From NCBI RefSeq assembly GCF_026914265.1, contig NC_069125.1:8185617-8249616 (forward strand): DNA of 64,000 nucleotides, given 5' to 3'. The notes beneath the pieces are model-generated. The model saw only the letters and a program-made list of their open reading frames with translations. It was not told where the DNA came from and ran no database searches. This document shows positions 1-64,000 of the stretch, one piece after another (position 1 is the first letter of the stretch; every line of letters begins with the position of its first letter). The position numbers and the translations under genes are program-made. This DNA comes from Mya arenaria. Taxonomy: Eukaryota; Mollusca; Bivalvia; Myida; Myidae.

Positions 1-94
1 GAAATATTTTTTTTAGATATTGCCAGATAAAGAAAAAATGACTCATTCCAAAAAAAGTTGTCAAAACGGTAAATCTGTGAGAATGCAGCTTTAA
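1..94. mobile_element. MITE family A, right end (partial)
   Basis: The window opens inside an inverted-repeat element. Its right end reads GTGAGAATGCAGCTTTAA (77-94), the reverse complement of the family A start TAAAGCTGCACTCTCAC. Other copies lie at 2254-2612, 25031-25268 and 51945-57715. It has no coding capacity and the left end lies outside the window. Confidence 0.7.
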
Positions 95-740
95 ATACAA
101 TCTGAACAGGCCATATCATTGTGTTTTTGGTAGAACATTTATATGGTCATTGTAGGCCTCTTCTAAACATCTTATCGTACGACCACTTTTTCCAATCGCT
201 TATTCTAAGCACGAATATTGTTATTTATGTATTGCTACTTAATAAGGAGGGGCTGGCCATGACAAGTTCAACCAAGTGGGAGACGTGAATAATAAACCAC
301 AGTCAGTGAAAAGGACATTTATTCAAAATACGAACACGACTTAAAGTCAATAGGGTGGGCTGTGTCAGAAAAAAACACACAATAATTGCAACTAGTTCAT
401 ACCTTATCAATTATTTTTTTTGAAAATTTATCGTTCGTCTTGCTGTGCCGGGCTATGGCAGATTTAAACGATGAATATTCCACATACACCGCTAAAGAAT
501 TATTAGGTTTACGATTTGGTCATTGACGCATTAATAAATTAATTTGCGAATGTTATTCTGTGACGACAATATGTTTAGTTCAAGTCATTAAGTATTTTCT
601 AAAACCCGTCTCTCAGAAAAATGACAGCGCAATCTTTACTTCTTCAAGTTTATGTATTCGTCACGGTGATGAACGATCTGTTTTAAAGGCGCACTCCACG
701 GTTAAATGCACATTTTTTCTTAAATTGTATTGCCTTGTTA

Positions 741-1025
741 TGCACCAGTCAATTGTAAAAGGTCCGGGGGTATACCGGGGATAGCTGTTTTTACCTTTCA
801 GGTGGCCCCGCAGTGCCGGGTGAATGCGGTGGTTTTGTCTTCGCTTTAAATATAGCGGGGAATGGACCCTACCTAGGGTCCCTGGAATGCGGGGGCATTT
901 GGCGGGGATTTTACCATCTGTTCTTTCCCGCAGGGCGGGTTTTTTAGCCGGGGTTGGCTGGACCGAAAGTCAAAGTCCCCGATATTCCCCGGACCTGGGG
1001 GCCGTGGTTGCAATTGACTGATGCA
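741..1025. mobile_element. MITE family B (PIF/Harbinger-like), copy 1
   Basis: A GC-rich 285-bp element begins TGCACCAGTCAATTG and ends CAATTGACTGATGCA. TTA flanks it on both sides (738-740 and 1026-1028), which fits the 3-bp TWA target duplication of PIF/Harbinger elements. A second copy lies at 31454-31708. The interior carries repeated short CCGGGG-type motifs and no transposase. The equivalent site in duplicated copy B (near 3045) is empty, so it inserted after the duplication. Confidence 0.75.
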
Positions 1026-1846
1026 TTAAGTTTAAATCATCTGACTTTTATGATCGAAATTAAAAATGCATATGATTTGGAGACAGATATAAAGCGATAT
1101 TTTTGCGCTTTCTAACTGGGGATTTTATGGCCACGTAGCTATTACTTAAGCAAAGAAAACAACAACAACATTTAAAGAGGATAAAATTTTGGTATCATTT
1201 CCTTAAACATATGTCATTTTTGGATGTTTTAACCTTCAAATGAGATACACATGAAAATGCATAAATATATTCATGCATTTTCATGTGTAACTCCTTTGAC
1301 TTTAATGAAAAATGACAACAAAAAGAGATATGTTTAAGGTAATGATAACAAAATGTGAACCTCTTTAAATGTTTTTTTAATATTAATAATATATTCATGT
1401 TAAACTCATATATTTATTTTGCATCAACCTACATGGTGCACCTTTTAAGAATGTTCTCAAAAATGTTCCGTTTTAAGACCTGCCGCTCAAGGTATTTTCT
1501 TCATTCATTCAAGTGTCCCGAGTATTATTATACTATGAATAGAAAACTGTCAGTAAACATTCTATTTAAAATAAATCATGCTCAAATAGTTCATCTATAA
1601 ACTCTTGCGCTATTTTTAAGAAAAACGCTTACGTCAATAATAAAATCATGAATTACCCTGAAATAAACCTTTTTTGTTCATTTAGATGGTCATTGTCACC
1701 CCCCCCCCCCTCCCCCCTATCAACGATCTTATCGTACGACCACTTTTTCCAATCGCTTATTCTAAGCACAAATATTGTTATATGTTGTATATTTTGAAAC
1801 AAATTATTTAGTTGGACACGTAATACACAACTGGTTTGCCTGAACA

Positions 1847-2050
1847 TCTAGTTTGGAAACGCGGCTAGTTTGGCTGAACAGCTAGTTTGGAAACGCGGCT
1901 AGTTTGGCTGAACATCTAGTTTGGAAACGCGGCTAGTTTGGCTGAACAGCTAGTTTGGAAACGCGGCTAGTTTGGCTGAACATCTAGTTTGGAAACGCGG
2001 CTAGTTTGGAAACGCGGCTAGTTTGGCTGAACAGCTAGTTTGGAAACGCA
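1847..2050. repeat. 34-bp tandem repeat
   Basis: About six copies of a 34-bp unit with core CTAGTTTGGAAACGCGG followed by CTAGTTTGGCTGAACA. The last unit is rearranged. The array lies in copy B of the segmental duplication only. Confidence 0.85.
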
Positions 2051-2253
2051 GCAATTTTGAATGTGGAAATAGAAATATTGGATCATTTTTCATAAAACTA
2101 TTAAATTCTTGATCCTACGTTATATGGTCGTACGCGCATTGATGCGATATCCCAATATGTACAACACCAGAGACAAAGAAATGGCAAAATATTTTATATA
2201 AAAATAAGTGTGTTCAGATGGCTGCATATACCGTTTCTTCCGCTAACACATTC

Positions 2254-2612
2254 TAAAGCTGCATTCTCACAAATTAAACGTTTTGATTTTTTTTTGATTT
2301 TTCTTGTCTTGGAACGAGCCGATTTTTTTGCGAAAATGCACGGACACCAGTTATATAAGACTGCTAACAAAAATAAGACCCCACAGTATTATATTTAAGT
2401 TAAAAATGATGTTTTATGCATTTTTCTTCAACCGTAAGTAACGGTTTAAGCCATAAAACATTTATTTTCGAACGGAAATATGAAAATCTGCCATCTGATC
2501 TTTTGTCAGCAATCTTTTATCACTGATTTGCAAACATTTACGCAAAAATTTGCTTTTTCCAAGACAATTTTTTTTTTGTAAAAACGGTAAATCTGTGAGA
2601 GTGCAGCTTTAA
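2254..2612. mobile_element. MITE family A, complete copy
   Basis: A 359-bp element begins TAAAGCTGCATTCTCACA and ends GAGAGTGCAGCTTTAA, so the termini are inverted repeats. A central palindrome around ACCGTAAGTAACGGTTT lies near 2430-2450. It is non-coding and interrupts copy B of the segmental duplication. Confidence 0.75.
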
Positions 2613-3066
2613 GGCGTATGGGTAAAATACGAACACGACTTGAAGTCAATACGACGCGGATTTGTCAGAGAGCAACAATAATTCCAACTAGTTCGTACCT
2701 TATCATTTATTTGGAAGTCTACATAAACATTATTCGTCCGTCTTGCTGTGCCGGGCTATGCCAGATTCGAACGATTATTATACCACATAGACCTCCAAAT
2801 AAATATTAGGTTTACGATTTGGCCATTGACGCATTAATAAATTAATTTGCGAATGTTATTCTGTGTCGACAATATGTTTAGTTTAAGCCATTAAGTATTT
2901 TTTAAAACCCGTCTTTCAGAAAAATGTCAGCGCAATCTTTACTTCTTCAAGTTTATGTATTCGTCACGGTGATGAACGATCTGTTTTAAAGGCGCACTCC
3001 ATGGTTAAATGCAAACATTTTTTTCTTAAATTGTATTGTCTTCTTTAATATGTTTAAATCATCTGG

Positions 3067-3320
3067 TCCCGATTTCTTGAAACTTCTTAAGTTTAACAGA
3101 CTTACGTAGCTTATTTTGATAAGCAATATTTCTTACTTTAACTTTTTTTTTCATCAATAAAAGTTAGTTTATTGTGATAACCTGACAAGATAACCTCCAT
3201 AAAAAGTCTAAAAGCTTTCAAAGAAGTAAATATTACACAACTTTAGAAGAAGAAAAATAGTGAGCTAATTTTAATCATGTTATAACAAGCTTAGGTAGTT
3301 CCGAGAAATCCGCCCCTGAC
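3067..3320. mobile_element. Small inverted-repeat insertion (MITE-like)
   Basis: This stretch interrupts copy B of the segmental duplication; copy A reads straight across the site at about 1043-1048. Its left end, GTCCCGATTTCTTGAAACT, and right end, AGTTCCGAGAAATCCGCCC, are imperfect inverted repeats. No coding capacity is seen. Confidence 0.5.
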
Positions 3321-4039
3321 CTTCATGATGGAAATAAATGCATATGATTTAGATAGTGATAAAAAAGCGATATTTTTGCGCCTTTAAACTTGGAATGTTA
3401 TGGCCAGGTAGCATTTTTTTAACAAACAAAAACGAAACATTTATAGAGGTTAACATTTTGTTTTCATTACCTTAATCATTTTTAAAGTCAAATGAGCTAA
3501 TTATGAAATATATATTTTGATTTGTATCAACCTATATGGTGCACCTTTAAGAAGTCAATACATGTTCTCAAAAATGTTCCGTTTTAAGACCTGCCGCTCC
3601 GGGTATTTTTTTCATTCATTCAAGTGTCCCAAGTATTATTATACTTTGAATAGAAAATTGTCAGTAAACATTCTATTTAAAATAAATCATGCTCAAATAG
3701 TTCATCTTATGAACTCTTGCGCTATTTTTAAGAAAAACGCTTACGTCAATAATAAAAGCATGACTTACCCTGAAATAAACCTTTTTTGTTGTAACAAAAA
3801 CCAATTCTGCACGTACGATGTAATGTCAAACTGTAATCCTTGTGAACCATGAACACAAATGAACAACGAATGGAATGCTGTATAAATGGGCCTGGTATAT
3901 AGGGTATAATATCGTTTTTTCTTGTATAATCGAAACACTCCACTCCGAACGAAGTTTTGCTAAATTATTTTAATCGGGGTTACACTCGTTTGTATAAAGA
4001 TTTTTATTTGAAATAGGAAAGTTTATTTTTGTATAATGA

Positions 4040-4135
4040 AAACACTCTCAGCGAAGTGCTGTAATAATACCAAACGCCAAAGCGAAGTGACGTAATAATA
4101 CCAAACGCCAAAGCGAAGTGACGTAATATTACCAT
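4040..4135. repeat. 31-bp tandem repeat, about 3 copies
   Basis: The unit GCGAAGTGACGTAATAATAC plus CAAACGCCAAA is repeated nearly perfectly. No function is visible. Confidence 0.7.
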
Positions 4136-4139
4136 AAGC

Positions 4140-4885
4140 CAGGGAAGATCTACACGTTTGTACTAAAAATACTTTCCTTTATAAAAGAAAAGATAGACCG
4201 AAAAATGTTTTCAAACGAAAGACACGATATTACAGATTGATATCAAAACAATTTGGGAAAGTCGTGCGGTTACATTGCTTTTCGGTTGGATTGTTTTTTA
4301 AAAACAAGGGTACGAAACTTCATTCCGACAGCCTCTGGCATTATGACGACCGAGGTTATATTTAAATCATTGGTCATACATTATGCAGTTGTTTCTCAGT
4401 TTAATACCTTCACGCATATTGTTGTATTAGGATGTATAAAATGGTTGTATGTACTGTTTCAATCTTTGTATTTTGTGTGCATCTCACTTAATGTTGTCTG
4501 TTATTTGTCCATGACCGAAGACTTGTATTGCCGATATTGCCAATAAAACTAGAAAACTTGAAACTCTATTCAGTCATGCAAGAGGCAGTCGATATAATTC
4601 AAAAAATGACCCAGATCTTCAATTCATAGCATATTATTAATATTCTACCTGAATTAAACACAACCTATTCAACAACCAAGTTAACCCGGTTTTAATCTAC
4701 TACTACCGTAAAATAGCATAATAATTTAGAATGAACATTTAGCCTAGTTACATGATGTTAAGGTTTTGTATATAATATTAAAAACACGAAAACAACAGAA
4801 GCTTTTGTTAAATATCAAAAATTTTATGTCCTAACTATTTTGCTAATATTATTTGATTTGAATCTTATTTGAATTCATTTAATAT
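4140..4885. other. Intergenic, possible retroposon 3' end near 4560
   Basis: No gene is supported. An open frame at 4253-4546 on the plus strand (97 residues) has no recognised domain. It is followed by AATAAAACTAGAAAACTTG (4543-4561), an A-rich tail resembling the 3' end of an old LINE or other retroposon. This is inference from style only. The remainder is AT-rich and featureless. Confidence 0.25.
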
Positions 4886-4892
4886 CTTCCAC

Positions 4893-5118
4893 CACAGGCA
4901 TCTGAATCATTGTTTGTCACTAAAATGTTGTTTAAAACCATTTTGGCTACATACAATGAGATAAACAACACATCTGAAGATATTTAGTGTCTTTGATATA
5001 CAAAAGTATATCAAAGACACTAAATATCTTCAGATGTGTTGTTTATCTCATTGTATGTAGCCAAAATGGTTTTAAACAACATTTTAGTGACAAACAATGA
5101 TTATCTCAGATGCCTGTG
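4893..5118. mobile_element. 226-bp palindromic hAT-like MITE
   Basis: The element starts CACAGGCATCTGA and ends TCAGATGCCTGTG. The 8-bp direct repeat TCTTCCAC lies immediately outside both ends (4885-4892 and 5119-5126), matching the 8-bp target duplication of hAT transposons. Inside, 4908-5099 forms an uninterrupted inverted repeat with 94-bp arms and a 4-base loop (AAAA, 5002-5005). There is no coding capacity. Identical arms imply recent insertion or gene conversion. Confidence 0.8.
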
Positions 5119-5126
5119 TCTTCCAC

Positions 5127-6207
5127 GTTCTGAATTGCATTATTGATATATTATTTGATTTGCATTTTGTCGTAAAATAGCTCTGTGAGCTAGTGCTATA
5201 ATGTATGTATATCCGACGTGAAATACAATTTCTTATTTTCTAATTCTTAAATGAAACGCTTCTTCCAAAATGTATAAGGAATATATCGAATGGACTGCAT
5301 TCAATTGTATGTCAGAAAATGATACAGCTAATAAGTAAAATAAGCCTTAAACCATACTTCCTTAACTTGGTTTGTGAACTACTTTTTCAACCCTCGAAAT
5401 AGAGCGATCCATATTCAGGAAGTGGCATTGAGAAATGAAATGGTGCCCATACCCGCGCACGTTTGAGCCAAAATAAACATTTCGGGGGATTTTATATCAA
5501 AATCAGTGAATAAGTTGAGAACTTGTTATTTCAGACTCATTCCTAGCAAGTATTGGTTAGTGTTGTCAATATGCATTTACCAAATAAACGTGGTATAGAT
5601 CATTTTAAATTGATAAATCAACCGGCTTACTGTTCAACATTACATTAAGTCAACTGGCCATACCTGTTTAAAACAGTCCATCCACCTGATAAATCAATAA
5701 CAGGCATCTGCCGATTAACCAAAATAAATGTATGGTGAATTTGATAAATACTGCCATCCCACAACTTTTAAACCTAAGAGCAATTAGTGGTGAACATTAT
5801 ATTTTATCAAATGCGAGAGCAGTATAGTTTTTCCAATGCATTTAGTAAATCAGCCGTCAGCCATCATTGATTTTAATCAGGTGAAGCTGTGTTGCATCAA
5901 ACCATTAACTTTGGTAAGTACATACTAACATTCTTAAACCATTACTAAGAACTGCACTGAAATAGGTATACATGGAGTTAGTTACAACTCCCAACAGATG
6001 TCTAAGACCCTTAACCCTATTTTAGTCCTTAGAACCCTCACTAGGTTTTTAGGATTGAGATTTTTCTTCTGTTGCTTATCTTCCCGGAATCAACCTTAAT
6101 GACACTTTTGATCAAACAGTAAACCGGTACAAAATATGATGGACACAAATGACAAAATGTAACAACACACATTTTTACCAAATTAACAACAGTTTTTAAA
6201 ATATTTG
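5127..6207. other. Intergenic, downstream of PES1
   Basis: AT-rich sequence between the palindromic MITE and the presumed PES1 polyadenylation signal. No open frame, RNA gene or clear repeat was recognised. Confidence 0.5.
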
Positions 6208-6673
6208 TTTATTTTATATCTCATTAAAGGAACAGGCATTAGCGTTCTGAGTTTACCTTTACCAGAGAAGTAAATTTCTCTGTTTCCAAAGAACACTATT
6301 TCTAAAACATGCACTTTCAATGATGAATGTTATATACTTTTTTTCGAACAATGTTATCAGGAATGCTCAAAAGACAGTTATTTTTCAGCACACTAGAATA
6401 ATTTTACATTGTACTGAAATATTGGTATCAAAAATTTCATCCAGCCATTCATTAACAATATTATCCAGATTTTCATGAACAGTATTGCCAATATTTTCAT
6501 AAACAATATTACTGATTGTTTCATGAACAAGATTTTAATAAACAATATTGTCAAGAGCTTCATGAACAATATTATAAAGTTTACATGATTCATTTTGTCA
6601 AGATTTTCATGAACACTAATACTAGAAAGAGTTTCATGAACAATAAAATCAATATTTTCTTTTAATGCATTCT
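6208..6673 (-). other. PES1 3' untranslated region with degenerate repeat
   Basis: Minus-strand 3' UTR of PES1. The first clear AATAAA signal downstream of the stop lies at 6213-6208. Between about 6420 and 6650 is a decayed array of roughly 30-bp units containing TTCATGAACAATATT. It creates a spurious 94-residue open frame on the minus strand that I do not regard as coding. Confidence 0.5.
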
Positions 6674-9600
6674 TCAAGTCAATTTCTGTTTCTTCTTTTC
6701 CTTTTTCTTCTCCTTATCAATGGCTACTCTCTTCTCCTTTAAAACCCTCGCCTGAAAATAAACACACACACAAACATAAATGCAAGGAGAGAAACAACTA
6801 AAACATATGGAAAAAGACACAATAGTGGTAGATGTCACCAAAGTGCTAATGTACAAGGTTAAATAGGACAACTGCTTGAAATGACAAAAAACAAATGAAA
6901 CAAGTGCTACCTCAGTCACGTGACAAATGAGATAAAATCCTTTCATCTTAAAACTTGCTTAATGGTAAACAGATTCACTGAATGCTTCATCTCATAAAAA
7001 AAATGCCAACTGACACAAAATATGCCAATCCTAGTTTTAGGTCTTCAAGTTTGGTGACAAGTGGTTGAAAGTTTAACCAAGTTTAAAGATAGGGCACTGT
7101 TTATACAGTATTTGCCTTGACATATCTGGTTATCGAACCTGACTGATATAATCTGCCAATACACATTCTGACCAAATTTGGTGATGATTCGACACAGGCT
7201 CCTAAATTAATTGAATGGACAAAACCTATTTCTAGGTAATTCATATAATTAAAGAGCGATACCTCTCGAGTGACTACAGCAATATGACTGGTTATCAAAC
7301 TTGTCCTAGATGTTCAAAATACATCTGTTTTTTACAGTTATGGTTTAATCAAAAGTTTTTGGACAACGACAGTGCTTAGGCTATGACAACACCATGACTT
7401 TTTTCCTATGAAAAACAAATAACCTAAAGATGACACAACAACAAATTTTAAAGTAGATTTACTTTTTCCCTAAAAATAACTAAAAATGATGTCACTCAAA
7501 CATAAACTAACCTCCTGGGCATTCTTTTTCCGTGAGTGCATGATTTTATTGTAAAGCCTCTTCTTTTTCTTGGGAATCATCATCTCGGCCAGGCGCCGCT
7601 CCTCTGCCGTCTTTTGCTGGTGACGCTTGTGTGTGTTTTCTACCTCAACTGTCCCGGCTTCAACGGACATGTTCAACTCCTACGACATAAAAAATATCAT
7701 AAGTACTATTTATACAAGTATTTTTACAGTTCACACATAACTCCATTCTTTAATGGGCGGTGCCTCTTTATGGCTGATTATGCTTTTGTGTCCTCTGTTT
7801 CTATAGACATATTTAGCTACTGTTTGGAAACACTTTATCATCGTTAAAAATTATCAATAACGAACATAAAAACACACATACAGTCAAACCCTGCTGACTT
7901 GAACTCCCAGGGACCAGCGTAGATATATCAAGCCACAGAAAATATGACTAGCGCGGGAATGCTTAAGAAATCAGTCCATTAAATCCAGTTTGAGCCAGAG
8001 AGGAATTCCAGCCAAGCAAGTTTGAGCAATTGGGGTTCGACTGTACCTGGGATACCTTAAGCATATTTCATCAACAAACATTTCTGTTGTTTACCTTTTT
8101 ACTCTTTTTCTTTGAATCAGCTTTCTTTTTCTTTGCTGGAGGACCGGTTTCCTCTGGAAAAGAATGAATAATTTCATGATTTCAAATTTAACTTTTTTGT
8201 TCATAACTTTGCTTCAGTGATTGAGCTAACAAGGATATTACTGTCATAGTTGTTTACATAAGAATCGTTACTACTCAGCAAGGTTTAATGGATACAAATT
8301 GTGATCGGAAGTATTTCTGACAAGATTTGAGTCAACTGTTCCAGCTGTACTTGTTTAATTAAAATATACAAGCTGATCATTAAATAATTCACTTTATAAG
8401 TTTACACAATGTTGTTAAAAATTTGTTAACTTAAACAAAGTTTCAAACAATCTGCCCATTGTAAATATTTCAAACGAGGTAAAATCTTATACAACTAATT
8501 GATGGCTGCATTAGGATTTTCATCCTTTATTAACTATCATAATCTTCTGAGGCCACAATTCATCAAAAGTTAGTTTGGCGCTTTGTAGCCCCATTTCCAG
8601 GTTTAGCTATGTAAGTAGATTTTTGTTTAACTTCCTAGCCCCTTAATTACATCATGAAAAACAAAACAATGTTTATTGTTTTTCCCATTGGAGTTGGTAA
8701 AAAGTTTTTGTTGTATCAGTCACTTTTTGTTAATTATGGCATGAGGTATTTAACAGACAAATGCAATAACCTCAAACAGTATTAAAAGACTGGATAAAAA
8801 CCTCTTCTTTTGATTAACGGAAGTTGTAAATATGAACAAGAGCATCACAAGGGGATATCAATGTTTGTTTTTAGTTGAAAATGGACATAAGTCTTCAATT
8901 TAAAAGCCTGAGTTATGGGCCTTGCTACACATGTGCAGTTTGTCTTAAGCTACATTAGTGTCATTTGATTATCTTGTTTAATGATTGGAGTAGGACGGTC
9001 AACATTAAGAAATTAAGTAAAGCCTGAGTTTAAATTTTTGTGTGTTTTATTTTGGAACTGTTCCCGTTTGATCTTCAGATTTATGTTAAGATTATATTTC
9101 TACACCCGATTAATGAACCCCCTGCATACCTGACTGTTCATCATCACTGTCCTCATCCGACTCCTCACTGTCGTCTTCCTCCTCACTGGAATCTTCCACA
9201 ACACTTCCGCTCTCTTCACCACCTTCTGCCTCCTCCTCCTCCTCATCTTCAATATCACTGTCTTCCTCTTCCTCCTCAATACCTGTAAAAAATGAAACCC
9301 TTATGAATGTGGATAAAAATAAAAAGCAATTTCAAGTTGATGCCAATGCCCTTTTATTTTTATGACCATCATCATTTGCATCATAATCAAATAATTTTAT
9401 AACGAAACAAAAATGCGAACTCTTGCATTTAATTGAATTACTGACATTTAAAGTTGATTTTTTAATGTTATCTAAACTCAAGAATGAGTGATATCTGGAC
9501 AAAATTCCCTAATAAATAAGAAAATAAAATAAAAACATTAAGAGTACCGGTCTTTGAAAATCAATCTGAAGTTGGCCATATAGTAACGGTACAAAAAGTC

Positions 9601-12600
9601 ACGTTATAAGGCAAAAAAGATATAATATCTTATTTTGCCTTATAAGCATTTGCTGATGTTATATTTAAATAAAGGAAACCCAAAATCGCGCATACCAGAA
9701 TCAATACCTCTCTGTCTGTTAACGAGAGCCTGTTTCTCAGGTGGGACGTATTCCCCTTCTTGCTCCACAACGAACGGCGAGAGGTGGGGTGGCAGGGTCT
9801 CCCCCATGAAGTAGTCCTTGACGGGCAGCAGCATGCGGGCGTTCACGCTGTCAAACACCCATTGGGGCTGCACATAGTACCTGTAGTGATAATGGAATAC
9901 ATGTACAAGGGGGTGGGGGGGGGGGGGGGGGGGGGTAGGGGGCAGTGTCTCCCCCATGAAGTAGTCCTTGATGGGCAGTTGCAAGCAGGCATTCACGCTG
10001 TCAAACACCCACTGGGGCTGCACATAGTACCTGCAGAGATAATGGAATACATGTAAAAGGGGGTTGGGGGGCAGGGTCCCCAAATGAAGTAGTCCTTGAT
10101 GGGTAGTAGCATGCGGACATTCATGCTGTCAAACACCTACTGCACATAGTACCTGCATGGATGGGTGAGTGCATATAGATCAGCATTACAAAAGATCAAG
10201 CCTAAATTTCCATATTATAAGGTGTGTTTCTTTTTAAAGGCAATATACCAAATACATCAGCATCAGACAAGGTACATTCATTTGTCTTATACTCTTGGAT
10301 GAATAAGCCAAAAGCACTTACACTAGTGCTAGGCATCAACATTTTAACAAGCCTTGCTGGTCTGCTCTCTACAGTTACGAATTTGAACAACCCCGGAAAG
10401 TATTTTACCATTGCAGAGTTGTACTAGTTTTGTACACTGAATGTCCACAAAATGTATGTATATTGTACTAGAATTGCACCATCATTCCAATACAATAATC
10501 AACAATAATCAACAAGCAGAAATTCATACACAAATGTTTGCAATCTAAAGTGATGGATTATGTAAAGTTAACACTTTGTGCAAGTCCTAAAAACAGTGCA
10601 GTGTCTTAAACCACTGATAACAGTAAACAAACATCAAACGAACCTAGAGAGGTATGTGTTTGCCATTGTCGGCCTGTCTACAATCTGATGCGTGATTTTC
10701 TCGTCTGTCTCCGGATAGCTTGACCCCACAGCATGGGTCGAGTGCCAGGATACCTCACCACCGAACGACCTGAAAACAATTTAATTTGTTTCAAATACAT
10801 GTTCCATCAAACCACCTGAATTTAGTGGTCACCTCTATTTTCTGGTCACTCAAAATTCCTCCGGTAAGCTTTTACCATATAAAGAACATTTATTAAGTGC
10901 CCAACTGTCAAATGCTGCAGCAGTCACTAACCTTTGTTCCCATAAAGCCTTTTTAGCACTAATGAACAGCCACTAATTCCCCCTTACTGACAATTCAACT
11001 AATAAATTCTCGTGCTGTGATTTATCAATTAAATCACATGTTTTTGAATAAATAGCTTTAATTATATGGACAATTATTCCACATGTTTTCTCATCGAGGA
11101 ATAATGTATATTACATGTTTGCAAATGTTTTGATCAGAATTAAGATACCGTAAATAGATGCTTGCATAAACATTATCAAGTCAATGATCAAATATTGCAA
11201 ATGAGCCCCGATTATTATGGATCTACAGTTTGCATTGTTAAAGCTACAAAATTCTATTAAATTCTATTTTCAGTACACACATTTCTCTTAATATTTATTT
11301 TTTTAATTTTGATCATGGGTGACAGTAAGACAAATCCCAAGTGTTTGACTCTGAGAGAAGGTGTTCGTCCTCGATAATCGTTTCACCACTACTTTACAGA
11401 TCATACACTTTTTTTAAAAACAATTTGTTGTTTTTTAACACTGACAAAACAATCTCTAATGTTATGATTATCATTAAGACAAAATATCTCAGAAAGTAAG
11501 CGAGGCCCTTAAAGACGTTCTGCAAATTAAGAAATATATCTGCAAGTCAACTCCACAAAAATATAACCTAATTTGATTATAAACACCAATGTTCCAGCAG
11601 CCCCTCTTAATCAAGATAAACTTAAAGACCCTTAATATATTTTCTGGAATTTCCCTTATAATATAAAATTGTAGTTCCTCACCTGATAATGAACACCAGT
11701 GTCTCGCGTGGCACCTCTCTATTCAAGAAGAACTTGAGGCCCTTAAAGAGGTTCTGGAATTTCTCCAGCTTTTCCTGCTCTTGTTTGGCCAGCTCAACCC
11801 TCTCAGGATCATCAGTCTGAAACAAGACAGCTCGTAAATCAAGGGCTGATAAAACATTCTAAATGCTTCTGTTTCATTGACACCCTGATATAATTGTAGT
11901 TAACATGGGCCTAAGTTAATATGCTTCTGTTTCATTGACACCCTGATATAATTGTAGTTAATATAGGCCTAAGTTAATATGCTTCTGTTTCATTGACACC
12001 CTGATATAATTGTAGTTAACATAGGCCTAAGTTAATATGCTTTCATCAATAATATGCATGGGAAAATGATCAGAGAAATCGGGTTAAAACTCTTTAATTC
12101 CATGTTGAATACACAGGGAGATGCAAAATTGGAACAATGGTCTGTGATAACTGCCAGTTCTGAAATTGGCCCATATAAGGAACTTGGAAATTATTTTGTC
12201 AAAAACAAACTACAATATAGTCAGTGATTTTTTTGGAAATATTTTCACCCCCTGTCCCTTGCAAATTGGGAAAAAAGTTGAAAATTACAAAATAAGGCAA
12301 AAATAGCTTATTTGATGGCAATAATACATGTTTTCACTTTTTTATGCATAGATTATGCTGTGAAATATTTCAAGAAATTCATTGCTTTTTTATTCATAAA
12401 TGTTATCTGCATTTATCAGATTGGGAAATAGTTATAATTTTTTTGGGGAAACAGCCCCAAACATGTTCAATCAATCTTAAAAGTTGGTATAAGTTATAAC
12501 TCATTACGTTTCACTTCCTGATGCATATGTTACTAAACCCCACCCATGAGAACCAATAGAATTTAATGTATTTATTCTGTATGACAGGAAATATTGATTT

Positions 12601-15600
12601 GTTCTTAAAACTATTCTCCAAAATTGCAGATCAGAACAAATTTCATAAGTTAATTTTAGATCTCTGCTCCAGAAACAAAAATTGGTTGAAGAAAAAGAAT
12701 AATGGTAAGATTCGGCGTATTAAATTGGTAAATGTACATACTCTTCCGGAGAATTTTGTCAATTGGCATAATGATGATTTTTCTGTTTTAAAATGATTAA
12801 ACTTGACATAATTTTGATTCTGGTTATTGATAATTGTAACTCGATTTGTAATTTGAAACTCAATGTATCATTCCTTTCAGACAACTTTAACCTCATTGTA
12901 TACTTTGTTTTAATATATGTATTCACTATGTGCCTGCATAAAGCCTCGTTATACTTAGCACTTATAATATTCTCATGTTTGTAAACTCTGTTTGCATTGA
13001 GTGTATGAATAAACTTTAAACTTTAAGAAGAGCTGTCACAGTAGGTGATTAATGCCCCCAGAGTGCCATCCAGCTCAATGGTTTAAGCAATACTTAAACA
13101 GTTGAACACCGTTGAAAACGCTGGAACCCAAACTGTTATTCCGAAATATCGTTATTTCGAAATAACAATTTTCAGAAAATGACAGGGTTCGCCTTCGCGA
13201 TGACGTGAAAAATTAAGTCGTGAAGAATGCAATGTTGGTTACATGTTATCAATATGATACATTCGGTTTGAGTGATCTTTCATATACATGTTTGTTGAAT
13301 TATTGTTTATATTAATAAATGACAAACAATTGGTTATAATACTTCTTATAACAACATTTAAAATTTAAAACAAAATGACAGCACATGTATGCATTCGGAA
13401 CATATAGCACAGTTGGTTACCAGGCCCTTCTCCAGATTGTTCGGTAGCCGTTCAAGTGAGCAATGAGGCGATCAAATCTGATGAGATGGACATTTTCGAA
13501 TGATATTAACCAGCAATTATGTACACACTACATCACCCAAATTAATTGCTCATTTTCCAACATCGATGTTTGTCACATACACATGCTCAATGTCACACTT
13601 TAACAAGCGCTAATTGTCACCTCAAGCTGATGCCGAATGCATTCGCAGTATGGTGTGAAAAACTATGAGATGATGGGAGTTCGAAAAAAGGACTGATAAA
13701 TAGGTGTAAAATACAAAAATGGGACTGTATTTTCACTGCGAAATAGTGATTTATTTCGGATAATAGATTAAAAATTTAGTTAACCAAAGATGGAATAAAA
13801 TCGGGAAAAAATAATTTCGAAATAGCGATAATTTCTGATAAACGGTATTCGGAATAGCAGTGTTCAACTGTATATATGCCTATATTCAGGAAGAGCTAAC
13901 ATACACTATAACCACATGATGGTTGACATGAAGTGTGGAGGAGTGATGAAGTAAGAGTTAGTAATGTAGGTCTTGCACGGGACAAACCGACTTTACGTAC
14001 CAAACATATGTCATTAATATACAATTCCTTCCTGCATGACAAAGTTACAGCTCAGACTCCAGACTGGACTGACAGATGGCGCAATTTTAATATGCCAACC
14101 TTTGAGGCATAAAAACAGTATTATTCCCTTTGTTGCAGAAAAGACCTAATTCGAAGATAAGTCTATTAGATATTTGACTGCAAGATTTATCTGGTACCTC
14201 TGAAGCAGGGAACTCGTCAATGTCAACTTCCTCCTCGGGCCCGCCTGTCCCTTTGACCTGTAACGTCTGGCTGAGGGCGGCCAGGCGCTGTAAAATATTC
14301 ATACATTTCCTTTATATATACATGTAGCTTTAGAACTTGCTCTAATAAGGTCCTTAAATAAGATCATGACATAATAAGTTTATGACATAGTACTGTAAGT
14401 TATCTAAACATCAATAACAACAGTTAATTAATATTTTTTAATAATTCAGATCAATTTGTGATGTAAAACACTCATAAAATTTCGGAAATCTACAGTTCAT
14501 TATTGATAAACTTTCTTTCTGTCCAAACTACCCATGTCACATGGGTAGTTTGGACAGAAAGAAAGTCTATCAATACAGGGTAATGATGTGGCATATGGAG
14601 GAAGGACATTATATTCACATTTCATAAAAACTACATTACCGGTAGTAAAAATAAGTTAAGTGTTTCAACCAGTCAATGACAAAGCAGAACTGTACATGTC
14701 TACATATGGTGTGTGGTTAACACATAATATATTTGGTAAGCTTGGCAAATCTCATACTTAATGGTTCAGGATAGCTCATTAAAGGTTCTTAATTGTAACT
14801 TTAACAATCTTTAATCTGTACAAATGTGACAATATAAGAAATATGTCAGAATTCTTTTAATATCTCAACTTTCTGTTAATTTCTTTTCAAAAAAAATAAT
14901 TCCTTTTATTTTCATTTTTAAACTTGCGAAATTCAAAGTCTACTTATAATTTGCCAGTATCTGAACCAAATTTCATATTTGCAAATAAACAATTTTGGAT
15001 GCAAAAAATTAATGAACTATGGTTCTCCATAAAATTAAATAACTTACATCTTCCACCGACTCCTTCTCCACAAACTTCCTTTCTCTTTCCTTTAATTTCT
15101 TCAGTTTCTCCTCATTTTTTCTCTTTTTGCCCCTTTGTTTCACTTTTGGCTCCTCTACAACCTCTTCCTCAGGACTGTCCAGCAGCAACTGAGTATTTAA
15201 ATTTCAAAATTAAATGTTATGCAAATCAAGTTGAGAAAAATATGGCTTTTTGAATTTTAATACGATCTTTTTGCAAGTGAAGGCATTCACATCTGTTGAT
15301 CAAAGTATATTTTACATGACATAATTGAAAATGATGTAAAGTGTGTTGTTGGAGCTCATAAATTAGAAGATAATACATATATTCATAAAGGCAAGAACAT
15401 GAAATAGAAAGCTGTAACATAACAAAACATTTTTAAGGAATGAATTGCATAATTGAATGTCATTATCGGGATATGAACACATAGTATCACTGTATGGGTA
15501 CTTTAACCAGCCCAACAGCATTCATATCCCCGCTAATGACATTAATCCCACAATTCATCACCTAAATTTACACCAATAGTTCATTATTTCATTCAAGAAT

Positions 15601-18600
15601 TGTTAAAACCATTAATTTCATTTATGAAAACCATACAAGAATTCTTTCTCACTAATTCTGTAAAACACAACAACAAGCCTACCATTACCCCAAACAGTTT
15701 ATCAAATGATGCCACAATAATGCGGGAAAAGATCAACCACGTAAAATCACTTTTAAATGTAAAATTGAAACACTAATGACAACAACACATTTAACATATT
15801 GTAAATTAACACTTTCTAAAATGTTGATTTAAGTTTTTAGGGGCCTGCTCACATAATGCAAACAATAACAAGATAAACAATTTTCTAACAAGATAAAAAA
15901 AAATCAATTTAATTAATTCGGGACCTGAACATATCCGAAAATGTTGCCATCATCGGATGATAACTACAATTGCTGAAAGGCATTTCATTTAAGGAATGAA
16001 AAATGAGGTGTAAATATTTTGATGTAAGCATGTAAAGCTTATTATCAAATCCACAATTTTGTCAAACATACATGCATGTAAATAGGTTACTTTTTACTTT
16101 CTGGGGCTTGGTTACGAACAGTCTCAAGTTCAAGTCTAGACACAGACTCAGAGACATTTTTATAAAGGAATTAAAAAATCATATTAATTCCATTTCTTTT
16201 ACAAAATTTATGTTTATAATAGTAAAACATTCAAACAGTAATATATTTCATTAAATCTTAACATCAATGCTCTGGTAGAAGGAAAATTACAATGAAATGA
16301 GGTTTTGCCATAACGAGTCTTGAGTCTGAACTCAGACTTGAGACTGTTCGTAATCACTGCCCCTGGGGGTTATTCAAGTTCTGTGATGGATGAAGGTACA
16401 ATACAATCTGATTAATTAATTTGCAACTTTTTATTCTTTTAATCCTTAACCTTATCCCAACCATTCTGATCCATGTAACTCAAACTAGCCCTTACAATAC
16501 CCCGTCCTGGCCTTACCCTAAAAGAAAGACCACTAAATTAGATGGGGGACAAATCTAAATATAAAGTCTAATCTTTATTTTATGCTTTATACCTTGGGCG
16601 GGTAGTGTAGGTTGAGCGAACTGTAACACTTGAAGTTGACGAAGCCAAGCAGCGTGGTGTAGAACTCAACAAACGTCTTCATAACCTTGTAATCTACATC
16701 TGTCGGGTGCTGTGAAGTGTAAATACTGGTTATTATTATAAGAAAACCAAAGAGTCTACCCTTCGTTCAATCTTTTATGTTCTACACTACATGCAAAACC
16801 AAAATAATATGGACAACGATCATGTAAATTTTATTTAAAGGCCTAGTTTAAGGAATGTTTGGCATGATAATCCCCTGCTGTGCATCTCCTGTTAATTGCA
16901 CTGGTGTCACAGTAGGGGCCAATTTCCTCTGTATTTGTTTATTGGCTTAGGGCCATTTAGGGTCCATTTCTATAATAATACCTCCAAAACTGAAATACTC
17001 AGATCAGAGATCTGATAAGAGGGATTAAGGCAAGTAGATGAAGATCCATACACAGAGTTTGTGAACTGTATACAGATTGGGGGGGGGGGGGGGGGGGGGG
17101 GGGTCTCTAACAGAAGGCTTAAACTAGGCCTTTAAGCCAAACTTTCCTAATGTCTCTAGAATGAAGAGGCCAAGTACCAAGGTGTTGGTAGGGTTAATGC
17201 CAGAAAGTACCAAAACCTTCTATATTTTAATGCCGCTTTTTACCTTCTGACTTTACCACACAAATAATACAGTCATACTTTCTATTGCCAAGTGAGGGCT
17301 ATTCCAGTAAAACATATTACCCATGAGGGGGAGGCATTTATATTAATAGTATATGGGTGGGTGTCTTTTTTCCCTAATTTGGACCAAAGAAGGGTAAAAT
17401 TGCTTCTGTAGGGGGTGCTATAATTTGAAAGTGCCTTCCCCCCCGGAAGTTATATGTTTAAATGGAATAGCCCTGACCTGATGCTATTAAAAACGTTTTA
17501 ATTATATGTTAAATGAACTACAAATTTAAAAACTAACTTTAATGACATAGAATGGGCTGATAATTAATTTTTAAGCATGAAATATTGAATGATGTGCTCA
17601 CATCTTTAAATATAAAGTAAAGTACGTCTGAAAAAGTTGTCTTAAATCTTGTTAGAAATATTGCTGATCACAAGTGTAGCCATGGAACGTTCAGAGCAGA
17701 AACAATTTGAAAGTTAACAACGAAGATGTTTACAATGCTCTTAACTCAAATAACATTCGGACAATCAGCCCAGTGTTTATAAAAAGCAATCGTGTGAATT
17801 ATACAAATCATCAACACACCATGTATAATACATGTATTTCATTAAAGATGCATTCTTAATGCCAAATAAGATTTACCACAATTAATAATACTGTTTTAAT
17901 ATTCGTAAAAGAATATATAAATGTCAGAAACAATGGTTCTTTTGAAGGATTCCAAGTTTAATTTGAAAGAAATGAACATAAAACACAGTATTTGTACCTT
18001 ATGAGACTATAGTAGACCACAGTAAAACTTTAAGCAATCACCAATCATTTAATACTTCTGCCTTTTCTGCTGTTAAATTCATGGTTTCAATTTTGCTATC
18101 AGTAATAAATATTTTCCATAAATGCACTATAGAGTAAGTAGTTAAAGGTTTATCAGTGAAAATTGATGTTTGTTATATATGTGTATGTATTAATTTTGAA
18201 TAAAAGTGTCACTTAAATACACTACTTACAGCAAACCCCGTACTATGAGGCAACACCCAGTTAACCACCTGGCCGAACAACTCGGCCTGGTAGTAGATCC
18301 CCTTGATTGAAATGAACACCTGAAATAGATGATAAGCCATGGGTTGATTTGGTTGATGTTTTCATATACATCTAAATGTACAATCTAGTTATGGAGCAAT
18401 CGCCAATCGTGTCAAACATCAATCCCTGCCGATGGGTTAATCATGTGACAATTGAAGAATCATGAGATCATTATTAGCGGAGAAAATGGATAAGGAAACA
18501 TGGGTATTTCCCTTCAGTGTTTTTCCTGTTCAGAAAGCTATTGTCAATTTATTAACTGATCAGGGCATAAAACACCAATTTTTCATATACCTTTGTGAAA

Positions 18601-21600
18601 TTGTTCTGTGCATAAAGATATTTAGTTTACAGGCAGTCTAAAACCACAAATATGTACTAGAACAATAGATGATTATAACTGTTAAGATGGTTTAAATTTC
18701 CTATACTTGAGATATTGGGGTCAAACATGTGCTTTTTTGCAAATATTGACAGCAGTAAAAGTAACAATTTAAAACTGCTATGGTTCCTAATCAGAAAACA
18801 CTAAATAGCTGTCACCAATGCCTGCTTGGTTTAGCTTCCAAAAAATAATAATCTCATACAAATCTTGATACCGTTAACTCTTTTGAAAGCGGAAATTGAA
18901 AGTAATCTGATTTTAGATCTATTTTTCTAGTTCACACCCATGTTTTCAGATAGTAAGTCAACCAATTATATATCCTTATGCATAAGAGAATTTTATGAAA
19001 AATGAGCTTTTCATTTTTTTAATCAAGCAATAAATATGATGGGGAATCCCATTGTTTCCAGATAGGTCAATCTCCTCCCCTGATAATGTTGAATTATAAT
19101 TATTCAATATCATACCTTATAAGTTATAAGATAACTGAATCATTTTTATTGAAATTAAAAAGTGTATGCTCAATGAATAATAACAGTTATTTAGTTTAAA
19201 CTTATTTAATTTTACAGCGATTGCGAAACAGGCTATTGCAACTTATATTAATCACTCTCGTTGGCTCGATGTTGTGCAAGATTGTGGTCTTGTGTTGTGG
19301 GGGGAACCGGAGTACTTGGAGGAAACCCACTTGTCCCGCTTGGTGACCACAAACCAAACTCACATGTGCCCAGACCAAGAAAATAACAGTTATTTACAAC
19401 TGAAACATGACTTGTTAGCAATAAAACTTAAAACTCAATGCAAAATTAACTGAACTCAGTCAATTTACCTTTCTCAATGACTTTGAAGCAATGACGAAGT
19501 GCATGAACTCAACAGATAGTCGCCGACACAGCTGTATAAACCGTGTGTCCGTTTCTTTGGTTTTCGGGAACACGGAGAACAGGAAGACCATGGACAGGCA
19601 GTCATCCATGTCCCTGATAGCGTCAATAAATGTCGGGTATCTGGAAACATTCACACAACATACTCTATAGTGTTTCAATTTGCAAGGGTTTAGATTTTAA
19701 TACAAATGTTTTGATCTACAGAAAAAGATGAATAAATATCGCTAACAATGGTTCTTATGAAGGATACCATGTTTAACTTAAAAAAGGTGCAGAAAACATG
19801 GTATTTCTATCTTATGAGACGTTAGTTGATCACTGTTAGTCTTTGAGCACTCGCCAGTCATTTAATATATGTGCATTTTCAGCTATTAAATACACGTTTA
19901 CAATCTTGTTATAAATCAGTAATTAAATTTTCCATAAATGCATTATTTAGTAAGGAGTTAAAGGTTTATCACTTTAAATTTATGATTGTTAAACATGTGT
20001 TTGTATTGATTTTAAATACGAGTGTAACTTTAATCAGTTTTCAACAATCAATCAGGTAAATTTATTAAAAATATATGAAAATATTCAAGTTACTAACGTT
20101 TTCCTTCAACTGTGCAAATGTTAAACTTTAGAAAGTTGAACCAAATCAAATAATAATTGACCGAATGAATCCATTACCTTTCTTTTACAATATGATCAAG
20201 CTTATATTTGGGCCTGTTCCTCCTGATTCTTGAGGCTGAGTTCATATTCTTGGTGCCATATGCTCTCTTCAATCTCCTCATGAAATGCTAAAGAAAAACA
20301 TCATACAACAAGTAGAAGCAATATTCAGGTACATGTATATAATATAAGGAAGCCTATGAACATTTAAGCATGTCATATTAATCAATTAAAATAATTATGT
20401 AGTTTTTGTTAATAGTATTTTATTCTCTACACTTAACCCTTTTCATCCAAAATTGGCAATGATGCCCATTGGATACCTCAAGAAATCACCCACAGAGTAA
20501 TCTGGGTTTCTGCTTTACTCACACAACTTAAAAATGCAATTTGCAATATTGATTGAATTTAATCTGCCATTCTGGTATCCACTAATTTGTAGAAGAGGGG
20601 CAGGGTGCTAATTTTAATTTTATGATCAGTTTAAATTAAAACAAAAGAATTATTTGACAGTCGTTTAGTATTCAAGTGTAGGAATAATAATATAAAAATG
20701 TTCCTCCTTTTTACCTCAGTAATATGGAGAGAAAAACTACACTGTTAAGAAGTCAAACTGTGAAACAATAAGTATTGTAACAATTAAAAAAAAATGCTGT
20801 AATAAAACAAACTAAAAATGCATTGAAAGAAGTACAAACCTGTTCAACTATACAGATGTATTGACATTATTCTCACCTTAAACTCTCTGAACTTGTTAAT
20901 AAGCGGCTCATGGAGAAGGAACTGTATGTCCTTGACAAAGTAGTAGGTGCGAGGTGCCTGATTTCCGTGGCCTACAACCTTTCTGTGCCGTGGTTCCACT
21001 GGGTAGATGCCCTTCAGGATACATAGCCGCCTGGAAACAATTTTGTTTTCTTCATTAAATGATTTAACTGATCACATGTTGAGTATTTCATGTTTTTGTC
21101 ACCATTTCAGGAAGGTGGTCATGGCCTTTAAGAAAATGTGCCGTTGTTCAACCATTAGTGTTGCAGAGTTAAGTATTTTTTTTATTTTTTTACTTTTATC
21201 ATAAAATTATAGCAGTTGCAAGTTTGTTTTTTTGGTGACTTAGCAGATTAACTCACCAATTGGCTGTGTGGTTTTGTCAACACCTCAGAGCATTTAGGCA
21301 CACGCTATGCAAGTCTTTCTGTGAATTCTGTTTTTTTCTCCCATTTTTTTCCCTTTTCAAATTTAATTCAACATTGCTTCTTTGTGAAAAAGGCATAAAA
21401 TGTTACTTAAATCTTATCATCTAATTTGTGCTCGATCGAGCAATAGTTCCCAGATCAAGCAACATTGTCTGATTTGACAAGTTTTGCCAGCATTAGATAA
21501 TCCTTATTTAAATTTTAACAATTATTATACCTAAAATCCTTCAGAGATATTTGTAATTTCTTGATGGCTTTTGTCCTGTGGATGTAAGCTGTGGCCGCCC

Positions 21601-21914
21601 CACTTGTTCCCTGGAAATCGACAAAAAGATAGGTATTTAAATGGTTCACATAACTGATATTGATTAGGAATTAGATGCTTCAGGTTGTGCTCAAACTGCA
21701 GCCGTATAGCAAAAAGCAAATGATGATTTCTTTCAAAAGACAAATAAGAAATTAAAGAATTAAAGATAACAAGTTAAGTCACAGTTAATCTTTTCGAAAA
21801 AACAACCTTGTTTTAGGTACGGAGTTGTATTCTGTGTAATCAATACAATACTGAGTGCTTCAAGTAATAACTGCATACAAAATATTACCATACCTTCTTC
21901 TTCGGTCTGCCCAT
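6674..21914 (-). CDS. PES1: Pescadillo homolog (PES1), 16 coding exons, 621 aa
   Basis: Nucleolar protein of the PES1-BOP1-WDR12 complex needed for 60S subunit assembly. Exons: 21914-21894, 21610-21531, 21030-20877, 20287-20178, 19640-19469, 18319-18230, 16709-16593, 15188-15048, 14287-14198, 11816-11683, 10769-10644, 9880-9708, 9282-9130, 8153-8095, 7679-7512, 6751-6674. All introns are GT-AG and the frames join exactly (1866 nt). The start has a good context (AAAATGG) and gives MGRPKKKG. The N-terminal pescadillo domain (residues about 7-290) includes [24 protein letters not shown] and [17 protein letters not shown] domain follows (about 347-446; [22 protein letters not shown]). Then come an acidic Glu/Asp/Ser tract (about 470-520) and a Lys-rich tail. 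Length is close to human PES1 (588 aa). Introns beside exons 10 and 12 contain decayed copies of those exons' edges. Confidence 0.96.
7021..7330. repeat. Possible decayed interspersed repeat in PES1 last intron region
   Basis: Between PES1 exons 16 and 15. The phrase GACCAAATTTGGTGATGATT and partly repeated GGTTATC-AAACTTG/GAACCTG motifs resemble old dispersed repeats common in mollusc genomes. This rests on recollection of style, and the family is not identified. Confidence 0.3.
7881..8043. mobile_element. Tc1/mariner-type MITE, 163 bp
   Basis: Ends CAGTCAAACCCTGCT and GGGGTTCGACTG are inverted repeats. TA flanks both sides (7879-7880 and 8044-8045), the target duplication of the Tc1/mariner superfamily. 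It lies in the PES1 intron between exons 15 and 14 and has no transposase. Confidence 0.75.
9890..10165 (-). repeat. Two decayed partial copies of PES1 exon 12 in the preceding intron
   Basis: Copy one (about 9942-10068) repeats the intron end, the AG acceptor and the first ~90 nt of exon 12; it still reads [13 protein letters not shown] followed by [14 protein letters not shown]. Copy two (about 10072-10160) is shorter, with a deletion across QPQW. A G-run lies between the true exon and copy one (9910-9937). Neither copy has the exon's 3' half or its donor, so neither is a usable alternative exon. They lie upstream of the true exon in transcript order. Confidence 0.85.
11498..11668 (-). repeat. 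Two decayed partial copies of PES1 exon 10 3' edge
   Basis: Sequence at 11582-11665 aligns with the 3' half and donor edge of exon 10 (11683-11816): both share AACACCA-TGT, CTCTT-AT-CAAGA and TTCTGGAATTTC in the same order. A shorter match with GAGGCCCTTAAAGA lies at 11502-11530. Both are downstream of the true exon in transcript order and are too mutated to be functional exons. Confidence 0.7.
11855..12045. repeat. 62-bp tandem repeat, 3 copies
   Basis: The unit includes TATGCTTCTGTTTCATTGAC and TGATATAATTGTAGTTAA, repeated three times with few differences. It lies in the PES1 intron upstream of exon 10. Confidence 0.85.
12560..13030 (+). other. Possible old retroposon 3' end
   Basis: Open frames at 12566-12796 (76 aa) and 12793-12984 (63 aa) overlap, match no family I know, and are followed by ATGAATAAACTTTAAACTTT (13004-13023), a short-repeat tail like those of CR1/L2-type LINEs. 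It lies in a PES1 intron on the opposite strand. The assignment is tentative; chance open frames are the alternative. Confidence 0.3.
13099..13870. mobile_element. Tc1/mariner-like MITE, about 772 bp
   Basis: Outer ends CAGTTGAACACCG and GTGTTCAACTG are inverted repeats. Just inside both ends are runs of TTCCGAA/TTTCGAAAT sequence in opposite orientation. TA follows the right end, but the left is flanked by AA, so the target duplication is not intact. It is non-coding, within a PES1 intron. Confidence 0.65.
14501..14575. repeat. 75-bp near-perfect hairpin
   Basis: Arms of 37 bp around a single central base (14538) pair with one mismatch; the centre reads CCCATGTCACATGGG. It lies in the PES1 intron between exons 8 and 9. 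It could be a minimal foldback element or a structured RNA segment; the one-base loop argues against a canonical microRNA precursor. Confidence 0.7.
17842..18216. mobile_element. MITE family D copy 1
   Basis: Starts TTAAAGATGCATTCTTA and ends AAAAGTGTCACTTAAA. Shared interior landmarks of this family are AACAATGGTTCTT and TTTCCATAAATGCA. It lies in the PES1 intron between exons 7 and 6. Five other copies are in this window (19695, 24524, 35537, 36413, 37890). Confidence 0.7.
19695..20033. mobile_element. MITE family D copy 2, left end missing
   Basis: Interior and right end match family D (AACAATGGTTCTTATGAAGG; right end GAGTGTAACTTTAA), but the left terminal sequence is not recognisable. 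It lies in the PES1 intron between exons 5 and 4. Confidence 0.6.
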
Positions 21915-23436
21915 TTTCGTTAAATAGACGTTTGTTTTTACCACACGTGTTTACTTTTTTTCTTTGGACGAAACCTTCTTTGTGAAGAGCTTTATAAACA
22001 AGGGAGGTAAATAACAGAACTTTGGCTAAATACTACTATTACTTTGGTTGGCAACCCGGTAGTATCCATGTAGAACGAGCATATTACATACGAGGTGATT
22101 TTATTGAATTGTTGTCCTAAACAACAGCGGCGATGACAAATTGAAGTAAAGCACAACAAGACAACAGTCCTCAAAAATTATCTACGACGGCAAAAAGAAA
22201 TATCGACTTGCTTTATGCTGTACAGAGGTGTATTATATAATTTTCGGCTTTTCGTTTATTCACAGAGCCGTCAGCGGTACCATATTGCATAAGACTCCTA
22301 GACGCATACTGCAACGCTTCGGATAATTAACGAGATTTAAAATCATGTACATAATATGGTAAGACCTAGTTTTTACAATGCCAACAACTAATGATTATCT
22401 TGATGGAAGATTGCGCCCATTGTTTTAGCTCGATCACAAGTTATATGATACGCTTTTACACACATTTACTTTCTATAAACTGCTGTTTAGGCGACCCCCA
22501 TTAAATGAAATATATGCACAAGTAATGATGTTAAGTTTTACGGAATATTCATGATTAGTCCGCTTTTATGAACCGATAATTGAATATCGAACGCCGAGCG
22601 GGTCATACAGGATCTTTATCCAACAAAGAAAGCAGCAGCGAGCATCAATTGAGATCGGGCGAGGATCGCTTATTAATCACATTGATATATTCTGATCGGA
22701 TTTCACGGAAAAATGGCAAGGTATTTGAAGATTATATGAAATTGATACATTTTAAATATTTCTTTTAGATTGTGTATAAATATTATTCATTTATGATCTA
22801 TTCGTATTTTGATATGTGCTTCCTTTAAACAGGACTTTTACATAAGAGTGGCAAATGTCGACGGTAGTACGAAGTGCTCATAAATTTGTCAGGTCATGAA
22901 GTTAACTTGAAATATTAATACTTTTATGTGAAAATGATATACTGGATAGCTAGTTCAATTTCCAAAATACATATTTATATAGATCTTCAGTTTTTTTCAC
23001 TATGTAAGTGAGTGATCCAGATTTTGTTGATTTATTGTTTATTATCACCATATTATTGTTTACTCAAACTTTGGGCAAAGAAAAATATAATGTCCTTATA
23101 AGCCATAAATGAAGTGTTTGACCTTTTCAAATCACTTGTTAATGGTGAAACCTGCATGTTGTAAGAATGGTCGCCGAAAGAATAACGTTCAGTGGCCAGG
23201 CACGTATCATGTTTTATGCATTTTTGGCTATACATTGAAATATATTTTTAAATGGATTATATCGCAGATTTCATTTTGGTGGCAAGTCTCTCTAAATGTA
23301 AGCATATAATGAGTTATTTTATTCATTATAATGAACGAAAGCAGCAAATCCGTAACTGATATACTCAATCTGAGAGAACATCGTAAATTGATATCAAACC
23401 CGGACCATCAGATTTGTGTGCAGATTATAAGTATCT
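21915..23436. other. Intergenic, PES1 upstream region
   Basis: The first few hundred bases hold the PES1 5' UTR and promoter on the minus strand. No TATA box or other specific element could be assigned. The rest is AT-rich with short unconserved open frames. Confidence 0.4.
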
Positions 23437-24003
23437 TCCATGGCCGAGAGTGTAAGATAGGTTCATTCCGACCCGAGCGTAGGGTGTTTTGCGGAAACGA
23501 GGTTTACCGAGTTTCCGCAAAACACCCTGCGCGAGGGATGGGATGAACCTATCTTACACGAGCGGCTATGGTAGATGCTTTTTCTCCCACCTCAGTTAAA
23601 CAACATTAAGTAAAAATGTATTTTTTGCTGGAACTCTTTTGTGCTTAGTGAAAATAATTGCGTATGGATATGCGATAGCACGTGGTTGTCATGGCGCGCA
23701 GTGATCCAGTTAATGTTAATAGTCAAATCGGTCTTTTAAATAGTTCTAAGGAGAATGAAGCATTTTTTTTCTTGAATGGTGCGTGAAAACTGTTTTATAG
23801 TGACATTTGAAGCGAGAAGTAATTAATTAGCGTTCTAAATATTACCAAAAGACAAGATTTCCTTGATGCTACTGACGACAGTGACAATGCGGTGACCATT
23901 AAAAAGGAGTTCCATACGGGCATTTTATCTTCGCCCGTGGGCAAGATAAGAATATCTAGCATGGTTAAATTATTGGATCTTCTTATCTGAGGTGGGAGAA
24001 AAA
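23437..24003. mobile_element. Hairpin plus inverted-repeat element (family E)
   Basis: Positions 23437-23573 fold into a long imperfect hairpin: GTGTAAGATAGGTTCATTCC pairs with GGATGAACCTATCTTACAC, and GTTTTGCGGAAAC pairs with GTTTCCGCAAAAC. Next to it, 23580-24003 is bounded by TTTTTCTCCCACCTCAG and CTGAGGTGGGAGAAAAA. Related sequence recurs at 50290-50640 and in the spacer of the foldback element (55160-55360). No transposase is present. Confidence 0.6.
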
Positions 24004-24523
24004 AATATTAGCGAACTTTTGCCAATTTTTTAACTGGGGAATATGTGGCCACGTAGCTTTTTTTAAAAGGTATATATAATTTAACCTGTTACAAACTCTC
24101 ATGTTGGTTTATTATTATTATTATTATTATTTAAATGCATAGGCTTTAAACAAAATAATGCATTAAAACTAACAAAAATGTATTTGCATAAACCTATAAT
24201 GTGTACCTCTGACATTCACGGACTACCCAAACAATACCTTATGAGGAAAAGACTAGAGGTGGTAATTAATTTCTCGGAGACATCACACATTCACCGTTTC
24301 CAATATTTCCAATAACGTGCTAGGGTTAGAATGACATGGTTATATGTGTAGGTGTTGTCACCTAACAGACAAAGTATATATTCATCTCAAGAACTCAGTA
24401 CGTATCGGTCAGAGATCATGAAAACACATGTTTCTATAAATTTAATTATATACATAATACACCTGACCAATACCGCATGACACCAATTTTCTACCAGGTA
24501 GTTTGAGATAGACTTGGATTGTT
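24004..24523. other. Intergenic, no feature recognised
   Basis: AT-rich sequence with a short TAT/ATT microsatellite near 24112-24132. No gene or RNA was recognised. Confidence 0.4.
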
Positions 24524-24873
24524 TTAAAGTGACACTCTTATTCAAAATCAATATAACAAACATAAATCTTGAGTGATAAACCTGAAACTACTCACTTAAT
24601 AATGCATTTATGGAAAATATTACTTGCTGACAACAAGACTGTAACCGTGTATTTAATAGCAGAAAGTGCAAAAAAATAATTGATTGGTGAATGCTAAAAT
24701 ATTTACTGAGGATTACTATAGTCTCATGAGGAAGAAATACCGTGTTTTATGCTCATTTCTTTCAAATTAAACTCGGTAACCATTGTTTTCGACATTTATT
24801 CATCCTTTTTGGAATATCAAAACAATACTATTAATTGTGGTAAATCTTATTTGGGAGTAAGAGTGCATCTTAA
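24524..24873. mobile_element. MITE family D copy 3
   Basis: Starts TTAAAGTGACACTCTTATTC and ends GAGTAAGAGTGCATCTTAA, inverted relative to copy 1. It is intergenic and non-coding. Confidence 0.75.
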
Positions 24874-25030
24874 ACAGCACATACCTGAAGACGTTCCAAC
24901 TTAAGGTAAGCCATCCATAATTATGATGTACAGATTAGATTTTAACATAATATTTCTATTTTTAATCTCTATTGATTAACCATTGTATTATTTTCGCATG
25001 GATTCCATTTATACTATAATAATAATACCT

Positions 25031-25268
25031 TAAAGCTGCACTCTCATTAATATACTATTTTTACAACTTTTTTATTTTTTGTCTTGGAAAGAGCAAACTT
25101 TTGCATAAATATCTGCAAACTAATGATATAAGTTTGCCTACAAAAATCAGATCGAAGATTTTCATATTTCCGTTCGTAAATTAATGTTTTATGGCCTAAA
25201 CAAACGGTTTAAGAAAAACGCAAAAAATATTCAAACTAAACATTCTTTTAATTGAGAGTGAAACTTTT
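25031..25268. mobile_element. MITE family A, short copy
   Basis: Starts TAAAGCTGCACTCTCA and ends near TTGAGAGTGAAACTTTT. The internal AAACGGTTTAAG palindrome half seen in other copies is present. The right end is diverged. Confidence 0.6.
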
Positions 25269-25339
25269 CCAGTAGCAAGTTTTATAATAATGATTGATGG
25301 CTTACCCTTATTTGAAAAAAAAACACACTTCTACGTGGT

Positions 25340-25800
25340 TTAGTGGGTTTAGTGGTTAAGGCGTCCGCCTACGGATCGGGAGGTCGTGGGTTCGATCCCG
25401 GGCAGCGTCATACCGAAAGACGTTAAAGGTTTGTACAAGTAGGTCCCTTGCCTGGTGCTCGGCATTTAAAGGGTAGTGCTTGGAAAAGTGGTGTACTCAG
25501 TACTGGTTCAACCCAGGAAAGTTGTATTCCGTGTATCGGTGCTTTACACTCGGAGCACGTTAAAGAACCAAGAGGTCTCTTCGCAAAGAGCTAGGGTATC
25601 GCACCCGGATCTCTTGTATCTCACTCTGTTTCTTCAAGTCTTCCAATGTCTGGATTTGACTGCGAATTGCTGTCACTTCTATCTCATGTCACTTATGGCA
25701 TTTAACACACAATTTAAGTCGTGATGCGTCACGGCGGGGTCAAGCCATAATGCAGTCAATGGGCAAGGGCAGACCTTGATAAACTCAAATAAACAAACCC
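25340..25800 (+). mobile_element. tRNA-derived SINE, copy 1
   Basis: The head is tRNA-like: AGTGGTTAAGGCGTCCGCC gives an A-box-like region, and GGGTTCGATCCC a B box with the T-arm. The body contains GTACTCAGTACTGGTTCAAC and AAAGAACCAAGAGGTCTCTT, shared with the copy at 59285. The tail, near 25780-25800, is A-rich. This is a non-autonomous retroposon; open frames within it are fortuitous. The conserved body suggests one of the long-lived metazoan SINE superfamilies, which I cannot name with certainty. Confidence 0.85.
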
Positions 25801-26692
25801 TTTTTTAAAGCTCTGAATTGTGTTAAATTATGATGTACATGATAAATTGAGCAACGAGTGAAATCTGTACATAGGAACATAAAGAACATACATATATGCT
25901 GGAAAATGCCATTTGGACAGATGTGTATGTGGATAAGATGATCAGCATAGATAATCAGTTATTAATCCCAATCAGTCAATCAATTTATATCAAAAGATGT
26001 AAGCATAACATTAAATGATAATCTTTTAAAGCAATAATTACGTCCGTAAATCAATTAGGAGCGGTACAAAACGCCAGCTTATTGAAAATCCACTCCATGT
26101 ATTCTGAAAGACAATCAAACTGACTCATTTTATCCGACGATTTATTTCAAAATCAAGAGAAGAGTAAATACCAACTAATTTGCAGGAACACTTGTAAAAT
26201 CCTGAAACGGAAAGCTAGCGGCACCCGTGTAAATATCTTTCAAATATTTATTTATTGACATAATATTGTTAATGATTAGTCTTGTCGAATTTTGGTTCGC
26301 GATTTGTAAGCTTAGTGTGTGATAATACTTAGGCCAACCTGAAAAAGATTAGATAATTAAGTTAAGGAATCTAAAAGAACAATTAATAATGATATTTGAG
26401 TGCCGTATCTTATTGATATAATGATACAAAATGAAATGTACACGCAAATGCATCCTGTTTTTGCATTTGTCACAAGAAAAAGTGCGTAAGCCCACGTTCT
26501 TATGTATTCAATGAATGAATAAGTAGACTATAGAATACTTATAAATACATGTTTAAGTATTCCCATATTTTAGTTTTCAGAGGGACTTTTTGTAAGACAG
26601 AAGGTTGAAGAAAGTGACCAGGAAAAATGGATATAGTCTCAGACACAATATGAATAAATTCACCATAAAGCACGGATGTTAAGAGAAGAACA
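25801..26692. other. Intergenic and 5' UTR of the coiled-coil gene
   Basis: AT-rich. From about 26575 the sequence probably becomes 5' UTR. Three short upstream reading frames precede the chosen start: ATGs at 26627, 26650 and 26676, each closing within 6-10 codons. No promoter element was recognised. Confidence 0.4.
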
Positions 26693-29600
26693 ATGAATGG
26701 AGTTCACGGAATGCCGGGATTTGACGGTGAGTGTTTTCATTTTTGTAATTTCATAACTCTTAATGGGGGGGGGGGGGGGGGGGGGTTAACCCTCGTCTTG
26801 GTACGCTTAATTCAGGGGTCTTTGAAAGGAGCAATCCGGACTCAAGTAAGTGGTATGGCATAATGCGGTACGCAAAAAAGACAACACATTAAAATGACAT
26901 TTATCTTTACGCAGAATCTCAAGAAAGGCCAACTTTTTGTTATTAGAAATGGAAGGAGTATTCGGTTTACAAGGGGGAGGGGAGAAGAGGGTACACCCTC
27001 CTTACTCAAACTATAATACATCCTTTATTTAAAAGTTTTCAATGTTGTAAGATACCAGAACCTATAAAATTAGTTGCGAAGATGTGAAATGTTTTCAAGT
27101 TCTTGGAATATATGCCTACTTAAATGTTATAAGGGAAGGAGGTGGGGGGGGGGGGTGATGGGCTACACCCTCCTTTCTCATACTAAATATAATACATTAC
27201 ATCCTTATTTGTATGTTTTCAATGTTTTGTAAGATATCAGAACCCATAAAAACTAGTTACGCAGATGTGAACTGTTTCCAACTTCTAAGAATTAATGTGT
27301 ACTGACATGTATGTTAAATTGATATCAAGTTTTTTAAATATCTGTCTTCTAACTTACTGACATACATGCGCATAGCCGCACGTTAGTGAAATATAAAATT
27401 ACCGACTACAAGTAACCATAGTGACGTTGTGAACTCGCCTAATATTGTGATAATATGTAAATCAATCACAAGTATGTCATATTTAAAACAACATGAGAAA
27501 ATCTTATTGATAATTTGATATCAAAATACCGTGAATGCGATAACTAGAACGATGGACTTGATTTAAAAAAAAAAAACTAATGCGTATATATACATATTCC
27601 TTTATTCTGTTTTGTAAACCATACAAAGTTTATAGTGTCACAGAAACGCAAGTTATATGCAATAAGTATAATGAAATCATTTTATCAAAATAATCAGTTT
27701 TTGTTTTAATAATGATTTTGTTATACTTATTACATAATGCTATTGTTGCTCACATTGCGTATACCACTTGTAGCAGAGTTTAGATTGATGTGCATATTAT
27801 CAGATCTTTTTTTTATCCATGCGAGATATCTTGTATCTTTACTTATTGCCCGCGATTGGTTTTAACTGCACTATATATGCATGCAGTGGCGTACCTAGCG
27901 TTACGCAAATACTTCAGCGCGTACTACTGAAAAAAATAACAAACGTTTTAATTGCGAAATTTGAAGTAAAAACGCAACCCTTACCCGGTTAAGGCACAAT
28001 GGTACCCATAATAGTAACATGTAAAGCAAATCGAGGGGTGAATGCGAAAAGGTTCTAAGTGACATTAAATAAAGAAGCAGATAGAACCTTTTCGCTTTCA
28101 CCCCTCGAAATGTTACAGTTCAGTACAAGACGCAATGGTTGGAAAAAAAGCCGGAATGTTTCATCTTTGTTTGAATTTTACGTGTGATTTGTGTAAAATA
28201 ATAGCGTTTTTAAAGCACAAAAAGCCATAAAATATACGGCAAATTGCACCGTCAAAAGAAATCACGGGGGAAGATGCCCCCGAACCCCCCTTCAAACTGG
28301 TTGCGAGTACATGTTAGATATCTCTAGGTACGCCCCTGGCATGGCGAATATGCACCAAATAACAATCATTGCAAAACAATTGAATTGAATAAATTTTCAG
28401 GCATTTAATATATTTCAGTGAGCAAATTTGTAAACATAAAGATTCATTGACAACACACATAGTATGATACTACAAGGAAGTGAAATGCAGCTTTCTATTC
28501 ATTAAAAAAATAAATCGCTCAAGGTTTCAACATGAAAAGGAATTCTAAATTTAAGAATTTCATTAAAATATTTTCTCGATTATATACCATATCTTTTACA
28601 AACATGAGCCTCCGAGAAGAAAATGTTGCAAATAGGATTCGTCATGCAGGTTTGCACTATTCATTATGTTTATGCAAACCTAAATCGACTCATCGCCTAT
28701 TTAGTAAAACTGTACTTTAATTTTGGAGTTTCTTTCAGGTCAGACTTGTATGAATTAAATTTCGTTACAATATCATGAAAATCAAGAAAGTTCGAAAGCC
28801 ATCTATAGCTTTTGTTTGAATAGAAATACAGCAAAATTGGTATCAATATTATATTTCTATCAGGTTTCAATTTCATACTAATCATGCTATCGTTGTATAT
28901 TTAAGGAATAGTTCAGATCGCGGAGGGCCTCCTAACATTATACAGTGTGTGTATACCACGTGATAAATTGCGTCATAAATGCTACGTCGGAAGGCAATAT
29001 ATTGCTTCGATTGAAGACTTAAAACAATGATAACTTTTCATTTTCTTTACCATTTTAAATGAAACATAGCGCAGTCTATGCAGCTTAGGGAGCCCCGCCT
29101 TCGGTCTTTTACCAAATTTTGATTGAGAGTTTAGTTTCTTATAACACTTCGACAAACCTTTTCACGATACGGCCGTCTGACGGAGCACTGTCAAAACATT
29201 GTTTGGGAAACAGGTTTGTCCAAGTGTTTGATGAAACTAATCACCTTATCAAACTCCGGTTATAAAACAAAGGTGGGGCTCTTTAAGCTGCATAGACTGG
29301 CCTTTGTTTCATTTAAAATGGTGAAGTAAGCGAAAAGTTATCTTTGATTTAAGTCTTTATTTTAAGCAAAATATTGCCTTCCGACGTAGCATATATGACG
29401 TAATTTATCAGGTGGTATACACACACTGTATATTGCCGCCGACCAGTTGAATATTAAAGGTCCATTCACTGTTTGTGTGCTGACTGCGAGGTCACTTAAA
29501 TGGCAGGAGGTACAAAGTCGTCTGAACTATTTATCATACCATGCTGCACTTCTTAGCGTGGAACTTAAATAGGAAGATGTTTCTACATAAAAAACATCTT

Positions 29601-29747
29601 ATTCAGTAAACAAGCAAATTATAATTCGGACAACAATCTTGCTTAAAATATTTGTTTTGTAAAGTATACTCAACGGATACCCCCCCCCCCCCCCCCCCAA
29701 AAAAAAAAAATAAATAAAAAAAAAAAAAAAAAAATAAAAATAAATAA

Positions 29748-29789
<42 letters not shown>

Positions 29790-32700
29790 ACACGAAAATT
29801 CCACGATTATAAATGATTTTTCAGTATGTGTTGAATCTTTGATCCTTATCGCATCATGTTTTAATAATTCTTACTAATAACAACTAGGTTAGTTACATTT
29901 CATGTCAGTTAATTTAACTGTAACTATATTTTCTATTTTAAGCTGTTCTTCGGGAACATAAGCGTCTAGCGTCCAAACTGACGTCAGAAGAGTTTCGAGC
30001 CATCAGAGATTATATAGACGAGCGCGTGCGTCAGGAGCAGGCAGATGTCAACTTCCGGTTGTACGCATTGCGTAATGACTATGACGTCACAGTGCGTAGA
30101 AGTTCAGAGCAGATTACTGAACTGTATCAGGAACTTAATGAAAAGAATGACACTTTAAAACAATACCAAAGCTCAGATCAAACTGTGTTAGCAATGTACA
30201 AACAAAAGGAAGAAAGGTGGGAGAAAAAACAAGAGATGCTTATCAACGAACTCCAAAAGACGGAAGGTGAATCGGCAAAGGTGAAAACAAGGCTGGAAAC
30301 CTTGCAAACTGAGTTAGGAAAACAAACACAACTTGCTCAAGAACTTGATGCTAAGCTGGAAGAAGCTAACAAAGCTGTTGAAAGGGTCGAGGAAGCTGAA
30401 CGTGTTATCGCTGAACGTGAACAAGGGAGAAATGAGATTTTGAAGTTGAAAATGGAAGTGGACAAAAGGCAGAAGCTGATTCAGACCCATGAAAGAACTA
30501 TGAAGGCGTTAAGAGAAGATGTTGGACAGTTCGACCGGGAACAGAAATACAACACCATCCGTGCAGACAACACACAGAAAGAACTAAGAAAACAAGTTGC
30601 AGAGGTAAAACTAGTTTACTCAACCTACTTTATGAAACACATAATGTGCCTGATTAGTTTGTATTCTACCGAATTTTTTTTCGACTTTTACCGAATAATT
30701 AGTTTCGTCTGGATTAATTTAAAACAAGCTCACGAAATATTACACACATTATTTTAGTGGTCAATATGGTAGTTTGTCTAACGAGAAGGCAGTATCCCTC
30801 TAGTTTTCAGATACATTTACCTGAGCAGTAGGCAAGTGTATTGATTTTAATCAGATGAAGAGGTAGATTGGAACAGTGGCTGGCCCAATGAGTGGATATT
30901 TTATATAATACAATGTAGACACACTAAAACACTTAGATACTGTTAATGGCACTGTCTCATCAAGCCATTAATTTTTGTCAGAACATAAAAAATATTTAAC
31001 CATTTCTAAACGTTATAAAGTGGCCAAATTTCATAACGACATCTCAAGCTGTGAAGGGGACGACGTGAGAGTGACAATATGAGAGAAGCTAACAGATAAT
31101 ATACAATGTAGATATAATAGTGATGTTTACTTCGTTATTGAAGATGTTTTCTTTATGGATACAAGGTGTATTATTCAACAGGTAGCGGAGAAGTGTAAGG
31201 AGTTGACTGAGCTCCAGTTTCGGCTGCAGATGGAGGAGCGGCAGGCGGCAACTTTGCAGAAACAGTTGAAACACGCGACAGAGGAGGTCCGCAACTACAA
31301 GAAAATTCTCGAACAGGACAGGTGGGTTAAATTTAAGATCATGTTAACAGGAAGGGGAAAATTACCTGATATGATGAATTATTTGATCATGTTAACACAT
31401 AGGATGAAACACTTGTTCATGCAGCCAGGTAGGTTCAATGCCTGCTGAGGTTATGCACCAGTCAATTGTAACCACGCCCCCCCCCCCCCAGGTCCGGGGG
31501 TATACCGGGGATAGCCGGGGAAATGGGCCGTGTTTCTATCTTTCAGGAGGCCCCGCAGTGCCGGGTGAATGCCGTGGTTTTGTCTTCGCGCAAAATAAAC
31601 CGGGGAATGGGCCTTAGCTAGGGTTGGGGTTGGCTGGACAGAAAGTCAAAGTCCCCGCTATTCCCCGGACCTGGGGGGGGGGGGGCGTGGTTACAATTGA
31701 CTGGTGCATTATCATGTAGGAAGAACTAATACTAGTGCTTATAAACATGTAGGTGACCACTTGTAGATGCTAACAGACTGATGTAGTACCATCTCATTAA
31801 ACTCGTAGGCTTAATGCCAGTGTGTGTATACCACGTGATAAATTGCGTTATAAATGCTACGTCAGAAGGCAATATTTTTCTTCGAATGAAGACTTTAAAC
31901 AAAGATAACATCACTATTTCTTCACCATTTTAAATGTTACTTAGCGAAGTCTACTCCGCTTACGGAGCCCCGCCTTCGGTCCTTTACCAGAGTTTGATTC
32001 GGGGTTTAGTTTCTTAAAACAATTCGACAAACCTTTTCACAATACGGCCGTCTGACCGAGCACTGCCAAAACATGATTTTGGAAACAGGTTTGTCGAAGT
32101 GTTTGATGAAACTAATCAACTTCGATAATAAAACGAAGGCCGGGCTCTTTAAGCGGCATAGACTGCCCTCTGTTTTATTTAAAATGGTGTAGTAAAAGAA
32201 AAGTTATCTTTGATTTAAGTCTTCATTTTAAGCAAAATGTTGCCTTCCGACGTAGCATATATGACGCAACTTACGTGGTATACACACACTGACTGCTTAA
32301 TCCTGTAAGATGGTAAAGGGATGTCTTGATCATATTACCACTGAGGTAGGTGATATAACATGGAAACCACGAGGTCTGCAGCTACATTTTATAAGGTAAT
32401 ACTCGACACAAACTTACATTTCATTTTGGGAGAAAAAAGGTAACACAATACGCTTAAAATGCGCCATTTCCGACTACAAATTGTTCATATTTTCTTGAGG
32501 GGTTAATCTCAACCCCCATGCAAATAGGTTACTTTCGGTTCTGAGTTGGGGGCGTTTACCAAAAGGTTGCGCCCCTAAGCTACGCCCCTCTAGCGTCAAT
32601 TGCTGGATGCGCCCTTGTAAACTACTTTCAAGATCTTGTTAACGGGTAGGGGGTACAACGCGCTACTGGGGAGATCGCGTTCCTAGGAGATCCTATATAG

Positions 32701-33641
32701 GAGATCGAGGGGTGCATCACCAATAAAGTTCATAGAAGTCAAAAGCATTATTATTTGACAAACATTTCAAAAGCGATTGCTGTTTTATTTTCAGACCCAC
32801 AGTGCATTCACGTGACCCAATCCTGATCACACTTAAGAAAGACTTGGATATTATGGACATCCGTATCCGGTCACTGGACATTGCCGTCCGTCTGCGAATG
32901 GACGAAATAAAGAAACTTGAAGACCGCGCTGAGGATGTCGAAAACGAATCGAAACTCGCCGCGCAGGTTAGAAAAGAGATATACATTCAGGGCGATACGT
33001 TTTTGGAACTGACTATTTCGGAACTTGTTAAGAAATTTGAATACAAGAAACGGCGTCTGCAGGAAGAGTTGGCCTACGGGCGTGACTGGGAGCAGCCGTC
33101 ACGTGACGCCGACGTCTTACGGTCAGAATTGACAGCGTTTATGAAGCAGGCTGGTATTTGCAAGGCGACGGAACTGTGCGACAGGGCGGCAAAACAAATA
33201 CAGAAGATTGATCTCATAATGCGTGGAACCACGGACACCTTCAAAACGCCGCGGATATATAAAGTTTCTGACCGTCGAAACAGTGATAACAGACTTCCCA
33301 AACATCAGCACAGCCTTAATAGCTCAGTCTCTAGTAGCAAGACATCGAAACCTGCTTTCATTACCTCTTCCACTCCCGTCAATGGTTTTGACGTTAACGC
33401 TAAAGCAGCGGCGACTATGCGCACTCGGAAACGTGTCGCCGCCAACGTTAACAGACCTCGTAACCGACCGCCGGACCTCGGCTACAACCATACCGACGAT
33501 TCCAAAATACAATACATAGACACAGTGGAGCTTGACTTGTCTCGCTTGACGCCGTCAAGTCCATCCCGACGGGAAAGCCAATCCGACAGGATGACGCTGA
33601 AATCTATGTCAGACTCCACTATTCCGGCAATCTTTGAGTGA
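26693..33641 (+). CDS. Unrecognised coiled-coil protein, 4 exons, 560 aa
   Basis: Exons 26693-26726, 29943-30604, 31182-31321 and 32795-33641 join in frame (1683 nt) with GT-AG introns. The product starts MNGVHGMPGFDAVLREHKR. Residues about 40-400 are rich in Glu, Lys, Gln, Arg and Leu in heptad-like order (for example ELYQELNEKNDTLKQY and LQTELGKQTQLAQELDAKLEE), indicating a long coiled coil. Residues about 430-560 are Ser/Thr/Pro/Arg-rich and probably disordered. There is no signal peptide, membrane segment or enzymatic motif. I do not recognise the family; a cytoskeletal, ciliary or centrosomal scaffold would fit but is inference. The first exon is tiny (11 codons), so the true 5' end is the least certain part. 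Confidence 0.85.
26763..26786. repeat. Poly-G tract
   Basis: An uninterrupted G run 36 bp inside the first intron of the coiled-coil gene. Similar G/C runs occur at 17081-17103, 27144-27156 and 46051-46073, all non-coding. Confidence 0.9.
27884..28338. mobile_element. Inverted-repeat element, hAT-like termini, about 455 bp
   Basis: Left end CAGTGGCGTACCTAG and right end CTAGGTACGCCCCTG are inverted repeats typical of non-autonomous hAT elements. An internal hairpin pairs GAGGGGTGAATGCGAAAAGG (28033-28052) with CCTTTTCGCTTTCACCCCTC (28087-28106). Flanking 8-mers share only GCATG, so no clean target duplication is seen. It lies in the first intron of the coiled-coil gene. Confidence 0.65.
28943..29428. 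mobile_element. MITE family C copy 1, 486 bp
   Basis: Ends CAGTGTGTGTATACCACGTG and GGTGGTATACACACACTG are inverted repeats, flanked by TA on both sides (28941-28942 and 29429-29430). Inversion symmetry extends about 50 bp inward and recurs around AAACAGGTTTGTC. It is non-coding, in the first intron of the coiled-coil gene. Confidence 0.8.
29682..29788. repeat. Poly-C / poly-A simple repeat
   Basis: A run of about 17 C followed by about 90 bases of A with scattered T. It yields spurious all-Phe open frames on the minus strand. It could be a retroposon tail, but no body is recognisable. Confidence 0.85.
31454..31708. mobile_element. MITE family B (PIF/Harbinger-like), copy 2
   Basis: 255 bp, starting TGCACCAGTCAATTGTAACC and ending GGTTACAATTGACTGGTGCA, with TTA on both flanks. 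It is less diverged at its ends than copy 1 (741-1025). It lies in the last intron of the coiled-coil gene. Confidence 0.8.
31818..32291. mobile_element. MITE family C copy 2
   Basis: 474-bp inverted-repeat element with the same CAGTGTGTGTATACCACGTG ends as copies at 28943 and 51146. It is not flanked by TA here. Last intron of the coiled-coil gene. Confidence 0.8.
32461..32620. repeat. Dispersed repeat, pair member 1
   Basis: Shares order and sequence with 40340-40495: CCATTTC-GACT-CAAATTGTT, then TTTCGGTTCTGAG, then CTAGCGTCAATT against CTAACGTCAATT. It is probably an old DNA-transposon fragment of unidentified family. Confidence 0.5.
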
Positions 33642-34355
33642 TTAACAATTATCAAAATAATGGTCGAGAGTTGCGATCATATCATTATGCCATAAACTGG
33701 AAAGATATTTTTTGAATAATTTGTTCGTTGATCTGTATTTAAATTTTGATAAATTTATCATCTGTTTTCATGTTTTCTCAAAATACGATCATAATGTTTA
33801 TTTCATTTGATGAACTCCGCAGTTTACAAATTCATACATTTGTGGCGGAGAAAACAAAACCATCTTCAACATACTCCACGTTATCTGCTTTTTACTTGCA
33901 GATTTATTTTAAGTAACGTCATTGCTCAGTATTTTTACAAGTGATTAAAATAAGATCAATACAAATATTAGCAGTGATTTATCGCCATGCCCTCCATGAT
34001 GTCGGCAAATTGACTTGATTAATTAAACCACCAACTGTCATTGTTTGCTGTGTCCAGGAGTTTGTCCGTTGTCCCGGTCTTCATTTACATCGAACACATT
34101 AATATACATGTGCAATTCTGTTTTTTTTTTATAAACTAGCAGAACTTGTTTTCTTTTTATATACTTTTTTTTAAACCGTTACAGGGTACTAAACACATTT
34201 TGTTTGCCTGTAATCATGCCAGAAAGGTCTTACCTTTTGGTGAACAAATATAATGCTTTATTTATAAAATTGGATTTAATTACTTTACTCATTTGAAAGA
34301 AGAGAGAGTTTATTAGCTGTACATAAAAAGTTGTAGCCGCTAGCATTTATTACTA
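33642..34355. other. 3' flank of the coiled-coil gene
   Basis: Contains the presumed 3' UTR. No canonical AATAAA is seen close to the stop. AT-rich, with no gene recognised. Confidence 0.4.
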
Positions 34356-35155
34356 CTCGGACCTTCAGGCAGGCACGGAATAGACAATTATAGCGACTTC
34401 TGAACTACTAGGCCGTATCCGGCAAGCCCGCGATAGACAATTATAACTCGTCGGCCATACCCGGCAAGCCAGGAAAGACAATAATAACGCCTCGGCCATA
34501 TCCAGCAAGCCAGGATATAACTTATAACGACTCAGGCATATCCGGTAAGCCAGGATAGACAATTATACCGACTTGGCAATCTTCTGAGCTACTAGGCCGT
34601 TTCCGGCAAGCCCGCGATAGACAATTATGACGCGTCGGCCACATCTGGCAAGCCAGGATAAACAATTATATCGACTCGGCCATCTACGGTCTTCTATGGC
34701 AATGCTAGCACAGACAAGTATAAAGACTTACTCCATCTCCGGCAAACTCGGAATGGACAACTATAGCGATCAGGCAATCTTTTAAAAGCTGAGGACATAT
34801 CCGGCAACCCCGTGATGAACTATAATAACGCATCGGCCATATCCGGCAAGTCAGCGATGGACAATTAAAACGCATCGGCCATATCCGGCAATATGACGAG
34901 TCGGTTATCTCCGGCAACTCCGCGATAGACAATAATAACACCTCGGCCATCCCCGACAAGCCCGGGATTGACAGTTATAAAGACTCGGCCATCTCCGGCA
35001 AGCTCGTGATAGACAAATACTAAGCCTCGGCCGTATCCGACAAGCTCGGGATTGACACTTATTATTACTCGGCTATCTCCGGCAAGTCCGAGCTAGACAA
35101 TTGTAAGTTCTCGGACATGTCCAGCAACCCCAGGATAGACAGTTTTAACTACGCG
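34356..35155. repeat. Degenerate satellite, about 42-bp unit
   Basis: About 18 diverged units built on GACAATTATAACG followed by CTCGGCCATATCCGGCAAG. One isolated unit recurs at about 45755-45790. Short minus-strand open frames across it vary from unit to unit and are not coding. Confidence 0.8.
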
Positions 35156-35536
35156 TGATGTCCGGCATGATACATTGCCATGAAAACTTCTTCCAACAAT
35201 AACTTTTCCATAGAGTTGTATTTTATTTCGTTAGTGATCAATACACTATCATATTTACCAATAGTTTGAAATTAAACAGCAATAAAACATACAAGATAAC
35301 GGCGATGATGAATACGGAACAAAATATAATCATAGCAACCAAGGACACCGAGCTTCCAGGGAATTTCTCCACTTCTGTGCTGGTATCAGGTTTTATAAGC
35401 TAATGTGTTTTGCAACATTGTCTTTAAGTGTTTTTTCCCACTAACCCGACATAACCTATTTTCTTCCTCTCGACCCTTCACTTTTTTGCCGTAGTGTGAT
35501 TTTCTTCTAAAATGTTAAAATGGGACAATTATATAT
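35156..35536. other. Intergenic, no feature recognised
   Basis: AT-rich sequence between the satellite and a family D MITE. Nothing could be assigned. Confidence 0.4.
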
Positions 35537-35915
35537 TTAAAGTGACACTCTTATTCAAAATCAATGCAAACACATGTATAACAAACATCATTTTTGACTG
35601 ATAAACCTTTAACTACTTACTAAATAATGTAATTATGGAAAATATTAATTACTGATAATAAGATTGTAACCGTGTATTTGATAGCAGAAAGCGCAAAAAT
35701 ATTAAATGATTGGTGAGTGCTGAATGCTAAAAGATTAACTGTGGTCTACTATCGTCTCATAAGGAAGACATACCCTATTTTATGCGCATTTCTACATTCA
35801 ACTTGGTATTCTTCATTAGAACCAATTGTTTTCGACATTTATTCATCTTTTTAGAATATTAAAACAATATTATTAATAGTGGTAAATCTTATTTGGGAAT
35901 AAGTGTGCATCTTAA
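35537..35915. mobile_element. MITE family D copy 4
   Basis: Starts TTAAAGTGACACTCTTATTC and ends GAATAAGTGTGCATCTTAA; full length and non-coding. Confidence 0.75.
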
Positions 35916-36412
35916 AAAGTTTCTACATTAGTAGTATACCCTGACATAGGTCGGTTTGGTACCGAATCACGATTCTCAAAACAAAAAATAGACAAAATAA
36001 CATGCCTTTCTACCTGCCCTGTATTTTTGAGATGTGAGTGAAAACAAAGATATCTTTTATGGGCCACATGGGCTTGGCTTCGTATTCTATGTCGGCGTTT
36101 TCATGAATAATCTTTAACTTTGGTCTGAGCTCATTTACCGGTCAAGATACCAACATGAAGCATTGAAAACATGTTACAAGTGAAAATTTGCATTTGTGTA
36201 GCAAGGCCCATAAGTCATGGTGAATTACGTCCCTAATTGTACTGAGACAGAACAAAAAAATAGACTAGCGTTTGCGTTCATTCAAGGCGCTTTTGTTTCC
36301 TCATATTTCCTGTATTCTTACAATACAATACTCTAAGGAAATGAGGTTTTCCCAAGCTTGTGACAGTTATTAAATAACATGTAGATGAGCTGAAAAAGCA
36401 AGCCGTAGTGTA
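35916..36412. other. Intergenic, no feature recognised
   Basis: Mixed unique-looking sequence. The string GTAGCAAGGCCCATAA (36199-36214) also occurs inverted near 8915-8930, suggesting a shared old repeat of unknown type. Confidence 0.35.
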
Positions 36413-36596
36413 TTAAAGATGCACTATTACTCCCCAATCTGATTAACCATAATTAATAATGTTGTTAAAATATTCCAAAAACGATTAAGAAATGTCGAAA
36501 AAAATGGTTCTTATGAAGGATATTGAGTTTAATTTGAAAGAAATGAAGATAAAACACGGTGTTTCTACCTTTTGAGACTACAGTAGACCCACAACC
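36413..36596. mobile_element. MITE family D copy 5, truncated
   Basis: Begins TTAAAGATGCACTATTACTC and stops abruptly near TTGAGACTACAGTAGACC, where the tRNA-like array begins. About half the element is missing, so the array may have replaced or inserted into it. Confidence 0.65.
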
Positions 36597-36915
36597 TAAT
36601 GAATGAGATGCGGACACTTAATTCAGTAGACTACTTCTACCCTGGTCGGTTTCGAACCCTCAGCCTCTTACGATGAGAGGCTGACACCTATACCACTAGA
36701 CCATTTTCACCCTGGTGTAGTTCGAACCAAGCACCTCTTGGATGAGAGGCGGACACCATTACCAGTAGACCACTCTCGTCCTAGTAGGGCTCGAACCCAC
36801 AACCTCTTGGGTGATAGGTGGACACCTGTACCACTAGACCACTCTCACCCTGATGGGGATTAAACCTTAACATCTGGGATGAGAGGCGGACACCTAAACC
36901 ACTAGACCACAATCA
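36590..36915 (-). repeat. Tandem array of tRNA-like units, about 5 copies
   Basis: On the minus strand each 67-72 bp unit reads GTGGTCTAGTGGTA (A box and D-arm like), then an anticodon-arm-like CCTCTCATC-AAGAGG stem-loop, then GGTTCGAACC (B box and T loop), then CCAGGGTG, running straight into the next unit. The units have diverged (one B box reads GGTTTAATCC), there is no acceptor stem or terminator between units, and the anticodon loops lack the usual T33. These are tRNA-derived satellite units, not functional tRNA genes. Confidence 0.7.
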
Positions 36916-37141
36916 CACGTATACATATTTTATAGCGCATTTATGTCTCACCATATGTTAAAAAACAATGATTAAGAATTTTTTTAACATCTTCCTCAAT
37001 TTATAAAAATGAAGACATTTTCAAGTTTGGTTCAACCGCCATGCCTGTTCAAAATATACAACATTTCTGGGACAAACGGACAAGTTATTTCTGTCTTTGA
37101 GTACAAAGTTTCTTTTCACGAGATATATGACGTAACATCCG
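36916..37141 (-). other. 3' flank of the membrane-protein gene
   Basis: Presumed 3' UTR of the gene at 37142-40668. No exact AATAAA was found within it. Confidence 0.35.
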
Positions 37142-40100
37142 TTACATAAGTTCCACGTCACAACCCACTGACACGTTATTTTGCGTCAATTCTTCCGTGT
37201 CCCTCTCGGAGCCGTCCCTCTCCGTCAGCTGTGGGAGAGGCGACCGAGGGGTTTCTCCGGTTTCCATCCCCACCCCTCCCCCGTCGGCCGCCTCGTTAAC
37301 ATCCATTTCATGCCCGTAGCCGGCTTCATACATAGCTTCCATATCCCCCACCTCCGACATGGTCGGCATGATGACGTCCTGCATCATACGTGAAAGCGCC
37401 GACGATCGGAGGGTGAGGCGGTCAGAGTTCTCGTAGTTGTTTATCTTCGCCCGGAATTGCCGTTCGTTGCCGCGCGACTTGGCGTACATCCGGGGGTCCA
37501 CAAACCGCAAGCTCATGTGCGGTCGCAAGGAGCCGTCAAACCCACGCTTCCATTTGGCTGAAATGGCAAAAATCGATCATTAATGTTAAATCTGTCCGTA
37601 ATAAGTCCGTTATGAAGGGAGGTCCTGTATCATTTTTATATGCACACAAAAAAAGAAAGGACACGGCGGACACTCATTGGAGACACAACATTTTGATATG
37701 CGTTGAACATGCTTTATTTCAAAAGTTCTGAACAAAAATCAAAATCTGATCGTCAAGAAGACAACTTAATCATCTTGATTTTCATGAAAAAGTCTTATTG
37801 TCTTCTGGGTTTTAGGGATTCTCTTACGAACTATTCGCAGATTATATTGACCAAAGGTTGCCTCGTTACAAATATAACAACCGCTTTTGTTAAAGATGCA
37901 CTCTTACTCCCAAATACGATTTACCACAATTATTAAAATGATTTCATATACCAAAAAGGATGAATAAATATCGAAAACAATGATTCTTATAAAAGATACT
38001 GCGTTTAATTTAAAAGAAAGGTGCAGAAAACACGGTATTTCTATCTTACGAAACGATAGTAGATCACAATCAATCTTTTAGCATTCACCAATCATTTAAT
38101 ATTGTTTGTGTTTTTCTACTATTAAAGACATGGTTACAATTTTGTTATCAGTAAATAATATTTGCCATAAATACATTATTTAGTTTGTAGATAGAGATTA
38201 ATCACTCAAAATGTCTGTGTGAGATACATGGGTATGTATTGATTCTTAATAAGAGTGTCACTTTAACTCGATGTACTAGTCTAAGACGTGATTTTGTTCC
38301 AACAAATAGGTCGTGGCTCCATTGAGTGCCCGCCGTGTAGTAAACACACAACAATGCAAGTTCGCCGTGAATGTTTCAATTTTAAACCAGCTTTGGCTTT
38401 AGTTTTGGTTTATGTGATTTTCATCATTCAATTAGGCTCAATGCTCGAAGAAGCATACATATTGTCTCTCAAAATCATTTCGTTTCATACATATGTTGGC
38501 CGATTGTTCTGCGTTTTGTTAAATTAAAATCATTTCGTTTCATAAATATGTGGGCCGATTGTTCTGCGTTTTGTTAAATTAAAATCATTTCGTTTCATAA
38601 ATATGTGGGCCGATTGTTCTGCGTTTTGTTAAATTAAAATCATTTCGTTTCATAAATATGTGGGCCGATTGTTCTGCGTTTTGTTAAATTAAAATCATTT
38701 CGTTTCATACATATGTTGGCCGATTGTTCTGCGTTTTGTTAAATTAAAATCATTTCGTTTCATAAATATGTTGGCCGATTGTTCTGCGTTTTGTTAAAAA
38801 TAACAACGTTGTTAACATCATCGTTGTTAATTTCAAAATATTTTCTGCTCTTGAAGTGAAAATGGATGCCTATGTGAGCTGCTGTTTTTCTAGCACGATT
38901 TGATACAAATGTTTAGTATGTTTAAGTTTTATTAACATATCATCGAATATTTGTAAACAAGATTTTGTTGTAAACAACGATGTCATTAATTAATCACGTT
39001 GTTAACTTGAACAAGTTCTAAACGATCGGCCCATAGTATGCATATTTAAAATAATAGATTTAAATCTAACGCAATAAGTTACTGAAAATAAAACAAGAAA
39101 GGACCTACAGTATGGAAAGGTTTCGATGTACAGCTTCCTCAGGGCGAAGGGCGTCATCGCCACTGGTCGGGAAATAGCCTCGTCCTCGTCCTATGGTACA
39201 AACATATAGAATATCACATTATGAGCTAACTTGATGGAACGATGGATTTTTTTTTTCATATACAGTGAAGCTATCTAAGATCAAAGAAAAAAACACAACA
39301 AAAAAAACACACAAGTAAACCGGACGTCTATAGGATTTGAATTCTGTTTCAAGATGTCATCGCTATTGAGCTAGGATTCCCTTTGTAAATTTCAAACATT
39401 CAACTAAAGTTAACATGAGAAAAATATAAAATAAAAACACCGACAGTGCAAGAGCCTGTCACATTAAATTATACCTGTTTCTTTAAGCTCTATAATGACG
39501 AAAGCTGATAGGTAAAATAATTATGTTCGAATCCCAATTCCTAGATAGAAACCGAAACTGATGTCCATTTTGAAACAACTACGAGGAACTTGTCCTCTCT
39601 CATCCTTGACACATTGCTGTGGTATATTTGAAAAAAACATATACCGGTTCAAAGTGAATGTGTGACGCTGTGGTAGGCCGGGATTCATACTCGCTCTCCG
39701 GTGGGGAGTAGAACGTCTCGGTATCGGAGTGGGGATGTACCCGCTTCTTCTTCCGGTAGATGGCGTAACCGACCGCTACGCTCACGACGGAAAGCGCCAC
39801 CAAGACCACGCCCACGACAATACCGACCACCAGCAGAGTCGCTGAGAAAAATAATAAGATGAAACAATAATGGACTATACATATTTGTTTTATTGTAAGG
39901 AAGGCTGCGTTAACAACAGCGTCAGACTTTGACGTCACCGGGCAACACGCTGAATCTGGCGTGCACGACCTTTAATGATACTGCTATTAATTGTATGCTT
40001 TCCGATGAATTATAGAGATTTTATTAACTATCCCATTGCGATTCTGTATTTATACGCACAATCTTTCAACTCCGTTCATATTTCCGATGAAAGCAATCTT

Positions 40101-40668
40101 CGAAATACCATATTTTTTGGTGTACACAGAATGTTCTTTCTCTTAAAATTCAAATTAGAAAGAAGGCAACTTCTCACTCATTTGAAAATTGTTACTTAGA
40201 TGCTTATTGAACACGACCCCTGTAATACATTGATCGAGACGCCAACACTATCGGGGAAATGTTTCATTTATTCATCGGAATCGGCCGCCAGTTTGGTTCG
40301 ATATAAAGATTAGTGACCATTATGGAAAAAATGCACCATTTCAGACTCAAAATTGTTATTTGTTCTTAGGAGTACCCATTACCTCTAATGCCAAGCAATT
40401 TAAGTTTCGGTTCTGAGGGAGGGTCGAATGTCAAAAGCTTGTGTCCCTAAGTTACACACCCTCTAACGTCAATTCCTGGATTCACCCGTAGGGGATATTT
40501 ACCTCAATATAACATTGTAGTTTAATTTATAATTTAACGATCTTAATTGCTCTATAAATGAAAACAGATATGAGTTGTAAGTCTAGATTTAGGTCAAATA
40601 CCATTGTTGTTTAGTGTTGTGACGTCGGTAGTTGATGACGTTACTGACGTCGCTGTTGTATTCGACAT
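37142..40668 (-). CDS. Unrecognised single-pass membrane protein, 4 exons, 253 aa
   Basis: Exons 40668-40602, 39841-39645, 39190-39109 and 37557-37142 join exactly (762 nt). The ATG at 40668 is preceded by an in-frame stop (40695-40693) in the same exon, so the N terminus is fixed. Residues 1-22 are Ser/Thr/Asn-rich (MSNTTATSVTSSTTDVTTL), like an O-glycosylated stub. Residues about 24-49 (LLVVGIVVGVVLVALSVVSV...) form one membrane helix. YRKKKR follows, placing the roughly 200-residue tail in the cytosol. There is no cleavable signal peptide, so this is a type III (N-out) protein. The tail has acidic, Tyr and Ser/Pro segments (TFYSPPESEYESRP; YSKWKRGFDG) but no known domain. The exon 3 donor is GTAGGT after TTT CCA TAC T; the only other nearby donor breaks the frame. 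A role in adhesion or signalling is only a guess. Confidence 0.8.
37890..38266. mobile_element. MITE family D copy 6
   Basis: Starts TTAAAGATGCACTCTTACTC and ends AATAAGAGTGTCACTTTAA. It is full length and the cleanest copy in the window. It lies in the last intron of the membrane-protein gene. Confidence 0.8.
38471..38800. repeat. 55-bp tandem repeat, 6 copies
   Basis: Unit AAAATCATTTCGTTTCATA plus ATATGTGGGCCGATTGTTC plus TGCGTTTTGTTAAATT, nearly identical between copies, indicating recent expansion. It lies in an intron of the membrane-protein gene. Confidence 0.9.
40340..40495. repeat. Dispersed repeat, pair member 2
   Basis: Matches 32461-32620 in order and orientation (TTTCGGTTCTGAG, then CCTCTAACGTCAATTCCTGG). 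It lies in the first intron of the membrane-protein gene. Confidence 0.5.
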
Positions 40669-40709
40669 CGTTCTTGTTATTGTTGTTGTTGTTTAAGGCG
40701 TTGTTGTCG

Positions 40710-41728
40710 CTGCAAATATCTGAATAAATAACAAAATGGAAATACTGACAAAATATCAATAAAAATGGGTAATATAATAAATGGAAATATCATTCATTTA
40801 AAAGGAATGTCATTTAGATGCACTCGCTTTAACAGAACAAAAAAAAAATAAAAAAAAATAAAGCAAAAATGTTCAAATATTTGTAAATAAGCGTCTTTTA
40901 AATGTTATCAAAATAAATATAAACACGCACATTCATTATAGGTGAGTCAATTTGCACCATATTTTTATCATTAAAGGTAAAAACAAACCATCAGAGCTTT
41001 TGATGAACACAATTTGAAAAATGGATTCTATAACATATATATAGAGATACAAGAAATCACTTAAAAATATAAAATATCACTTACCGAAAATATTTTACAG
41101 ACATATCCAAAATCCACGACATTTATTTCTAACCGCCATCGTCATAAGCAATGATCATAATTCAAAATATCATCTTAATCCTTTCTTTTTGGGGGGTTTT
41201 AACAAATACTCTTTTTCGTATGGTGTGATTTCATATGAATTTTAATAACATTGCACAGTATGACGATTTAAGCAAGATTTTATTTTAAACTAAAGCTAAG
41301 TCACACAACTGTATCTTATTGTTGGTTTTTAGTTTTTTTAAGCCCTGCATGTATTAATTCGTATTTCAATTGTCAAACTAATCTTTTAAACCTAGCGATT
41401 AACCTGACCAAAACACGATCGTGTCGAATCTGGTGACATTTTTAGTTTTAAGAAGCAAACCTACCATAATCGCTTACGTATTAAATTAACATAAATATTT
41501 TTCATGACAAGCACTTTATTATCAAACACTTTTACAATGTTTTAAGAGTAAATTGAAAATCATGCAAAGTTAACTCGTTTTAGGATTACTGGTTTCAGAG
41601 TGGAATATTATTGAAACAGCAGATTTTTATTTGTAAGAATCTATCAAAATGTTTATGAGATATTTCATAACAAAACCGAAACAATATTTCAAATTCATTT
41701 TGCTATACAAATGCAGTTCTATGTGATT
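40710..41728. other. Intergenic between membrane-protein gene and kinase gene
   Basis: The 5' UTR exon of the membrane-protein gene appears to begin at 40709, after a TTTGCAG acceptor, so at least one more non-coding exon should lie in this stretch; I could not place it. The rest is AT-rich with nothing recognised. Confidence 0.4.
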
Positions 41729-41734
41729 TTTATT
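41729..41734 (-). promoter_or_regulatory. Kinase gene polyadenylation signal
   Basis: AATAAA on the minus strand about 60 nt past the kinase stop codon (41795-41793). Confidence 0.6.
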
Positions 41735-41792
41735 AATGTTTCCGTATTGAAAGAATCTTTTTTTTGAAAAAATGCGTTTTCAAAACATTCTT

Positions 41793-44700
41793 TTAAGTAA
41801 TCGAAGAGTGCACAACAACTCGTTGTTTGGGTTTCACGGGACTGGTTTTCCCGGAAGCTCCGCGCATCTGCCGCCAGCTTCTTCCGTTGGCCGATGCCCA
41901 ACGACCGTTGCTGGCCCTGGTCGGGGATTCGCGTGTCGGGGAGGTCTGGCGGTCAGTGGTTGCGCTTGTCGGGAAACGGCCGTTGGCGGCGCGTGTCGGG
42001 GAGCGGCCACTGACGGCGCGTGTGGGCGAAGGTGAGGACTTCCGGGCCTGGTCCTGCACGGGCTCCGGGGGACACGGGGTCGTTTTTAAGGGCTGGACCA
42101 ACAGGTGCGGCAAGCCGCTGTTCCTAGAAAGATTATTATAAAACATATACAGTGGGTTAACGAACAGAAAAGAACAACATTATTAAGATGCTCGCTAAGA
42201 AAGTTAGTTTGAAGAATGTCATGATAATTCTTCAATCTTCTTTGATATAGCACATTTTGCAAATGCCCCGAAGAAAACATCGCTCAATTTAAGCCAATAA
42301 TATTGACAGGAAATCGTAAAATACTAGGGTAAATCATTTAATAATTGCCCTCTCTGTTTAAAAGATCGCCTTCTGCCACTCATCCGATACACACTCCCTA
42401 TGGCAGATTTTGCGTTGAGCAAATGGGTTTGTATTCTTAGTCAGTCAGATCACTCGAAGTCAAATCTTAATGATTCAGACGGGCTCGTTTGATACTCTCA
42501 GTCCGTCCATTCTCAACCATAAATATTTTTCTTCATGTCATCTAACTATTTCATAAAGCGTTTTACAGAATTCACAATATGCTATGGCCTTTGGCAATAA
42601 AAGGAAAATAAATCAAGATAGCGCCTGAAAACTGTGCAAAAAGGGAGACAAATCTAGATAACTTGTGTATACTGTGCATAAAGGGAGTCACATCTAGATA
42701 TCACATGTAGACTGTGTATAAAGGGAGATAAATCTAGATATAACATGTAGACTGTGTATGAAAGGGATACAAATCTAGATACCACGTGTAGACTGTGTAT
42801 TAAGGGAGATAAATCTAGATACCACGTGTAAACTGTGTATAAAAGGGAAACAAATCTAGAGACCACGTGTAAACTGTGTATAAAAGGGATACAAATCTAG
42901 AGACCACGTGCAGACTGTGTATAAAAGGGATACAAATCTAGAGACTACGTGTAGACTGTGTAAAAAAGGGATACAAATCTAGAGACCACGTGCTGACTGT
43001 GTATTAATGGGATACAAATCTAGAGACCACGTGCAGACTGTGTAAAAAAGGGATACAAATCTAGAGACCACGTGTAGACTGTGTATAAAAGGGATACAAA
43101 TCTAGAGACCACGTGCAGACTGTGTATAGAAGGGATACAAATCTAGAGACCACGTGCAGACTGTGTATAAAAGGGATACAAATATATATACCATGCGCTG
43201 ACTGTGTATAAAAGGGATGCGAATCTAGATACCACGTGCAGACTGTGTATAAAAGGGATACAAAGCTAGAGACCACGTGCTGACTGTGTATTAATGGGAT
43301 ACAAATCTAGAGACCACGTGCAGACTGTGTAAAAAAGGGATATAAATCTAGAGACCACGTGTAGACTGTGTATAAAAGGGATACAAATCTAGAGACCACG
43401 TGCAGACTGTGTATAGAAGGGATACAAATCTAGAGACCATGTGCAGACTGTGTATAAAAGGGATACAAATATATATACCATGCGCTGACTGTGTATAAAA
43501 GGGATGCGAATCTAGATACCACGTGCAGACTGTGTATAAAAGGGATACAAAGCTAGAGACCACGTGCAGACTGTGTATAAAAGGGAAACAAATCTAGAGA
43601 CCAAGTGCAGACTGTGTATAAAAGGGATACAAAGCTAGATACCACGTGCAGACTGTGTATAAAAGGGATACAAATCTAGAGACCAAGTGCAGACGGTGTA
43701 TAAAAGGGATACAAAGCTAGAGACCACGTGCAGACTGTGTATAAAAGGGATACAAAGCTAGAGACCACGTGCAGACTGTGTATTAAAGGGAGACAACTCT
43801 ATATATCACACGTAGACTGTGTATAAAAGGGATACAAATCTAGAGACCACGTGCAGACTGTGTATAAAAGGGATACAAAGCTAGAGACCACGTGCAGATT
43901 GTGTATTAAAGGGAGACAACTCTATATATCACACGTAGACTGTGTACAAAAGTGATACAAATCTAGATACCATGTGCAGATTTTGTTTCAAGAGATGAAA
44001 TTTACAAAGGGAGACCACATGTCGACTGTGTATAAAGGGAAAGAAGTTTAGATACCACGTGTAAACTTTGCATATATATTGTGCATACCCGTCACATTTC
44101 TGAACTGCTTTCTCGTCGTTGCTGTAGTTCCTCAAAAGCCTATCCCTGAAGTACTTGACTCGCTCTCCGGGGCTTCTGGATGGGTTCACCATGTAGTTCA
44201 CGAGACCCGTGCCCCGCCCCGCCATGTCATTGCCTGGCCCCGCCTGGAGGGAGATGCGCTCATATATATAAGTATTTTTCGGACTGATCAAAGTGATTTT
44301 TAAAAACAACAACTTATGCTCTAGTTCTAACATTGTTTTAAAGACTAATGTCGATTTTTCGTAATCACAAGTAAGCACAAGGTTAACACATTTTTGGTAC
44401 ACATAGCCTTACCCTATTTTTACGAGCGCCTGCGGAAGGCGGTTTAGCAACTTTGTCTCTACCGCTGGCTGACCTCCGTGTAACATGAGCGCTGAATCTT
44501 TCACTGTCGGCAATCGCAGCTTGAATAAGTTCGCCGTTTTCCAGAGTAACGCATTCCTTCGATTGTTTTCGGCTTGAAACGACTTCCGCTTCCGCTTTAC
44601 AGCACGCGCAATTTGTCGCCGGATTGTTTTTGAAGCTGGCTTCCTTTCCGGCCATGTACTGAACACATAGTAATACATAAAACATATTATGTAAACATGT

Positions 44701-47700
44701 TAAATTATGTAATTTATAAATGAAATAATGCAACAGATTTAATTCAAATTTCAGGCAAATTCAACTAAAAAGTAGCAATACTAATGTGGATTTGAAACGT
44801 TGTGTTACCTTATCCATAAACCATTTAGAAAGCTTGATGTTTTCGATGTTTTTGGCGCCGGAATCCACGGCGCTCCTTTTTGTGTGCTCGCTGCAGCCGA
44901 GCTTTGTGACGACAACAGTAGCGGTGTTGTTCCGGTGGCCGGCGGACGGGGTGCGCGTCGGGGGCGGCTGGGGACCAGGCTTTCGGTCGGTGCGGGGCCA
45001 CGTTTTAGGGCGCTGGGAGACAAGCGGACCTCGGATCCAGATGTTCTCTGTAATAAGGAAGTAATTGAATTATGAAAAAATAGTATCGTTTACAATACAG
45101 TTTAACGAACAAATTAAAGCGAAATATATTTAAAAAGTTAACTAATAATGTAAATAGATTTAAAAAATAAATAAATAAAAAGGGTCGAGTTCCGCCGTAC
45201 AATCGGGTAACCACCAGGCGCCTGTTCACGGACGCGATCCCACTACTGCTTGACACGGGAACTTTTGCCTGCTGTGTCACCACCCTGGGCCGTTACGTTC
45301 CTCCTTAGACAACCTGGACCCCAAGAGCTCCCCCGAGGGGCCCATATTGATGCCGAGCTTAGTGCGGACGCCCGATCGACACAGACGGCCTGGAGGCTAG
45401 ACTCCCGGTCGTAGACAGTCCTCAAACCCCGGCCTCCAAGTAGCTAGATTACAGGAGCACGCCACCACTCCCAGCCGATAGACTAGACAGTCAGTTGTGC
45501 ATATAAAGTTTATTTTGTTGTCAAATTAATTATTTTCTTCTTTTTTTCATGATTTTTTTTTGTTCACAATAATTCATATCTTAAAACTTTATTTTGCACT
45601 TTGAAGGGAAGAAATACGTTACAAAAAATAAATATTCGATACGTGGCACGGACAAAACGTCACAGTATCATGTGACCTCCTATTTGAAACATGGCGATCA
45701 CATGATCATAGCAACTCATTGACAAGATAAGGCCAGAGGCCATCCGCACCAATCGTGACAACTCGGCCATCTCCGGCAAGCTTCGGTCATATATGTTGGA
45801 TAATGCCCGAGGTGTTCCGATTATATAGAATTTGAACTTATCTTGATGTTATACAGTATATGCACGCTTATAATTCACAATGCAACAAACACATACAATT
45901 GTATACAATTAAACAGAAGCTGTAACTGTGTGACTTAAATAAAAATACAAGGACATATAGGTGGCACTGAAGTTCGGGTTAAGTCCAATTAATTTTAGAT
46001 AATTTAACGATTGCCTGTCTGACTAATGTACAGCAGCGAGAGACTCAGAATACCCCCCCCCCCCCCCCCCCCCCACACACAATAATTCTGGTAACTTTTC
46101 AAAGTTACTATTGTAACTATAGTTCTTTATTATATTTAAATTCACCATTTATAATTTCCTTCCGTTATGTATAACGTTTAATGCCCACGATTGATGTACA
46201 TGTATAACTATCTGAAATATAAACTGGTTAAACCAAGATTAATAAAACATCATAGGTTAGGCCTACTTGAAATATAAATGTTTCCCACATTCCACGTACC
46301 AGGTAGATTGACTGTATTAGCGAAAAACAGACGCTAGAATGCTGTTGAAACAAAATAGATTTTTGTTTCAAGCTGAGCTTTACTCAATAGATAAAATATA
46401 ATCTGATTGGTGTGTGTGTGTGGGCTGGGGGGGGGTCAATGTGTGGTTAACATTTCATATATTATTTAAGGCCATGTGTACGTACTTTTTTGACGGGCGC
46501 CTGTGCGACTCTTCAATACAATTGTTTCCTTTTGATCATGGTTGACGGAAACCGCCGATGCAGAGCCGCGTTTCTGATCTGTGGTCTTGTAGTAGATCGG
46601 CTGGGTGCCGCCGACGCCCATGCTCGCATCGGAGCCGCCACGCGCTGCCTCTTGTTTTGGTTTCTTCTTGGAGTCGTTATTGTTCTGAAATACAGTTTCA
46701 TAGAAGATAGCTCCAAGTCAGGCAGCAACGCTTTTAAACACTTGATTTATATACAGATAATGACTATCACAGTTAAAAGCAACTGAAGACGTGTTTTGCT
46801 GTACTCCAATGAACCCGATTAGTTTGAGACAATGACATCGTAGCATAAACGGAGTGAGAAATCGGAATGCGTAGAAGACTATATCATAATATGATCGGTC
46901 TGGTGACGTATCGCCTCGGAATGTCTGCCACGGTTGTAATCTATAAGCATATTAGATTCTGTACAGAAGAACATATACTCACCGTCCATCTCGGCTTGTT
47001 GGGCTGGCGGGGAATGGCTAGGTGGCCGGTGAGCCAGGGATCCGCGATAATGTCCGTCATGGTGGGTCGGGCGCTGGGCTGGTATTGGAGCATCCGGCGG
47101 ACGAAAACCATCGAGTCTGTAAAAATGCATTTAAATGCATAAACGTATGTTCTTATTTTATTTTCGTTGCAAAGTGATTATAAGGAAATACGTCCAGAAA
47201 GGTATCGTACTTATCATGTAGGTAATTATAATAATATAAGGTATATGTAAGGAGCATTTGTATGAGATATTGAGATTTAGCTACATGCTACAACACTTAT
47301 TTTAAGATTCTATATCTCACCAAAATTGACGGTCCTTTCGAACCGGATTCTCTGCATCTTCATTTCTTCCTCGAGCTCACACAGTTGGGCGTCGTTGAAC
47401 GGTAGCCGACCGTTAAGCATGGCAAACAGAATGATACCCCTACAGGTCAGATATAAAATGATACTTAGTCTAGTACAGTTGGGCGTCGTTGAACTGTAGC
47501 CGACCGTTAAGCATGGCAAACAGAATAATACCCCTACAGGTCAGATATAAAATGAGACTTAGTCTAGTACAGTTGGGCGTCGTTGAACGGTAGACGACCG
47601 TTAAGCATGGCAAACAGAATGATACCCCTACAGGTCAGATATAAAATGAGACTTAGTCTAGTACAGTTGGGCGTCGTTGAACTGTAGCCGACCGTTAAGC

Positions 47701-50700
47701 ATGGCAAACAGAATGATACCCCTACAGGTCAGATATAAAATGAGACTTAGTCTTGTACAGTTGGGCGTCGTTGAAGGGTAGCCGACCGTTAAGCATGGCA
47801 AACAGAATGATACCCCTACAGGTCAGATATAAAATGAGACTTAGTCTAGTACAGTTGGGCGTCGTTGAACGGTAGCCGACCGTTAAGCATGGCAAACAGA
47901 ATGATACCCCTACAGGTCAGATATAAAATGAGACTTAGTCTAGTACAGTTGGGCGTGTTGAACGGTAGCTGACCGTTAAGCATGGAAAACAGAATGATAC
48001 CCCTACAGGTCAGATATAAAATGAGACTTAGTCTTGTACAGTTGGGCGTCGTTGAACGGTAGCCGACCGTTAAGCATGGCAAACAGAATGATACCCCTAC
48101 AGGTCAGATGTAAAATGAGACTTAGTCTAGTACATTTTGGCGTCGTTTAACGGTAGCCGACCGTTAAGCATGGCAAACAGAATGATACCCCTACAGGTCA
48201 GATGTAAAATGAGACTTAGTCTAGTACAGTTGGGCTACGTTATACGGTAGCCGACCGTTAAGCATGTCAAACAGAATGATACCCCTACAGGTCAGATTTA
48301 AAATGAGACTTAGTCTAGTACAGTTGGGCGTCGTTGAACGGTAGCCGACCGTTAAGCATGGCAAACAGAATGATACCCCTACAGGTCGGGTACAAAATGA
48401 GACTTAGTCTAGTACAGTTGGGCGTCGTTGAAGGGTAGCCGACCGTTAAGCATGGCAAACAGAATGATACCCCTGCAGGTCGGATATAAAATGAGACTTA
48501 GTCTAGTACAGTTGGGCGTCGTTGAACGGTAGCCGACCGTTAAGCATGGCAAACAGAATGATACCCCTACAGGTCGGATACAAAATGAGACTTAGTCTTG
48601 TACAGTTGGGCGTCGTTGAACGGTAGCCGACCGTTAAGCATGGCAAACAGAATGATACCCCTACAGGTCAGATGTAAAATGATACTTAGTCTAGTACAGT
48701 TGGGCGTCGTTGAAGGGTAGCCGACCGTTAAGCATGGCAAACAGAATGATACCCCTACAGGTCAGATGTAAAATGAGACTTAGTCTAGTACAGTTGGGCT
48801 GCTTTGAAGGGTAGCCGACCGTTTTATAGCATGGCAAACAGAATAATACACCTACAGGTCAGATATAAAACCCTAAATCAAGTACAGATTGGCGACTTTG
48901 AAGCGTGGCAAATTTAAAATGAGACTTTGTTCAATACAGTAGGGCGTCGTAGAAGGGTAGTCAGCCGCTTAGCATGACAGACAGAATTCTTCCCCAACAG
49001 GGTAGATATTAAATGAGATTGTGGCAATTAAATTTAGGCGAAGTTAAGGGAAGTCAACCGTTCAACATTGCATACAAGACGATACCCCAACATGACAGAT
49101 AAAACATGATACTTAGTTAAGAACGTTGTTGTTTATTCGCATGATGGTTATAGCACGGTTAAGCCCCGCCTACTCGTTACCGTTCCAATATTGGAGATAA
49201 TGTATATTCGCAAACAAAGAAAACAGTTCCTACCGGACATTTATTTGATATAATCATGATATTTAATGTTTCTGTACTCACAGACTCCAGATGTCGGACT
49301 TGGTTCCGTCGTAGGGGCGGACTCTGATCACTTCCGGTGCAGTGTACGCGTATGAACCACAGGAAGTCTTCAGCAAGGCGCTCTGGCCCGGAAGGAAAGT
49401 CGTGGAGAAACCGAAATCTGAGGACGAATACGGAACAACACAGTATAGATTTTCTGTATAATATAACATTTCATTTTTATTGCTTCTAAATATGTTTGTT
49501 TTCTTGACACAAATCATGAATTGCCGTTAATGCATTGACATTTTAAAATGATTAAGTTAAGACATAATTTATTTTTGGTGGATGTTTTAAAAACGGGATT
49601 TGGTTGGATTTTTTTTTTAAAAGACATGATTTGATTATGGTTTGTTATGATTTTCATTACAAACCTGTTATTTTATTATGCTTACAGACGTGTACGATTT
49701 TCATCACGTACCTGTTATTTCATTATGCTTACAGACGTCTACGACTTTCATCACGTATCTGTTATTTCATTACGCTTACAGACGTCTACGACTTTCATCA
49801 CGTACCTGTTATTTCATTATGCTTACAGACGACTACGACTTTCATCACGTACCTGTTATTTCATTATGCTTACAGACGTCTACGATTTTCATCACGTACC
49901 TGTTATTTCATTATGCTTACAGACGTCTACGATTTTCATCACGTACCTGTTATTTCATTATGCTTACAGACGTCTACGATTTTCATCACGTACCTGTTAT
50001 TTCATTATGCTTACAGACGTCTACGATTTTCATCACGTACCTGTTATTTCATTACGCTTACAGACGTCTACGATTTTCATCACGTACCTGTTATTTCATT
50101 ACGCTTACAGACGTCTACGATTTTCATCACGTACCTGTTATTTTCACATTTTCGTCTTTATCCAGAAGGATGTTCTCACACTTGAGGTCTCTAAAGAATA
50201 ACAACACAACAAGCTTCAGAAACTGGTAAACACTATTATAAGTATTTGAAGAAGCGTTTTATTTTAAGTAAGACATGTTTAAGATATGGTGAAAAGGTAA
50301 ACCTTGGTACCGCAAAACACCCTACGCCCAGGAAAAGTATATCCAAATATTTGGCCATGGTGCAAATCCTGATCTTGCCTACGGGCAAAAATTAAAAAAG
50401 AAATACCCGTATTGTTACTATTTTTTACTACTCACAAAAGAGTTCTAGTGAAAGAGACATTTTTTACCAAATTATGTTTAAGATGGTACAAAAAGCATTT
50501 AACATGACCCGTCGTGTTCATCCAAACCCTCGCGCAGGTTATTCTGCAAAAACTTGGTAAACCTCGTTTCCACAAAAACCTATGCTAGGGTTTGGATGAA
50601 CCTATGTAACGCTCTTGGCCATGGAATATACTTATAATCCTACACTCTTGGCTAAGGTAGACACTTATACTCCTCATTGTGGTCTTTCTATTTTTCACAC

Positions 50701-53700
50701 TTATATGTTGGTATATGAGGCCCGGCAGAAAATAAAGCATGTTATAACCCCTTACTCTCCAACACGATGCTATGACTGTGAATATGGTGGACGCCGTTGG
50801 CCATCATTCGAAACACCTTGCGGGCACTCTCCTTTGAAAGGCCCTTTATCTTGCTGATCTGCTTGTTTATAAGGCCCGTCAGTTAAAATTATTAGATAAA
50901 ATATTTCTTTTCACTCACCTATGTACAATACCCTGATTGTGTATATGGTGCACCCCGTGGACCAACATTGCGAACACCTTGCGGGCCTTCTCCTCCGAGA
51001 GGCCCCGCTTCTGATCACCGATATGCTCGTTTATGAGGTCGAGGAGGTCCCCCCGACTACAGTATTCCATCACCACGTAGTATCGGTCGGAACACTTGAA
51101 TTGGTCGTACACTCGAACCTGTAAATTTAATATATTATACTGTATCAGTGTGTGTATACCACCTGATAAATTGCGTCACAAATGCTACGGCGGAAGGCAA
51201 CATTTTGCTTTGAATGAAGACTTTAAACAAACATAACTTCACTATTTCTTCATCATTTTAAATGAAACAACGCGCAGTCTAGCTACGCCGCTTACGGAGC
51301 CCTGCTTTCGGTCTTTTACCAGAGTTTGATTGAGAGTTGAGTTTCTTAAAACACTTCGACAAACCTTATCACAATACGGCCGTCTGACGGAGCACTGTCA
51401 AAACAGTATTTTGGAAACAGGTTTGTCGAAGTGTTTGATGAAACTAGTCACCTTATCAAACTTATAAAACGTAAATAGGGTTTTTAAGCGGCATAGACTG
51501 TCCTTTCTTTCATTTAAAATGGTGTTGTAAAAGAAAAGAAATCTTTGATTCATGTCTTCATTTTATGCAAAATGCTGCCTTCCATATATAACGTAATTTA
51601 TCACGTGGTATACACACACTGTGTATATCGCCACCTAAGTGTAACTCATATAGAAATAGAATCAGATATTGAGTTCTTGCACTAAGGTGACGATATATGC
51701 TTTGGCAGGGTTCGATATTCATAATGTGTATCGTATTATCTATCTTCCATATTCTTTACTTATCCATGGTTACTGTGCAATATGTAATAGCAACACTCCA
51801 TTGGAGAGTAGTACAGAGCACAGGACAGACACTACAGCATTGTCATATGAACACTAGATGTCATTGGTCGAAGTCATTGTGTGATATCAATTTTCGAACC
51901 AGAGAATGCGATTTGTGATTGCGACTGATCATTTGACGATCTGTTAAAGCTACACTCTCACAGATTAACCGTTTTTACAACTTTTTTATTTTTTGTCTTG
52001 GAAAAAATATATTTTTTTGCGTAAATATCTGCAAACCAATGAAAAAAGATGGCTGACAAAAGATCAGACCGCAGATTTGCATATTTCCGTTCGAAAATCA
52101 ATGTTTTATGGCTTAAACCGTTACTAACGGTTTAAGAAAAATCCATAAAACATTAATTTTTGAGCTTAAACATAAAAATCTGCGATCTATTTTTTTGTCA
52201 GCAGTCTTTTATAACTGGTTTCAATGGATTTTGTCAAATATTGGTTCGTTCAAAGACAAAAAAAAGTTAGCTGTGTGAGGTTAGCTAAACATACGACATT
52301 GGACATTGGACATTCAAAATCGAATGTTGTGCTGGCACGACATTGGACATTGGACATTCAAAATCGAATGTTGTGCTGGCACGACATTGGACATTGGACA
52401 TTCAAAAGTGAAAGTCGTGCTAGCACGACATTGGACATTGGACATTCAAAATCGAATGTTGTGCTGGCACGACATTGGACATTGGACATTCAAAATCGAA
52501 TGTTGTGCTGGCACGACATTGGACATTGGACATTCAAAAGTTAAAGTCGTGCTAGCACGACATTGGACATTCATAATCGAATGTTGTGCTGGCACGACAT
52601 TGGACATTGGACATTCAAAAGTGAAAGTCGTGCTAGCACGACATTGGACATTGGACATTCAACATCGAATGTTGTGCTGGCACGACATTGGACATTGGAC
52701 ATTCAAAAACGATTGTCGTGCCCGCACGACATTGGACATTGGACATTCATAACCGAATGTTGTGCTGGCACGACATTGGACATTGGACATTCAAAAGTGA
52801 AAGTCGTGCTAGCACGACATTGGACATTCAAAATCGAATGTTGTGCTGGCACGACATTGGACATTGGACATTCAAAATCGAATGTCGTGCTGGCACGACA
52901 TTGGACATTGGACATTCAAAATCGAATGTTGTGCTGGCACGACATTGGACATTGGACATTCAAAATCGAATGTTGTGCTGGCACGACATTGGACATTGGA
53001 CATTCAAAATCGAATGTTGTGCTGGCACGACATTGGACATTGGACATTCAAAAGTGAAAGTCGTGCTAGCACGACATTGGACATTGGACATTCAAAATCG
53101 AATGTTGTGCTGGCACGACATTGGACATTGGACATTCAAAATCGAATGTTGTGCCAGCACGACATTGGACATTGGACATTCAAAAGTTAAAGTCGTGCTA
53201 GCACGACATTGGACATTGGACATTCAAAAGTTAAAGTCGTGCTAGCACGACATTGGACATTGGACATTCAAAATCGAATGTTGTGCTGGCACGACATTGG
53301 ACATTGGACATTCAAAAGTGAAAGTCGTGCTAGCACGACATTGGACATTGGACATTCAAAATCGAATGTTGTGCTGGCACGACATTGGACATTGGACATT
53401 CAAAAACGATTGCCGTGCCCGCACGACATTGGACATTGGACATTCATAACCGAATGTTGTGCTGGCACGACATTGGACATTGGACATTCAAAAGTGAAAG
53501 TCGTGCTAGCACGACATTGGACATTCAAAATCGAATGTTGTGCTGGCACGACATTGGACATTGGACATTCAAAATCGAATGTCGTGCTAGCACGACATTG
53601 GACATTGGACATTCAAAATCGAATGTTGTGCTGGGACGACATTGGACATTGGACATTCAAAATCGAATGTTGTGCTGGCACGACATTGGACATTGGACAT

Positions 53701-56700
53701 TCAAAAGTGAAAGTCGTGCTAGCACGACATTGGACATTGGACATTCAAAATCGAATGTTGTGCTGGCACGACATTGGACATTGGACATTCAAAATCGAAT
53801 GTTGTGCTGGCACGACATTGGACATTCAAAAGTGAAAGTCGTGCTAGCACGACATTGGACATTGGACATTCAAAATCGAATGTTGTGCTGGCACGACATT
53901 GGGCATTGGACATTCAAAAGTGAAAGTCGTGCTAGCACGACATTGGACATTGGACATTCAAAATCGAATGCTGTGCTGGCACGACATTGGACATTGGACA
54001 TTCAAAAGTGAAAATCGTGCTAGCACGACATTGCACATTGGACATTCAAAAGCGAATGCTGTGCTGGCACGACATTGGACATTGGACATTCAAAAGTGAA
54101 AATCGTGCTAGCACGACATTGGACATTGGACATTCAAAATCGAATGTTGTGCTGGCATGACATTGGACATTGGACATTCAAAAACGATTGTCGTGCCGGC
54201 ACGACATTGGACATTGGACATTCATAACCGAATGTTGTGCTGGCACGACATTGGACATTGGACATTCAAAAGTGAAAGTCGTGCTAGCACGACATTGGAC
54301 ATTAGACATTCAAAATCGAATGCTGTGCTGGCACGACATTGGACATTGGACATTCAAAAGTGAAAGTCGTGCTAGCACGACATTGGACATTGGACATTCA
54401 AAATCGAATGTTGTGCTGGCACGACATTGGGCATTGGACATTCAAAAGTGAAAGTCGTGCTAGCACGACATTGGACATTGGACATTCAAAATCGAATGTT
54501 GTGCTGGCACGACATTGGACATTGGACATTCAAAAGTGAAAGTCGTGCTAGCACGACATTGGACATTGGACATTCAAAATCGAATGTTGTGCTGGCACGA
54601 CATTGGACATTGGACATTCAAAAGTGAAAGTCGTGCTAGCACGACATTGGACATTGGACATTCATAACCGAATGTTGTGCTGGCACGACATTGGACATTG
54701 GACATTCAAAAGTGAAAGTCGTGCTAGCACGACATTGGACATTGGACATTCAAAATCGAATGTTGTGCTGGCACGACATTGGACATTGGACATTCAAAAA
54801 CGATTGTCGTGCCGGCACGACATTGGACATTGGACATTCATAACCGAATGTTGTGCTGGCACGACATTGGACATTGGACATTCAAAAGTGAAAGTCGTGC
54901 TAGCACGACATTGGACATTGGACATTCAAAATCGAATGTTGTGCTGGCACGACATTGGACATTGGACATTCAAAATCGAATGTCGTGCTAGCACGACATT
55001 TGACATTGGACATTCAAAATCGAATGTTGTGCTGGCACGACATTGGACATTGGACATTCAAAAGTGAAAGTCGTGCTAGCACGACATTGGACATTGGACA
55101 TTCAAAATCGAATGTTGTGCTGGCACGACATTGGACATTGGACATTCAAAAGTTCCTGGTTGTCATAGATATTCGCGCCGTGATTCAGATTATGTTAATA
55201 GTTAAATCGTTCTTTAAATAGTTCTGGATGCAGCAAAGTGAAGGCAATAAAAAAGAGTTCCATACGGGTACTTGTTTATCTTTGCCCGTTGGGAAGATAA
55301 GAATTTCACGCATGGACAAATGTTTGAATCTACTTTTCTGAGGTGGCAGAAATATATATATCCGAAATCTTGGACTGGTGATAAGGCTGCAATTCTAATT
55401 TGTCCATTCAAATTATTGTGTTAAATAACGACATTCAACTTGGCTTTTATTTTTTAAAATATGGTTTATAATAACGTATATCTGTCTATTCATAGTGACC
55501 AAATATTATTTAGGCATCCAATGGAAGTGGTAAATATTAAGAGAAAAAATATAATGAAACGACAACCAGTATACAAATAATAATTATTGGACAAAGGTCA
55601 TTTTTACTCATTAATTATCTGTCAGGAGTACCCTTTAAAATAATACCAAAATTATATGGGATCCCCATGCATCAAAATGTAGCATTATCGCCAATGGTTT
55701 ATGCATTGACAAGTTTAGCTGTGTGTGTATGTTGCCTTAAGTCACATCCATGTCCGACAATATTATACATTTGAGGTACCTAACACATATTTAACAAAGA
55801 AACTTGTATTTGAAAGTCCGCAACATTGTTATTGAGAGTTGTATTAAAACAATCCTTTCGATTGATATACATACATATTTCCATGTAAATGCAGACACAT
55901 TCATTAATGTAATATAATTATTCTAAAGCTCTGTAGATAAACACATACTGAAGTGCACATTTGTTGGGTTTATATAATTATTTGCGCTTTGTTTCCTTTC
56001 AACCCTTTCAACCATTGTCAGTTCTGCCCAAGATGCCATTTCCAATGGCGCTGGTGTCACATTTTACATGTATAAATTGTATATTCTGTAAAACCTATAA
56101 GAACTTATGTCGTATGTGATGAAGACGTCATTTTGAATTCTTTAATGTCGATGCGATTGATTATAAAACGCTTTGTGTAATTCTGTCGACTTATCAAAAA
56201 GGTTTATCGAACACAATTATTTCATATAAACTTTACCAAATGAAGACGACGTAGCATGTTCGACTAACTGAGTCGATAAAAAAACAAGTCGACAGGCAGG
56301 AATAGGTTACTTTATCGACTCATTGACAATATTTTTTTGTGTTTACGTAAAACCAGATAAAAAAGATGTACGGACGATTACATTTATACTTGTAGGAATC
56401 ATCAATGCATGTCTATATTTTCCATATGTCATTATATACTGTGGATATAATTATCTTCACTTCCTTTATAAATGGTACTAGATGTGTAGCAATGATGTGT
56501 AAACAATGAAGCTTATTAAAAATATGCCATTTTGAAAGCATTATCACTGTTTGTCTACATATAATCCACGACCATTCATAAGTATATTCATTTGAATCTT
56601 TCTCTGCATATGTGACATCATATATATCTGAATCATGCTTAAGTTTCAAATATTGCGATGGAATCGTCATGACAATGCTCTCTTGGTGTTAATAAATTTT

Positions 56701-58021
56701 ATAATGGTTCATTGCTTTGTGATCTCTGACCCTTTTCAAATAATTTCAAGACAATATCTCAAATAAACAAAAAATCCGAATAATGCATGCAATCAAAATT
56801 AATTTAAAGTCGGTAAAAAAAAACATTCATTCATAAAACATGCCATACATTGATTTAAATGTGCTAACTGCTAGCACGACTTTCACTTTTGAATGTCCAA
56901 TGTCCAATGTCGTGCTGGCACAACATTCGATTTTGAATGTCCAATGTCCACTGTCGTGCCAGCACAACATTCGATTTTGAATGTCCAATGTCCAATGTCA
57001 TGCTAGCTAGACTTTCACTTTGGAATGTCCAATGTCCAATGTCGTGCTGGCACAACATTCGATTTTGAATGTCCAATGTCGTGCTAGCACGACTTTCACT
57101 TTTGAATGTCCAATGTCCAATGTCGTGCCAGCACGACTTTCACTTTTGAATGTCCAATGTCCAATGTCGTGCTGGCACAACATTCGATTTTGAATGTCCA
57201 ATGTCCAATGTCGTGCCAGCACAACATTCGATTTTGAATGTCCAATGTCCAATGTCGTGCTAGCACGACTTTCACTTTTGAATGTCCAATGTCCAATGTC
57301 GTGCTGGCACAACATTCGATTTTGAATGTCCAATGTCCAATGTCGTGCCAGCACAACATTCGATTTTGAATGTCCAATGTCCAATGTCGTGCTAGCACGA
57401 CTTTCACTTTTGAATGTCCAATGTCGTGCTGGCACGACATTCGATTTTGAATGTCCAATGTCCAATGTCGTGCCAGCACAACATTCGATTTTGAATGTCC
57501 AATGTCCAATGTCGTGCTAGCACGACTTTCACTTTTGAATGTCTAATGTCCAATGTCGTGCCAGCACAACATTCGATTTTGAATGTCCAATGTCCAATGT
57601 CGTGCTAGCACGACTTTCACTTTTGAATGTCCAATGTCCAATGTCGTATGTTTAGCTAACTTCTCACAGCTAAAAAAGTTGTCAAAACGTTCAATCGGTG
57701 AGAGTGCAGCTTTAAGAGATACAATGTAAACTTTGGTGAAATCAGAATGGGAATTACATTGATAACGAATTGTGTGTGTGTCTTAACCGTTTTCATGTTA
57801 ACCTAACAGCAATATTGAAGCCAGCGTACCACGTGTCTGTTTGGGGGGAGCGGCACGTGGTTGTTGAGCTCACGTGGCAGAAACTTCTTCAGGAACTCCA
57901 TCGGTACGTTCCGTCCGTCTATCACCTTGATGGCCACCTGGAGGAATGGAAAGTCCTCCTTATGTCTTAATCGTTTTTTCAACGGGCAATGTTTATGTTG
58001 AATTAAAATAAGATATTGATG

Positions 58022-58119
<98 letters not shown>

Positions 58120-58120
58120 T

Positions 58121-58188
<68 letters not shown>

Positions 58189-58749
58189 TAAGTCTTGTGT
58201 TAATACCTTTAAACTTCCTTCATCATCCACATTTTCCGTCATATCGGGAAAGCGCGCGATCTTGGACGGCATAACTTCCGCCAGCTTAACTTTCGCATAC
58301 GCCCCTTCCCCGATAGTCTTGATGATCCTATAACCATGTTTCGTACAGTCGGCGTGAATCACTTCCGAAGCGACCCGATTGAAGTTGATTGGAGGGTTCA
58401 AGAAAATAGACTCGTATTTTGTAGATGATGACTTTCCCTCCGGACTTTCGGTGCTTGGATTTTCTGCATTTACTTTTTGTGCCGTCTCAGGGTCGTTTGA
58501 AGATTTCGGAGTTTCTGTCGCGTTTGCAGAAGTGTTTGCATTTTTATTAGCTTTGGTTGTTTTCGACTCAGTGCTCTTAGTTCCCTGATTCGTCGCTGCA
58601 ATTCTAATTTTCCCATGACTGTTTCCTTTTCTGGTTTCATTAACATTGTTTGTTTGTGCGTTCGAGCTTGTTTTAGGCGGCCTTGTAGCCCTGTTGTAAA
58701 AGCCACACAAGGCAGTGGGTTTTACTGCTGTGCTAACTTTATTCGTCAT
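41793..58749 (-). CDS. TSSK-like serine/threonine protein kinase, 12 exons, 821 aa
   Basis: Exons: 58749-58207, 57937-57830, 51118-50919, 50190-50135, 49417-49282, 47439-47321, 47116-46983, 46684-46486, 45047-44809, 44658-44413, 44243-44089, 42123-41793; 2466 nt in frame. The kinase domain (about 141-418) has the Gly loop GEGAYAKV (147-154), VAIK (K185), likely alpha-C E204 in [16 protein letters not shown] (D285), DFG (303-305) and APE (329-331), so it should be catalytically active. [19 protein letters not shown] and HRDLKCEN resemble testis-specific kinases (TSSK). Family members are usually 270-370 aa; this one has a 140-aa disordered Ser/Thr/Asn N terminus, about 15 extra residues before VAIK, a short linker before the last helices, and a 400-aa C-terminal tail ending in SPTR repeats. 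Function in sperm is inferred. Introns contain decoy exon edges, an SRP RNA gene and a foldback transposon. Confidence 0.9.
42636..44062. repeat. 41-bp satellite array, about 35 copies
   Basis: Unit TCTAGAGACCACGTGCAGAC plus TGTGTATAAAAGGGATACAAA. Blocks 43065-43275 and 43352-43562 are nearly identical at an offset of 287 bp (7 units), so seven-unit segments have been copied as blocks. Most units carry the palindrome CACGTG. It fills the last kinase intron (between exons 11 and 12). Tyr/Val/Ser-rich minus-strand frames across it are artefacts. Confidence 0.9.
45177..45181 (-). terminator. RNA polymerase III terminator of the SRP RNA gene
   Basis: Five consecutive T on the minus strand directly after the GACCC end of the SRP RNA. 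Confidence 0.75.
45178..45476 (-). ncRNA. SRP RNA (7SL RNA) gene, complete
   Basis: RNA scaffold of the signal recognition particle, which targets secretory proteins to the ER. Read on the minus strand, it starts near GGCTGGGAGTGGTGGCGTGC (the Alu-domain 5' end) and carries GATCGGGCGTCCGCACTAAG followed by CTCGGCATCAATATGG. Helix 8 follows: GGCCCAGG, a GTG-GTGA-CAC hairpin with a GNRA loop, AGCAGG, and AGCAGTAGTGGGATCGCG on the opposite side. It ends at a T run (45181-45177). The ~299 nt length matches metazoan SRP RNA. An upstream TATATG-type element about 25 bp before the start (near 45502-45508) fits RNA polymerase III initiation. It lies in the kinase intron between exons 8 and 9, on the same strand. 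Confidence 0.93.
47442..49110 (-). repeat. 94-bp array of kinase exon 6 acceptor edges, about 17 copies
   Basis: Each unit contains, in transcript order, an intron tail (CATTTTATATCTGACCTGTAG) and then the first ~58 nt of exon 6, encoding [19 protein letters not shown], before running into the next unit's intron tail. The last unit in transcript order is the real exon 6 (47439-47321). About 14 copies are well preserved; those beyond 48820 are decayed. The units keep an acceptor AG and the coding frame but lack the exon's 3' half, having only a weak CT-GTAC donor-like site. The array occupies the intron between exons 5 and 6. Confidence 0.92.
49660..50134 (-). repeat. 47-bp array of kinase exon 4 donor edges, 10 copies
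   Basis: Units start at 49681, 49728, 49775 and so on every 47 bp to 50104. Each carries AAATAACAG-GTACGTGATG in transcript sense, the same as the exon 4 end (50135) and its donor. In transcript order the real donor comes first, followed by about ten copies. The copies are nearly identical. Plus-strand open frames of 183-193 residues across it are products of the repeat. Confidence 0.92.
50285..50640. mobile_element. Family E related repeat
   Basis: Contains CCGCAAAACACCCTACGC, GGTAAACCTCGTTTCC and GGATGAACCTATGTAACGCT, which match the hairpin at 23437-23573 in a different arrangement, plus TTGCCTACGGGCAA, similar to CGCCCGTGGGCAAG at 23932-23945. It lies in the kinase intron between exons 3 and 4. 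Boundaries are uncertain. Confidence 0.5.
51146..51621. mobile_element. MITE family C copy 3
   Basis: 476 bp, starting CAGTGTGTGTATACCACCTG and ending CACGTGGTATACACACACTG. It lies in the kinase intron upstream of exon 3. Confidence 0.8.
52297..55150. repeat. 44-bp satellite, left arm of foldback element
   Basis: Unit CATTGGACATTGGACATTCA plus about 24 variable bases. Two main subtypes alternate: AAATCGAATGTTGTGCTGGC and AAAGTGAAAGTCGTGCTAGC. The second forms the 14-bp palindrome TCGTGCTAGCACGA at each junction. Many 66-208 residue open frames (DIGHSK..., ARHWTLDIQ...) are by-products of a stop-free 44-bp unit. Confidence 0.92.
55151..56867. other. Spacer of the foldback element
   Basis: The first 200 bp (55160-55360) match the family E element at 23680-24000 (AGAGTTCCATACGGGTACTT; ending CTGAGGTGGCAGAAA). 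The remaining ~1.5 kb is AT-rich. A minus-strand frame of 85 residues (56413-56670) has no recognisable domain. No transposase motif was found. Confidence 0.6.
56868..57650. repeat. 44-bp satellite, right arm of foldback element (inverted)
   Basis: About 18 units, the reverse complement of the left-arm unit, with the same two subtypes. Confidence 0.92.
58023..58188. repeat. GAT/ATC trinucleotide microsatellite, about 55 repeats
   Basis: Nearly pure, with one GTT interruption near 58119. In the kinase transcript it begins about 18 nt inside intron 1, directly after the exon 1 donor (58206-58205). It encodes poly-His only if exon 1 is read past its donor. Confidence 0.95.
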
Positions 58750-59284
58750 AGTTATGTTTTATTTTTTCAACATTTTTAATAATTAATCACGTTTTAAACA
58801 TCGCGAAAATCTTCCGCCTCGCAAGTCATCTTCGCGTCTCTATAGAACCGTCGACGATTAAATTTATGACGTCATGACGTTATGACGTCATACCATTGTT
58901 ATGACGTTGTGATGTCTCGACAAGTAAGGTTTAGACCTTCAAATTTTTCAGCAATTGACGTTAACTTTCGACAAGCTATATATGAGGGAATATACGTGTA
59001 TTTTAGATGTTGTTGAATAGTCGTAGCTCAAAACTGATGACAATATCAATGGAAGTAGCAAATCCAAGGGAAGCAAGTCAGTAATTCATCACGGCAAATG
59101 CAGAAAAGGTACATGTTTGTAACAAATCAACCATCCAATGAAAATGATTTAAACTTGATATCTTTTTTAAACAGGATTTATTTTCATAGTACTTGTCGTT
59201 AATGAAGGAACTTACGTTTCAGACAGGTGGAGCACTTGTATTATACATGTGGCGGAGCTTTACTTTTCTTAATGGTGTATATCC
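58750..59284. other. Kinase upstream region
   Basis: Presumed promoter and 5' UTR of the kinase gene on the minus strand, including the CRE cluster. No TATA box could be assigned and no other gene is seen. Confidence 0.4.
58867..58907. promoter_or_regulatory. Cluster of cAMP-response elements upstream of the kinase gene
   Basis: Two perfect TGACGTCA palindromes (58867-58874 and 58883-58890) with further TGACGT half sites at 58875-58880 and 58902-58907, about 118-158 bp upstream of the kinase ATG. CREB/CREM/ATF factors bind this sequence, and CREM drives many spermatid genes in mammals. Function here is inferred from position and density. Confidence 0.55.
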
Positions 59285-59700
59285 GTCTCCGTGGCCTAGT
59301 GGTTAAGCGTCCGCCTACGGAGCGGGAGGTCGTGGGTTCGATCCCTGGCCGCGTCATACCAAAAGACTTTAAAAATTGGTACAAGTAGCTAACTTGCCTG
59401 GCGCTCAGCATTTAAAGGGTAGTGCTTGGAAAAGTGGTGTACTCAGTACTGGTTTAACCCAGGAAAGTTGTACCCCATGTATCGGTGCTTTACACCGAGC
59501 ACGTAAAAGAACCAAGGGGTCTCTTCGAAAAAGAGCTAAGGTATCGCACCCGGACTTCCTTGTATCCCACCATTGTCTCTTCAGCGTGCTGTCCCTTCAG
59601 CAAAAAACAAAGGACCCCGTTGGAAATAAGTGTTTGCACTTTCACGGGTTATCCTTGACCGCAAGGTCTAAAGAAATACACATACACATATCCACATGTT
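59285..59700 (+). mobile_element. tRNA-derived SINE, copy 2
   Basis: Same family as 25340-25800. The head CCGTGGCCTAGTGGTTAAGC with B box GGGTTCGATCCC is better preserved. The body contains GTACTCAGTACTGGTTTAAC and AGAACCAAGGGGTCTCTTCG. Pol III promoter boxes look intact. The 148-residue plus-strand open frame within it is fortuitous. Confidence 0.87.
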
Positions 59701-60820
59701 TTTTTTTATATATATATCTCAATTCATTAACTTTCCACGGACTTAAGGACGGACGGAGCATTTGCACGAAATATGGACGACTTTCAGGATTTATGACATT
59801 TAAAGCGTATTTCAGTTATTAGGAGAGTTCTCAATTTGGATTATAACATTCATGTGGATTATAACGTTTTTAGAATATTGTCTTGAAATTGCATATTCAA
59901 AATTTATATATAAATACATTGTAATAAAATTAAAATGAGTGTCGCTGGATGTGATTGATTTATTTATTCGTCATAAACTAAACAAAAATATTAAAATAAA
60001 AGTTCCAATGTGGTGATAAAAAGTTGTTCAGTCTTATTATTAAATTAACTAGTTTCGTCGAGGAATTAAAATCGCCACAGTACTGTTATTATATAGGGTG
60101 TCAAAATAAGTTTCAGTTGGATTGTCATAATATTCTTGACCAAATGACTCTAAAGTGACATACTCCATTGAATTAGTAATAATAATAATGCAAATATTAT
60201 AGCCTCCGGAAGGGGGACGCAAAATATTAATATGTGACTTTTTTACGGATAAACATATATATATATATATATAATGTGCCGGACACAATAGAGGGAAGGG
60301 AAAGGGGGTGTTGGGTGGGTGGATGGGTGGTGGGGGGGGGGGTATCAAGCCAACAGTGCTGTATAAAGGTCAGGGTCAACACACGCACCGAATGTGCGGT
60401 GCACCATAATCATCACATACGGTGCGACCCTATTACATACTCCGATGTGCTCTGAACACTAAACGAATTTCGTCGAAACATTTCAAGAAACATATAACAC
60501 CAAGCGACATTTGGAACTTTTATGAGAGTATATTTTCAAACAGAGTATGCACATGTTTATGAATTATTATCGGATGTATGTGTTTTTACACACCAAAGAA
60601 AAAGATATGAATACATTAACACTTAAAAAAATATTGCACTTTTCCCGAATCGTGTTTTCTTGAACACATTTATTACTAATCAAGATATGTTTCACTTCCG
60701 GTTCCAAAATAAATAGAGGCATTTGTTTCGGCGAGCAGCTTGGTTCATTCAGTTGGTTCAGCGGCGACTGCATGTTGTCGATGTGAAAACAACAAGAGTG
60801 GGACATTCTATTGAACCACA
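59701..60820. other. Intergenic, no gene recognised
   Basis: AT-rich, with a short AT dinucleotide run near 60258-60273 and a G-rich stretch at 60296-60343. Open frames on both strands lack recognisable features. Confidence 0.4.
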
Positions 60821-60840
60821 GACAGAGTCACTCTGGTGAA

Positions 60841-61230
60841 AGAGTCGTAGATATGGTCATAAAGGTGGACTAGTCGCAGATACGGTCACAAAGGTGGACT
60901 TTTCGTAGATACGGTCACATTGGTGGACTCGTCGTTGATAGGTCAAATAGGTGGACTAGTCGTAGATACGGTCAAATAGATGGACTAGTCGTAGATACGG
61001 TCACATAGGGGGACTAGTCGTAGATACGGTCACATAGGTGGACTAGTCGTAGATACAGTCACATATGTGGACTAGTCGTAGATACGGTCACATAGGTGTA
61101 CTAGTCGTAGATACGGTCACATAGGTGGACTAGTCGTAGATACGGTCACATAGGGGGACTAGTCGTAGATACGGTCACAAAGGATGTACTAGTCGTAGAT
61201 ACGGTCAAATAGGTAGGCTATTCGTAGATC
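60841..61230. repeat. 29-bp tandem repeat, about 13 copies
   Basis: Unit TAGTCGTAGATACGGTCACA plus TAGGTGGAC, moderately diverged. It grades into the decayed array that follows. Confidence 0.85.
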
Positions 61231-62050
61231 AATCCACTTTGTAATAACAGTCGAAGAAGCAGTCACATTTGTTGGTTAGTCGTAGGTATAAGTGACTTTA
61301 CATGACAATATTAATTAATAGTCGAAAATGCAGTCAATGTAGAGGAAAAGTCGACGATATATTCACTTTGGAGGAATAGTCCAAGCAATAGTTACTTTGG
61401 TTGAAATGTCATACCACTTGTTGCTTTGGTGAATTAGTTAATTTGGTTGGAACGTCTTAGCATTAGTCACTTTGGTGGATTGGTCATAACATTAAAGATT
61501 CTGTTTGTTGCAATGGAAGTGTAACAGTCGCATCTGTAGAATAGTCGTAGATACAAGTCATTTTGGTAAAATAGAGACAAGTCGCTTTTGTAGAAAATTC
61601 GTAGAAACGAGTTCTTTTTGTATAATATTTGAAGATATAAGTCTCTTCTGTAAAATAGTCGTAGATACAAGTCAATTGTATAGAATAGGTGTAGAAACAA
61701 GTTCTTTTTGTATAAAATTTGTAGATATAAGTCAATTCTGTAAAATAGTCGTAGATACGAGTCAATTGTATAGAATAGTCGTAGAAACAAGTTCTTTTTG
61801 TAGAACACTTGCAGATATAAGTCACTTCTGTAAAATAGTCATAGACACAAGTCGCTTTTGTAGAATAGTTGTATATACATGCCACTTCTTATCACAGTCG
61901 TAGATATAAGTCATTTTTGTCGAATAGTCGTAGTAGAGGTCACTTCAGTAGAATAGTCGTAGAAACAAGTAGATTTTGTAGAATAGTCGTAAATACATGT
62001 CACGTTGATAGAATAGCCGTAGATACAAGTCAGTTTGATGGAATTGATGT
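61231..62050. repeat. Decayed tandem array, about 31-bp units
   Basis: Diverged units of the form GAATAGTCGTAGATACAAGTC followed by a TTTTGTA segment, plainly related to the 29-bp array upstream. Open frames of 113-133 residues (Tyr/Phe/Leu-rich) on both strands come from the repeat and are not genes. Confidence 0.75.
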
Positions 62051-62191
62051 AGCTAGATACTGAAGGGAAATTGTTGTCTGAACTTTAGTCTGTATAATGT
62101 TGTGACTTGAAATGTCCTGTATGTCGAAGATTTACTCGCTTCCCGGTCATTTATTTATTCCGACAATCGCCGCCGCTTACCTAAAATCAAA

Positions 62192-63317
62192 TCATGTAAC
62201 TATAGTTTCCATTTCGTTTTTTTCAGCTGTGTTTACTGATAAGTCTTTTATATGACAGAAGTATCATTTCGGTAATGTTATTATACATATGTCTCATTAT
62301 TGGGTTGTTAAGATCATGGTTTATACATTGTTTTGCTTTTTAATACCTTTTTTATTAAAGTAATATAGGCTCACCTGACGCCATGTTCCCATGGAAATGA
62401 CCGTAGAGGTAGCTGCCATGACGGTAACTGATTATCTGGAAGTCTGTTTTGCTCATTTGTTGAAGGTCATGGCCGGTGAGGTATGCCAGTTTCTCAGAAA
62501 GAATCTCTCGCTCCTCTGGAGGAATTTCAAAGTCTTCGCACGCATGCGCGAGCCATTCTGCTGTTTCATTGGCTGTCCATTGTCTGACGTCAATCATTTT
62601 CCAAATAGGTGGCGTGGTTTGTTTCCGCTTTGACGTCAACGTTTCAAGTAAAGCGTTGACTCGTAACGTATAGGCGTAAGATCGTTCTGAAAGTGAAATT
62701 CTCATGTAAGTTGTTAAAATAAGAATATAACAGTTAATAAACTCAGAGCAAAAGTAAAACACACACACACACCCACACAAAACACAATGAACCCCCACAA
62801 CCACGTGCGCTTGCTGCGCACGGGTACGTTAAGTTACAAGGGAAATGTAGGCAAAGCGGATTATTCAATTGAAACATTCAAATAATTCAGTTTAAAAAGA
62901 ACAGCAACAACAACAACAGCAACAACAACAACAAAAACAGTAACACAAACAAAAACAAGAACAACAATAACAAAAGCAGCAACAACAACACTAACAATAG
63001 CAGCAACTACAGCAACATCAACTGTTACCTTCATGTCCCGGTGAAATATCCAGAATCTGCTGAAGCAATGTATAGATTATCTCCCCTAGTTCACCATAGA
63101 GACGCCGGAAGTCGTGTAGAGTAAACGACATCAGCTCTCGGCCGCCTATGGAAGCAAACGTCTCGCTGACCTTGACCCTGACCTCCGCGGGGAAGGAAAA
63201 CCTTTCCGCAGTGAAGATCAGCCATTCTTGCACTTGCTCTGTAGTCCAGTTTTCCGGATGATGCGTGCTCCAGCCAACACGTGCACCGGAAGTGCTAGTA
63301 CCTGAGTTAGTTTTCAT
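62192..63317 (-). CDS. Tandem Pointed (SAM_PNT) domain protein, about 214 aa, apparently without ETS domain
   Basis: Exons 63317-63029 and 62686-62375 join in frame. The first PNT domain (residues about 20-88) has WTTEQVQEWLIFTAERFSF and ELMSFTLHDFRRLYG; the second (about 128-195) has WTANETAEWLAHACEDFEI and GHDLQQMSKTDFQIIS. PNT domains mediate protein-protein contacts in ETS transcription factors. A possible last exon (62235-62192, acceptor TTATCAG) adds a 14-residue tail ending ETIVT and a stop, with AATAAA 33 nt further on (62159-62154); an acceptor 9 nt downstream keeps the same frame. No ETS DNA-binding domain is seen downstream before the kinase gene. It may resemble Drosophila Mae/Edl, a PNT-only regulator of ETS factors, though with two domains. 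The first two exons are solid; the last is tentative. Confidence 0.75.
62895..63012. repeat. ACA/CAACAA-rich microsatellite
   Basis: Imperfect AAC/ACA repeats in the PNT gene's first intron, ending about 15 bp from the exon 1 donor. Confidence 0.85.
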
Positions 63318-64000
63318 TGCTTTAAATACGTTTTGTGACTTTTTAAATACACATGTGACCCTTTAATTAAAATTGATGTTGTAAAATATGTCAGGATATA
63401 AAGTGTTAGTAATTTTATGATTTTTCTTCTAAAAGTTTTAAACTAGACATAACCGTTTTTATCGTGAAAAATGCTATAATATCCTAATTAAAATAATAAA
63501 ACCTTGAAAATTCAAGCTTTTATTATGAAATAAACATGTAACTGTTTGATTTATTTTTACATAAATTATGACAAATAACCAACCTTCAGCCACTTTTAAT
63601 CAGTTTTGTCTTTTATGAATTAAATCACCAATTATTAGTTTCAGGGGATTTCTAAAAGTGCTTAAAAGAAACCTTAAGTTGGAATTTTTTAAAAATATCG
63701 CTTGAAATCATTGAACCAATCAAAATCGTTTATTAAATTGCTTTATAGCAAATAGTAACAGCGATAATATTCAGAGTAAAATCCCCTATTCAGTTAACGA
63801 TGACATCATTGTGAATTATCCTTGAAATTCATATCTTAAATCAGGAGTGTAACTGCACGCAGTGACTTATTTTGTTTCCTTTTAATTTCATGGCCAAGCG
63901 TTACGATATCGGCACACTCGTATAGTTAATCTTTACATTCGCAAAAGCGAAATGATATGATTTAATACTAGTGAACTGCGGACTATTATTATCAGCCACT
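63318..64000. other. Upstream region of the PNT gene
   Basis: Presumed 5' UTR and promoter on the minus strand. AT-rich; no element or gene recognised. Confidence 0.4.

Follow-up and report, generated by a model that had tools for sequence, protein, structure and literature searches.

Tandem arrays of exon edges in the introns of two genes of the bivalve mollusc Mya arenaria

Why do the splice-site edges of several exons in one short region of the clam Mya arenaria recur as tandem copies in the neighbouring introns? A preliminary description of this DNA had reported such copies at four exons of two genes and read their number, in about 40 kb, as the sign of a repeated mechanism acting at exon-intron borders. 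We analysed the complete stretch of 64,000 nucleotides (assembly GCF_026914265.1, NC_069125.1, positions 8,185,617-8,249,616, forward strand), hereafter called the window, whose gene models comprise 32 exons with 58 internal splice borders. The copies lie in pescadillo (PES1) and in a gene for a TSSK5-like kinase (Table 1). The spliced PES1 model matches protein record P0121 (pescadillo homolog isoform X2, Mya arenaria) letter for letter, as the model of the third gene matches P0241; the kinase model agrees with P0002 except at the acceptor of exon 5, its N-terminal part being a translation from the window. The gene models give the exons the same numbers as the preliminary description.

Table 1. 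Genes, exons and exon-edge copies in the window (positions count from its first nucleotide).
Feature	Position	Strand	Basis or detail
PES1 (pescadillo), 16 coding exons	6677..21914	-	Spliced model = P0121; Pfam Pescadillo_N and BRCT_2
PES1 exon 12, real exon	9708..9880	-	Gene model
PES1 exon 12 acceptor-edge array	9783..10157	-	Real edge 9880, copies at 10030 and 10152
PES1 exon 10 interior piece, 27 bp, without donor edge	11502..11528	-	z 10.0
PES1 exon 10 donor-side decayed copy, GT lost	11567..11652	-	z 16.6 versus 200 shuffles
PES1 exon 10, real exon	11683..11816	-	Gene model
TSSK5-like kinase gene, 12 coding exons	41796..58749	-	Gene model; Pfam Pkinase
TSSK5 exon 6, real exon	47321..47439	-	Gene model
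TSSK5 exon 6 acceptor-edge array, 94-bp unit, 18 edges including the real one	47381..49117	-	Sequence comparison
TSSK5 exon 4 donor-edge array, 47-bp unit, 11 edges including the real one, last partial	49646..50143	-	Sequence comparison
TSSK5 exon 4, real exon	50135..50190	-	Gene model
TSSK5 exon 3 3'-part decayed copy, downstream of the donor	50773..50874	-	z 26.3
TSSK5 exon 3, real exon	50919..51118	-	Gene model

The similarity of the copies to their exons is far above chance. Three of the four arrays first described, those at PES1 exon 12, TSSK5 exon 6 and TSSK5 exon 4, are borne out, whereas PES1 exon 10, credited with three decayed donor edges, has a single decayed copy besides the real edge, the second piece coming from the exon interior; a decayed copy at TSSK5 exon 3, overlooked before, makes a fifth case. 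At PES1 exon 12 the expected three acceptor edges are all present, each with its AG, at spacings of 150 bp (9880 to 10030) and 122 bp (10030 to 10152). The array at TSSK5 exon 6, where about 17 acceptor edges had been estimated and 18 were counted, is built from a unit of 35 intronic and 59 exonic nucleotides and retains an intact AG at 16 of its 18 edges, the real one included. It falls into 15 young edges (47439 to 48754, again with the real one), whose copies show 0-6 differences from the consensus, and three old, decayed edges at the far end (48851 to 49087), whose copies show 23-27 and two of which have lost the splice signal. At TSSK5 exon 4 the number of donor edges agrees with the earlier figure of about 11; just 9 nucleotides of each unit are exonic, and the GT is intact in 10 of the 11 edges, including the real one.

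The arrays thus described have units that span the border, and the real exon stands whole at one end, so that the shared geometry of the preliminary description is visible in the gene models. Selection for one full exon, offered there as its cause, is not needed to explain it: whenever a segment E2-I1 that straddles one border is duplicated in tandem, E1-E2-I1-I2 becomes E1-E2-I1-E2-I1-I2, and the exon therefore remains whole and the extra edges intronic by construction. The suggestion that a coding exon edge can seed a satellite also fits, as the 59 exonic nucleotides of the exon 6 unit encode a 19-residue kinase stretch common to the Mercenaria and Ruditapes orthologues. Since the exonic parts of the units encode kinase and pescadillo residues common to Mercenaria, Ruditapes and Dreissena, the copying ran from exon to intron; at the level of sequence, this establishes a coding source for the exon 6 and exon 12 units. 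The exon 6 unit is of local origin as well: when the 1.216-Gb assembly was searched with the 94-bp unit, skipping very common words, so that the number of matches is a lower bound, all of the matches listed (at least nine) lay at the locus itself. A dispersed satellite or transposon-derived repeat was accordingly rejected as the source of this unit, no other locus appearing among the assembly matches listed.

Each of the three young arrays has its most diverged copies innermost. Compared with the real edge, they carry 24-26 differences at TSSK5 exon 6 (others 1-7) and 17 at TSSK5 exon 4 (others 0-3, the last copy being partial), and the exon part of the innermost PES1 exon 12 copy is 78% identical to the real edge versus 88% for the other copy. 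Within the young exon 6 copies alone a divergence gradient was not significant (rho -0.21, P = 0.47). The three Mya protein records consulted (P0002, P0121 and P0123) use the exon-proximal copies.

These observations probably reflect neutral minisatellites of the type known as mirages, tolerated by splicing and found here in a bivalve. Replication slippage or unequal exchange would have made a tandem duplicate of a short segment lying by chance across an exon-intron border; two of the resulting pairs would then have been amplified further, to 18 and 11 edges. Such a duplication would be nearly neutral because the outermost splice site stays joined to a complete exon: the spliceosome would keep to the exon-proximal site and remove the extra edges with the intron. 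With time the deepest intronic copies would decay and those adjoining the exon remain alike. The early stops predicted from distal TSSK5 edges, the abundance of local direct repeats and the absence of clear coding constraint in the young exon 6 copies fit this reading; the excess of border hits among genic arrays, the lower exonic than intronic difference rate of the young exon 6 copies and the lack of a significant gradient among them count against it. We infer correct splicing, near-neutrality and the slippage or exchange step, and for splicing the protein records are the sole basis.

Alternatively, tandem duplication in this genome might favour borders as such; possible causes include a jump in base composition, and R-loops or replication stalling where borders are transcribed and spliced. 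We regard this as unlikely, and the counts diverge. Among young genic arrays, 3 of 7 span a border versus 0.53 expected from unit length (P = 0.010), and with decayed arrays 5 of 9 versus 0.86 (P = 0.0005); both exceed chance placement, although the test is post hoc and small, the window was chosen for having such cases, and the omission of a decayed intronic pair that spans no border (26973-27310, 76% identity) favours enrichment. A stricter count, in which TSSK5 exon 4 is classed as non-spanning and one of two 44-bp arrays is dropped, gives 2 of 6 (P = 0.076). Once decayed, exon copies should also be easier to spot than intronic repeats, since selection preserves one copy of the exon. Also in favour of a border preference, one gene holds two arrays and a decayed copy.

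Against it, only 3 of the 58 borders in the window lie inside local repeats versus 9.9 expected (circular shift, P for three or fewer = 0.014), a result skewed by purging within exons as well as by a small number of long arrays. A more sensitive probe found 4 of 58 borders, compared with 149 of 600 intronic and 49 of 400 intergenic points. Beyond the window we sampled 240 kb as 24 ten-kb loci, four of them adjoining it and the other 20 at fixed positions, in which local direct repeats cover 20% of positions, unevenly, and 17% in the window. Exons of the sample were predicted with a home-made codon and splice-site model which, leaving one gene out at a time, was right in 12 of 13 predictions and recovered 12 of 26 internal exons; none of the 30 predicted borders carried a border-spanning repeat. 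Looser prediction likewise gave 0 of 58 edges (threshold 10) and 0 of 68 (threshold 8), but these zeros say little, since in the window the looser predictor recovered the exon 4 array and missed those of exon 6 and PES1 exon 12, one of three young cases.

Exons of the myosin-head family provided a further sample. From a search that scored 65 of 319 candidates and listed 96 exon matches, we took eight clusters (34 of the 96 matches listed), and none of their 68 exon edges was spanned by a local repeat; a single similarity exceeded the threshold, and it fell outside the edge. Inspected by eye, the 96 listed matches include one pair whose query ranges overlap by more than 10 residues (19), and the DNA of this pair holds no direct repeat of 14 bp or longer. 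Fisher's test of the window against this sample gives P = 0.019 for 5 of 58 borders, 0.042 for 4 and 0.095 for 3, a comparison biased by the prior choice of the window; the eight clusters are also poorer in local repeats (3.9%). A preference for borders over other positions is therefore unsettled, and the repeated border mechanism of the preliminary description has the border-spanning arrays on its side and the position test and the myosin-head edges against it. We consider improbable a broader version, in which minisatellites of the clam lineage arise preferentially at borders by a border-tied process, intronic satellites of obscure origin are in many cases exon edges that have decayed, and such satellites can grow because splicing tolerates them.

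It is very doubtful that the arrays have a function, with decoy splice sites regulating the genes by, for example, delayed intron removal or nonsense-mediated decay. The many intact AG and GT signals would suit such a role, as would the predicted consequences of using them: an early stop from each of the 15 distal AG-bearing exon 6 edges and from all 10 distal exon 4 positions (nine with GT), and an in-frame insertion of 50 residues from one PES1 copy. Youth alone explains the near-identity of the young copies, however, and the splice signal is lost in the decayed PES1 exon 10 copy and in two of the three old exon 6 copies. Nor do the young exon 6 copies show clear coding constraint, the 13 compared showing 9 non-synonymous and 6 synonymous differences where 74% non-synonymous is expected; their lower rate of difference per site in the exonic (2.0%) than in the intronic part (3.3%) may point to a degree of constraint or to sequence exchange with the exon. 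Inflation of the copy numbers by assembly or polishing is a very remote prospect: tandem arrays are difficult to assemble, the available text on the Mya assembly names PacBio reads and FALCON-Unzip (PMC10663159) and that on amphioxus BflGb6 calls the genome draft aberrantly assembled (PMC3087553), but the copies differ from their consensus and decayed copies exist, so that the duplication itself is real, the exact copy numbers not being secured.

Mirage-type minisatellites as such are already known from amphioxus, and what is new is the bivalve set. In the amphioxus reports (PMC3087553, PMC3902484), tandem units of 10-72 and 150-160 bp lie over exon-intron borders in Adh3, BflGb6, BflGb9 and troponin C, and similarly in PGBD5. 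The clam arrays agree in having border-crossing tandem units (47, 94 and 150 bp) with the authentic exon whole at one end and the extras in the intron, in affecting acceptors (PES1 exon 12, TSSK5 exon 6) as well as donors (TSSK5 exon 4 and, decayed, PES1 exon 10 and TSSK5 exon 3), in keeping AG or GT in many copies (16/18, 10/11 and 3/3) and in involving several genes of one lineage. In BflGb6 the edge of the cluster is described as escaping homogenisation, comparable to the diverged innermost copies of the clam. The clam differs in belonging to another phylum and in its 18 exon 6 edges, whereas the BflGb6 haplotypes described have 6 and 3 units. Mirages are also characterised by undisturbed regular splicing and by a number of copies that differs between haplotypes; both points were tested in amphioxus, whereas the clam arrays are known here from one assembly and protein records.

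Two further systems resemble the clam in part. A potato RdRp gene has a tandem duplication across an intron-exon boundary with the acceptor side copied, but uses a new intron and a new exonic segment, whereas P0002, P0121 and P0123 show no new intron (PMC4974935). Human segmental duplications likewise contain minisatellites at exon-intron boundaries, for which alternative splicing and novel introns are reported, whereas the clam records show the ordinary exon (PMC2812944).

Rogers in 1989, Zhuo et al. in 2007 and Gao and Lynch in 2009 reportedly discussed tandem arrays as a source of introns, by internal gene duplication including splice signals. The clam arrays are intermediate states for this proposed origin. 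They also offer a natural series of near-identical competing splice sites, with 16 AG acceptors in one intron, for testing how the exon-proximal site is chosen, and they caution annotators that one intron can hold many recurrences of an exon edge. In the literature searched, the name mirages is used for lancelets only. The three young cases and two decayed ones in this pair of bivalve genes suggest that mirages may be what frequent tandem duplication generally produces in invertebrate genomes rich in repeats.

At exon 6 of the TSSK5-like kinase gene, a 94-bp unit that joins 35 intronic nt to 59 nt from the exon is repeated in tandem into the neighbouring intron, giving 18 acceptor edges (exon-intron border sequences) including the real one, of which 16 retain the AG; the preliminary description had counted about 17. 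Fifteen edges, the real one among them, show 0-6 differences to the consensus, and the three most distant from the exon 23-27. Because the 19-residue stretch encoded by the exonic part is identical in the Mercenaria and Ruditapes orthologues, exon 6 is the source of the unit. The assembly holds at least nine matches to the unit (very common words skipped), all nine of those reported lying at this locus, which bears out the earlier proposal of an array seeded by a coding exon edge. The 13 young copies compared contain 15 exonic (nine non-synonymous, six synonymous) and 15 intronic differences, and no clear coding constraint is apparent. Per site, exonic positions differ at 2.0% versus 3.3% for intronic positions, a lower rate for which we have no confident explanation.

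The earlier observation is real and for the most part accurate, apart from one case given too high a count and another that was overlooked. TSSK5 exon 4 carries 11 donor edges including the real one (about 11 had been claimed), with a 47-bp unit and GT at 10 of 11; as the exonic share of each unit is only 9 nt, this is the weakest young case for an exon origin. The three acceptor edges claimed for exon 12 of PES1 (pescadillo) were all found, the nearer and farther copies being 88% and 78% identical to the real edge in their exonic part, and 88% and 71% when some flanking intron is included. At PES1 exon 10, three donor edges reduce to a single decayed donor-side copy plus a single 27-bp piece of the exon interior; another array lies on the other side of this exon (see table). 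The overlooked case, the fifth, involves TSSK5 exon 3, whose end is present in an additional, decayed copy.

Tandem duplication of a border-crossing segment would leave the exon and its border followed by a piece of intron, a piece of exon with a second border, and then the intron; after such a duplication by any route one border would still be joined to the complete exon, with all extras intronic. By this reasoning the one-sided geometry common to all cases is the expected outcome, so that neither selection nor a special polarity is needed: the shared geometry and intact exon stand, and selection keeping one full exon becomes unnecessary as a cause.

Divergence from the real edge is greatest in the innermost intronic copies of all three young arrays. 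The trend is strong at exon 4 (rho 0.87; last copy partial), and at exon 6 (rho -0.56 over all copies) it is due to the three old copies, young copies alone giving -0.21 (P=0.47). Selection on the exon likely holds the array end there while the far end escapes homogenisation, resembling the amphioxus BflGb6 cluster, whose boundaries are reported to lie outside homogenisation (PMC3087553).

If spliced, each of the distal exon 6 edges that keep AG (15) and each of the 10 distal exon 4 positions tested is computed to give an early stop. The farther PES1 exon 12 copy is likewise computed to lead to a stop; the nearer one would add 50 in-frame residues. The exon-proximal copies are used in all three Mya arenaria protein records compared.

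Gene models were built by a spliced search requiring exact translation and GT-AG introns, and are complete for PES1 (16 exons), the kinase (12) and a third gene on the opposite strand (4), comprising 58 internal splice borders. In homologue searches, these genes matched the Mya arenaria proteins P0121 (pescadillo homolog isoform X2), P0002 (TSSK5-like; 53% of the query aligned at 96% identity) and P0241 (100%), respectively. The kinase model is P0002 altered at the exon 5 acceptor, where the conserved KITDFGF points to the downstream site, with an N-terminal part translated from the window. Genome-wide searches covered a 1.216-Gb assembly of 18 contigs (window at C4:8185617-8249616), which is probably the published one, reported as PacBio, FALCON-Unzip and Hi-C with 10x polishing (1.22 Gb, 17 scaffolds; PMC10663159). 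Given that method, the array copy numbers are those of the assembly and may not be exact. Two of 20 sampled 10-kb loci outside the window are mostly local tandem repeat (fractions 1.0 for L024, 1-10000, and 0.80 for L014). Many myosin-head exon matches form near-equal pairs far apart on the same contig, and these are large duplications or alternate haplotypes remaining in the assembly. The opposed 44-bp arrays could, by their inverted arrangement, fold the transcript into a very long hairpin.

Additional features of the window and paired myosin-head matches on contigs C1, C3, C4 and C7
Position	Feature	Remarks
11863-12042	58-bp unit, ~3 copies	46 nt upstream of PES1 exon 10
42597-44074	41-bp array, ~33 copies	begins 14 nt past TSSK5 exon 11 donor; no exon sequence
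45179-45475 (-)	metazoan SRP RNA match	full-length, 240 bits, model 1-299; TSSK5 intron 8
49417-49470	TSSK5 exon 5, upstream AG	12 additional residues ahead of DFGF in P0002
52293-55153, 56869-57651	two large arrays of one 44-bp unit	TSSK5 intron 2; opposite orientation, ~1.7 kb between
58023-58188	~55 GAT copies (gene strand ATC)	TSSK5 intron 1, ~18 nt past exon 1
C1 35.15/45.02 Mb	myosin-head pair	order and strand mirrored
C3 81.78/83.09 Mb	myosin-head pair	
C4 45.13/46.51 Mb	myosin-head pair	
C7 46.6-46.8/60.7-60.9 Mb	myosin-head pair	order and strand mirrored

Whether borders are preferred, as a repeated border-linked mechanism rather than chance would imply, received opposite answers from two tests. 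By position, with 17.1% of the window inside local direct repeats, 9.9 of the 58 borders were expected to be covered and three were, three or fewer occurring in 1.4% of circular-shift trials; a more sensitive probe gave 4/58 borders, 149/600 intronic and 49/400 intergenic points. By seed, the fairer test for array origin, three of seven young genic arrays cross a border against 0.53 expected from unit lengths (P=0.010), two of six under a strict count (P=0.076), and five of nine against 0.86 with decayed arrays included (P=0.0005). The seed test is post hoc, on a window selected for the pattern and with one decayed intronic pair lacking a border omitted, and decayed exon copies are more visible than decayed intronic repeats. 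The 41-bp array at TSSK5 exon 11 comes within 14 nt of a border without crossing it. Elsewhere in the genome, none of 68 myosin-head exon edges (homology-based; 34 exon matches among the 96 matches listed) is spanned by a local repeat; the density of border cases in this window is thus probably not typical of the genome, and a preference is neither shown nor excluded. The claimed mechanism has the seed excess in its favour, with the positional deficit and the myosin edges against it.

Tandem border-spanning repeats are known in amphioxus (lancelets) as mirages (Adh3, BflGb6, BflGb9, troponin C), where regular splicing is reported to be undisturbed and, for Adh3 and BflGb6, length to vary (PMC3087553). 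A new potato intron is reported to have arisen from a border-crossing duplication (PMC4974935), and minisatellites at human exon-intron boundaries have been described (PMC2812944). No bivalve case appeared among the literature matches listed, including those for bivalve boundary repeats and Mya intronic tandem repeats, making this, provisionally, the first report of such arrays in molluscs. On our analysis, they are best read as a set of mirages in a bivalve, in which tandem duplication would be rendered harmless by splicing.
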